The position numbers and the translations under genes were made by a program. From Magnetospirillum sp. SS-4 (GTDB lineage Bacteria; Pseudomonadota; Alphaproteobacteria; Rhodospirillales; Magnetospirillaceae), in NCBI RefSeq assembly GCF_902729425.1, contig NZ_CACVCH010000061.1, positions 1 to 42,518 on the forward strand: a DNA stretch of 42,518 nt, written 5' to 3'. The number at the start of each line of letters is the position of its first letter. Position 1 is the first letter of the stretch. This document shows, piece after piece, positions 1 to 42,518 of this stretch. The notes under the pieces are model-generated. The model had not been told where the DNA came from. It saw only the letters and a list, made by a program, of their open reading frames with translations, and did no database searches.

Positions 1-393
1 GCGGGTGCCGGTAATGGCGCGAGCCACCGCCGACAGCGACTGGTAGGGGCGCCCCTGGTATTCGAAGCCGTCCTCGCGCACGGTGACGCAATGCTCGACA
101 CCCTTCCATTCGCGCACCAGCCTTGTGCCTGCGATGGGGCGGTCCAACTCCTTCTTGCGACGGCCCTTGGTGGTGTCGAAATCCTCGGCCATGTTTTCCA
201 GGCGGGCGATGGTGGTGACCGCCAGCCCGCCATAGGCCAGTTCCTGAAGGCGGTAGGCCAGGCGGCTTTCCAGGAAGGTGCGGTTGTAGGGCGGCGCCTC
301 GGCCTCGAACAGGTCGCGCCACAGCGTCTTCAGGTCGGGGATTGGTGCGATCTTCAGGGCGGCAAGGCGGGCCAGCAGGGGTTCCTCGGTCAT
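1..393 (-). CDS. DUF2924 domain protein, 3' end outside window
   Basis: The minus-strand frame stays open from the ATG at 393 to the window edge (131 codons). The protein begins MTEEPLLARLAALKIAP and contains LESRLAYRLQELAYGGL and GTRLVREWKG...VREDGFEYQGRPYQSLSAVARAITGT. The last part is the hallmark of the DUF2924 family, small proteins of unknown function found in prophage-like and integrative regions of Alphaproteobacteria. A GGAGG ribosome binding site lies just before the ATG. The start overlaps the stop of the upstream small gene in an ATGA arrangement, so the two are probably translationally coupled. In related genomes a site-specific recombinase often lies next to this gene; here that position would be outside the window to the left (inference). 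Confidence 0.8.
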   Translation of the reverse strand, partial: MTEEPLLARLAALKIAPIPDLKTLWRDLFEAEAPPYNRTFLESRLAYRLQELAYGGLAVTTIARLENMAEDFDTTKGRRKKELDRPIAGTRLVREWKGVEHCVTVREDGFEYQGRPYQSLSAVARAITGTR

Positions 394-560
394 GATTTCC
401 TCCGTCGGTTGACGGGGACATGACCGCTCTGGCGGGCCGTGAAGTCGACGGAACTCTCTCCGCGGTCAGCAGATAGACGACTGGACTTCCGCGCCTTCAG
501 CCGGATCAGGCCAGTGGCCAGGATGTCGGCGACCTCGTCGAGGCGCTCAGGCTGGGTCAT
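390..560 (-). CDS. Small protein coupled to DUF2924
   Basis: This is a 56-residue protein starting MTQPERLDEVADILATGLIRL, with a basic C-terminal tail ending NRRRKS. From memory, similar short proteins with a RLDEVA.ILA.GLIRL core and a GHVP/GHAP motif near the C terminus sit directly before DUF2924 genes in many alphaproteobacterial accessory regions; no function is known to me. The stop overlaps the DUF2924 start by four bases. I prefer the internal ATG at 560 to the upstream in-frame ATG at 587 because the conserved-looking part begins there, but neither has a strong ribosome binding site, so the start is uncertain. Confidence 0.6.
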   Translation of the reverse strand: MTQPERLDEVADILATGLIRLKARKSSRLSADRGESSVDFTARQSGHVPVNRRRKS

Positions 561-783
561 GCGATCGGGATGAAGGGCGTTGTGCATTGGAATGTCATCG
601 GCCTGTCTCGGGTGGCGCGAGGCTATGGACGTGCCCTATCCACCGATACGTCTAAACCGGTGATCCCACTGGAATGGGCAAGGAGGTGAACCGTTCCACC
701 CAAGAGCCCAGGAGAGGACTTTCTCCGCTTGATAGATGCCACCGACAGAGCGATGGATGGCTTCGCCAGCAACGGAGGAAGCC

Positions 784-1005
784 ATGATGAAGCACATCGA
801 CAGCGCCAAGGTTATCGACGCCCTTTTTGCCAGGAAGGCCGAATTCGATGCCATGCTGGCCCGGCTTCAGGAATTGAGCGCCGACCACTTCAACTGGTCA
901 CCGGACGAGATCACCTGGGGCCATGTCGGCACCCTGGCCCATTACGCCGAGATGTTGAAGCGGATCTCCGACAGCGCCTTCCACGAGGGCGAGTTCGCCG
1001 AGTAG
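784..1005 (+). CDS. Small conserved hypothetical protein
   Basis: This is a 73-residue acidic protein beginning MMKHIDSAKVIDALFARKAEFD and ending HEGEFAE. A clear GGAGG lies about six bases before the ATG at 784, which decides the start over the in-frame ATG at 736. It looks fully alpha-helical, with no membrane segment or signal peptide. Short proteins with this pattern commonly accompany DUF3489 genes in accessory DNA, as here (the DUF3489 gene starts 100 bases downstream). No function can be assigned. Confidence 0.65.
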   Translation: MMKHIDSAKVIDALFARKAEFDAMLARLQELSADHFNWSPDEITWGHVGTLAHYAEMLKRISDSAFHEGEFAE

Positions 1006-1104
1006 CCGATCAGCTCCGTACCACCCCGTCCGGCGTCACGCTGGCGGGGTTTGGGGTGGTGCAGGCGCGGGACGGTCCCGCGTCGCATCCCGGAGGGAAC
1101 CACC

Positions 1105-1668
1105 ATGTCGTTGTCCGATACCCAAGCCGTCATTCTGTCCACCGCCTGCGCCCGCGAAGGCGGCTTCCTGCTGCCGATCACCGCCGCCTTGAAGGGGGGC
1201 GCGGTGAAGATGGTGCTGACCAGCCTGATCAAGAAGGAACTGGCCGAGGAAATCCCTGCCGAACCCGGCGCCCCGGTCTGGCGCGAGGATGAGGACGGCC
1301 CCCCGCTCACCCTGCGGGCCACACCCACCGCTTACGAGGCATTGGGCATGGATGCCGACGCGGGGGCGGAGACGGTTCCGGAAGTGGTGTCGGCGGCGGA
1401 CATGGCGGACCAGCCGGAAACCCCGCCCTCGGAAGCCCTGGGCGCGAACAGGCCGCGCAAGCCCCGCGAGGGCACCAAACAGGAGGCCCTGATCGCCATG
1501 CTGAAGCGGCCCGAGGGGGCCAGCATTGCTGAGATCATGGCGGAGACCGGATGGTTGGCGCACAGCATCCGGGGCTTTATCGCAGGCACGGTGAAGAAGA
1601 AACTGGGCCTGACGGTCACCAGCGAGAAACATGAAGCCAGAGGCCGCACCTACCGGCTGGTTGGTTGA
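1105..1668 (+). CDS. DUF3489 domain protein
   Basis: The 187-residue protein has three parts. The N-terminal half (MSLSDTQAVILSTACAREGG, then LPITAALKGGAVKMVLTSLIKKELAEE) resembles a winged-helix-like module. A Pro/Glu/Ala-rich linker covers roughly residues 65-125. The C-terminal domain (KQEALIAMLKRPEGASIAEIMAETGW, then SIRGFIAGTVKKKLGL) is the typical DUF3489 helix-turn-helix-like fold. GGAGGG lies seven bases before the ATG at 1105, favouring it over the in-frame start at 1051. The family is common in alphaproteobacterial integrated elements and may bind DNA, but no biochemical role is established to my knowledge. Confidence 0.8.
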   Translation: MSLSDTQAVILSTACAREGGFLLPITAALKGGAVKMVLTSLIKKELAEEIPAEPGAPVWREDEDGPPLTLRATPTAYEALGMDADAGAETVPEVVSAADMADQPETPPSEALGANRPRKPREGTKQEALIAMLKRPEGASIAEIMAETGWLAHSIRGFIAGTVKKKLGLTVTSEKHEARGRTYRLVG

Positions 1669-1678
1669 GGACCGGCCC

Positions 1679-1876
1679 ATGCCCCGCTATCGCGTCATCA
1701 TCACCCGCGACGTCACCGAAAGCACATTGGTCGAGGTCGAAGCGGAAACGCCCGAACTGGCTGAAGCGGCAGCATTCGACACGCTGTACGCCAGCGCCGA
1801 TACCGAGTGGGAACTCGACGAGGGGTCCTGGAACAGGGGCGATTCCCACGTCACCGATATGGATGAACTGCCCTGA
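1679..1876 (+). CDS. Small acidic hypothetical protein, DpnD/PcfM-like
   Basis: A 65-residue acidic protein starts 11 bases after the DUF3489 gene, so the two are probably co-transcribed. It reads MPRYRVIITRDVTESTLVEVEAETPE at first, a beta-strand then helix pattern like the short DpnD/PcfM family (a VxITxxxxxxVEVEAxxxxEA core). The match is by eye only. A GAGG sequence about ten bases upstream supports the ATG at 1679 over the in-frame ATG at 1631. No function can be assigned. Confidence 0.6.
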   Translation: MPRYRVIITRDVTESTLVEVEAETPELAEAAAFDTLYASADTEWELDEGSWNRGDSHVTDMDELP

Positions 1877-1905
1877 TGGCGCTTGACCTCGGTCGGAACC
1901 ATCAG
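1873..1905. repeat. Imperfect-loop inverted repeat after small gene
   Basis: CTGATGG (1873-1879) and CCATCAG (1899-1905) form a 7-bp stem around the stop codon of the small plus-strand gene. There is no following T run, so it is a weak candidate terminator. It also overlaps the HU-like remnant. Confidence 0.25.
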
Positions 1906-1973
1906 AGCGCCTTCTTCAGCGCCGCCGTTGCGCTGAACTTGATGGTGGTCGAGGCGATAATTTCGATGGCGGC
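1902..1973 (-). pseudogene. Possible HU-family C-terminal remnant
   Basis: One minus-strand frame reads AAIEIIASTTIKFSA then TAALKKAL and a stop. This resembles the C-terminal arm and last helix of HU/IHF-type histone-like proteins (I.I.AS...KFSA...LK.AL). A TGA stops the frame just upstream at 1974-1976 and no N-terminal part is visible, so this would be a degraded fragment. The call rests on about 23 residues judged by eye, so chance similarity cannot be excluded. Confidence 0.3.
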
Positions 1974-2004
1974 TCACCATGGTCCTCGTCCGTGTCGAAT
2001 GGGA

Positions 2005-2463
2005 TCAGTGGAGTGGGTCGGCGGCGCTCATCATGCCGGTGAGCAAGGGATGGATGTTGTCCGCGAACGGATTGACCACGGTCACCCCGCGCCAGGTAAA
2101 TCCTTCGTGCAAATCCTCGGTCAGCAGCAGACGGCATCCGGCCTCGGCGGCGACGGCCAGGATCAGTGCATCCCAGAACGACAGCCGGTGATCGGCCACC
2201 AGGTCCAGCGCCGACAGCAGGGCGGAAGACGATGTATCCCGACAGATCAGAGCATCCATCCACGACAAGATGGCATCCCGCGCGGCCTCGGGCGTGCGGC
2301 TGGCCTTGACCGTCAGCACACGATGCAGTTCTCCAAGAACCTGCACCGGAACCAGCGCCATGCCCGATGGCAGGGCCGCGATGATCTCCAAGGCGCGAGC
2401 CTGGCGGCGGGCATCGTTGACGCCCTCGGCATAGGCCAGGACGTTGGTGTCGAGCGCCAGCAT
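2005..2463 (-). CDS. PIN-domain toxin (VapC-like ribonuclease)
   Basis: This 152-residue protein is a complete PIN domain. MLALDTNVLAYAEG gives the first acidic residue (D5), VLGELHRVL the conserved Glu near residue 44, and SFWDALILAVAAEAG plus LLLTEDLHEGF the remaining acidic residues that bind metal. PIN toxins of type II systems cleave RNA. The gene starts four bases after the stop of the Phd-type antitoxin gene and has a GAGGG ribosome binding site, so the two form a standard antitoxin-toxin operon. Length and catalytic residues look intact. Confidence 0.9.
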   Translation of the reverse strand: MLALDTNVLAYAEGVNDARRQARALEIIAALPSGMALVPVQVLGELHRVLTVKASRTPEAARDAILSWMDALICRDTSSSALLSALDLVADHRLSFWDALILAVAAEAGCRLLLTEDLHEGFTWRGVTVVNPFADNIHPLLTGMMSAADPLH

Positions 2464-2467
2464 GGGA

Positions 2468-2704
2468 TCAGCCCTCGTACAACTCGTAACGGGTCCAGGT
2501 GGCCCCGATGGCAGGCTGTTCGCGCAGGCGCATCAACAGCGCAGCTCGAGCGCTGTCCCGTCCCGGCAGGTCGGCTTCGCCCACGGGCGATATCCGCGCC
2601 ACCGGCTTGCCGCGCGATGTAACCACGATGGTCTCGCCTTCGCTCACGTCGCGAAGAAGCTTCGAAAACTCGCGATTGGCATCGGCGGCGGGAATGGTGC
2701 GCAT
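2468..2704 (-). CDS. Phd/YefM-type antitoxin
   Basis: The predicted 78-residue protein starts MRTIPAADANREFSKLLRDV and contains EGETIVVTSRGKPVARI, the usual Phd/YefM DNA-binding fold. Its C-terminal tail should wrap the PIN toxin encoded next. GGAG six bases before the ATG at 2704 favours this start; in-frame ATGs at 2716 and 2740 would add an atypical leader, and the latter lies inside the operator palindrome. It is expected to neutralise the toxin and to repress the operon through the palindrome at 2726-2744. Confidence 0.85.
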   Translation of the reverse strand: MRTIPAADANREFSKLLRDVSEGETIVVTSRGKPVARISPVGEADLPGRDSARAALLMRLREQPAIGATWTRYELYEG

Positions 2705-2725
2705 CGAGTTCTCCATGGCGGAAGA

Positions 2726-2744
2726 TGTAGTGATAAACACTACA
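2726..2744. promoter_or_regulatory. Palindromic operator of the toxin-antitoxin operon
   Basis: TGTAGTG (2726-2732) and CACTACA (2738-2744) are perfect inverted arms around ATAAA, 22 bases upstream of the antitoxin start. Phd/YefM antitoxins bind TGTA...TACA-type palindromes in their own promoters, so this is the likely autoregulatory site. Binding itself is inferred. Confidence 0.7.
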
Positions 2745-3080
2745 TGGCGGCCGATGGCCCTGCAACCTTTCTTCGAGACGAGGTGGTACAGGCCGGGCGG
2801 CGCCTACCCATTCGGGCAGTTACCACAAAACCACCCATTCGGGGGGTTTTTGGGTAGTTTCCAGCGGGTGGTTACCACCATGGTTTCCACCCCGGCTACC
2901 ACCCTCAACACCTCATAAATCCTGATGTTTCCGGTGGCCATGGTGGTAACTGGAAACCTGGGTGGTAACCCAGATTTTTTGCCTGTCGCTAGCGATATTC
3001 GGCGCTGTTGCCCCCCGTATAGCAAAAGTGCCAGGGAGGACCCAAAAGCGTCACGAGCACTACTTTTGGTGGGCGATGCG
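2745..3080. other. Gene-free stretch with repeats between toxin-antitoxin operon and primase
   Basis: No convincing gene lies in these 336 bases. The stretch holds the repeat cluster at 2806-2970 and, to its right, an unremarkable region next to the 3' end of the primase gene. A 96-codon minus-strand frame at 2804-3094 runs through the repeats and has no ribosome binding site, so I do not call it. Confidence 0.6.
2806..2970. repeat. Cluster of GGTTACCACC-type repeats, iteron-like
   Basis: A GTTACCACC-like core recurs in both orientations: TTACCACA near 2820, GGTGGTTACCACC at 2867-2879, CTACCACC near 2896, TGGTGGTAAC at 2941-2950 and GGTGGTAACC at 2961-2970. GTTACCACCATGG (2871-2883) and CCATGGTGGTAAC (2938-2950) form a perfect 13-bp inverted repeat. 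ACCCATTCGGG also occurs twice (about 2807 and 2833). The layout beside a replication primase/helicase gene suggests an iteron-type replication or partition site (inference). Confidence 0.55.
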
Positions 3081-6000
3081 TTATTCTTCCACATCCCATC
3101 GGACCAGAGGCCCGAGGCGCTGTTCCAGCCACGCCTTCGGGTCTTTGATCATATCCAGATCGAACATTGCCCGTCGGGGCTTCTGCCCGGCACCGGCGGG
3201 CTGGTAGGTCGCTGTGACCGAGGACCGTAACATCTCGCTATTAGAGATATTCCTATAATAGCAGTTTGTTACCCTCCTCCAGCGGTCCTGCTTCGCTGCC
3301 TCGGGTGTCGGCCACAGATCGGGAAAGCACCGCGCCCGGTCGGCGGCGTTGTCCAGCATCACCCCATGGGTGGCCATGATATCGGTGCGGCCGGGGCGGG
3401 CCTCGTCCCAGGACAGCACCGTGTCGATGGTGACCGGCAGAACCACGTCGGTCAGTAAGTCCACCTCCAGCGGCGTCTCGGAGGTCCGGTTGACACCGCG
3501 TCCACGACCGATGGCCTGGATCAGTTCCGCCTCGCAGATGCTCCACCGAATGGCCTCGGCCAGAGGATCGGCATGATGATCGCCCGGCAGGATTTGGGTG
3601 CCGCCATCGGCCAAACGGATCGCCCGTTTGCTTTCGCCATACCACCAGGACCGCCCGCCAGCCGCTTCGACGGGGCGATTGGTCATGGCTCGGGCCAGAT
3701 GCTCCACCGCCGCCGGACTCGGCAGCGTGCGTCCCAGGATCAGCATGCCGGCCACCCCACCCCAGCGGTCAAGGCCGCTCAGCGCATTGAAATGGACCAC
3801 ATCTACATTGGCAGGCAGACCGCTGGTCCGCAGATGGTCGAGCGTGTCCTTCTGGCCGATCACCAGAAGATCGGGACCATCCCTGCCACGGCCACGCAGG
3901 GCGGCGGCGCGCAGGGCGATGATGGCGGCGATATCACGCCGATGAGTCTCGGCCGCAGCCCGGTCGCGGTCGCGCGCTGCTTCCGGCGGGCACAGCGCCT
4001 TGGCCGAGGTCGGAGCGTCCAGAACCTGCCGGACGATAACATGGGGCTGCCGCGCCAGGACCGGCGGGGCGAAGACCATGTCCGGCAGATAGGGGCGGAC
4101 CAATTCCTCACTCAGGGTGGCGTCGAGATGCAGCACCGGCACTCCGTCGGCCCATCCTTCCCGCAATGGCGCCCGCCAGGCAAGGCGCAACGACCGCACG
4201 CTGCCCGATTTGGTCTGGTCATCGAACAGCGTCACCCCGGCGGCATCGTGGTCTCCGTCGAGGGCATCGGCCAGCAGGGTCCACAGCGCGGCCGCTCGCC
4301 CAGGTGGCGCCCATGGTTCGTCCGCAGGTGGCAGCACCTTGTGGATGCGGTCCATCCGCTGGCCCGCATTCATGCCCGGCAGCAGGCCGGGATTGCGCAG
4401 ACGCCGCCGCTCCAGCCCGGAGGCAATCCGGCACGTTTTGGCGCTCAGGCCGCTGGCGCGAAGCGCGGCAACGGTAATCATGCCCTTGTCGTGGGTGGTG
4501 AGCATGCAATGCAATTTCCGCCGGGCCTCGACCAGATCGGCGGTGACATCCCAGTCGGGCCTGTTCAGGACATCGTAGCACAGCACCCCGGCGGGACTGA
4601 GGCCATCCAGCGACAGCACCGCCCGCCCGTCGATGCCGCGCAATCCGGCCTGCCAGAACGCCTCGTCGATCACCAGTAGGCGGGCGGTGCCGATGGCGGC
4701 GGGCTTCTGGTGGAACAGGCTGTCATGGGCGCACAGGATGACGCTCGCCGCCTGGGCCTCGGCCTTCTGCCGCTGGTAGCCACAGACATGGTAATGGGGG
4801 CAGATGTGGAGCGTTCCCTTCCGCTTGAGCTTGCACACGGCCTGCTCGACCGGTTGCTCCACCTCCAGCGCGTCGAACTGGGCAGCCGGGTCCAGGCACA
4901 TCAGGCGTTCGGGATCGTCCGGCGTTGGATCAGGCGCGGTACGGCCCCGCCACACCATGGCTGCCACCCCGAGAGCGGCGAAGGCCGCCACCTGCTCACA
5001 TCCCAGATCATGGCGGGGCAGCGCGATGACGATCTTGCCTCCGCCGGGCAGGCCGTCCACCAGTACAGAGGTGATGGCCCGACGGGCCACCGAGGTCTTG
5101 CCCAGGCCGACATCCACCGGCAGTGCCAACTGGGGCGGCGGGTTGAGATCGATGCCGACACCCTGCCAGCAGGTGACCACTTCGGCCATGAAGACGTTGA
5201 TCCGCTCCTCCAATGCCGCCCGAGCCTCGGCGACCGACAGGGTGGGAGCCGGATAGGCCGGGGCCGGAGTGGATGGAGCAGTCGCGGCGGCAATGCGGTG
5301 CCGGACCTCGTCCGCGCCGAGGCCAAGCGCCAGGTCGTTGAAATCCCCCGGCAGCGGCGGAACGGCCAGCCGCCCGCCCACCGCCTCGGCGGCATGTGTC
5401 GCGGCGGCCAGGCCGGGATTGGCATCCCGGTCGGGCTTGAGGTCGTTGTCGGCGGCGACGATGATGTCGAGAGCGGGGTAACGCTGCCGAATCCGTGTCG
5501 CCACCGGCCGTAGATTTCCGGCATCCATGGCGGCGACGATCGGCAGCCCTGTGGCGTCATGGATCGAGGCGCCGGTGACCCAGCCTTCGCAGATCACCAC
5601 CCTGGGGGCCGTGCCCAGCGGCGGGCCGATGCGGGCGAAATGTCCGGCCTTGGCTCCGCCCTTGAGGAAGCGTTTGGTGCCGTCGCCGTCGATCCATTGG
5701 ATGGTGTGGATCGTCTCATCCAGGTCGATCAGCGGGATGACCAGACGCCCGGCGGAATCCTGACGCAGGTCGTGCGGGGCGACGCCCTTGCGACGCAGAT
5801 AGGGATGGTCCGCCGCCACCGGGGCGGCCATGTCCCAGAGGGTCCGGGCGGCAATGCGGGCGCGGGAATGTCGGGCATCGTCAGCGGCCGGTTCGGGGTC
5901 CTTCCTCCTGGGGGGCGATGGAGCCGTCCGCTCCAGTCCCAGCCACCGCCGCGCCCAATCCGCCGCCGCCTGCCAGTCGTCGCCACGTTCTCGCTGGATC

Positions 6001-6185
6001 AGCTCCACGGGGCCGCCGCCAGTCCCGGCTTCATGGTCGAACCACTGTCCGGCCCGTTGTCCCGCCACCACCGCCGACAGACTGCCGCGCCGGTTCCAGC
6101 GCCATTCGCCGCCCATGCGGCTGACGGGTTTTCCCAGCAGATTGAGCAGTAGGTCCGGCCAGCGCTCGTGCAAGCCCGCCCGCAC
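3081..6185 (-). CDS. Toprim primase / SF2-like helicase fusion protein
   Basis: This protein of about 1034 residues looks like the replication protein of a mobile element. The N-terminal third resembles the phage/plasmid DUF7146-Toprim primase: LLNLLGKPVSRMGGEWRW, then PLIDLDETIHTIQWIDGDGTKRFL, then VVICEGWVTGASI with the Toprim Glu and IIVAADND with the metal-binding acidic pair. The second half has helicase motifs: LPVDVGLGKTSVARRAI as Walker A, LLVIDEAFWQAG as a Walker B/DEAx box, and ELIQAIGRGRGVNR as motif VI. A Cys/His cluster (ICPHYHVCGY) between them could bind metal. The GTG at 6185 is tentative: it has no clear ribosome binding site and the frame stays open about 100 bases upstream. 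An AT-rich patch near 3237-3263 encodes part of the C-terminal tail. Confidence 0.75.
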   Translation of the reverse strand: MRAGLHERWPDLLLNLLGKPVSRMGGEWRWNRRGSLSAVVAGQRAGQWFDHEAGTGGGPVELIQRERGDDWQAAADWARRWLGLERTAPSPPRRKDPEPAADDARHSRARIAARTLWDMAAPVAADHPYLRRKGVAPHDLRQDSAGRLVIPLIDLDETIHTIQWIDGDGTKRFLKGGAKAGHFARIGPPLGTAPRVVICEGWVTGASIHDATGLPIVAAMDAGNLRPVATRIRQRYPALDIIVAADNDLKPDRDANPGLAAATHAAEAVGGRLAVPPLPGDFNDLALGLGADEVRHRIAAATAPSTPAPAYPAPTLSVAEARAALEERINVFMAEVVTCWQGVGIDLNPPPQLALPVDVGLGKTSVARRAITSVLVDGLPGGGKIVIALPRHDLGCEQVAAFAALGVAAMVWRGRTAPDPTPDDPERLMCLDPAAQFDALEVEQPVEQAVCKLKRKGTLHICPHYHVCGYQRQKAEAQAASVILCAHDSLFHQKPAAIGTARLLVIDEAFWQAGLRGIDGRAVLSLDGLSPAGVLCYDVLNRPDWDVTADLVEARRKLHCMLTTHDKGMITVAALRASGLSAKTCRIASGLERRRLRNPGLLPGMNAGQRMDRIHKVLPPADEPWAPPGRAAALWTLLADALDGDHDAAGVTLFDDQTKSGSVRSLRLAWRAPLREGWADGVPVLHLDATLSEELVRPYLPDMVFAPPVLARQPHVIVRQVLDAPTSAKALCPPEAARDRDRAAAETHRRDIAAIIALRAAALRGRGRDGPDLLVIGQKDTLDHLRTSGLPANVDVVHFNALSGLDRWGGVAGMLILGRTLPSPAAVEHLARAMTNRPVEAAGGRSWWYGESKRAIRLADGGTQILPGDHHADPLAEAIRWSICEAELIQAIGRGRGVNRTSETPLEVDLLTDVVLPVTIDTVLSWDEARPGRTDIMATHGVMLDNAADRARCFPDLWPTPEAAKQDRWRRVTNCYYRNISNSEMLRSSVTATYQPAGAGQKPRRAMFDLDMIKDPKAWLEQRLGPLVRWDVEE

Positions 6186-6349
6186 ATCGGTAAGGCTGCC
6201 GGTGTCGGGATGGTCTCGAACGGAGGGCGCGGGTTGGTGCGAAATCGGAATCCCCTGGGGCAGGAGACTCCGGAAAAAATCAGGTCGCTATCGATTGCGA
6301 AACGTCGGAACCGGTGAAGGCGGCGGGGGGCTTGGTGGGGTCAGAGGTT

Positions 6350-6985
6350 TCACCCACCCCCCATGCGCTTGGCGCCGCCCCGCTGCGACGACGGCATCCG
6401 CACCAGAGTCGCCATGGCGCTGGCCAGATTCTCGGACAATGGTTCGCCCTCGACCGTCTGCTGCAGGAACCAATCCACCAAATTGTCCTTCTTCGGCTGG
6501 GATTCCCCGGTGATCCGCCAGTGGGCGATGGCCCGGTCGAGCAGGTCGAGATAGGGCGTCCGGTATCCGCCCGGCTCGGCCGGTGCCGGGGGCTGATCCG
6601 GCCAGATGGCCAGGACCATGAAGCGGGCGACCCGGATGTCGATGAACTGCGTCTCGATGCCGGTCAGGGCCCCCAGGTGCCAGTTAATGTCGCCACCGCG
6701 CCAGTGCTCCACGGTGATGCCGGTATGGTGCCCGGAATGCAACTGCCACAGCGATCCCTGAGCCCAAGTCCCGTTGGGTCGGGTGGACAGGCGGCCGGTG
6801 GCGTGAAGGTCTCCGTCGCGCAAGGCGACCAGGATTTCATGCCGGGCTTCGTTGGTGCCGGCGGGAAGCTGGTCGCGCACCCAGGACGGTGCCGTGGGTT
6901 TCAGATGCGGCTCCAACAGCCCCCGGACGTGCTCCACTGCCTCGGCCAATGTCCATTGCGTCCGGTCCAGCCGTTCGATCAGCAT
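6350..6985 (-). CDS. Hypothetical protein, replication-element neighbour
   Basis: A 211-residue soluble protein starts MLIERLDRTQWTLAEAVEHVRG after a strong GGGAGG ribosome binding site. I do not recognise its fold. The N-terminal half carries HEILVALRDGDLHATGRLS, which reads like a small beta-rich module. The C-terminal part (YLDLLDRAIAHWRITGES, then NLVDWFLQQTVEGEPLSENLASAMATLVR) resembles helical tails of hypothetical proteins in accessory DNA. It lies upstream of the primase/helicase gene on the same strand, 164 bases away, and may be co-transcribed with it. The end is Gly-rich (KRMGGG). Confidence 0.6.
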   Translation of the reverse strand: MLIERLDRTQWTLAEAVEHVRGLLEPHLKPTAPSWVRDQLPAGTNEARHEILVALRDGDLHATGRLSTRPNGTWAQGSLWQLHSGHHTGITVEHWRGGDINWHLGALTGIETQFIDIRVARFMVLAIWPDQPPAPAEPGGYRTPYLDLLDRAIAHWRITGESQPKKDNLVDWFLQQTVEGEPLSENLASAMATLVRMPSSQRGGAKRMGGG

Positions 6986-7223
6986 GCCTCACCTCCCATT
7001 GCCATTATGGGAAACGTAAAACGAACGGATGGAAGGGTTCAACCTCCTTAGCGATGAAGGACGTGTACATTGATGCTAGGTGTGGCATGCCCGACGCAAA
7101 GCCACCACCGTCAGCAGGTGGGCAAACCAACTTCCGGAGCACAAACCAGCCCGCCTCGTCACATTGGCGATCGCCAACAAGGTCGCCCGGATCGTCTGGG
7201 CCATCATGACACGGAAAGAGCCC

Positions 7224-10200
7224 TCACCGCCCCGTCAACCACGTCTCCAATTCCGTCTCCGTCAGGGCGCGGGCAAAGTGAAAGCCCTGGGCGACGGCAC
7301 ATGCGGACTCACTCAGTAATGCCACTTGCGCCAAGGTCTCGACACCTTCGGCGACCACATCCATGTCGAGCGTCTTGCCCAGCGCGATGATGGTACGGAC
7401 GATCTCCGCGTCCTCCCTGTTGGTTTCGGCGTGCAGGACGAAGGAGCGGTCGATCTTCAGGGTATCGATGGGCAGACGGCGCAGATAGCTGAGGCTGGAG
7501 TAGCCCGTTCCAAAATCATCGATGGCGATGGTTACCCCCAATTTCCTAATCGCCTGCAGGCTTTCGATCACCTGGGACGGATTGGCCATGACCATGCTCT
7601 CTGTCAGTTCGATCTCGATGGCCGAGCCGGGCAGGCCGTGCTCGGCCAGGATGGCGGCCAGGGTTTCGGGCAGCCTCCCTTTCTTGAACTGGCCCGCCGA
7701 TACATTGATGGCGACCTTGAGATTGGGGTGGGCGGCGGCGAACCGGATGGCCTCGCGCATCACCCATTCGCCGATGGGCACGATCAGTCCTGTCTCCTCG
7801 GCCAGTGGGATGAAGTCACCCGGCGGAATGATGCCCCGGTCAGGCCGGTTCCAGCGAATCAGGGCTTCCACCCCGTGAACCTCACCGGTGGAAAGGGAGA
7901 CCTTGGGCTGGTAATGCAGTTGGAACTGCCCCTCGTCGATGGCGTGCCGCAAGTCGATCTCCATGCGGCGCTGCTGGTCGGCATGTTCGGTCATGCTGCT
8001 ATTGAAAAATCGATAGGTATTCTTGCCGGCGGTCTTCGCGGCATACATGGCCGTATCGGCTCCCTTCATGAGGCTGACGGCATCCGCGCCATCCTCCGGG
8101 AACATGGCGATGCCGATGGAGGTGCCCACATGGGCCGGCTGTCCGTCGAAGTCCATGGGCTGGTTGATAAGGGCGACGATGCGCTCGCCCACATGGGCGA
8201 CCTCGTTCTCGTCGGCGGGGTTTTCCAGCAAGATCACGAACTCGTCACCACCCAGCCGTGCCACGGTGTCGGTGGTGCGCACCAGATCCTGGAGCCGTTT
8301 GGCCACCACGCGCAGCAACTGGTCTCCCACGTCATGCCCCAGGGTGTCGTTGACCGCCTTGAAGCGGTCAAGGTCGAGGAACAGAACGGCGATGCGCCGC
8401 TTCTCCCGCTGGGCCAGGGCGATGGTGTGCTCCAGCCGGTCATTGAGGAGCGACCGGTTCGCCAGCCCCGTGAGGGCATCGTGGAAGGCCAAATGGCGGA
8501 TGCGGTCATCCTTGCGCCGCATCTCGGTGATATCGCTGAACACCGCCACGAAGCGGTAGGGGCGGCCCTCGTCATCGCGGATCATGTTGATGGTCTGGCG
8601 CTCGAGGAAGACATCGCCGTCCTTGCGGCGGTTCCAGATCTCGCCCGACCATTGGCCGGTCTCGGTCAGCACATGCCACATGCCCTCGTAGAACGCCTGA
8701 TCATGGTGGTCGGATTTGAGGATCCGCGGCGTCTTGCCCACCGCCTCTTCCGCCTCGAACCCGGTAATGTCGGTGAATGCCTGATTGACCGCCAGGATGG
8801 TGCCCAGGGTATCGGTGATGATGATGCCCTCGGAGGTGCTGTGGAAGACGCTGGCGGCAAGGCGCTGGTCGGCCTCGGCCATGCGGCGGGCGGTGATGTC
8901 GCGGACGATGCCGGTAAACAGTCTCTGCCCGTCCAGTTTCACCTCGGACACCGAGAGTTCCATGGGAAAGGTCAGCCCGTCCTTCCTCAGGCCGGTCACT
9001 TCCCGCCCGATGCCGATCACCCGGGCCTGAGCCGTCCGGCAGAACCGCTCGACATACCCGTCATGGGCGCTCCGATAGGGTTCCGGCATCAGCATGCTGA
9101 TGTTACGGCCAATCACCTCGTCGGCGGTCCAGCCGAAAATCCGCTCCGCCGAGGGCGTGAACCATTGCACCTCGCCTTTTTCATCAATGGTGATGATGGC
9201 ATCCACCACGGTCTCGACGATGGCCCGCGTTCGGGCCTCGCTGGCCGTAAGGTCGCGCGTCATCTGCCGGGCCAGCGCCACGGCGCGCGAGCGCGAGCGG
9301 GAAAGTCCCTGGAAAACGGCGAACAGCAACGTGCTGATCAGAATCCCGCTGACCAGGATGGTGCGGGCGTCGCTGTGGTCCAGAGTTTGGCTGAATTGCC
9401 TGGTGCCCCGGAATTCCAGCGTCCAGCGGCGATTGGCGATCTCGATGGTCTCCACATGGCGAAAGCGGTCAATGACCGTCCCTTGAACCGCCTTGCGATG
9501 GGAGTCGAACATCAAGGCATCGGGCTGGGTCGCCTCGCCGTCAAAAATCCTGAGCGCCAGGGTATCGGCGCCACTCCCCAGGATTCCGGCCATCAGGTCG
9601 TTCATGCGGAACGGCGAGTAGACGAAGCCGCGAATGGCGGCGCGCCGGTCGGCCTCGGTGTCCAGCGGCAAGCCGCGTCCATAGACCGGCAGATACATCA
9701 AGGCCCCCGCCTGGCGCTCGCCTTCCGCTTCCTGAACCAGGGTCACCTTGCCAGACAGGGCCGCCAGACCGGTATTGATGGCAAGATCCATGGCGGTCCG
9801 GCGGGTCGGTTCGGAATACATGTCGAAGCCGAAAGCCCGCTGGTTCAGGCGATTGAACGGCTCCAGGTAGATGATGGCGGAATAAAGCGCCCGTTCTCCG
9901 CCGGGACGGAGGGAATATTCAGGAAAACCTTCATCGCGGATGGCCTGGACATGCCGGCCCAAATCCGCGGGCAATACCAGAGTCGAATAGCCCATGCCCT
10001 GGAGACCGGGGAACCGCTCGTGGAGACGCAACCGCTCGACAAACGTTTTCCAGTGGGCGCGGGATACCGACGAAGAGGAGTCGAATAGGGCGACACCGCT
10101 CCACAACCCCTGCTCGTAATGAGCCATGCGGACCTGTATCTGGGTCCGGGCCTCGGATACCGCCGCATTGAACCGGCTCTCGGTCCTGCGGACGGCGTCA

Positions 10201-10325
10201 TCTTCGGAATCGCGCCACCCTAGCCAGGTGATGATCAGGCCGAAGGCAAGTATGGCGAATGACAGGATCTTGAAGGCCGCTCCCTTGGCGACGGGATCAT
10301 TTGCTGTCGGCAATTGGGTTGGCAT
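7224..10325 (-). CDS. CHASE-PAS-PAS-GGDEF-EAL c-di-GMP enzyme
   Basis: This is a membrane-bound sensor of about 1033 residues. A first membrane segment (residues about 18-36) is followed by a periplasmic CHASE-type domain (GLWSGVALFDSSS, then FPGLQGMGYS and GGERALYSAIIYLEP) and a second segment near 320-342. Two PAS domains (about 365-480 and 490-600) precede GGDEF and EAL domains. The cyclase motif RLGGDEF (about residue 690) is intact and has an RxxD inhibitory site (RTTD) five residues before it. The phosphodiesterase domain has EALIRW, IDDFGTGYSSL, LKIDRSF and VAEGVET, so both activities may be present. GAGGGAG before the ATG at 10325 decides the start. It lies next to the PilZ-containing synthase, which it may supply with or deprive of c-di-GMP. 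No sigma54 promoter is visible. Confidence 0.92.
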   Translation of the reverse strand: MPTQLPTANDPVAKGAAFKILSFAILAFGLIITWLGWRDSEDDAVRRTESRFNAAVSEARTQIQVRMAHYEQGLWSGVALFDSSSSVSRAHWKTFVERLRLHERFPGLQGMGYSTLVLPADLGRHVQAIRDEGFPEYSLRPGGERALYSAIIYLEPFNRLNQRAFGFDMYSEPTRRTAMDLAINTGLAALSGKVTLVQEAEGERQAGALMYLPVYGRGLPLDTEADRRAAIRGFVYSPFRMNDLMAGILGSGADTLALRIFDGEATQPDALMFDSHRKAVQGTVIDRFRHVETIEIANRRWTLEFRGTRQFSQTLDHSDARTILVSGILISTLLFAVFQGLSRSRSRAVALARQMTRDLTASEARTRAIVETVVDAIITIDEKGEVQWFTPSAERIFGWTADEVIGRNISMLMPEPYRSAHDGYVERFCRTAQARVIGIGREVTGLRKDGLTFPMELSVSEVKLDGQRLFTGIVRDITARRMAEADQRLAASVFHSTSEGIIITDTLGTILAVNQAFTDITGFEAEEAVGKTPRILKSDHHDQAFYEGMWHVLTETGQWSGEIWNRRKDGDVFLERQTINMIRDDEGRPYRFVAVFSDITEMRRKDDRIRHLAFHDALTGLANRSLLNDRLEHTIALAQREKRRIAVLFLDLDRFKAVNDTLGHDVGDQLLRVVAKRLQDLVRTTDTVARLGGDEFVILLENPADENEVAHVGERIVALINQPMDFDGQPAHVGTSIGIAMFPEDGADAVSLMKGADTAMYAAKTAGKNTYRFFNSSMTEHADQQRRMEIDLRHAIDEGQFQLHYQPKVSLSTGEVHGVEALIRWNRPDRGIIPPGDFIPLAEETGLIVPIGEWVMREAIRFAAAHPNLKVAINVSAGQFKKGRLPETLAAILAEHGLPGSAIEIELTESMVMANPSQVIESLQAIRKLGVTIAIDDFGTGYSSLSYLRRLPIDTLKIDRSFVLHAETNREDAEIVRTIIALGKTLDMDVVAEGVETLAQVALLSESACAVAQGFHFARALTETELETWLTGR

Positions 10326-10409
10326 GGTCTCGTCTCCCTCGGAACAACTGTACCAAACCATTTGCATTAGCCAATGGTCATAACGCCCAAAAGGACTTCT
10401 TCTTGCCGG

Positions 10410-12356
10410 TCAGGAAGCAAGGCGAACCAGCAGGGAGCGAACCACTTCCGTGGGCTCAAGGTGATCGACGGCGTTGGAGCGGCCCGCGCCGTAAATGGAA
10501 CGGACCAGTCCCGCCAGTTCATCATCCCCGGGGCCGGAAAAGTTGACGCAGATGAAATCGCTGCCGCGGCGCACGATCCGGCATTGCAGTCGCCCTACCT
10601 CTGGCAAATCCAGAGTGATCTCGTCAGGCAATCCCCCCTCAACGGCCACCCGCGCCCCGGCCAGAGACAGGTCGAGAATGCGGCAGGGCCGCCTGATGTC
10701 GTCGGCCAGCAGGGATGCGGCGTCCTGGGCGGGAAAGCGTTCCTCGTTACGATGACGCTTGGCCTCGAAGCACAGCAGCGAGGCGACCAGGACGATGGAA
10801 AGATTGAGCATCGCCCAGCCGGAGGCATAGGGAAAAAACTCGTCGGCACTGAGAATACGCCATTCCGGAATCAGGTTGATGGCCAAGCCACCGGCGGTTA
10901 CGCCGCCCATCAGACCAAGCAGCGACAGGGTCAGCAGATCGACCTGACCGCCGGCCGTCAGGCTTCCCTTTGGCGTCACCTTGAAGCCGACACCAAAGGG
11001 ACGGACCAGTCCGGCGATCACCGTCGGCAGAAGACGGAACGAGGAAAAGACGCTGGCCACCGTGGACAGGAACGGCATGTAGGTGTCGGGCGCCAGCCAG
11101 CGCATGCCGGCGAAGGCCATGATCATGGCGGGCAGCAGGAAGGCTGCTGTTTCCCCTGCCCTTTCCGGCACCAATGGCGTCACGCCGGTCCACAGATAAA
11201 CCGCCGGCACCGCCAGGAACAGGATGCGCACCGGATACTGGATGATCCAGCTGAACGGAAAGAACATGATGCGCTGGAACCATGACAGCCCGCGCCCCAA
11301 CGGACCTTCGGGCAGATAGATGGCCTGAAGCGCGCCCCGGCACCAGCGCTGACGCTGGACGAAGAATGCCTCAAGGGTTTCCGCCGCCAAGCCCTGGGCC
11401 AGACGCTCGTTGAGGTAACGGGTGATCCAGCCCTTGCGCAGCATGGCCAGGGTGGTCAGCAGATCCTCGGTGATGGAGGCGGTTGGAAAGCCACCGATGG
11501 CATCCAGCGCCTCGCGCCGCACCACGGAACCGGCGCCACAGCAGAAGGCCGCGTTCCAGGCGTCGCGCCCGGCGGCCATGACGTCGAAGAACAGCCGCTG
11601 TTCGTCAGGCCAGCAGCGCTGAAGCGACAGGTTGTTCTGCACCGGATCGCGGTTGAAGAAGTGCTGCGGGGTCTGGACGATCCCGATGGTCGGATCATCG
11701 AAGAAGCCCACCGTCCGCCACAGGAAATTGCGCCTCGGTACGAAGTCGGCGTCGAAGATGGCCACCAGATCGCCGGTGGCATGGCCCAGCGCGTGGTTCA
11801 TGTTCCCGGCCTTGGCGTGATTGCGCTCGGTCCGGCGCAGATAGCGGGCACCATGGCGATCGCAGAACTCGCGCAGCCAGTCCCGGCCGCCGTCATCCAG
11901 AACCCAGACGGTGAGTTTGGGATAATCCATGCTCAGCGCCCCCAGGATGGAGCGTTCCACCACTTCGGGGCCTTCGTTGTAGGTGGGAATGAAGACGTCC
12001 ACGGCGGGAAGCGCGTCCACCAGCATGGCTTGCAGCCGGGCCTGATGGCGGTCGGCTTCCGGCGTGCGGTTGGAGGTCCTGCTCAGCACCAGCATGAACG
12101 TCACCAGTTCCACGAACGCCGCCGTCTCAGCCAGCAGGCAGAACCAGGCCCAGGCGAAGGTTCCGATTCCGGCGTCCAGGTCAGGGATCGTCCTTGTGTA
12201 GCGCCATAACAGGTAGCGGGCGGCGGTTGCAACGATCAGCCCGGCGACCAGAGAGCGGGCCCAGTTTTCATTGCGGGGCAGCCCCGGTAGGGCGCCGATG
12301 CAGAAGGCGGCGATGGCGAAGCACAGGCCCCAGGCGGCCAGATCAGTGGGTGACAT
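10410..12356 (-). CDS. BcsA-like processive glycosyltransferase with PilZ domain
   Basis: This 648-residue inner-membrane enzyme has the architecture of cellulose-synthase-type GT2 proteins. N-terminal membrane segments are followed by the catalytic domain with VLDDGG (about residue 153), DAD (about 201), TED (about 295) and QRQRW (about 333), then further membrane segments. A C-terminal PilZ domain (about 540-630) carries RRPCR and DLSLAG, which fit the RxxxR and D/NxSxxG c-di-GMP contacts. It probably polymerises and translocates a glycan under c-di-GMP control. The product need not be cellulose: no bcsB or bcsC gene is nearby. AGGAGG supports the ATG at 12356. The start overlaps the end of the HlyD-like gene by 14 bases, so the two form an operon. 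Confidence 0.9.
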   Translation of the reverse strand: MSPTDLAAWGLCFAIAAFCIGALPGLPRNENWARSLVAGLIVATAARYLLWRYTRTIPDLDAGIGTFAWAWFCLLAETAAFVELVTFMLVLSRTSNRTPEADRHQARLQAMLVDALPAVDVFIPTYNEGPEVVERSILGALSMDYPKLTVWVLDDGGRDWLREFCDRHGARYLRRTERNHAKAGNMNHALGHATGDLVAIFDADFVPRRNFLWRTVGFFDDPTIGIVQTPQHFFNRDPVQNNLSLQRCWPDEQRLFFDVMAAGRDAWNAAFCCGAGSVVRREALDAIGGFPTASITEDLLTTLAMLRKGWITRYLNERLAQGLAAETLEAFFVQRQRWCRGALQAIYLPEGPLGRGLSWFQRIMFFPFSWIIQYPVRILFLAVPAVYLWTGVTPLVPERAGETAAFLLPAMIMAFAGMRWLAPDTYMPFLSTVASVFSSFRLLPTVIAGLVRPFGVGFKVTPKGSLTAGGQVDLLTLSLLGLMGGVTAGGLAINLIPEWRILSADEFFPYASGWAMLNLSIVLVASLLCFEAKRHRNEERFPAQDAASLLADDIRRPCRILDLSLAGARVAVEGGLPDEITLDLPEVGRLQCRIVRRGSDFICVNFSGPGDDELAGLVRSIYGAGRSNAVDHLEPTEVVRSLLVRLAS

Positions 12357-13563
12357 GGGCGACCTCCTGCGGCTTGTCCGCCTGGCGCGACTGGAACACC
12401 ACCTTGGCGCTGCGGCCGACTTGGCAGAAGTTGGCGGCATTGGTGCCGACGGTCTTGGGAAGGGTGATGATCACTTGAAGCTCGCGGTCCTTGCGGCCGG
12501 GCAGGCGCGCCGCCAGATGGCGGTCGTCAGTCACCGAAGCCGCACCACGCACCGACTTGACCACCCCCTCGACGACATCGTCCGAGCCGATCAGGCGGAC
12601 TTCGGCGACATTGCCGGGACGGATACTGTCGAAGTGCCTCTCGGCCAGCGAGACGTCGAGGAAAAGGTTCGAGCAATCCAGAACCTCCATCAGCTCGGTC
12701 CCGATCACCACGTCGGTGCCCGGCGTAACAAAGCTACGCCAGACCACGCCGGAAATGGGGGAGGGCTGGGTGAAGCTGGCTTGGTACCGCAGACGGTCGG
12801 TCTCCACGGTGATCTGGCGGTCGATGGCCTCGACGCGGGTTGCGTATTCATCCCGGCGGGCAGCAATTTCCTGAAGCCGCAGCCGGACCTCATCCATGCG
12901 CTGGCGGGAATAGGGAACGTCGTTCTGGCCGTCCCCGAGAAAGACGTTCCCGTCAATGGAGCGCAACTCATCGCGCATGCGGGCCACTTCGGATTTGTGG
13001 CGGTCCACCTCGGCCGCGGCAAGGCGATGGGCGGCCTCGCTCTCCTCGACGCGCGCGGTGGCGATAAAGCCCTTTTCCGCCAGCATCCGATGACGCCGGA
13101 CCCGCGAGGCGGCTTCCTCCGCTTGGGCCTGAACTCCCTTCAGACCGGCCTCGGCCTCGTTCAAGCGTCCCGAGGCCCGAATCCTGGTGGAGTTGCGATA
13201 AGCCGACGCACGAGCATCAAGGTCCGCCAGCATGGCGTTCAGAGCCGCGCTTTGCTCATCGAGAGCAGAGATCCGCCGGGTCAGGCTTTCCCGCTCGGTC
13301 TTCAGCTCACCCGAGAAGCTGGCATCCTGGCGGTCATTGAGGATGGTTACCATCTTCTGGCCGGCCATGACCTCGGCCCCCACCGGCGCAACGCCTTGCT
13401 CCACCTTGCCTTCGATGGGCGAGCGAAGCACCACGATACGGGCATTGACCACCGCGTCGATGCTGATGGTGTTGAGCAGCGGCGGCACCACCAGCCAGGC
13501 GCCCAGGCTGAGCATGCCGCCGCCAGCCAGTCCTCGGGCCATTCTGCCGAAATTGATTGTCAT
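12343..13563 (-). CDS. HlyD-family periplasmic adaptor for the synthase
   Basis: This 406-residue protein has an N-terminal membrane anchor (about residues 8-30), a lipoyl-like half (VLRSPIEGKVEQGVAPVGAEV, completed later by PSPISGVVWRSFVTPGTDV), a long coiled-coil region rich in Glu/Arg/Ala, and a beta-barrel part. This is the layout of membrane-fusion proteins such as HlyD and of Alg44-type EPS adaptors. It probably links the synthase in the inner membrane to the periplasm. The ATG at 13563 follows CTGGAG. An upstream in-frame ATG at 13659 is rejected because the sigma54 promoter at 13598-13613 would fall inside the coding region. Confidence 0.85.
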   Translation of the reverse strand: MTINFGRMARGLAGGGMLSLGAWLVVPPLLNTISIDAVVNARIVVLRSPIEGKVEQGVAPVGAEVMAGQKMVTILNDRQDASFSGELKTERESLTRRISALDEQSAALNAMLADLDARASAYRNSTRIRASGRLNEAEAGLKGVQAQAEEAASRVRRHRMLAEKGFIATARVEESEAAHRLAAAEVDRHKSEVARMRDELRSIDGNVFLGDGQNDVPYSRQRMDEVRLRLQEIAARRDEYATRVEAIDRQITVETDRLRYQASFTQPSPISGVVWRSFVTPGTDVVIGTELMEVLDCSNLFLDVSLAERHFDSIRPGNVAEVRLIGSDDVVEGVVKSVRGAASVTDDRHLAARLPGRKDRELQVIITLPKTVGTNAANFCQVGRSAKVVFQSRQADKPQEVAHVTH

Positions 13564-13597
13564 GGCGAGATACTCCAGGAAGTCCTGGCCCTCACCA

Positions 13598-13613
13598 CGC
13601 AATGGCCATGCCG
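13598..13613 (-). promoter_or_regulatory. Sigma54 promoter of hlyD-like/synthase operon
   Basis: On the minus strand CGGCATGGCCATTGCG matches TGGCACG-N4-TTGCW, with GG and GC exactly ten bases apart. The expected start of transcription is about 13587, giving a leader of roughly 24 nt to the ATG at 13563. A palindrome box lies upstream at 13641-13655. Confidence 0.8.
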
Positions 13614-13640
13614 ACGAAATCGGCCCCAAAGCCACAAACT

Positions 13641-13655
13641 TTCGCAATATGCGAT
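13641..13655. promoter_or_regulatory. LuxO/SypG-like activator box
   Basis: TTCGCA-ATA-TGCGAT is a nearly perfect palindrome with one mismatch in the outer base. It lies about 35 bp upstream of the -24 element of the hlyD-like gene and matches the other boxes in the window. Confidence 0.65.
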
Positions 13656-13680
13656 GCAATGTCGTAGCAAGTCCGGGAAT

Positions 13681-14754
13681 TCAGGGCCGCCAACGCGCTC
13701 CGGCGAAGGCGCGGGCCAGCGCACCGGCCAGAGGCTTTGCAACAAGACCGGCATCGAAGGGAAGAGGGCGGGTTCGAGCGCCATCGGCCCGCCATCCCGC
13801 CGGATGGTGATGCAGCCAGCTATGGCGGTCACTCAGGCCCCAGCAATAGACCGACTTCACCGCCAGCTCGTCGAGCACCACGTCGAGGAAGCGCGATGCA
13901 TGGTCGGCCACCACCCGATCCCGCCGTTCCGGATCTCCGGACACTTCGGCATCATTGACGTCCAGCTCGGTGATCAGAATATCCAGCCCCAAGCCGCCCA
14001 CGTCCGAGAGAAACCTCCTCAGTTCGCCCTGATCGATCGGCTCGCTGCACCGGAGATGAGCCTGGATGCCCAGCCCGTCCATGGGAACACCACGGGAGAG
14101 CAACGTCTCCATCAATTTCAGCAGGGCATGACGCCGCTGTGCATGGGGCCCGGCGGCCGATTCGATGGCTGTCTCGTTGAGGATCAGCCGGGTATTGGGC
14201 GACGCGGCACGGGAGGCGGCAAAGGCGATGGTCACGGCTTCCAGTCCCAGGGCATCCACCCAAGGACCAGGGCGCAGACCGCCATCACCCAAGACCTCGT
14301 TGACCACATCCCAGCAGCGGATGAATCCCCCGTAGCGGCGCACCACCCGATCCACATGGTGGATGAGGACTTCCTCGGCCCGCTCCGGTGTATCGGACAG
14401 GATGCGCGCAAGCCAATCTGGCAGTGAATGCTGCCACAGCAAGGTATGGCCGCGAAGGGCCAGACCTCGCCCGCGCGCGAGGCCGGCAATGGCATCCAGT
14501 GGCGCGAAATTGAAAATATCCTGGCTCGGTCGCAGGGAAGCCCACTTGCCCTCGCCCTCGGGAACGATCCCGGCGCACTCCCGCGAGACCAATTCCATGA
14601 GATCGGCCTCGCCCAGATGGCGCGAGGAGATGGCGCAACCGAATTCGATCCCCTGCCGGGCGGCCAGGGATCGCAACGGCTCCGCCGCCCTGGCGAGAGG
14701 CGCTCCGGAGAGCGCCAGGGCTCCGGCCACGAAGGTGCGGCGGGACAGGCTCAT
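13681..14754 (-). CDS. Tat-exported GH10 family glycosidase
   Basis: This 357-residue protein has a twin-arginine signal (MSLSRRTFVAGALALSG, cleavage probably after ARA). The mature part is a GH10 barrel: GHTLLWQHSLPDW, WDVVNEVLG with the acid/base Glu (about E153), and ITELDVND with the nucleophile Glu (about E263). GH10 enzymes hydrolyse beta-1,4-xylan and similar glycans. Here it sits inside an EPS operon, overlapping the HD-GYP gene in ATGA fashion, so it more likely trims or releases the locus's own polymer than feeds on plant xylan (inference). Both catalytic residues are present. Confidence 0.88.
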   Translation of the reverse strand: MSLSRRTFVAGALALSGAPLARAAEPLRSLAARQGIEFGCAISSRHLGEADLMELVSRECAGIVPEGEGKWASLRPSQDIFNFAPLDAIAGLARGRGLALRGHTLLWQHSLPDWLARILSDTPERAEEVLIHHVDRVVRRYGGFIRCWDVVNEVLGDGGLRPGPWVDALGLEAVTIAFAASRAASPNTRLILNETAIESAAGPHAQRRHALLKLMETLLSRGVPMDGLGIQAHLRCSEPIDQGELRRFLSDVGGLGLDILITELDVNDAEVSGDPERRDRVVADHASRFLDVVLDELAVKSVYCWGLSDRHSWLHHHPAGWRADGARTRPLPFDAGLVAKPLAGALARAFAGARWRP

Positions 14755-15740
14755 GCCTCGGCGTATTGGGCTTGGATCGCCTTAACCGCATCCAGACGGC
14801 TTAGGAAAGCTCCCACCACTCCCGTGTCAAATTTGCGCCCCGCATTTTCCACGAGATAGTCGATTACGCGATCCAGGGGCCATGCAGGCTTATAAGGACG
14901 CGGGGAACTGATTGCGTCAAACACATCGGCAACCGCGACGATCCGAGCGGCCAGAGGGATCTCATCCTTGTGGAGCCTGTCAGGATAGCCCGTGCCATCC
15001 ACGTTCTCGTGATGATGACGGACGATCTGGCGGAGCAGGGAAATATCCTCGCCCGAGCTATCATTCAATTGCCGTCCGATCTCATCAACCATATCCAGTC
15101 CGAACATCGGATGATTCTTCATGACGTCGAACTCCTCGGGCGTGTAGCGGCCCGGCTTGAGCAAAATCTGGTCGGAGATTGCGATCTTGCCGATGTCATG
15201 GAGCGGCGAAAACAGATGGACATGCTCGGTGAACGAGTCGGACAGCCCATGGCGGGGCGCCAGTGCTCCAGCAATTTCACGGGCGTAGAGCCCCATCCGG
15301 TTCAGGTGCGCCCCGGTGTCGTCATCACGGTGCCGGGCCAAGGTCCGAGCCAGCCCGACCAGAGACCGGATGCGGCGACTGCCGTCACGACGGCTGTGGG
15401 CTTCCGTCTCCACCAGGGCGGAATAGGGTTCGAGGTCGCGCAGGACACGGGGCGTAAAATAATGGGGCAGCACCGCATCGAACCATGCCACTCCCGACAG
15501 TTCCCCATGGCGGAAGACGGGAAAGGCGCCTCGCGACATTGCCCCTCTCTCACCATCACAACTCACCTCACCCGGGTAACGCCCCTTGATGATCTCGGTC
15601 AGGCCACCGCCGGAAACCTCCACCCAGGTCTCTCGGGCGTAGATGAAACCCAGCCGGGAGATGGACGGATTGTTCCGCCGCACCATGGCGAGGATGTCGT
15701 CGAAGCGCGTGTCGTGCGCCATATGATCATCCCAGGGCAT
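14751..15740 (-). CDS. HD-GYP c-di-GMP phosphodiesterase
   Basis: This 329-residue soluble protein has an N-terminal region of about 120 residues that I do not recognise. The HD-GYP domain follows, with H...HDIGKIAI (HD at about 181-182), the motif HHENVDGTGYP and ARIVAVADVFDAI, all intact. Such domains hydrolyse c-di-GMP to GMP. AAGGAGG precedes the ATG at 15740. The gene overlaps galE by 14 bases at its start and the GH10 gene by four at its end, so all three form one operon under the sigma54 promoter at 16774-16789. That places a c-di-GMP-degrading enzyme in the same regulon as the PilZ synthase. Confidence 0.92.
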   Translation of the reverse strand: MPWDDHMAHDTRFDDILAMVRRNNPSISRLGFIYARETWVEVSGGGLTEIIKGRYPGEVSCDGERGAMSRGAFPVFRHGELSGVAWFDAVLPHYFTPRVLRDLEPYSALVETEAHSRRDGSRRIRSLVGLARTLARHRDDDTGAHLNRMGLYAREIAGALAPRHGLSDSFTEHVHLFSPLHDIGKIAISDQILLKPGRYTPEEFDVMKNHPMFGLDMVDEIGRQLNDSSGEDISLLRQIVRHHHENVDGTGYPDRLHKDEIPLAARIVAVADVFDAISSPRPYKPAWPLDRVIDYLVENAGRKFDTGVVGAFLSRLDAVKAIQAQYAEA

Positions 15741-16734
15741 GGCGGGCCTCCTTGATCTCGAAGTGACGGCTGTTCCAGTTCCAGGCATCGGCGACGATAT
15801 CGTCCAAACCGCTGCGGATGGGCGCCCAGCCGAGAACCTTGTGGGCGCGGTCGCTGTTGCTGACCAGGGACGGCGGATCGCCGGGGCGCCGGTCGCGGAC
15901 CAGCACGGGAACCTTCCGCCCGGAGACCTCTTCCACGGCCTTGATCACCTGGCGCACCGAATAGCCCCGCCCGGTTCCCAGATTGAGGGCTGTGGACCAG
16001 CCGCCATGCAGCAGCCTCCCGAGGGCCAGCACATGGGCGCGGGCCAGATCGGCCACATGGATGAAGTCGCGCACGCAGGTTCCGTCCGGAGTGTCATAAT
16101 CCTTGCCGAACAGGGTAAAGGCGCTACGCCTCCCGACCGCCACCTCGATGGCTAGGGGTATCAGGTGGGTCTCGGGCTGGTGGGCCTCTCCCAGCTCCCC
16201 TTCGGGATCGGCGCCGGCGGCATTGAAATAGCGCAGCGCCGTCCAATTCAGACCCTTGGCGTGGGCGAGGTCGGTGATCATCTGTTCGACCATCAGCTTG
16301 CTGCGGCCATAGGGGCTGACCGGGGCCAGGGGATGGGTCTCGTCGGCGGGTGAACGCTCCAGCGTGCCGTAAACGGCGGCGGTACTGGAGAACACCAGGG
16401 GGATAGGGGCGGTGGCCATGATCGCCTCGAGCAGCGCCATGGTTCCCCTCACATTGACATCGTAGAACCGCATGGGCTCGGTGACCGAAAGACCGGCTTC
16501 GATCAATCCCGCGAAATGCAGAATCCCCACCGGATTGTGACGTCGGATAACCTCGATCAGACGATCCCGGTCGCGGATGTCGCCCACCTCCAGAGGTCCC
16601 CAGCGCACCGCCCAATCGTGACCGTTGGACAGATCGTCATAGGCGACGGGAAGCCAGCCGGCTTCGGAAAGCGCCTTGCAGGTGTGGCTGCCGATATAGC
16701 CGGCACCGCCGGTAACCAGAATGGTGGGGAGCAT
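15727..16734 (-). CDS. galE: UDP-glucose 4-epimerase
   Basis: This 335-residue extended short-chain dehydrogenase begins MLPTILVTGGAGYIGSHTC, with the NAD-binding GGAGYIG. It carries SSTAAVYG and the catalytic SPYGRSK (Tyr and Lys), then RYFNAAGADPEGELGE, typical of GalE. It interconverts UDP-glucose and UDP-galactose, supplying precursors for the EPS. The ATG at 16734 is preferred because upstream candidates would overlap the sigma54 promoter. The gene leads the galE/HD-GYP/GH10 operon. Other UDP-sugar epimerisations are possible. Confidence 0.93.
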   Translation of the reverse strand: MLPTILVTGGAGYIGSHTCKALSEAGWLPVAYDDLSNGHDWAVRWGPLEVGDIRDRDRLIEVIRRHNPVGILHFAGLIEAGLSVTEPMRFYDVNVRGTMALLEAIMATAPIPLVFSSTAAVYGTLERSPADETHPLAPVSPYGRSKLMVEQMITDLAHAKGLNWTALRYFNAAGADPEGELGEAHQPETHLIPLAIEVAVGRRSAFTLFGKDYDTPDGTCVRDFIHVADLARAHVLALGRLLHGGWSTALNLGTGRGYSVRQVIKAVEEVSGRKVPVLVRDRRPGDPPSLVSNSDRAHKVLGWAPIRSGLDDIVADAWNWNSRHFEIKEARHALG

Positions 16735-16773
16735 GGCCGAAACCCTCGCGAAAATGTGACTTCCGCTGATGAG

Positions 16774-16789
16774 TGCAAGAGCCGTGCAC
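16774..16789 (-). promoter_or_regulatory. Sigma54 promoter of galE operon (one -24 mismatch)
   Basis: On the minus strand GTGCACGGCTCTTGCA fits TGGCACG-N4-TTGCW except that the first G of GG is T. Spacing is exact and the leader to galE would be about 30 nt. It shares the boxes at 16820-16862 with the divergent promoter. Confidence 0.6.
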
Positions 16790-16819
16790 AAGATTTCAGG
16801 CCGGTTTTCCTCGAATCGC

Positions 16820-16862
16820 TTCGCAAAATGCGAAATCAGGCCGGCCCCATCGCAACGTGCGA
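16820..16862. promoter_or_regulatory. Two activator boxes between divergent sigma54 promoters
   Basis: TTCGCA-AAA-TGCGAA (16820-16834) is a perfect palindrome. TCGCA-ACG-TGCGA (16850-16862) is a second. Their centres are 29 bp apart, close to three helical turns, which would place two activator dimers on the same face of the DNA. Confidence 0.75.
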
Positions 16863-16883
16863 CGGATTACTCCCCTTTTCCCC

Positions 16884-16899
16884 TGGCATCCCTGGTGCA
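16884..16899 (+). promoter_or_regulatory. Sigma54 promoter of partner-switching operon
   Basis: TGGCATCCCTGGTGCA has TGG and GCA with GG and GC exactly ten bases apart. Predicted transcription start is near 16910, about 25 nt before the GTG at 16935. Confidence 0.78.
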
Positions 16900-16934
16900 A
16901 CGGAGTTTTCCGAAATTCGATCCGGAGATGACCC

Positions 16935-18107
16935 GTGAAAGCCCTGATCATCGACGACTCCCCGTCCTCCATCGCCTTGCTCGAGGCCCACCTGTCCCGC
17001 TGGGGTTACCAGGTGGAATCGGCGTCCAGCGGCGAGGATGCCTGGCGCATTCTCTCGGAAGGCGGAATCCGGCTGGTTCTGTGCGATTGGGAAATGCCTG
17101 GAATGGACGGGCCGACCCTGTGCCGGAAAATTCGATCCGCCGATCTTGGCCACTACGTCTACATGATCCTGTTCACCGGCCGCAGCCGCAGCGAGGATCT
17201 GGTGGACGGGCTGTCTGCCGGCGCCGACGACTTCGTGCGCAAGCCTTTGATTCCCGAGGAATTGCGCCTCCGCCTTGGCGCCGGAACCCGAATCCTGGCC
17301 TTGGAAGACAAGCTGGAAAGCCGCAATCTGGCGCTGGAGAAGGCCTTGTCCGATCTGGATGCAGGCTATGCCCGCCTGCGGGCCGATCTGAGCGCGGCGG
17401 CCCGGCTGCAGGCCAGCAACCTTCCCCCCGCCGATTTTCGTCTGGGCGAAGTGCGCTTCACGTCGCTGTACCGGCCGTCGCAATACGTGGCCGGCGACAT
17501 GTTCAACTATGTCAGGCTGAACAGTACCCATACCGCCTTCTACATGATCGACGTGGCCGGACACGGGGTTCAGGCGGCGCTGCATGCCGTGGCTCTGCAC
17601 CAATGGCTGACCCCGGATCATCTGGTGGATGCCGGCTGTGCGCCTCTCGACCCGGCCCAAGTTCTCGTCACCCTTAACCATCATTTCCAGGGGCATGACG
17701 AGGACACGCCTTACTTTACCATGATCTATGGGGTGCTGGAGGAGGCAAGCTTCGAGATCAGCCTCGGCATTGCCGGCCATCCCGCGCCGCTGTTGCTCGA
17801 TGGCCGGGGGGGGCTGCATCCTGTCGGCGGTCCCGGCTATCCCGTCGGCCTGCTGCCCGACGCCACATGGGAAAGCGTCCATCTCTCGTTGCGGCGGGAC
17901 CACGATACGCTGGTCCTTTACACCGATGGCCTCGCCGAGGCGCTGAACTGCCCCGGCGGCGATATCGCCGCCCAAATGGACTCACTGTCCCACGGCGATC
18001 CGGTGGCGCTGCGCCACGGGATCCTCGGCCTGCTCCAGCATCAGGCCGAACAGCACGACGACATATCCCTGGTCATCCTCAGCCATGAGAAGGAGGATAA
18101 ATCATGA
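16935..18107 (+). CDS. Receiver-PP2C (SpoIIE/RsbU-type) phosphatase
   Basis: This 390-residue protein joins an N-terminal receiver domain to a C-terminal PP2C phosphatase. The receiver has the acidic pair D7-D8, the phospho-acceptor D51 (LCDWEMP) and K103 (RKP). A helical linker covers about 115-165. The phosphatase has VAGDMF (about D188), IDVAGHGVQAALHA and DDISLVIL near the end, so the metal ligands look intact. Such enzymes dephosphorylate STAS proteins. GTG is the start, with GGAG upstream; the nearby ATG at 16928 is out of frame. It heads four genes joined by ATGA overlaps and has a sigma54 promoter. Confidence 0.92.
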   Translation: MKALIIDDSPSSIALLEAHLSRWGYQVESASSGEDAWRILSEGGIRLVLCDWEMPGMDGPTLCRKIRSADLGHYVYMILFTGRSRSEDLVDGLSAGADDFVRKPLIPEELRLRLGAGTRILALEDKLESRNLALEKALSDLDAGYARLRADLSAAARLQASNLPPADFRLGEVRFTSLYRPSQYVAGDMFNYVRLNSTHTAFYMIDVAGHGVQAALHAVALHQWLTPDHLVDAGCAPLDPAQVLVTLNHHFQGHDEDTPYFTMIYGVLEEASFEISLGIAGHPAPLLLDGRGGLHPVGGPGYPVGLLPDATWESVHLSLRRDHDTLVLYTDGLAEALNCPGGDIAAQMDSLSHGDPVALRHGILGLLQHQAEQHDDISLVILSHEKEDKS

Positions 18108-18433
18108 CCGGCACAACCATTCCCGTATTCACCATACCATGGCCTCGGCTGGATCTGGCCCGCGTCGCCGCCCTGAAGGACGCCGTGCGCCCTCTGACGG
18201 TCGAGGGCCAAGATGGACTGATCATCGACATGAGCGGGGTCGATTTCCTCGATTCCAGCGGCCTCGGCGCCCTGGTCAGCCTGTCCCGGCAATTGGGCGG
18301 GAGGGGGAGAGTGGCCCTGAGCGGTGTCCGTGAGCCCGTGCTCAGCCTGCTCACCATGTCGCGCATGGATCAGGTCTTCGTTCTGGCATCAAATGTCCAG
18401 GCGGCCCGCAAGGTGCTGGGAGAAAAGTCATGA
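18104..18433 (+). CDS. STAS-domain anti-sigma-factor antagonist, Ser intact
   Basis: This 109-residue single STAS domain carries GVDFLDSSGLGALV, with the serine that partner kinases phosphorylate. It starts inside the stop codon of the phosphatase gene (ATGA) and overlaps the kinase gene the same way. It should cycle between a phosphorylated form, made by the neighbouring HATPase, and a free form, restored by the PP2C. Its output partner is not visible in the window. Confidence 0.9.
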   Translation: MTGTTIPVFTIPWPRLDLARVAALKDAVRPLTVEGQDGLIIDMSGVDFLDSSGLGALVSLSRQLGGRGRVALSGVREPVLSLLTMSRMDQVFVLASNVQAARKVLGEKS

Positions 18434-18858
18434 CCCCGGCGCTGAGTGTCACCATCCCCGGAGACGCGGAAGGCATTTCCGCCATTTGCCGGGATATCAG
18501 GCTGGAGGTCGCCGGAAGGACAGACCCCGACATGGCGGCCCGGGTGGAGCTGGTCCTGGCCGAGGCCCTCAACAACGTTGTGGAGCATGGATACCAGGGG
18601 AGAAGCGAACACCCCATCCAGGTTGAATTGCATCTTGATTCTGCCGGAATTCGTCTGGTGGTGATCGACCATTCCCAACAGTCATTTTCCATTCCCACCC
18701 ACGCATCCATGCCGGATTTCAACCCGGATGATCCCGACACATTCCCCGAGGGCGGCTTCGGACTGGCAATCATTTTGCAATGTACGGATCAGGTAACCAC
18801 CGAGCGACATGGCGATGCCAATCACCTGATCCTCGAATTCAGAAAGACCGAGCCATGA
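18430..18858 (+). CDS. RsbW-like serine kinase (HATPase_c_2)
   Basis: This 142-residue GHKL ATPase has the N-box EALNNVVEHGY and the G-box PEGGFGLAII, typical of RsbW/SpoIIAB-type anti-sigma kinases. These bind a target and are released when they phosphorylate a STAS protein. No sigma factor is encoded near it, so the target may be a STAS protein alone or something outside the window. It overlaps both neighbours by four bases. Confidence 0.9.
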   Translation: MTPALSVTIPGDAEGISAICRDIRLEVAGRTDPDMAARVELVLAEALNNVVEHGYQGRSEHPIQVELHLDSAGIRLVVIDHSQQSFSIPTHASMPDFNPDDPDTFPEGGFGLAIILQCTDQVTTERHGDANHLILEFRKTEP

Positions 18859-19160
18859 CCAGCGCCACCATTCCCATCGGGACCAACAGCCTGGACCGCA
18901 CCAACACCCAAAAGATCTTCACCCACCTTACCCATTCGTTCGACCGGCTGGCGGCCCTGGGACACGCCCCCGAACAGGTGAGGGTGGACCTGGCCGGTCT
19001 GGGCTACATGGATGCCGCCGGCGGCCGCTGCCTCCTGGATTTCTGGGCCTATATCGCCCGGAGCAGCGAAACCGCCCTGTCCCTCAGCAATGTCTCTTCC
19101 GCCACCCGCCCGACCATCGAGCGCTGCAAGCTGGATCATCTGTTCACCCTGAATGGCTGA
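18855..19160 (+). CDS. STAS-like protein lacking the phospho-acceptor serine
   Basis: This 101-residue protein is STAS-like (RVDLAGLGYMDAAGGRCLLDFWAYI). Where active antagonists have DSSGL it reads DAAGG, so it should not be a serine-kinase substrate. It may be a decoy or a constitutive binding partner of the kinase. It is the last gene of the ATGA-coupled operon. The fold assignment rests on the strand-helix pattern and context. Confidence 0.75.
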   Translation: MTSATIPIGTNSLDRTNTQKIFTHLTHSFDRLAALGHAPEQVRVDLAGLGYMDAAGGRCLLDFWAYIARSSETALSLSNVSSATRPTIERCKLDHLFTLNG

Positions 19161-19162
19161 AA

Positions 19163-19176
19163 CGTAGAAATCTACG
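19163..19176. repeat. Perfect short inverted repeat after the partner-switch operon
   Basis: CGTAGA-AA-TCTACG begins two bases after the final stop codon. The loop is too short for a good terminator and no T run follows. A regulatory or decayed terminator role is possible. Confidence 0.3.
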
Positions 19177-19234
19177 CTGCAACAATGAATTCAACGTTCC
19201 GGCAGCGCTGGCGCATCCATGGGAGTCGGGGCGG

Positions 19235-19251
19235 ATCACATTCAATGTGAT
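19235..19251. promoter_or_regulatory. 17-bp palindrome upstream of receiver gene
   Basis: ATCACATT-C-AATGTGAT is perfectly symmetric. It holds TCACA and TGTGA in the opposite orientation to a CRP site, so it is more likely an operator for an unknown regulator. It lies in an AT-rich stretch about 80 bases before the receiver gene. Confidence 0.4.
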
Positions 19252-19291
19252 GATAAAAAATTCACAGCTGGGCAAAAATGTGGTATGGCCT

Positions 19292-19321
19292 CCTTTAGTA
19301 GGTATTGACTTATACTAAAGG
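19292..19321 (+). promoter_or_regulatory. Leader hairpin covering the ribosome binding site
   Basis: CCTTTAGTA (19292-19300) and TACTAAAGG (19313-19321) pair perfectly over nine bases with a 12-base loop. The right arm contains AAAGG, the only plausible ribosome binding site for the GTG at 19328. In RNA the fold would hide it. A DNA operator role is the alternative. Confidence 0.5.
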
Positions 19322-19327
19322 CGCATC

Positions 19328-19750
19328 GTGGCTCGGATAGGGAATGCAATAAGAATCCTACTGGTTGATGACAGCCCCGGGGATTCACGCCTTTTTGCAG
19401 AGGCCGCCCAAGCAGCCGGGTTCCAAGGAACCATACAATACGCCTTTGATGGAGTGACTGCGCTTGAACAACTGGATTCCCATGCGAATGATATTGACAT
19501 AATTGTTTCGGATCTAAACATGCCGCGCATGAATGGATTTGAATTGCTAAGACATATAAAATCAAGGCCAGACACAAGAAAGATACCGGTGGTAATCTTA
19601 TCAACAAGCCATCGACACAGTGACATTATAATGTGCACCGAAGCTGGCGCCGCCATATACCTAACGAAGCCACAGGATATTAAGGAGTACATCGACATAA
19701 CAGATGGAATATTTTCATTTTATAACAATGTTGTATGCGGCGATGTATAG
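19328..19750 (+). CDS. Stand-alone receiver protein of Rcp1/CheY type
   Basis: This 140-residue single receiver domain begins IRILLVDDSPGDSRLF, with the acidic pair and the DSPGD signature of Rcp1-like regulators. The phospho-acceptor lies in VSDLNMPRMNGFELL, then LSTS and LTKPQDIKEY with the conserved Lys. It has no output domain, so it probably relays phosphate or acts by protein contact. Base composition and codon use are clearly more AT-rich than neighbouring genes (ATA, TTA and AGA codons are frequent), suggesting recent transfer. The GTG start follows AAAGG inside the hairpin at 19292-19321. Confidence 0.85.
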   Translation: MARIGNAIRILLVDDSPGDSRLFAEAAQAAGFQGTIQYAFDGVTALEQLDSHANDIDIIVSDLNMPRMNGFELLRHIKSRPDTRKIPVVILSTSHRHSDIIMCTEAGAAIYLTKPQDIKEYIDITDGIFSFYNNVVCGDV

Positions 19751-19814
19751 GCCTGTAGAACATATAAAGTTGTGCCGTTAAAATCTTCCTCCGTCGAATC
19801 TTTGTATGATGTAT

Positions 19815-19840
19815 GGGCATGACGACAAGCCGCCATGCCC
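19815..19840. terminator. Weak terminator-like hairpin between convergent genes
   Basis: GGGCATG (19815-19821) pairs with CATGCCC (19834-19840) across a 12-base loop, between two convergent genes. No clear T run follows on either strand, so activity is uncertain. Confidence 0.3.
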
Positions 19841-19849
19841 ATCCCCCCA

Positions 19850-20797
19850 TTACGAAACAACCTTCGTCGCCCATCCGCTAAGCTTGCGGCAAAAATTATG
19901 CGGAATCCCGTCCTCCTTCGGACTACTCACGCGGCCCAGCAGGAAGGGATCGGCAATCTCGGTAACGATGGCGGTCTCCGCAGCGATCAGACACCCCGGC
20001 GCCACGATGGCCCCACGCACATCGAGACCCGCCCCCACATAGGTTCCGGGCATCACGATGCTGTTCTCGATACGGGTGCCGGGCTCGATCACCGCTCCCT
20101 CGCCAATCACCACACGGCCAATCAGATGGCTGGAGGAGGCGATGCGGGTGAAGGCCCCCACATAGGCACGGCCCCGCAACAGGGACGAAGCCTCCACCCT
20201 TGACCCGCGGCCGGCGATCAGTTCATCGCCATCCTCATCGACAATGGCCCGCCCGTCTATGAGCAGTCCGCCGAAGCGACCGTCCAGAGCGTCCATATTG
20301 GCCTGATGGAAGGCCGAGAAGCCATCCACCAGCCGGCATTCCTCGTTCAGATGGATCTCCGCCATTCCGGAGACACCGGGGCGCCACAGATCGATTCCGC
20401 ACTCCATCCCGTTGGCCACGGCACGCAGCCGTCCCTGGGATGCCTGGACGGCTTGATCCAGGAAGGCTCTCACCAGGGGTGGGCGGGCAATATCGGCCCG
20501 GACCACCAGCAGGGGATGGTCCGACCAGGTTTCATCGTCACGGCCCTCCACGACCCTGATCTCCAGCCCCCAGCGCCGCCCATCGCCCAGACAGCGGGCC
20601 GCGGCAGGGGTGAAGGAACCGGCCACCACCAGAACCTGCTTCAGCCCGGCCTGAGCAAGATCCTCGACGGCATGGACCAGCAGGGGCTTGCCCAGCAGGG
20701 GCAGCATCGCAACGCCGATGCCGTCGTTCAAGGGACTGAGGGAGGGATCGGCCTGATCGGCCAGAATGACTGCGGTGACGTCCATATTGCTCTCCAT
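19850..20797 (-). CDS. Sugar nucleotidyltransferase-like protein with beta-helix domain
   Basis: This protein of about 315 residues combines a nucleotidyltransferase-like N-terminal half (TAVILADQADPSLSPL, then MLPLLGKPLLVHAVEDLAQAG) with a C-terminal left-handed beta-helix of hexapeptide repeats (YVGAFTRIASSSHLIGRVVIGEGAVIEPGTRI in part). In active pyrophosphorylases the first loop reads GGxGTRLxPLT; here that glycine-rich motif is missing, so activity is doubtful. It may be regulatory or act on an unusual substrate. The ATG at 20797 overlaps the upstream stop by one base (TGATG); an ATG at 20785 with GGAG is an alternative start. It follows the initiating transferase gene in one operon. Confidence 0.75.
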   Translation of the reverse strand: MESNMDVTAVILADQADPSLSPLNDGIGVAMLPLLGKPLLVHAVEDLAQAGLKQVLVVAGSFTPAAARCLGDGRRWGLEIRVVEGRDDETWSDHPLLVVRADIARPPLVRAFLDQAVQASQGRLRAVANGMECGIDLWRPGVSGMAEIHLNEECRLVDGFSAFHQANMDALDGRFGGLLIDGRAIVDEDGDELIAGRGSRVEASSLLRGRAYVGAFTRIASSSHLIGRVVIGEGAVIEPGTRIENSIVMPGTYVGAGLDVRGAIVAPGCLIAAETAIVTEIADPFLLGRVSSPKEDGIPHNFCRKLSGWATKVVS

Positions 20798-22281
20798 CAC
20801 ATGGCCCCCCGTCCGGTCAGGACAGCAGGCACGGTCTTCAGAAGGATGACGAGGTCGCGCCACAGCGAGCGGCTTTCCAGATACTCGACGTCGAGGGCAA
20901 CCTGGCGGGGAAAAGGAATGTTCGAACGGCCGGACACCTGCCAGGTGCAGGTGATGCCGGGAACGCCATCCAGGCGGCGGCGGTCGCGCAGGCTGTACAG
21001 CGCGACCTCGCTGGGCAGCGGCGGGCGCGGCCCCACCAGCGACATGTCGCCGGTCACCACGTTCCAAAGCTGCGGCAACTCGTCGATGGAGGCCTTGCGG
21101 ATGAAGCGGCCGACGCGTGTGATGCGCGGATCGTTCTTCATCTTGAACAGCACGCCCCCCTGCATCTCGTTGGCGGCCATCAGGGCCGCCTTGCGGGCTT
21201 CGGCGTCGATGTACATGCTGCGGAACTTCCACATGGTGAACAGCTTGCCGTGGAGACCAACCCGCTTTTGGCGGAACAGCACGGGGCCGGGGGATTCCAG
21301 ACGGATCAGAGCCGCAACCGCCAGGAAGAACGGCATCAGCATCAGCAGCAAGGTTCCCGCAGCGGCGATGTCCAGCCCGCGCTTGGCCGCATGCCAGGCC
21401 CAGATACCGGCCCGCCAGAGGGCGGAACTGACCGCAAAGCGCAGCCGGTGCAGCATCAGGGCGAAGGGGCGGTCATAGCGACTGAGCAGGCGTTCACGCG
21501 CCCGTTCCTCGAAACGCCGGTCAAGGCGCTCCCTCGCCACCCTGGCGATGAACAGGGGATTGCCCAAAACGTAGCGCCGCCACATGCGGGCCGGCTCCTG
21601 GGCCAGACGCCAGCACCATTCCAGCCCGGTCCGGCGCATCCAGAGGGGGGCACGGGGAATACGGCCCGAATAGAAATCGAACAGGCCGCCGACGCCCATT
21701 ACCAGGGCAGCGTCGATCCGCTGGCGGTTGGTGTCGATCCACATCTCCTGGCGGGGCGCTCCCATCCCAACCAGAACGATGTCGGCGCCGCTGCGGTTGA
21801 TGTCGGCGCAAACACTTTCGTCCTGGTCAGGGCCGAAATAGCCGTGGCTGTTGCCGACGACCTTCAGGCCGGGGTAATGCCGGACCAGTTCCTGCGCGGC
21901 ATAGCAGGCCACCGAGGGGGCGCCGCCCAGGAAGTATAGCCGCAACCCATTGGCGGCCGCCCGCTCGCACAGCAAGGGCAGCATGTCGGTCCCGTTGACG
22001 TTGTCGGGCTGTTCCAGGCCCAAGATGCGGCAGGCCAGCCGGATGCCGCTGCCGTCGGCGAAAACGCGGTCCGCGCGGGACAGAACACGCGAATAGCTGC
22101 GGTGCCGGTAGGCCAGATTGAGGCAATGGGCATTGACGAACTGCGCGGTGTGCCGTCCGCCCTGGGTGACCCGGCTCTCGATCCAGTCGAGGGCGCTCTC
22201 CATGCTCTCCCGGTCGATGCGGACGCCCAGTATTTCAAAGCCGGAAGGCTTGGCGGATTCGGAAACGGTATCGCGGGGCAT
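20797..22281 (-). CDS. WecG/TagA-type GT26 fused to WcaJ-type sugar-phosphate transferase
   Basis: This 494-residue fusion has two recognisable enzymes. Residues about 10-250 are a WecG/TagA/CpsF glycosyltransferase (VNAHCLNLAYRHRSY, FADGSGIRLACRILG, VGMGAPRQEMWI, GVGGLFDFYSGRIPRAP). Residues about 290-490 are a polyprenyl-phosphate sugar transferase (RGLDIAAAGTLLL with a membrane segment, MWKFRSM, DELPQLWNVVTGDMSLVGPRP). The C-terminal enzyme would place the first sugar phosphate on undecaprenyl phosphate, and the N-terminal one would add the next sugar. The ATG at 22281 has AGGAGG and lies 26 nt after a sigma54 start site. Confidence 0.92.
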   Translation of the reverse strand: MPRDTVSESAKPSGFEILGVRIDRESMESALDWIESRVTQGGRHTAQFVNAHCLNLAYRHRSYSRVLSRADRVFADGSGIRLACRILGLEQPDNVNGTDMLPLLCERAAANGLRLYFLGGAPSVACYAAQELVRHYPGLKVVGNSHGYFGPDQDESVCADINRSGADIVLVGMGAPRQEMWIDTNRQRIDAALVMGVGGLFDFYSGRIPRAPLWMRRTGLEWCWRLAQEPARMWRRYVLGNPLFIARVARERLDRRFEERARERLLSRYDRPFALMLHRLRFAVSSALWRAGIWAWHAAKRGLDIAAAGTLLLMLMPFFLAVAALIRLESPGPVLFRQKRVGLHGKLFTMWKFRSMYIDAEARKAALMAANEMQGGVLFKMKNDPRITRVGRFIRKASIDELPQLWNVVTGDMSLVGPRPPLPSEVALYSLRDRRRLDGVPGITCTWQVSGRSNIPFPRQVALDVEYLESRSLWRDLVILLKTVPAVLTGRGAM

Positions 22282-22317
22282 GGGGACCTCCTGGGGGAAT
22301 GGACTGCCCCTCCCAGC

Positions 22318-22333
22318 CGCAACCGTCATGCCA
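22318..22333 (-). promoter_or_regulatory. Sigma54 promoter of initiating-transferase operon
   Basis: On the minus strand TGGCATGACGGTTGCG fits the consensus with exact spacing. The predicted start near 22307 gives a leader of about 26 nt. Confidence 0.82.
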
Positions 22334-22362
22334 GCCCGAAACGCCGGAAAAGACGGATGACG

Positions 22363-22389
22363 TCGCAGCCTGCGTCCCATTTTGCAAAA
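22363..22389. promoter_or_regulatory. Degenerate activator boxes between divergent promoters
   Basis: TCGCA-GCC-TGCGT (22363-22375) and, read on the minus strand, TTGCA-AAA-TGGGA (22377-22389) resemble the palindrome box. Each has one weak arm. They lie between the divergent sigma54 promoters. Confidence 0.5.
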
Positions 22390-22436
22390 CCAGACCCTCG
22401 GATTCCCGATTCGCCCAGGATTTTTGGTCCGTTTCC

Positions 22437-22452
22437 TGGCCCGCCCCTTGCT
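22437..22452 (+). promoter_or_regulatory. Sigma54 promoter of flippase/glycosyltransferase operon
   Basis: TGGCCCGCCCCTTGCT has TGGC and TTGCT with exact spacing. Predicted start near 22463, about 28 nt before the ATG at 22491. Confidence 0.8.
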
Positions 22453-22490
22453 CCTTATCCGGCATCGCAATTCCGGACAGGAGCGCCGGC

Positions 22491-23753
22491 ATGATCCGCC
22501 TTACCTCGCCCAGCCGCTTCATCCGCAACATCGGATGGATCGGCATGACCGAAATGGTCAGCCGGGCCTCCCGTCTGATCACCGTCATCGTTCTGGCCCG
22601 CTTCCTGTCCACCGGAGATTACGGTCTTGCGGCCATCGCGCTCACCACCAATGAACTGGTCAAGGTCCTGACCAATACCGGCATCGGCCAGCGGATCATC
22701 CAGAGCGGCGACGAGCAACTGGGAGCCGTCTGCAATACCGCCTGGAAGATGAACTGGGTGGTCTGTATCGGCCTTTTCATCCTGCAATGCGCCATCGCCC
22801 CCATCATCGGCCTGGTCTATGACGATATGCGGCTGGCCTGGATGGTGGCGGCCATGGCCGGCGTCTATCTGATGATGCCCCTAGGACTGGTCCAGTGCTT
22901 CCTGGTCCAGCGGGAGTCACGCATGGGCGTGCTGGCCTTCGTCGCCACCGCCCAGATGACCATCGACAATATCCTGACCGCCATCCTGGCCGCCGGTGGC
23001 CTTGGCGCCTGGGCGGTGGTGCTGCCCAAGCTGCTGGTGGGACCGGTCTGGGTGGTGGGCATGGTCCGCGCCCGCAAATGGCGCTTCGACCCTGCCATGG
23101 GGGGAGCGGACTGGCGCGAAATACTGTCCTTCGGCCGTTCGGTGCTGGGCGTGGAAGTGCTGAAGACGCTTCGTCTTTACGCCGACCGCCTGATCATCGG
23201 CGCTGTGTTGGGCCTGGACGCGGTCGGTCTCTACTTCTTCGCCTTCTCCGCCGGTCTAGGCCTGTCGCTGTCCTTCGTCAACGCCTTCGGCATCGCCCTG
23301 TTCCCCCATCTCTGCGAGATCCGCGACGATGTGGCCGAATTGCGCCGCCGCTGGCTGAACGCCCTCAAGCTGGCGGCCAAGGTCGCCGTGCCGGTGATCC
23401 TGGCCCAGGCCGCCCTGTCCCCCTTCTACGTGCCCCTGATTTATGGTCAGCGCTGGGCCGAGGCGGTGCCGGTCCTGGCCCTGCTGTGCCTGTCCGCCAT
23501 CCCGCGCCCCTTCGCCGAGGCCGCCGGCCAGTTGCTGCGCGCCCAGGGGCGTCCGGGGCTGGAACTGGGATGGAGCGTCGGTTTCACCGTGCTCTACCTG
23601 GCCGCCGTGACCGCGGCCCTGCCCTGGGGCATCCCCGGCATCGCCGTGGCGGTGTGCGCCGTCCACTGGCTGGTCCTGCCCGCCATGACCCTGTGGGTCG
23701 CCATCCGCATCCTTCCCCCATCCCTTCCTCTGGCCCAGGAGGCCGCAGAATGA
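22491..23753 (+). CDS. Wzx-like polysaccharide flippase (MOP superfamily)
   Basis: This 420-residue protein is made almost entirely of hydrophobic helices (about 11-12 predicted). It shows the LARFLSTGDYGLAAIALTT motif near residue 35, usual for Wzx-type lipid-linked oligosaccharide flippases. It would move undecaprenyl-linked EPS repeat units across the inner membrane for polymerisation. AGGAG decides the ATG at 22491. It leads the plus-strand glycosyltransferase operon and overlaps the next gene in ATGA form. Confidence 0.9.
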   Translation: MIRLTSPSRFIRNIGWIGMTEMVSRASRLITVIVLARFLSTGDYGLAAIALTTNELVKVLTNTGIGQRIIQSGDEQLGAVCNTAWKMNWVVCIGLFILQCAIAPIIGLVYDDMRLAWMVAAMAGVYLMMPLGLVQCFLVQRESRMGVLAFVATAQMTIDNILTAILAAGGLGAWAVVLPKLLVGPVWVVGMVRARKWRFDPAMGGADWREILSFGRSVLGVEVLKTLRLYADRLIIGAVLGLDAVGLYFFAFSAGLGLSLSFVNAFGIALFPHLCEIRDDVAELRRRWLNALKLAAKVAVPVILAQAALSPFYVPLIYGQRWAEAVPVLALLCLSAIPRPFAEAAGQLLRAQGRPGLELGWSVGFTVLYLAAVTAALPWGIPGIAVAVCAVHWLVLPAMTLWVAIRILPPSLPLAQEAAE

Positions 23754-24706
23754 CGCACTCATCCCCCTATTTCAGCGTGGTGATGCCCGCCTACAACGCC
23801 ATTGCCACTTTGGCCGAAGCCACAAGCTCGGTCATCGCTCAAACCGATCCCGACTGGGAACTGCTGATCGTCGATGACGGCTCCACCGATGCCACTTTCG
23901 AACTGGCCTGCCGTCTTGCCCTCGACGAGCCGCGCATCAAGGTGTTGACCAAGGCCAATGGCGGCGTCTCGGCAGCCCGCAATCACGGTGCCGCCCTGGC
24001 CTCGGGCAAGGTGATCGCCTTTCTCGACAGTGACGACGCCATGATGCCCGATGCCCTGGTCCGCCACCGCCGCCGCTTCGAATCCGATCCGGAACTGGCG
24101 GTCAGCTACGGACGGGTGGCGTTCTGTGATTTTCGCCTGGAACCCCTGGGCCGCTGTTCCGCCCACCCGCCGACAGAGCTGCATCCGGCCATGGCCTTGG
24201 GCGAGAATCCCGTTTGTACCGGCTCGAACCTGGTGGTGCGGAGCGACATCTTCGCCTGGACCGGTGGGTTCGATGAAACCCTGCGCCACGCCGAGGACCA
24301 GGAATGGCTGTTCCGGGCCTTGGCGTCCGGCGCAGGGACCATTTCTGGCATCGACCGGGTGCTGGTGCTCTACCGCGCCAGCCCCGGCGGCCTGCATGGT
24401 GACCTGGTGGCCATGGAAGCCGGGTGGGAAGCCATGATCGCCCGTGCCGCCCTGGCCGCGCCCGAGGCGGTCCGCCGGCATCACTCCCTGGCCAAGGCCC
24501 TGCATCTGCGCAGTCTGGCGCGGCGCGCCCTTCGGGTTCCGTCACAGGCCGGTCAGGCATTGCCCTTCATGCTGCGCGCCCTGGCCCACGCTCCCTCACT
24601 TCTGTGGCACTCGCGCCGCACCATCCAGACCCTGGCCGGCGCCCTGGCCGCCGCCCTGATTCCCACCCCAAAGGGGCGCGCCGTACTGGCCCGCCTGCTC
24701 GGTTGA
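23750..24706 (+). CDS. GT2 family glycosyltransferase
   Basis: This 318-residue GT-A enzyme begins YFSVVMPAYNAIATLAEA and carries LLIVDDGSTDAT, VSAARNHGAALASG and FLDSDDAMMP, the nucleotide-sugar and metal sites of GT2 enzymes. HAEDQEWLFRAL supplies the candidate catalytic acid. It should add one sugar to the lipid-linked repeat unit on the cytoplasmic face. AGGAGG precedes the ATG, which overlaps the flippase stop. Donor and acceptor cannot be read from sequence. Confidence 0.92.
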   Translation: MTHSSPYFSVVMPAYNAIATLAEATSSVIAQTDPDWELLIVDDGSTDATFELACRLALDEPRIKVLTKANGGVSAARNHGAALASGKVIAFLDSDDAMMPDALVRHRRRFESDPELAVSYGRVAFCDFRLEPLGRCSAHPPTELHPAMALGENPVCTGSNLVVRSDIFAWTGGFDETLRHAEDQEWLFRALASGAGTISGIDRVLVLYRASPGGLHGDLVAMEAGWEAMIARAALAAPEAVRRHHSLAKALHLRSLARRALRVPSQAGQALPFMLRALAHAPSLLWHSRRTIQTLAGALAAALIPTPKGRAVLARLLG

Positions 24707-24722
24707 ACCGGAGGATACGATC

Positions 24723-25718
24723 ATGAGCCCCAAGTTTTCTGTCGTCATGCCCTGCTACAACGTGGCGCCCTTCGTCGCCGAGGCCATCCATTCGGTGCTG
24801 CGCCAGAGTTTCCGCGATTTCGAGCTGATCATGGTGGATGACGGCTCCACCGACCAGACCGCCGCCATCTGCTCGCGCTTCCTCGGCCACAACGTCCATC
24901 TGGTGAGCCAGGAGAACCGGGGCCTTGCCGCCGCGCGCAATTCCGGCATCCGCGCCGCCAAGGGCGAATACATCGCTTTGCTCGATTCCGACGATCTGTG
25001 GCACCCCCGCAAGCTGGAGCACCATCTGGCCCTGCTCGAGGCCAATCCGGAACTGGGCATCAGCTTCGATCCCTCCACCTTCATGGACGACCGGGGCGCC
25101 CTGCTGGGCATCGTCCAGACTCCCCGGCTGATCGGCATCGAGGCCAGCCATGTTTTTACCCGTAATCCCATCGGCTGCGGCTCGGCCCCGGTGATCCGCC
25201 GCGCCGCCCTGGATGAGATCCAGACCGAGAACGTCAACGGCGCCTGCTGGTTCGATGAAAGCTTCCGCCAGTCCGAGGACATCGAAATGTGGGTGCGCCT
25301 GTCGCTGACCACATCGTGGCAGATCGCCGGGCTCGAGCAGTCCCTGACCTTCTACCGGGTTTCCGATCACGGCCTGTCCGCCAATGTTTCCAAGCAACTG
25401 GAAAGCTGGGAAAAGATGGTGGCGAAGACAGCCCTCTATGCCCCTGGCTTCATCGCCCAGTGGGGAGAACTGGCCAGGGCTTATCAGCTCCGCTATCTGG
25501 CGCGGCGCGCCGTGCGGTCGCGCGACGGTCATCTGGCCCTTCGCCTGCTTGGCCGCTCGCTCTCCGCCAACTGGTCCATCAGCCTGCGCGAGCCCAAGCG
25601 GACGCTGGCGACCCTGGGCGCCGCCTCCCTGCTCAGCCTGCTGCCGCGCCGGCTCTACGAGTTTGTCGAGCGCTGCGCCATGGGCGTGGCGTCCCTTCAT
25701 CGGGGAGCCACATCATGA
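24723..25718 (+). CDS. GT2 family glycosyltransferase
   Basis: This 331-residue enzyme is similar in layout to its upstream neighbour and probably an old duplicate: KFSVVMPCYNVAPFVAEA, IMVDDGSTDQT, AARNSGIRAAKGEY, LLDSDDLW and RQSEDIEMWVRL. It lies 16 bases after the previous gene, with GGAGG before the ATG. It should add a further sugar to the EPS repeat unit. Confidence 0.92.
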   Translation: MSPKFSVVMPCYNVAPFVAEAIHSVLRQSFRDFELIMVDDGSTDQTAAICSRFLGHNVHLVSQENRGLAAARNSGIRAAKGEYIALLDSDDLWHPRKLEHHLALLEANPELGISFDPSTFMDDRGALLGIVQTPRLIGIEASHVFTRNPIGCGSAPVIRRAALDEIQTENVNGACWFDESFRQSEDIEMWVRLSLTTSWQIAGLEQSLTFYRVSDHGLSANVSKQLESWEKMVAKTALYAPGFIAQWGELARAYQLRYLARRAVRSRDGHLALRLLGRSLSANWSISLREPKRTLATLGAASLLSLLPRRLYEFVERCAMGVASLHRGATS

Positions 25719-26752
25719 ACCGCCCGTGCATCGCCCACATCATTGATGACCCCGCCGTCGGTGGCGTCACCCGCGTCATCGAGCGCATGGCCGTTTCAGC
25801 CCTCAGTCATCACTATGATTTCGAGACGGTGGTGATGGACAGCACGTCCTTCCGTCCACCTTTCCTCCATCATGACGCCATGGTGGTGCACTACACGTTG
25901 TCCTGGCGCAAATTACCCCATCTCGCCTTGTTGAAGGCGGCCAATCCCCATACACCGCTGATCCTGGCGGAGCATTCCTACAGCCAGGCGTTCGAGGACC
26001 TGCACGTGCCATCGAAGGCCCGTTACCACGCCATGCTGCGGCTGGCCTATGGCCTGGCCGATCATGTGGTCGCCAATTCTGAAGCCGTGGGCCAGTGGAT
26101 GCTGCGCCATCGTCTGGTGGCCGAGGGCAAGCTGTCGGTCATTCGCCAAAGCTGGGACATCTCGGACCTGACCAGTCTGCCCCTGCCCATCCATGGCAAG
26201 GCACAGCCTCTGGTGGTCGGCGCCTATGGCCGTTTCTGCGGCCAGAAGGGGTTTGAACATCTGATCCGTGCCATGGCTCTTCTCTCTCCCCAAGAAGCGA
26301 TTCTGCGTCTGGGCGGCATGGGGCCGGATGAAAACAAACTGCGTCAACTGGCCGACGGTCTGGGAAACGTGACGTTCTGCGGACAGGTCAAGGACCTTGC
26401 CGGGTTTCTGTCCGGATGCAATGTGGTCGCCATTCCCTCCATGTTCGAGCCTTTCGGGCTGGTTTGCCTGGAAGCCAAGGCCGCCGGTCGCCCGGTGATC
26501 GCCTCGGCGGTAGACGGGCTGGTGGAGCAGGTTTCCGGAAACGGCCTTCTGGTTCCCCCCGCCGCCCCCCATGCCCTGGCGGATGCCATCCGCCAAATGG
26601 CCCGGCGGGATCTGGGCAAGATGGGGGCCATTGGGCGGCAGGATGCTCGCGGCAGTTGGGACCGCTTCATGCAGCAGTGGACCCATCTCTACAGCAAGCT
26701 TCTCCCCCAGATGCCTCTCTCGCTAAGGGAGCCTCATGAACTGGCCCGATAG
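25715..26752 (+). CDS. GT4 family glycosyltransferase
   Basis: This 345-residue GT-B enzyme carries an N-terminal DDPAVGGVTRVIERMAV loop and the C-terminal donor-binding features VGAYGRFCGQKGFEHLIRA, RLGGMGPDENKL and IPSMFEPFGLVCLEAKAAG (the EX7E region). It is a retaining transferase by family. The ATG at 25715 overlaps the previous stop (ATGA) and GGGGAG lies upstream. It ends the operon and converges directly on the histidine kinase gene. Confidence 0.9.
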   Translation: MNRPCIAHIIDDPAVGGVTRVIERMAVSALSHHYDFETVVMDSTSFRPPFLHHDAMVVHYTLSWRKLPHLALLKAANPHTPLILAEHSYSQAFEDLHVPSKARYHAMLRLAYGLADHVVANSEAVGQWMLRHRLVAEGKLSVIRQSWDISDLTSLPLPIHGKAQPLVVGAYGRFCGQKGFEHLIRAMALLSPQEAILRLGGMGPDENKLRQLADGLGNVTFCGQVKDLAGFLSGCNVVAIPSMFEPFGLVCLEAKAAGRPVIASAVDGLVEQVSGNGLLVPPAAPHALADAIRQMARRDLGKMGAIGRQDARGSWDRFMQQWTHLYSKLLPQMPLSLREPHELAR

Positions 26753-26753
26753 A

Positions 26754-28466
26754 TCACGAGGGCTGCTCCGCCAGGGCCTGAGGTCGAGGCAATCCTGAGG
26801 GCATGAGGATCTGGATGAGGGTTCCACTTCCTGGCTGGCTGTCGATGGAGAACGTGCCGCCCATGGCCCCGACCAGATACATGCTGAGGGGCAGCCCAAT
26901 TCCCCGCCCCTCGGTCCGGCGGGCGACATTGGGGTCGGGCTGGCCGAACAGCGTCAGGGCCATGGCCAGTTGCTCGGCATCCATGCCCACCCCGCTGTCA
27001 CTGATCTCGAACAGAACCTGCCCGCCACCCGATGCCCTGGCCGTCATCGAGATGCGGCCTCCATCCGGAGTGAATTTAACCGCATTGCTCAGAAGGTTGG
27101 TCAGCACCTGAACCAGCCGTCGCCGATCCGCAATCATCATCAATTCAGCCGGATCACAGAGGGTTTCGATGCGTAGATCCTTTTGCCTGGCCCTGGGGCC
27201 GGTCATTGTCAGTGCTGCCGCAAGAAGTTCGGCAACATTGACCGGCTCGGGGTTGGAATTGAATTTCCCAAGCTCGATGGATGAAATGTCGAGGACATCC
27301 TCGACCAAATGCAGGAGATGAATCCCCGCCTGATTGATATCTCGGATGTATTCCAGGACTTTTGCATTCTGGATCGGACCGAAAGCCCCAAGGGAAACGG
27401 CCTCTGAATAGCCGATGATGGCATTCAACGGAGTCCGGAATTCATGGCTCATGCTGGCCAGGAACAGGGTCCGTTCCCGGTTGGTGGCTTCCGAGCGTTC
27501 CAGGGCCAACGTCACTATTTCGCTTTTCCGCTGACGCCGGATCGCCTGCAATGCCAGGATCAGGATCACTGCCGAACAGATGGCGACAAACAGCGCACGA
27601 TAGATGCTGCTTTGAACCCATCTGGCCATGACATCGGTCATGGGGCGCGCGGCATTCACGATCAGCGAGGTTCCCTCCACATTGCCGAAAACGATGGCCC
27701 GCCTGACCCCGTCGACAATCGAGACTCCGACAATCTGGGTGATGGGCTTGCCCGATTGAAGATGGGTCTTGAAGGGGGCGCCGGCACCGCTGGTTCCGAT
27801 GAGCGCCTCCATCCCCGGCTGACGGTTGAGAATATCGCCATATTGATTGAACAAGGTGGCATTGCCGTTCCCCTCGGGAACGATATTGCGGATGATCTCG
27901 TCAAAAAAGTTCGGGCTTAACCCTGCCGCCGCGATACCCCTGAACGAGCTATCGGGAGCCAAATCCGGAATCGAGCATGCGATACTGAGGTCGCCGAAAC
28001 TGGTTTTATAGGGCCTGGAGGCGTAGAGGCCATGACCATATCTTCTCTCCCGATGCACCTTAAAGTAGTCTCGCTCCGAAGAATCGAAGTCTTTGAGACC
28101 AGGCGTTGCGGAATGTTCGACCCTGCCGCTGCCATTGACATAGACAAGGGATCGGACACCCGGATCCATCTCCTTCAGCCTTGATGCCAGCACATCGTCG
28201 AGCAGGGCCAGGTCATCGAGCTTATCGGAACGATGATCCCGAACCGTTTCATTGAGATTGAAGGCCACATCCCTCAGCAGGACGTTGATCTGGGCCGATG
28301 CAATCCGGACATTGGACGTCAGCAAGCGAAATTCGTTGTCCAAAGTCTGGTTGTACTCGTCGTAGGCGGACCAGCTTTGCCCAAAGGCCAACAGCACGAC
28401 AGCGCCGATGGGAACCAACCACCCCCCCACCCCACTTCGCTGCCTCTGCTTTGTCACGGCCGCCAT
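26754..28466 (-). CDS. Membrane sensor histidine kinase without receiver
   Basis: This 570-residue protein has membrane segments near residues 15-30 and 285-305 around a dCache-like periplasmic domain (SLVYVNGSGRVEHSATPG, then DYFKVHRE and FGDLSIACSI). The cytoplasmic part has the H-box SMSHEFRTPLN (about H341), the N-box LTNLLSNAVKFTP and the G-boxes DSGVGM and GRGIGLPLS. There is no receiver or HPt domain, so it needs a separate partner, perhaps the single receiver at 19328 (inference). I find no sigma54 promoter upstream. Confidence 0.9.
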   Translation of the reverse strand: MAAVTKQRQRSGVGGWLVPIGAVVLLAFGQSWSAYDEYNQTLDNEFRLLTSNVRIASAQINVLLRDVAFNLNETVRDHRSDKLDDLALLDDVLASRLKEMDPGVRSLVYVNGSGRVEHSATPGLKDFDSSERDYFKVHRERRYGHGLYASRPYKTSFGDLSIACSIPDLAPDSSFRGIAAAGLSPNFFDEIIRNIVPEGNGNATLFNQYGDILNRQPGMEALIGTSGAGAPFKTHLQSGKPITQIVGVSIVDGVRRAIVFGNVEGTSLIVNAARPMTDVMARWVQSSIYRALFVAICSAVILILALQAIRRQRKSEIVTLALERSEATNRERTLFLASMSHEFRTPLNAIIGYSEAVSLGAFGPIQNAKVLEYIRDINQAGIHLLHLVEDVLDISSIELGKFNSNPEPVNVAELLAAALTMTGPRARQKDLRIETLCDPAELMMIADRRRLVQVLTNLLSNAVKFTPDGGRISMTARASGGGQVLFEISDSGVGMDAEQLAMALTLFGQPDPNVARRTEGRGIGLPLSMYLVGAMGGTFSIDSQPGSGTLIQILMPSGLPRPQALAEQPS

Positions 28467-28591
28467 GTCTTCCCCCGAAATGGAACAAACAGCGCCGCGA
28501 CCCCAGGCGATGAGGGCGTCAATGACTTAATATGTATGTCGCTAGTATGTTGTTGTGCCGTTTGGGTTTTCAAGTCCGCATTCACGGATGC

Positions 28592-29299
28592 CTACATCCA
28601 TCCTGCCAACCGGATCATGCCGTTCAGGCCCACCTCGCCCAGATTGCGCACGTCGTTGAACATCACCGCCAACTGGGCGGTAAAGGCGAAGAAGGCGGGA
28701 TAGAACAGGGATGGCGCCCCGGCCTCGGCCCCTCGCGCCAGACGATGAAAGGTCTCCGCCAGTGCCGGGCAGAACGCCAGCCAGACGGCAAATGCGCCAA
28801 CCATCATTCCGGCCAGGACGTCGGACAGATAATGGTAGCCGAGATAGAGCCGGGGGGCGCAAATGGCCAGCAGCGCCCAGGCCAGGGCCAGTGAGCCGGC
28901 CCGCCGCGACCAGCGGAACCAGCCGAAGGCGAAGGCGGCGAAGACTCCGGCGTGATCGCTGGGAAAGCTGCTCAGACCGCACAACCCCTCCACATTCACT
29001 CCACGGACCAGGGGGAGGTCCAGGGCCAGATTGTGCAAGGGACGCGGATTGAAGGGACCGGACATCTGCAATCCCCGCGACAGCACGATGGCAAGGGTGA
29101 CGCCAAGGATGAGGGAGACCACGAAGCGGCGGCTCTCGTCCCTGGGCTCGCGGTACCAGCACCACCACAGGCCCAGGACCATGGGCATGCCCTTGAGGAA
29201 ATGAGCGTCGGCCAGCCAGAGGATCAAGGTATCCAGCAATGGGCGGCTACCAACCGAGGCGGTGATCAGATGGGAAAACCAGGGATCGAAGGGAAACAT
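28592..29299 (-). CDS. PAP2-family membrane phosphatase
   Basis: This 235-residue multi-spanning protein has the PAP2 motifs SSFPSDHAG (in place of PSGH) and PRLYLGYHYLSD (R-x5-H-x3-D). The first motif reads GPFNPRP with Met where Lys is usual. PAP2 proteins in EPS loci often recycle undecaprenyl pyrophosphate or dephosphorylate lipids. AAGGAGGAG precedes the ATG at 29299, 11 bases after the polymerase gene. It is the last gene of the export operon. Confidence 0.8.
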   Translation of the reverse strand: MFPFDPWFSHLITASVGSRPLLDTLILWLADAHFLKGMPMVLGLWWCWYREPRDESRRFVVSLILGVTLAIVLSRGLQMSGPFNPRPLHNLALDLPLVRGVNVEGLCGLSSFPSDHAGVFAAFAFGWFRWSRRAGSLALAWALLAICAPRLYLGYHYLSDVLAGMMVGAFAVWLAFCPALAETFHRLARGAEAGAPSLFYPAFFAFTAQLAVMFNDVRNLGEVGLNGMIRLAGWM

Positions 29300-29310
29300 C
29301 CACTCCTCCT

Positions 29311-30558
29311 TCAGATCGGGCGCTTGAGTGCGGTTCCCACCGCGATCAGGCCCGGCCAGAACAGGTAGGAGAGAATCTCGAGGTTCTCCCCGAAGGTGTA
29401 GAAAATCAGGACCATGATCACCATCAGCGCCGAGCGTACGGTCTTGTCCCGCTGGGACCGCCACAGCAGAAGGAGCACGGTGAAGGCCAGGGGCACGGCC
29501 AGGGCGGCCAGCCCGACCGCGCCCTTGACGAACAACAGGCCGTACCAGGTGTGGTGAGAGCCGATGGGCATGTACTCGACCAGGTGAGGACCGCGCTCCA
29601 CCACGCCGTGACCAAAGATCGGGGCCTCGCTCTGCCAGCGGTTCAGCGCGATCCGGGCCAGGGCTTCGCGCACCCGCGAGGAATCGGCCCGCGCCGAGCG
29701 GAAGGCGCTGAAGGTATCCTCGACCATTTCCATGACCGGCGGTCCCAGCAAGGCAACGGTGGGAGCGAGGGCCGACAGGGCGAACGCCGTCAGCGGACGC
29801 AGCAGGTTGAAACAGGCCACGGCGATCAGCGGCCCGACCAGAAGAACCACCAGGGCCAGCCGCGACTTGGTGAAGAGAGCGACCAGAATGGCGGCGGCGA
29901 TCAGCCAGATGGCCCGGCGGCGGCTGGAGCAATCCAGCGCCAGGGCGGCATGGATGCAGGCGATGAAGCCTGCCGCCGGCGCCCAGGGCGAAAAGAAGTG
30001 CCAGCGCGGCTGATGGTTCGAGGGATCGATGCTGAAGAAATTGAAGGCGAAGTATTCCGGTCCCGGCCCGCCGACCACGCTGATGGGCGAGATATAGACC
30101 CGGCCCGGCAGCCCCACGTAATAGGCCGCCACGAAGATGGGCAGCAACAGCACCGTCTGCTTGGCCAGCCCCGCCACCGAGTCGGCCAGAACCTCGCGGC
30201 GGATATCCAGCAGGGAGGCCGCCAGGATGAATACCGCCAGCAGCGCCCAGCCCTTGGCCCAGCCGATGGAGGATTTGAGGATCAACGCGGTCGGCAGGCC
30301 GAAATCCACATGGCCGGCCACCAGGGCCACTTCCATGACCAGCATGCCGAACACCCACAGCCACACCACCCAGCCGACCCGGCGCCAACGCTCCGGCTCG
30401 CGCCGGGCCTTGAGAACGCCCATGATCAGCAGGACCCAGCCGAGCACCGGACCGACCACGTACAGCGCGCCCAGGGCATAGAACACCCAGGTGAGGCTGA
30501 GAACGCGGCTGATCAGGCGTTCTTCAGGAGTCCATTGATGAACGGCTGTCTGATCCAT
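29311..30558 (-). CDS. Wzy/O-antigen-ligase-like polymerase
   Basis: This 415-residue protein has about ten hydrophobic helices and a large soluble loop (about residues 265-335) containing ALNRWQSEAPIFGHGVVERGPHL then MPIGSHHTWYG. That pattern fits Wzy/WaaL-type enzymes, with the G.G.....S.H..Y feature. It should polymerise lipid-linked repeat units in the periplasm. The ATG at 30558 overlaps the Wzz-like gene by 46 bases and has no clear ribosome binding site, so the start is tentative. Confidence 0.8.
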   Translation of the reverse strand: MDQTAVHQWTPEERLISRVLSLTWVFYALGALYVVGPVLGWVLLIMGVLKARREPERWRRVGWVVWLWVFGMLVMEVALVAGHVDFGLPTALILKSSIGWAKGWALLAVFILAASLLDIRREVLADSVAGLAKQTVLLLPIFVAAYYVGLPGRVYISPISVVGGPGPEYFAFNFFSIDPSNHQPRWHFFSPWAPAAGFIACIHAALALDCSSRRRAIWLIAAAILVALFTKSRLALVVLLVGPLIAVACFNLLRPLTAFALSALAPTVALLGPPVMEMVEDTFSAFRSARADSSRVREALARIALNRWQSEAPIFGHGVVERGPHLVEYMPIGSHHTWYGLLFVKGAVGLAALAVPLAFTVLLLLWRSQRDKTVRSALMVIMVLIFYTFGENLEILSYLFWPGLIAVGTALKRPI

Positions 30559-31961
30559 AGCAGGGCCAATCCGATGAGGAAGAAGATGCTGCCGAACACC
30601 GCCCCGGCCAGGGTCAGGATGGTGCTGGGCGACGAACGGCGCTCGGGGAGGGTGGGCAGTTCGAAGGTCTGGATCATGGGATAGGACGAAAAGTGATCGG
30701 TCTTACCCGTATCGATGCGGGCCAGGGCGGTGCGGAAAACCGCCTCGGCCAGTTGCAGATCCCGCATCAGGTCTTCCAGGATGGCGGCGTCATGGGATTT
30801 GGAGACTACCCGCTCGCGCAAGGTAGCGATGCGGCTTTCCAGCTCCTGGGCCTGGCGGCCATAACCGGCGGCTTCGGACCCGACCGAGACCAGACGCTGT
30901 AACAGGTCGGCCTGATTGCGGCCGGCATCCGCTTCCAGGTACTTGAGCAGCTTGTCGTCGATGCGGCCGATCAGCTGGCGTGCGCGCTTGCGCATATCAG
31001 CCTGGGCGGCATCACGTTGGCCGCGCGCCGCCATCACCTCGGGATGCTCGTTGCCCCATTTGGTCAGATTGGCCGACAGCTTCTGGGTCGCCTCGGCGTA
31101 GGAGCCAAGCAAGCCCCGGAACACCGGGTCCGATTGGAGCGCCAGGGCATCGGCGGCGCCGCTGGCGGAGATTCCCAGGCTGGTCATGAGCTGGGATGCC
31201 TCGCCATCCTTTTGCTGGCGCATGGCGGCGACTTCGGTCGCCTGCTTGGCCAGTTGCTCGATGATCTCGATCAACTGACTGTACTGGTCCATGGTGACCA
31301 GTCCGGATGACGCCTGATGGGCCAGGATACGGGCGCGGATCTGCTCGAGATTCTTCTGAAATCCCTTGATCATGATCCGGTAATTGGTATCGCGCTGGTC
31401 GGATTCGTCGCCGCGCAGACGTTCAAGTTCATCCTGGAACACCGAAAGCAGGGTGGCGAGGCGCAGTTGGGCCTCGGCTGCCGATGGCCCCGTCATCTGG
31501 ACCGAGATCAGCTGAGTCTGGTCGATGACCTTGGCGCGCGGCTTGGCCAGCTGGGTCTTCTCCACATCCAGAATGTCCGCGGTGACGGTCAATACCTGAC
31601 GGCTTTCCAGGATTTCCTTGTAGTTCACCATGGGGCTGAGGCCCGAAGCGCCGAAGGGAGACGCCGTATTGCTGGACGCCTGTCCGATGCGTTCGAGGTT
31701 CACCGCCATGGTGCCGCCAGCCGACGGCAGAACCAAGGTTGCCTCGCTGGTGAATTGCCGGGGCCAAAAGGCCAGAACCAGAAGGCTGAACAGCCAGATA
31801 CCGCCCAACCCGCAACCGGCAACCATGCCGTAGCGCCGCTTGCGCCCCTCGATACTGCCGTGCCAGGTCAGCACCTTGCGCATCAGCTCCCGCCAGTCGG
31901 GCAGCTTGAAGCGGGGCAATTCCTCCACCGGAGCCATGGGATCGACGGGAGGCTGGGACAT
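30513..31961 (-). CDS. Wzz-like chain-length / co-polymerase protein
   Basis: This 482-residue protein has membrane segments near residues 47-67 and 448-468 around a long coiled-coil periplasmic region. FWPRQFTSEATLVLPSAGG and a C-terminal SSPSTILTLAGAVFGS mark polysaccharide co-polymerases. No Walker motif is present, so it lacks the tyrosine-kinase half of Wzc-type proteins. It should set chain length and link polymerase to export. GGAGGG precedes the ATG, two bases after the Wza-like gene. Confidence 0.87.
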   Translation of the reverse strand: MSQPPVDPMAPVEELPRFKLPDWRELMRKVLTWHGSIEGRKRRYGMVAGCGLGGIWLFSLLVLAFWPRQFTSEATLVLPSAGGTMAVNLERIGQASSNTASPFGASGLSPMVNYKEILESRQVLTVTADILDVEKTQLAKPRAKVIDQTQLISVQMTGPSAAEAQLRLATLLSVFQDELERLRGDESDQRDTNYRIMIKGFQKNLEQIRARILAHQASSGLVTMDQYSQLIEIIEQLAKQATEVAAMRQQKDGEASQLMTSLGISASGAADALALQSDPVFRGLLGSYAEATQKLSANLTKWGNEHPEVMAARGQRDAAQADMRKRARQLIGRIDDKLLKYLEADAGRNQADLLQRLVSVGSEAAGYGRQAQELESRIATLRERVVSKSHDAAILEDLMRDLQLAEAVFRTALARIDTGKTDHFSSYPMIQTFELPTLPERRSSPSTILTLAGAVFGSIFFLIGLALLWIRQPFINGLLKNA

Positions 31962-31963
31962 GA

Positions 31964-33181
31964 CTATTTCCCTCCGCCCGACGGTGTTTTGAAGATGCCC
32001 ACATGCTGCATCAGGCCAAGCACGGCCACGGGCGCCAGGAAGTCCATCATGGCACGGGCCACGTCCCGGAAGGTGGCGAAACCACCCTCATAGCAAGCGA
32101 TGCCGTCATTGGGCAGAAGGTAGGGGTTGAAGTCGTCACGGTTGGGCTCGCGCACCAGATCCTCGATGGAGCGCTGCACCGCCTCACTTTTGCCGGTAGC
32201 CGGATTGGTGGTGACCAGCACCGCCACCCGATCCGCATTGGTGATCGGATTGCCGCCGACGCAGTTGGACGAGATCAGCGCCTGGAGCAGCCGGGTCCCG
32301 TAAGGAAAACTGGAGCTGTCCTTACCCACCGCCGATAAGGAGTTGCTGTAAGCGGGCGTGGTCAGATTGGAGAGGTAGACACGCACACCGGGCGGGCTGA
32401 TGGAGGACGGCTTCATCAGCTCCTCCTGGAAGCAGCCTCGCGACGGCACGGTAATCCGGTCGCCCGCCACCAGCGGCAGATCAAAGCCGGTATCGCCGGT
32501 CAGGGCGCCACGCATGTCGAGGACGATGGGCTTGCCGGCTCGCTCGACCGTCACCTGGGCCAGGTTCGCGTCGGGACGGACGCCACCGGCATTCCTGAGC
32601 GCGCTCGACAGGGTGCGGCCGGGGGCGTAATCGCCGCTATTGGTGCCTTCGGGGCGGCTGCGCTCATCGGCCTTGCGTTCATTGATCACCAATTGCCCCG
32701 GCTGGAACACCGCACCCGCCACCCATATCTGGGCCGGAGCCCATTGCACCGGCTGAACCGCCACGCGGACGAAGGAGGCCCGAAACAGCTTGGCGCCCAC
32801 CAGACGATCGGCGATGACGCCCTCCAATCGGGCGGCCGGAATGCCCGCCGCCTGGATCGGTGACAGGAAGGGCAGCTTCAAGGTGCCGTCGGCGTCGATG
32901 ACGTGCAGGCCGGTGAAGTTCTCACCCTGAGGCACGTTGACCTTGACCGTGTCGCCCGGCGACAGAGGCAGGCCGTCGCGCTCGAAATGGGGGGCGGCCT
33001 TGCTGGCGGGAAGCGGATCACGGCAGACGAGATCGGCCTTAGCCTTGGCATCGGGCTCGACCCATTGCGGCATGTAGGCTTCGCCATTGACCTTGATCGG
33101 CCCCTGAACCGAGCAGGCCGACAGCGAGCAGGCCGCCGCCATCACGCCCGCTATTGTCCGCTTTGCCCGATTGCGTGCCAT
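31964..33181 (-). CDS. Wza-like polysaccharide export lipoprotein
   Basis: This 405-residue protein has a lipoprotein signal (AACSLSAC, with the lipidated Cys near residue 23). The Poly_export region LSPGDTVKVNVPQGENFTGLHVIDADGTLKLPFL is followed by SLBB-like repeats (IWVAGAVFQPGQL, LSSALRNAGGVRPDANL). The C-terminal end has a hydrophobic helix (FLAPVAVLGLMQHVG) that could insert in the outer membrane. It should form the export channel. GGAGGAG precedes the ATG, 17 bases after the STAS gene. Confidence 0.88.
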   Translation of the reverse strand: MARNRAKRTIAGVMAAACSLSACSVQGPIKVNGEAYMPQWVEPDAKAKADLVCRDPLPASKAAPHFERDGLPLSPGDTVKVNVPQGENFTGLHVIDADGTLKLPFLSPIQAAGIPAARLEGVIADRLVGAKLFRASFVRVAVQPVQWAPAQIWVAGAVFQPGQLVINERKADERSRPEGTNSGDYAPGRTLSSALRNAGGVRPDANLAQVTVERAGKPIVLDMRGALTGDTGFDLPLVAGDRITVPSRGCFQEELMKPSSISPPGVRVYLSNLTTPAYSNSLSAVGKDSSSFPYGTRLLQALISSNCVGGNPITNADRVAVLVTTNPATGKSEAVQRSIEDLVREPNRDDFNPYLLPNDGIACYEGGFATFRDVARAMMDFLAPVAVLGLMQHVGIFKTPSGGGK

Positions 33182-33197
33182 GATCTTCTCCTCCGCC

Positions 33198-33521
33198 TCA
33201 GGACCACAGAGCCGGGATGTCGGCTTCGGAGCCGGCGATGGGGAACACGGTCTGGAGGCGGGTCAGTTCGATCAGCCCCCGCACCTGGGGTTGGGGGGCC
33301 AGCAGGGCGACATCACCCCCCTTGGCCTTGGCCGCCTTGAGCGCGGAAACCATGGCACCGAGGCCACTGGAATCCATGAACTCCACGGTTCGCAAATCGA
33401 TGATCAGATGGGAACCGCCGCCATCCAGCGCTTGGCGGACCTGCTGGCGGATGGCATCCACATTGGCCAGGGTTACACGGGGCGGAAAGCTGACGGTTTG
33501 GATTGCGGTGTTGTTGACCAT
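33198..33521 (-). CDS. STAS-domain protein leading the export operon (SypA-like)
   Basis: This 107-residue STAS domain contains VEFMDSSGLGAMVSA, with the phosphorylatable serine intact. It is first in the export/polymerase operon. In the Vibrio fischeri syp biofilm locus the first gene, sypA, also encodes a small STAS protein whose phosphorylation state controls biofilm formation. GGGAGG precedes the ATG at 33521. The kinase and phosphatase at 16935-18858 are natural candidates to act on it (inference). Confidence 0.9.
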   Translation of the reverse strand: MVNNTAIQTVSFPPRVTLANVDAIRQQVRQALDGGGSHLIIDLRTVEFMDSSGLGAMVSALKAAKAKGGDVALLAPQPQVRGLIELTRLQTVFPIAGSEADIPALWS

Positions 33522-33561
33522 GACGGCCTCCCAAGAGAATGAATTGTCCTGCTTGGGATAG

Positions 33562-33577
33562 CGCAAGGCTCATGCCA
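33562..33577 (-). promoter_or_regulatory. Sigma54 promoter of the export operon
   Basis: On the minus strand TGGCATGAGCCTTGCG fits the consensus with exact spacing. It overlaps the last codons of the upstream membrane-protein gene. The predicted leader to the STAS ATG is about 30 nt. Confidence 0.82.
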
Positions 33578-34085
33578 GGGATTTCAGGGCGTCGCGGGCA
33601 TATTCCCGCGCCGAATTCGCAATATGCATCGCAGGCTGAAGCAATTCGCCACTGAAAAAATCCCACAGATGGCGATCGGGGAAGATGTCGATTCCCGCCA
33701 TGGACTTGAGCAGGTAGGCCGCCAGAAGCCCGATGACGGTCAGGACCGAGAAGCTCATGAAGCCCGCCACTCCCAGAGTGGCGCCGGTACCGGCGTGGAA
33801 ACTCAGCCGCCGCCGGCGAGCCAGGGTCTTCATCACCTTGTGGCGACGATCCGGCCCTGCAAGCAGGACAACGTAATAGCGCTGAAAAAACAGCGAAACC
33901 TGGGCCCGCAGGTCAATGCTGTGGCGCTGGCGGTTCATCCGGGTGAGAGATGAGACCAGGGCATTAATCTGCGTCTCGGTGAAGCTTGCCCGGATGTCCG
34001 GTCCCAGGCTCTCGAACAGCGCCTTGCAGAACGGGTCCGCCTCGAAAGGCGCCTCGGGCGCATTGTCGTTCACATCACCCGTCAT
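33570..34085 (-). CDS. Hypothetical single-span membrane protein
   Basis: This 171-residue protein has one clear membrane helix (MSFSVLTVIGLLAAYLL, about residues 110-128) after a basic RRHKVMKTLARRRRLSF segment. The N-terminal half holds ALFESLGPDIRASFTETQINALVSSL and RAQVSLFFQRYYVVLLAG. I do not recognise a family. It lies between the sigma54 activator gene and the export operon and has its own sigma54 promoter and box, so it belongs to the regulon. GGAG lies eight bases before the ATG at 34085. Confidence 0.75.
   Translation of the reverse strand: MTGDVNDNAPEAPFEADPFCKALFESLGPDIRASFTETQINALVSSLTRMNRQRHSIDLRAQVSLFFQRYYVVLLAGPDRRHKVMKTLARRRRLSFHAGTGATLGVAGFMSFSVLTVIGLLAAYLLKSMAGIDIFPDRHLWDFFSGELLQPAMHIANSAREYARDALKSLA
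33616..33630. promoter_or_regulatory. Activator box for the export operon
   Basis: TTCGCA-ATA-TGCATC matches the box on one full arm and half of the other. It lies about 46 bp upstream of the -24 element, inside the 3' end of the membrane-protein gene. Confidence 0.55.
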
Positions 34086-34122
34086 GGCCAGTCTCCGGTC
34101 ACTTGCAAAACGCAATGACCGG

Positions 34123-34138
34123 CGCAAAAGCCGTGCCG
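34123..34138 (-). promoter_or_regulatory. Sigma54 promoter of membrane-protein gene
   Basis: On the minus strand CGGCACGGCTTTTGCG fits CGGCACG-N4-TTGC with exact spacing. It lies just after the stop codon of the activator gene, about 27 nt before the ATG at 34085 once transcription starts. Confidence 0.8.
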
Positions 34139-34145
34139 GTTGGGA

Positions 34146-35582
34146 TCAGCCGGTTTCGCCGGCTTCCCAGGATTGCTTTTTGCGATAGATGGTCGAAGGG
34201 CTGACCTCGAGATAGGCGGCAGCCTTGGGGATGTTGCCGCCGCATTCGGCGATGGCCGCCTCGATGATTTCCTTCTCCTGCCGCCACAAGGGCCGCAACA
34301 CGTCGCGGGCAGGCGCCGCGACCGCGACCGCGACCGCCTCGACATCGGCGGTTGGCGGAATTGAAGACGGTGCGGGCGGAAGCGGGCTTGCCTTCGCCTG
34401 GGGTGCGCCGGCATTGACCAGGAGCGGCAGCATCTCGGGCAGAATTTCGGCGCCGTCGTGCAGCACCACCGAGTTGCGGATGACGTTTTCCAATTGCCGG
34501 ACGTTGCCGGGCCAGGAATAGGCGATCAGGGCCTGACGGACGGCGGAAGACAGAGACTTGAACCCCTTGCCCTCCTCCTTGGCGAAACGCTTGAGGAAGA
34601 ATTCGGCCAGTTCCAGCACGTCGCCCTCGCGGTCACGGAGCGGCGGCATGGTCATGGGAATGACGTGCAGGCGGTAATAGAGATCCTCGCGGAAACGCCC
34701 GGCGCGGACTTCCTCCAGGGGATCGCGGTTGGTGGCGCACAGGAAGCGCACGTCGGCCTCTTCCGGCTTGTTTGCTCCCACCTTCTGGAAGGTGCCGGTC
34801 TGGATGAAACGCAGCAGCTTGCTTTGCAGGCTGATGTCCATCTCGCAGATCTCGTCCAGAAACAGCGTTCCGCCGCGCGCCTGGGCAGCCGCGCCGTCGC
34901 GATCCGAGGTGGCGCCGGTGAAGGCGCCCTTCACATGGCCGAAGATCTCGCTTTCGATCAGATCCTTGGGAATGGCCGCGCAATTCAGCGCGACAAAGGG
35001 CCGCTTCGCCCTTGGACTTTGGCAGTGAATGGCTTCGGCGCACAATTCCTTGCCGGTCCCCGATTCCCCCGTGATGAACACAGAGGCCCGGCTGGGCGCC
35101 GCCGATTCGATGATGCGATACACCGCCTGCATGGCCAGGGACGAACCGATAATGCCCTGAAAGCCACGGCGGTCGATCTGTTCGCGATAGGTGGTGACGA
35201 TCTCTTCAAGGCGGCCCCGTTCCAGGGCGTTGCGCACAGTCACCAGCAGGCGGTCACCGGCAAAGGGCTTGACCAGGAAGTCATAAGCCCCCAGCCGCAT
35301 GGCGGCGATGGCCACCTGGATGGACCCCTGGGCGGTCACCACGATGGTGGTGGTGGGAATCCCCTGCTCGGCGATCTGCTTCAGGATATCCATGCCGTTC
35401 ATGTCCGGCAGGCCCAGATCCAACAGCAGCACGGCGGGCGGGGCCGAGGAAATGATCTCCCACGCCTTGGTCCCGGTATCGACCACCCGCACATCCCAAT
35501 CACCGGAGCGCAGATACTCCGTGTAGGTGTAGGAGAGCGCTGGCGAGTCTTCGACGATCAGAATGGCTGGGCGTGCTGACAT
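34146..35582 (-). CDS. Sigma54-dependent response regulator (LuxO/SypG-type)
   Basis: This 478-residue activator has three parts. The receiver carries VEDSP, the phospho-acceptor D55 (LLLDLGLPD) and K105 (VKP). The AAA+ domain has Walker A GESGTGKE (171-178), the sigma54-contact loop GAFTGA (218-223) and Walker B GGTLFLDEI (about 236-244). The C-terminal Fis-type helix-turn-helix reads AECGGNIPKAAAYLEVSPSTIY. The order matches Vibrio LuxO and SypG, whose DNA boxes resemble the palindromes found here. It lies 27 bases after the hybrid-kinase gene and is very likely its phosphorylation target and the driver of the nine sigma54 promoters (inference). Confidence 0.93.
   Translation of the reverse strand: MSARPAILIVEDSPALSYTYTEYLRSGDWDVRVVDTGTKAWEIISSAPPAVLLLDLGLPDMNGMDILKQIAEQGIPTTTIVVTAQGSIQVAIAAMRLGAYDFLVKPFAGDRLLVTVRNALERGRLEEIVTTYREQIDRRGFQGIIGSSLAMQAVYRIIESAAPSRASVFITGESGTGKELCAEAIHCQSPRAKRPFVALNCAAIPKDLIESEIFGHVKGAFTGATSDRDGAAAQARGGTLFLDEICEMDISLQSKLLRFIQTGTFQKVGANKPEEADVRFLCATNRDPLEEVRAGRFREDLYYRLHVIPMTMPPLRDREGDVLELAEFFLKRFAKEEGKGFKSLSSAVRQALIAYSWPGNVRQLENVIRNSVVLHDGAEILPEMLPLLVNAGAPQAKASPLPPAPSSIPPTADVEAVAVAVAAPARDVLRPLWRQEKEIIEAAIAECGGNIPKAAAYLEVSPSTIYRKKQSWEAGETG
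34173..34185. promoter_or_regulatory. Activator box within the end of the activator gene
   Basis: TTGCT-TTT-TGCGA lies about 41 bp upstream of the -24 element of the membrane-protein gene. A second copy, TTGCA-AAA-CGCAA (34103-34115), overlaps the predicted transcription start and might be repressive. Confidence 0.5.
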
Positions 35583-35609
35583 TAAGCATTTCCCTAAATA
35601 TGCGCCCCA

Positions 35610-38579
35610 TCATGCCCCAGCCGGCGCATCCTCGTCCAATTGGAACCGGTGGGTAATGGCATCGGCCGCCGCCAGGGCCAATCCGGGTATCTCCTCGGCC
35701 ATGGAGAGGGTGGAATGATCGCCGTTGCGGCCCGCGTTCTCCACCTGCTGGGCCAGAGCGCGCAGATCCTCGAGCCCGAAGGTGGCCGCCAGACTCTTCA
35801 TGGTATGGGCCTCGCGGCCGATGGCCTCGACGCCCCCGGCCTGGATATGTCCGGCAATGCGTTGGGCGCGGTCACGGATTTCCGCCGCCACTTTCGAAGC
35901 GATCCGCCGGGCGGTGCGGTCATCGGTATCGGCGATCAGGTTGCCGATCAGGCGTTCATCCAGGCTCGGCCCCGAAGCCCTGGCCTTCAATGCCGGCTCC
36001 GCCGGCTTCAGCCAGGTTGCCAGCTTCGAGAGCATGAGTTCCAGGGATAGTGGCTTGGTCAGGTAGTCGTTCATGCCCGCCTCCAGGCACATCTCGGCAT
36101 CACCCTGCATGGCAAGGGCCGTCATGGCGATGACGGGAATGTCACGAACGTCCTCGGACAGGGCACGGATCAGGCGGGTTGCCTCCAGGCCGTCCACTTC
36201 GGGCATGGTCACGTCCATCAGAACCAGATCATAGCGTCCGGTAGCTACCGCCTCGACGGCGGCGCGGCCATTGTTGACGCAATCCACCTCAAGCCCGGTA
36301 GGCGCCAGCATGGCGGTGGCCACAAGCTGGTTGGCCTCGCTGTCCTCCGCCAGCAGGACGCGGCCGGCAAGTCGTGGAACACTGTCCAGGTGTTCTTCCA
36401 CCGGTTCAGGTTCCTCCCCCTCGCGGATGGGAAGCGTGACCACGAAGGTGCTGCCTTGCCCAAGGGAGGAGGTAACGGCGATGGTCCCTCCCATGGCGCC
36501 GACCAGATTGCGGCAGATGGCCAGCCCCAGCCCCGTGCCGCCATGCCGGCGGCGAAGGCTTCCGTCCACCTGGGTAAAGGGGGTGAACAGACGGTTCAGA
36601 TCGCCGTCGCCGATGCCTGCGCCGGTGTCGGCCACGCGAAGAGACATGAAGCCTGGCCGGTGCCTGTCGGGGGCAACGCTCAGCGTCACGCCCCCCTGGT
36701 CGGTGAACTTCACCGCATTGTTGAGAAGATTACCAAAAATCTGGCGGAGACGATCCGGGTCTCCCTTCAGCCAGCGGGGAAGGTCATCCGAGAACTCGAC
36801 GTTCAGGCCGAGGGATTTGCCACGGGCCAGTGGCTCCACCATTTCCACGGACTCCGCAACCAGACGTCTCATGTCATAATCCGCTTCGTTAAGTTCGAGA
36901 CGCCCGGCCTCCATTTTCGACATGTCAAGAATGTCGCCGACGATGGTCAGAAGAGAACGCCCCGAATTGCGCGCCACTTCGGCCAGCCGCCGCTGGTCAG
37001 GCGCCAGGTCCGAGCGAAGGAGTAAATCCACCGAGCCGAGGATGCCGTTGAGCGGAGTGCGGACCTCGTGGCTCATGACCGCCAGGAATTCCGACTTGGC
37101 GCGATTGGCATTCTCGGCCAGCAGGCGGGCTTCCTCGGTACGCTTTTCCGCTTCCCTGCGCTCGGAGATATCGCGGATCAGGCCGATCAGGAAGCTCTCG
37201 CTGCCCTGGCCCACCACGGAAATGGACAATTCCATGGGAAACTGGCTGCCGTCGCGGCGCTGTCCCACCAATTGCCGGTCCTTGCCCACCACGCCGCCAC
37301 GCTCTCCGAATTCGGCGTAGCGCCGCATGTAGGCCCCGTGCCCGGCCCGCAAATCCTCGGGCATCAGCAGGCTGATGTTCTTGCCCCGCAACTCGTCCAG
37401 CGGCCAGCCGAAGATCCGCTCGGTGGCGGGATTGGCGGTGATAATGGTTCCCAGGGGATCGACGCTGATGATGCTGTCCAACACGTTGGCGAGAATGGCA
37501 TCCAGGCGTTCCGCCTGCCGGCCCAGGCGGATTTGAGCCTGGGTTAATTCGGCGGTACGCGCCTCCACCTTGTCTTCCAGGGTCCGCTTGGCCTCCCGCA
37601 GATTGCCCAGCATGGCGGCAAGGGACGATGCCAGTTGGGCAACCTCGTCCTCGCCCGAGCTGTCGATCTCCACGTTTGCCTGGCTGTCGGCGGCAACGGC
37701 CGTGGCGGCCGCGCTCAAGCAAGCCAGCCGGCCGGTCAGCCGGCGGGCGGCGAGCCACGCCAGGATGAACGTGGCGGCCAAAGCCAAGGCGCCTACCAGC
37801 GTGAAGAGCATGATGAACCGGGTCACCGGCAGCATGGCCTCGTGGCGGGGATGCGATATCCGCAACTCAATTCCGGCCCCGGCCAGCGGTTCGACGAAAT
37901 GAAGCTGCTTGGCCGCGACGATATCGCCGGCTTTGAACGCCTCTCCTGCTGCCGCGATAACCCGTCCGCCCCGAGCCGAGAGACTGACATTCTGGTTGAG
38001 CGGCAACTGCGCGAAAACCCTGCCGGCGAGCGCGGAAGAGGAGATCCGGGCCGCCAGCACCCCTTCCGGCGTTCCGGTTCCGGGATAGATAACCGGAAAG
38101 GCCAGCACCACCTGGTCACCTTCGATCTCGGCCCGAGGCGTGCCGGCCAGAGCCTCTGAAAACCAGGAGGTGGACGGAGATACGGCATCTTTTCCAGCCG
38201 TGCGGTTGGACGCGTAGAGCTGTCCCTGGAAATCATAAAGCTGGACGGCTACGCCGTTAAGATCGTCAGCCCGATATCCCTTCAGAAACGGATCGAGATA
38301 GGTCTTACGCCCGGCGGTATCGACCAGGGCGTTGCTGATCAGGGGATTGCGGGCCAGGGCATCCATGTCGTGCTGAAGATCGCCCAGGGTCAATTCGACC
38401 TTCTGGGCCAGCATGCCCGCCTGGGCATCCACCTTGCCCTGGATATTCTCGACAATGATGGACCATGTGGAGACAAAGGACAGCCCCCCCAGGGCCGCCC
38501 CCGCCAGCAGGGCCAGCCCCATCGCCACCGCCAGGAACTGATTGGCCAAGCTTTTGCCGATGAACGAAAGACGTGCCAT
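35610..38579 (-). CDS. Hybrid histidine kinase with PAS, receiver and HPt domains
   Basis: This 989-residue protein has a first membrane segment near 15-35, a periplasmic dCache-like domain to about 255, a second segment near 260-282, a HAMP-like region, and a PAS domain at about 360-475. The kinase core has MSHEVRTPLNG (H504), NLLNNAVKFTD and [11 protein letters not shown] receiver carries MDVTMP (D789) and a C-terminal HPt domain has EAHTMKSLAA (H925). The chain ends in an HPt, so it can pass phosphate to the separate activator encoded next. RscS and SypF of Vibrio fischeri share this layout. GGGAG precedes the ATG, 21 bases after the periplasmic binding protein gene. Confidence 0.93.
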   Translation of the reverse strand: MARLSFIGKSLANQFLAVAMGLALLAGAALGGLSFVSTWSIIVENIQGKVDAQAGMLAQKVELTLGDLQHDMDALARNPLISNALVDTAGRKTYLDPFLKGYRADDLNGVAVQLYDFQGQLYASNRTAGKDAVSPSTSWFSEALAGTPRAEIEGDQVVLAFPVIYPGTGTPEGVLAARISSSALAGRVFAQLPLNQNVSLSARGGRVIAAAGEAFKAGDIVAAKQLHFVEPLAGAGIELRISHPRHEAMLPVTRFIMLFTLVGALALAATFILAWLAARRLTGRLACLSAAATAVAADSQANVEIDSSGEDEVAQLASSLAAMLGNLREAKRTLEDKVEARTAELTQAQIRLGRQAERLDAILANVLDSIISVDPLGTIITANPATERIFGWPLDELRGKNISLLMPEDLRAGHGAYMRRYAEFGERGGVVGKDRQLVGQRRDGSQFPMELSISVVGQGSESFLIGLIRDISERREAEKRTEEARLLAENANRAKSEFLAVMSHEVRTPLNGILGSVDLLLRSDLAPDQRRLAEVARNSGRSLLTIVGDILDMSKMEAGRLELNEADYDMRRLVAESVEMVEPLARGKSLGLNVEFSDDLPRWLKGDPDRLRQIFGNLLNNAVKFTDQGGVTLSVAPDRHRPGFMSLRVADTGAGIGDGDLNRLFTPFTQVDGSLRRRHGGTGLGLAICRNLVGAMGGTIAVTSSLGQGSTFVVTLPIREGEEPEPVEEHLDSVPRLAGRVLLAEDSEANQLVATAMLAPTGLEVDCVNNGRAAVEAVATGRYDLVLMDVTMPEVDGLEATRLIRALSEDVRDIPVIAMTALAMQGDAEMCLEAGMNDYLTKPLSLELMLSKLATWLKPAEPALKARASGPSLDERLIGNLIADTDDRTARRIASKVAAEIRDRAQRIAGHIQAGGVEAIGREAHTMKSLAATFGLEDLRALAQQVENAGRNGDHSTLSMAEEIPGLALAAADAITHRFQLDEDAPAGA

Positions 38580-38600
38580 GCTCCCAGTCTCCTGCGCCGC

Positions 38601-39761
38601 CTAGCGGATACCATCCGGGCCAAAACGGCCCAGGAAGACCAGATCCGGAATCAGTGCCTCGTGCCGGTCCGGCGCGAAGGGAGGTGCGTAGGTCTTCACC
38701 AGCCCATCCCAGCGCTCGACTTTCTCCAAGGCGTCGCGGATCGCCTTGCGATCGGTGGAGCCCGCCTTGTCGATGGCCAGGGCCAGGATGTGGGTCAGGT
38801 CATAGGCATGGGCGAGGCCCACCTGGGACTTCAACCCGTTCAGCCCCTTGATGCCGAACAGCCGCTCTGCCGACTGGATCACGGCCTTGGCACGGGCATC
38901 GGTCTTACCCACGAAGGTGTAGGTCTGCACTACAGAGAAATCCACCTCGGCCAGGGCACCGCCGGTCATGGCCACGAAGTCGCCGCCGGAGACCCCCCAA
39001 TGGGACAAAACCGGCAAGCGCTCTGCCTTGGGCAGTGCGGCAATTTCCTTGACCAGGATCGACCCCTCGCCCTCGTTGGCCACCAGCACGATGGCCTTCG
39101 CCCCCGCCAGGCGAAGCGCCTGGTAGCGGTCGATCAGGCTGCGTTCCCCCCAATTGTACCAGGCGCTCTCGACAATGCTCACGCCGCTGTTGCTGCGGGT
39201 CCAGGTCTCGGCGGCCTTCAGGCTGGAGCGGCCCCAGGCGGTGTTGGGCAGCATCATCGCGACCTTGTCCAGGCCACGCTTGCGGGCCTCGGCCAGAATG
39301 GCGGGCAGAGCCCAGCCATCCCGCAGGGACAGGCGGAAGACGAAATTGGGAGTCTGGCCGTTATCGACGATCTCATCGGCTGCCGCCCAGGGGTCGAGAA
39401 GCGGAATGCCCAATTCGTGGACCACGCCAATCTGCTCGATCACCACCGGTGAGAATTTTCCGGAAAACACCGCCACCACATCGGGGTCGGCGGCCAGTTC
39501 ACGGATATTGGCGACGCCACGCGCGGGCACGGAGCGATTGTCGCGCTCCACCAGTTCAAGCTTGCGGCCACCCAGCACGCCACCCTTGGCGTTGATTTCA
39601 TCCACGGCAATGAGGATGCCTTGGCGGATGGCCTGGGCCGAGGTGCTGGTCACGTGACCGAATTCACCATCGAAGCCGATCTTCACCGGCTTTGTCTCCG
39701 CCGATCCGGTCGAGGCGGCAAGACACAGCCCCAACCCCAGTATCAACCCGGCAATGCGCAT
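38601..39761 (-). CDS. Periplasmic binding protein, branched-chain amino acid type
   Basis: This 386-residue protein has a signal peptide (MRIAGLILGLGLCLAASTGSA) and a type I periplasmic binding fold: IGFDGEFGHVTSTSAQAIRQG, VDEINAKGGVLGGRKLELVERDN and LPNTAWGRSSLKAAETW. Relatives bind branched-chain amino acids or amides for ABC transport. No permease or ATPase genes lie nearby. It heads the operon of the hybrid kinase and the activator and has a sigma54 promoter, so it more likely delivers a ligand signal to the kinase (inference). GGAGG before the ATG at 39761 decides the start. Confidence 0.88.
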   Translation of the reverse strand: MRIAGLILGLGLCLAASTGSAETKPVKIGFDGEFGHVTSTSAQAIRQGILIAVDEINAKGGVLGGRKLELVERDNRSVPARGVANIRELAADPDVVAVFSGKFSPVVIEQIGVVHELGIPLLDPWAAADEIVDNGQTPNFVFRLSLRDGWALPAILAEARKRGLDKVAMMLPNTAWGRSSLKAAETWTRSNSGVSIVESAWYNWGERSLIDRYQALRLAGAKAIVLVANEGEGSILVKEIAALPKAERLPVLSHWGVSGGDFVAMTGGALAEVDFSVVQTYTFVGKTDARAKAVIQSAERLFGIKGLNGLKSQVGLAHAYDLTHILALAIDKAGSTDRKAIRDALEKVERWDGLVKTYAPPFAPDRHEALIPDLVFLGRFGPDGIR

Positions 39762-39808
39762 GGCGACCTCCATCTTCTTTCCCGATCATTCGGGGTTATG
39801 GCCATCAC

Positions 39809-39824
39809 AGCAAGTTCCGTTCCA
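39809..39824 (-). promoter_or_regulatory. Sigma54 promoter of sensor/kinase/activator operon
   Basis: On the minus strand TGGAACGGAACTTGCT has TGG and TTGCT with exact spacing; only the fourth base departs from TGGCACG. Predicted start near 39798. If real, the activator operon is autoregulated. Confidence 0.72.
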
Positions 39825-39854
39825 CGGCAAGGCGCCATTTTTCCGGAAACCGCA

Positions 39855-39867
39855 TTGCAAAATGCAA
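39855..39867. promoter_or_regulatory. LuxO-type box between divergent promoters
   Basis: TTGCA-AAA-TGCAA is a perfect palindrome and fits the published Vibrio LuxO box form TTGCA-W3-TGCAA as I recall it. It lies about 35 bp from the -24 element on each side. Confidence 0.78.
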
Positions 39868-39895
39868 ATCATGCCATTCCATGAGGCCGTCGTCG

Positions 39896-39911
39896 CGGCA
39901 CGAGGTTTGCA
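39896..39911 (+). promoter_or_regulatory. Sigma54 promoter of the small gene or RNA
   Basis: CGGCACGAGGTTTGCA is nearly consensus (CGGCACG-N4-TTGCA) with exact spacing. Predicted start near 39922. Confidence 0.85.
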
Positions 39912-39950
39912 GTTCGTTGATCAGAGAATTCCACATCCCCGGAGGTCATC

Positions 39951-40130
39951 ATGGAAAGCTTTACCATCTGCTGGCAATCCCGTCCGGGTGGGCGCGTCGA
40001 ATCTTTCGGCCCCCTTCCGCGAGATCTTGCTGAGTTCCGCCTGCGCGAGCACAACGCCAGCTATCCCCATATCCGCGCCTGGTTGACTCAGCCCTCCATT
40101 CAGATCAGGGAATGCGAAACTGTTCTCTGA
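39951..40130 (+). CDS. 59-residue small protein under sigma54 control
   Basis: The predicted protein reads MESFTICWQSRPGGRVESFG at first and ends IRECETVL. GGAGG lies six bases before the ATG. The gene has its own sigma54 promoter and LuxO-type box, and a strong hairpin terminator 25 bases after its stop, so it is a compact transcription unit of roughly 260 nt. I recognise no family and there is no membrane segment. The transcript could act as a small RNA as well as, or instead of, an mRNA. Confidence 0.65.
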   Translation: MESFTICWQSRPGGRVESFGPLPRDLAEFRLREHNASYPHIRAWLTQPSIQIRECETVL

Positions 40131-40154
40131 GAGCCTCTTCCATCAGGCGGAAAC

Positions 40155-40180
40155 AAAGGCCCCGGATTTCCGGGGCCTTT
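40155..40180. terminator. Bidirectional Rho-independent terminator
   Basis: AAAGGCCCCGG (40155-40165) and CCGGGGCCTTT (40170-40180) pair perfectly around ATTT, with A and T ends on the two strands. It lies between the small plus-strand gene and the convergent hybrid kinase gene and suits both. Confidence 0.9.
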
Positions 40181-40184
40181 CGCA

Positions 40185-42518
40185 TCATGCCGCCTTCAGG
40201 GGGCGGCGGACATGCGCCCAGCGGGAAACCACGTTGAGCAGGCGGCGGGGATCGACGGGCTTGGCGATATAGTCGTCCATGCCCGCATCCAGGCAGCGCC
40301 GCCGCGTCCCGGCAATGGTATTGGCGGTCAGCGCCAGGATCGGGGTATCGCGCCATGCACCATCCCCTTTCCGGATGGCACGGCACGAGGTCAATCCGTC
40401 CATGCGGGGCATCTGCAGGTCCATCAGAATGATGTCGTATCCCTTGGATGCCATCTCGGCGCCGTGCAGCCCATCCGGCGCCTCATCCACCTTCCAGCCA
40501 GCCTTTTCCAGAATGGTCCGGATGACCGTGCGGTTGAGGTCATTATCCTCGACCAGCAAGACATTGCGCCCATGGCCGCCCAGATCGCCGCCCCCCGATG
40601 TGCTCGCCCCCAGAACCTGGATAAGCTGGGATATGACCATCTCGAATGATTCCCGCCCGTCGCCCAATCGGACCACGGGAACATGGGGCAATTCCGCTTC
40701 TGTCCCGGATTCATCCCTGTCACGGACCACCGCCTGAACCGCTCCATGATCGTCGCCGGGCAGGACGGCCCATGCGCCAAAGCGCACCAACTCGCGAATC
40801 AGCGGAGCGCAAAGATCGAGATCCTGGACATCCACCAGAACCCGGTAGCCCATCAAGGGCGGCAGGGGCTCGTCCTCGATGCCATCGTCCGCATCGTTCC
40901 ATGCCCGATCGGCAAGGCGCAAAGGCACCTCGAACCAGAACACCGCACCCCCGCCGGGATTGTCGGCTACACCGATCCTGCCGCCCATCAACGTCACCAT
41001 TTCCCGGCATATGGCGAGCCCAAGCCCGGTTCCGCCATACTTGCGGGTATGCGACGCGTCGGCCTGGACGAACTTGCGGAACAGCAGGCCCTTGACCGTA
41101 TCCGGCACACCGATGCCGGTGTCGGAAACGGTGAAGCGAAGCATGGCTGCTCCATCGCGGCTGGCGGTTTCTACCGAGATTCCAACCGAGCCGCTCGAGG
41201 TGAACTTCACCGCATTGGCCGTCAGGTTGATGAGGATCTGCCGGAGCTTGGTAGGGTCTCCCACATGGCGCACTCCCTTGGGCAAAGCCAGGTTGACCGC
41301 CAGGAGAAGCCCCTTTTGACGGATCTTCGGGCTGAGCAGGCGCTGAACGGATTCCACGGTCTCGGCGACACTGAAATCGATCTCTTCCAGTTCCATGCGG
41401 CCGGCTTCCAATTTCGAGATATCAAGAATGTCGTCGATGATGTCCAGCAGGGCCTCGGCACTTTCCTGAATGCCAAGGGCATAGGATTTCTGTTCATCGT
41501 CCAATTCCGTTTCCAGCAACAGACTGTCCAGGCCGATCACCCCGTTCATGGGGGTGCGCAACTCGTGGCTCATGGTGGCGAGGAAGTCGGACTTGGCCGC
41601 ATTGGCGGCCTCGGCCTCGGCGCGGGCGCCCTCCAGCAATTCCAGGTCACGATCCTGACGGGTCAGCAGCCGGGCGATCCAGAGGGTCAGGGACGCCACG
41701 GCAACGGCTAGTATCCCCGTGATCAAGGCGATGAACAGGGCCGAGTCCCGCCAGCGATCCAGGATCACCTCCTCGGTGGCGGTAATGTTGACCACCAGGG
41801 GGTACTGGCTGACCTGCCGAGGAGCAACGATCCGGAAGCGGGAATCAGAGGTATCAACCAGACGGGCTTCGGATGTTACGGCAGTTCCGCTCGTCAGACC
41901 GGAACGCAGCAGCTTGAACGCCGGCGCATCGCTGAAAGAACGGCCAAGAAACTCCTCCTTCTCGGGATAGCGGGCCAACAGGGCGCTGTCCGAGCGGAAG
42001 AGCGATATGGCGCCATGCTCGCTGAAGGTCACCGCCTTGTAAAAGTCTTGGAAGAACGCCGTCTCGATCCCGGTCAGTACGACGCCAAGGGTTTCTCCCG
42101 CCGTCGTCTTGATCTTGCGGGCCAGGTAGAACGTCCAGCGGCCGGTCCCTCGGTTTTTGACAGGAACGCTAAGAAACACGGACAGGGCCGGATCGGCCAT
42201 ATGAGCCTTGAAGTAGTCGCGGTCAGCCAGATTGATGGGGGGCGGGGGATAGGAGCGGGTAAAGTTCAAGACGTCGCCATTGGCGGCCACAATGGTGGCC
42301 ACATCGATCTGCGGCACGCCGCTGGCCTTGTCGCGCAGCATGTCGAAGACCTCGCGGGTTCCCATGACACGGCGCAAATCGGCATCACTCTCCACACCGG
42401 CATCGTGCACCCGGTCGGAAATGCTTCTCAGCACCAGGTCGGCGGCCTTCACCGATTGCAGGGCGTGCTCGGAAATCACCGTGGAAAACCCGGACAGGTT
42501 CTCACTCCACTCCCGCAC
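40185..42518 (-). CDS. Hybrid histidine kinase, 5' end outside window
   Basis: The visible 777 residues have a dCache-like periplasmic domain ([19 protein letters not shown], then [12 protein letters not shown] and [17 protein letters not shown]), a membrane segment ([21 protein letters not shown]) and a kinase core: [11 protein letters not shown] (His near visible residue 318), [11 protein letters not shown] and [11 protein letters not shown] degenerate receiver-like segment ([18 protein letters not shown]) follows, then a complete C-terminal receiver ([12 protein letters not shown], Asp near visible residue 700). No HPt domain is visible. The true start lies beyond the right edge; the GTG at the edge is not evidence of a start. 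The C-terminal receiver may donate to an HPt such as the one in the neighbouring kinase (inference). Confidence 0.9.

Follow-up and report, generated by a model that had tools for sequence, protein, structure and literature searches.

Palindromic boxes of LuxO-site form beside sigma54-like sites and a LuxO/SypG-like activator gene in an exopolysaccharide cluster of Magnetospirillum sp. SS-4

The window analysed here is the whole contig NZ_CACVCH010000061.1 of Magnetospirillum sp. SS-4, 42,518 nucleotides long, which carries an exopolysaccharide cluster together with genes for a sigma54-type activator, a hybrid histidine kinase, a periplasmic binding protein and a partner-switching set. The periplasmic binding protein is probably the sensor partner of the hybrid kinase, whose Cache and HAMP regions scored under the Pfam cut-off. 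A further STAS gene, at 33198, lies apart from the partner-switching set. The genes, the palindromic boxes and the sigma54-like sites are listed in Table 1; an rpoN gene is present in the source genome.

Table 1. Genes, boxes and sigma54-like sites of the window; gaps give the distance between the edge of a box and the base at which the -24 element begins.
Feature	Position	Strand	Remarks
Activator, REC - sigma54 AAA+ (GAFTGA) - Fis-type HTH	34146..35582	-	LuxO/SypG-like
Hybrid histidine kinase	35610..38579	-	PAS, HisKA, HATPase, REC, Hpt
Periplasmic binding protein (Peripla_BP_6)	38601..39773	-	
Partner-switching set: REC-SpoIIE phosphatase, STAS, HATPase_c_2 (RsbW-like), STAS	16935..19160	+	
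Box TCGCAATATGCGA	13642..13654		exact; precedes 13613 (-) site, gap 28
Sigma54-like site CGGCATGGCCATTGCG	13598..13613	-	precedes HlyD-like gene
Box TCGCAAAATGCGA	16821..16833		exact; 50 bp from +16884
Box TCGCAACGTGCGA	16850..16862		exact; 21 bp from +16884
Sigma54-like site TGGCATCCCTGGTGCA	16884..16899	+	precedes REC-SpoIIE / STAS / HATPase_c_2 / STAS genes
Pair of one-mismatch boxes, offset by 12 bp	22363-22375, 22375-22387		flanked by divergent sigma54 sites
Sigma54-like site TGGCATGACGGTTGCG	22318..22333	-	precedes WecG/sugar-transferase gene; box gaps 29, 41
Sigma54-like site TGGCCCGCCCCTTGCT	22437..22452	+	precedes flippase gene; box gaps 49, 61
One-mismatch box	33617..33629		precedes 33577 (-) site, gap 39
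Sigma54-like site TGGCATGAGCCTTGCG	33562..33577	-	precedes STAS / Wza-like / chain-length-like / Wzy-like genes
One-mismatch box	34173..34185		within 3' end of activator coding sequence; precedes 34138 (-) site, gap 34
Sigma54-like site CGGCACGGCTTTTGCG	34123..34138	-	precedes 171-aa gene without Pfam match
One-mismatch box	34103..34115		downstream of -12, about at predicted transcription start of 34138 promoter
Box TTGCAAAATGCAA	39855..39867		identical in form to LuxO site; midway between two divergent sigma54 sites (28 and 30 bp)
Sigma54-like site TGGAACGGAACTTGCT	39809..39824	-	precedes binding protein-kinase-activator genes; box gap 30
Sigma54-like site CGGCACGAGGTTTGCA	39896..39911	+	precedes 59-aa ORF; box gap 28

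Exact copies of TYGCANNNTGCRA occur at six places in the 4.53-Mb genome, four of them within this 42.5-kb contig (binomial 1.1e-7), while a control pattern has none; five of the six adjoin a sigma54-like site. The window copies (13642, 16821, 16850 and 39855) compare with 0.20 expected from shuffled sequences, of which 0/100 reach four, and the three other than 39855 have the form TCGCA...TGCGA. With one mismatch, seven further boxes were found, at 22363, 22375, 33617, 34103, 34173, 15172 and 22775, the last two within genes. As a whole, 11 boxes with at most one mismatch, the exact ones included, stand against 5.27 expected, and 5/100 shuffles reach 11; the one-mismatch class alone is thus barely above chance, and position is its informative part. 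Genome-wide, such boxes number 171 vs. 93 for the control pattern, a rate at which 0.017 boxes would be expected 15-65 bp from nine sigma54 sites. The nine boxes of the initial annotation were all recovered, four exact and five (22363, 22375, 33617, 34103 and 34173) with one mismatch. Since its motif had been taken from these very sites, more weight is put here on places away from them (C105 and C6), on the congener G005 and on relatives of the activator. The box weight matrix, trained on the same boxes, is descriptive only.

Concerning the promoters, 11 sigma54-like sites in the window score at least 6, and at 8 of them an exact or one-mismatch box precedes the -24 element by 21-61 bp, a wider range than the 30-55 bp first given. 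Box 34103, said to precede a -24 element, does not. Box 16821 also lies 31 bp (counted by eye) from a TG-type site on the galE side, so that the 16821/16850 pair probably stands between divergent sigma54 sites as well. No box accompanies the three other sites scoring 6 (7083+, 18764+ and 28884-), of which the last two are inside genes and the first is intergenic, overlapping small ORFs only; all three were set aside, as a judgement, as probable false matches. Matches to a loose sigma54 consensus, with one mismatch allowed, number 23 in the window vs. 22.34 expected, which is no enrichment.

Across the source genome, a box with at most one mismatch was found at 6 of 22 strict sigma54 sites, with gaps of 28-51, five in the window and one at a galE paralogue on C6; the other 16 have no box within 130 bp. 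The box is tied to sigma54 sites (Fisher 1.3e-5, the C6 site among them being known beforehand), as initially predicted. Away from the sites first listed, C105 has an exact box at a gap of 39 from a sigma54 site before a receiver gene, and C6 a box and sigma54 site at the galE paralogue.

G005 is the sole congener with the same cluster. Its gaps are within 1 bp at eight shared sites, the 22363/22375 pair included, and four of its six exact boxes share a contig with its activator; each of these adjoins a sigma54 site, at the gap seen in the window ±1 bp. Between the two species, the box arms differ at 1/100 positions and the spacers at 9/30 (p 5e-6): box 33617 differs in spacer bases only, and boxes 34103 and 34173 are identical, although the latter is coding and its conservation may serve the protein. 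The 59-aa ORF following the 39896 site is also kept (79%). The gaps on the galE side are 11 bp apart in the two species, and no counterpart of the 13613 promoter was seen in G005. Around codons 36-49 the G005 activator is split over two reading frames, which makes it either frameshifted or misassembled in the draft. At E 1e-100 or better, the activator was found only in the source genome and G005 among 17 genomes of the genus, and the strict box and sigma54 pattern only in the same two among 55 family genomes (control 1/55). In the order, the short-gap pattern was present in 7/317 genomes (control 1), five besides these two, with one match each. As for control boxes from congeners, one per genome in 16 genomes (L103-L118, L107 being a G005 box outside its cluster), 2/16 lie no more than 110 bp from a sigma54-like site with a score of 5.

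Near 80 relatives of the activator, the half-sites were found 32 times at a spacing of 3 and 0-12 times at spacings of 0-2 and 4-8. Among 120 permutations of the half-site, TYGCA came second (32), after TCGAY (41), with a median of 3, which makes spacing the better control. Exact boxes occur at 17/80 of these loci, with L066 as the only one named Azospirillum, and a helix S[PA]ST[ILV]YRK is shared by 62/80 relatives, some of the remaining sequences being incomplete. Most of the 32 boxes (22) lack a score-5 sigma54-like site at a distance of 15-80 bp, and the relative in G031 (63%) has no box at its two sigma54-like sites scoring 6. A box stands 50-80 bp from a sigma54 site in 11/47 genomes of relatives (2/47 for the reversed-pattern control) and 20-49 bp from one in 2/47; the window boxes are thus nearer to the promoter than in most relatives with a match. 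In this comparison, the boxes are indeed of shorter range, as had been suggested for enhancers at large, but in general it is not unusual for an activator to bind within 100 bp of its promoter (PMC4641369). In the tree, built without SypG or ScvE rows, the window activator joins the G005 one, the paralogue on C53 and L020, and LuxO, present as a partial sequence, groups with two rows from Pseudoalteromonas; L028 and other near-copies were dropped. The box label of the tree (15 rows) is loose: L084 is unlabelled though its genome matched, and L026, L067 and L090 are labelled on local boxes, so that its count of changes carries no weight here.

The activator best matched, among 106 families, the LuxO family NF041946, at 625.8 bits under a cut-off of 800. 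PEP-CTERM-box response regulators (TIGR02915) are sigma54 response regulators too, linked to exopolysaccharide clusters; there the score was 374.2 against a cut-off of 502.6, far under that for LuxO. Rfam holds a Qrr model, and no Rfam match at gathering score was obtained in the window, so that no Qrr was found beside the activator. Over REC-AAA, identity with V. angustum LuxO is 56.5% (216/382). According to PMC10162802, a linker Gly between REC and AAA occupies the active site in LuxO, and two SypG homologues also lack it; the activator has Arg at this position, as do 64/80 relatives, and 0/80 have Gly. Judged by sequence, the protein is LuxO/SypG-like, as initially annotated, but not a LuxO orthologue.

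Box 39855, annotated as having the LuxO box form, matches exactly the LuxO site TTGCAWWWTGCAA given in PMC10162802 and lies between two sigma54 sites; unlike at the qrr promoters of LuxO, the predicted targets here are polysaccharide genes. The likeness of box 16820 to the SypG box also stands, at one mismatch from TTCTCANNNTGMDWN (Ray 2013, as cited in PMC10162802). No exact match to TTCTCANNNTGMDWN occurs in the window, and its seven one-mismatch matches (3.22 expected; 5/100 shuffles reach 7) are not clearly enriched; four of them, two overlapping on opposite strands, coincide with boxes 13641, 16820 and 33616. Like syp (SypG, Vibrio (Aliivibrio) fischeri) and scv (ScvE, V. parahaemolyticus), the locus combines a REC-sigma54 AAA-Fis HTH activator with an exopolysaccharide cluster and sigma54 promoters. 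A LuxO-type sigma54 regulator, an exopolysaccharide cluster and control by STAS and serine kinase/phosphatase domains are described in PMC4517449; these domains are present here too, but as separate proteins rather than one SypE. Gene content and order also differ (binding protein-kinase-activator genes, GH10, HlyD, HD-GYP). Alphaproteobacterial scv loci have been reported, in Elstera and Terasakiella (PMC8941931). LuxO is absent from the main text of a survey of Azospirillum two-component systems (PMC4618731), and no title or abstract among the literature matches listed, with subscription papers mostly outside their coverage, concerned such a box or regulon in Rhodospirillales.

Taken together, the arrangement of boxes and promoters, its conservation, its co-occurrence with activator relatives and the gene content make it very probable that the boxes are binding sites of the 34146-35582 activator, within an auto-activated exopolysaccharide regulon of the syp/scv type. 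Acting through a presumed sensor role and Hpt phosphorelay, the periplasmic binding protein would work with the hybrid kinase to phosphorylate the receiver of the activator, and the HTH pair of its dimer would bind TYGCA-N3-TGCRA. The AAA+ domains would then assemble on the box, close to an RNA polymerase-sigma54 complex stationed 21-61 bp downstream, and bring about promoter opening. Binding, phosphorylation, activation and the use of sigma54 are inferred. Targets would include the export and polymerisation genes, the initial sugar transferase, the flippase and the HlyD-like gene, as well as the partner-switching regulators, galE genes and receiver proteins. The binding protein-kinase-activator genes, predicted to be auto-activated via the 39824 promoter, would provide positive feedback.

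The boxes might instead be real sigma54 enhancers bound mainly or also by a paralogue of the activator on C53 (about 74-77% identity), or be common to both regulators, which we consider unlikely. The HTH of the paralogue is nearly identical (GVSPSTLYRKRQGW against EVSPSTIYRKKQSW) and could bind the boxes too; neither an exact box nor a sigma54-like site scoring 6 lies in the 20 kb around its gene, so that its targets should be elsewhere, and the galE site on C6 is away from the window. Against this, the window activator sits inside the box cluster, and G005 keeps the boxes with no such paralogue at E 1e-100, which makes them independent of it. It is quite improbable that the palindrome belongs to a different regulator, a repressor or co-activator overlapping the sigma54 regulon: the position of box 34103 at a predicted transcription start, the tandem spacing of some weaker boxes and the boxes between divergent promoters, which suit a repressor as well, would fit, but half-site and spacing are identical to the published LuxO site (PMC10162802), and the box recurs with activator relatives in other classes. 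Chance or sequence composition, to which the merely twofold excess of boxes with at most one mismatch and the chance-level loose sigma54-like sites might point, was rejected, as far as computation goes, and has next to no probability given the exact boxes, their position beside strict sigma54 sites, the arm conservation and the co-occurrence.

Within the preferred reading, that of boxes bound by the window activator, it is a tentative and rather doubtful suggestion that this branch works at short, helix-phased range, the midway palindrome (28 and 30 bp) serving both divergent promoters on one helix face by near-direct contact, with no flexible IHF-aided loop. Modulo 10.5 bp the gaps cluster (28-31, 39-42, 49-51 and 61, with 34 as outlier), and for ten promoters with one box each a vector at least as large as the observed one arises in 0.4% of random gap sets, a hint only, since the box used at some promoters was hand-chosen. 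An IHF-like consensus had no match in six promoter regions and one in the window, a weak result.

The locus offers a concrete and testable candidate regulon, with sites, promoters and targets placed to the base, for a LuxO/SypG-like activator in an alphaproteobacterium far from Vibrio. The naturally close, phase-varied enhancer positions provide a test set for the need of DNA looping in sigma54 activation. The findings suggest that use of the TTGCA-N3-TGCAA code, and its link with exopolysaccharide genes, extend beyond Vibrio quorum sensing.

The initial annotation had placed a shared 13-bp palindrome (TYGCA-N3-TGCRA, hereafter the box) close upstream of most sigma54 promoters of the window, an observation that proved sound: among the 11 sigma54-like sites scoring at least 6, eight are preceded by a box, exact or with a single mismatch, the gap (box edge to first base of the -24 element) being 21-61 bp; the three others have no such box upstream. 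The exact box TYGCANNNTGCRA occurs at six places in the genome, four of them in the window. On contig C105 (position 2900), the exact box is followed after 39 bp by a sigma54 site and a receiver gene, i.e. the same layout outside the window; at C54:72787 it lies within a 932-aa ORF, and no GG-N10-GC site was found within 110 bp. The converse search, from sigma54 site to box, used the strict consensus YGGCAYGNNNNTTGC over the whole genome, with the pattern read backwards as control, and gave 22 places (10 forward, 12 reverse; control 1 and 3, respectively). Six of these, namely five window sites and a site preceding a galE paralogue on contig C6, all have a box of at most one mismatch at a gap of 28-51 bp, and the remaining 16 have none within 130 bp. 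With one mismatch allowed in the sigma54 pattern, the window count is at chance level; this and the three box-less sites were counted against the regulon reading.

The galE paralogue on C6 (66%; locus L007, 3936-4020) also shows, upstream, an interrupted palindrome of overlapping weaker boxes. As for C105 (locus L008, noted at 1-1780 and 2900-3392), it further contains an Ala-rich frame with EHDDHGHGNDPGKIDPDNPGAKTDQ repeats. The counterpart of its box in the congener G005, which has the same cluster, lies directly before the kinase gene matching the right end of the window, so C105 probably adjoins contig C62.

The source genome measures 4.53 Mb, and the window, 42,518 bases with 63.6% G+C, is the whole of C62. 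By family matches, it carries an exopolysaccharide cluster with export/polymerisation, glycosyltransferase and other genes, the binding protein, hybrid kinase and activator genes forming a single tight row. In the partner-switching row, the second STAS protein (18855-19160) reads MDAAG by eye, vs. MDSSG or LDSSG in the other two, a difference suggesting that it may be non-phosphorylatable.

Exopolysaccharide cluster and regulatory genes of the window
Feature	Position	Strand	Remark
Wza-like exporter			
Chain-length-like protein			weak match
Wzy-like protein			slightly below Pfam cut-off
PAP2 protein			
Glycosyltransferases and PilZ glycosyltransferase			
Flippase			
WecG/sugar-transferase fusion			
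galE			
HlyD-like protein			
GH10 hydrolase and HD-GYP protein			
Periplasmic binding protein	38601-39773	minus	
Hybrid kinase	35610-38579	minus	with REC and Hpt
Activator	34146-35582	minus	REC-sigma54-Fis
Partner-switching set			REC-SpoIIE, STAS, RsbW-like ATPase, STAS
Additional STAS gene			outside partner-switching set

Among 17 genomes of the genus, the activator was found at E 1e-100 or better only in the source genome and G005. The eight sigma54 sites common to both (seven in the window, one on C105) all have boxes, with gaps the same within 1 bp. Over ten box pairs, among them the coding box at 34173, the second, weaker C105 box and the odd box at 34103, the arms differ at one of 100 positions, a change permitted by the motif, and the 3-base spacers at nine of 30. 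No G005 counterpart was seen for the 13642 promoter, and the GH10 and HD-GYP genes are unmatched there among the matches listed. The G005 activator gene (L120, 5261-6689), from a draft assembly, falls into two reading frames near codons 36-49, which was counted on the negative side. Before galE (16734-16833, minus strand), a sigma54-like site, GTGCACGGCTCTTGCA, with TG replacing GG at -24, is kept in G005; counted by eye, the distance between this site (TGCACG-N4-TTGCA) and the box is 31 bp in the window vs. 42 bp in G005, a shift of 11 bp or about one helix turn.

Two boxes have unusual positions. The one-mismatch box at 34103-34115, identical in G005, sits at the predicted transcription start of the 34138 promoter and is possibly a negative site. 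At 34173-34185, the codons ending the recognition helix of the activator also form the box for the next promoter, so that protein and DNA site overlap.

Computed from the gaps, box centres fall at about -54 to -94. In the passages of the literature drawn on, a review places sites approximately 100-150 bp upstream (PMC7057263), the largest group of Desulfovibrio vulgaris promoters has its nearest site at up to 100 nt (PMC4641369), and V. fischeri qrr1 has two active regions, -175 to -106 and -106 to -60 (PMC10162802). The window boxes are thus at the short end of the range, still within the distances known. The gaps fall on one helix face above chance expectation, a hint of helical phasing.

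Concerning the protein that would bind the boxes, sigma54 activators were matched ten times in the genome, twice weakly. C-termini were read for seven of them, and the VSPST-YRK helix is present in just two, the window activator and a paralogue encoded on C53 (L121, 12453-13841; LuxO-like, 74-77% identical). Pfam families were assigned to five of nine ORFs tested near the paralogue, and polysaccharide families were not among them; the surrounding 20 kb contained neither an exact box nor a sigma54-like site scoring 6; the paralogue was not found in G005 at E 1e-100. The link of the box to the window activator, as first put forward, was judged the most likely reading, in which the activator would bind the boxes. 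Its best NCBIfam match is LuxO, below the family cut-off, and across REC-AAA it shares 216 of 382 positions (56.5%) with V. angustum LuxO; at the linker glycine position of LuxO, arginine is found in the activator and in 64 of 80 aligned relatives, and glycine in none. The protein is thus predicted to work in a LuxO/SypG-like manner without being a LuxO orthologue. Its nearest named relatives are mostly from Rhodospirillales or Azospirillum, so the source organism is probably an alphaproteobacterium of this group.

In the DNA around 80 relatives of the activator, half-sites with a 3-bp spacer occur 32 times, in 17 loci, vs. 0, 2, 4, 2, 4, 2, 12 and 5 times for spacers of 0, 1, 2, 4, 5, 6, 7 and 8 bp, respectively. 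A sigma54-like site scoring at least 5 lies within 15-80 bp in ten of these 32 cases. In 47 genomes drawn from those of the 80 loci, box and sigma54 site were matched at 50-80 bp in 11 genomes (control 2) and at 20-49 bp in two (control 0); the genes following such promoters, identified by eye, include those for a sugar transferase, glycosyltransferases, a STAS protein and a receiver protein. In the order, the short-gap pattern was found in 7/317 genomes (control 1/317), five of them outside the source genome and G005, once each. The box code is therefore common to lineages beyond the genus, and short spacing is its less usual form among the genomes matched.

An auto-activated exopolysaccharide regulon under a LuxO/SypG-type sigma54 activator is the most likely interpretation, held with high confidence, the functional steps of which we infer. 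Since syp-like loci are reported, in the part of the source drawn on, from two alphaproteobacterial genera (PMC8941931), the kind of regulon is already known, and the present one is a variant by the form of its sites, its gene complement and its short, bidirectional layout.
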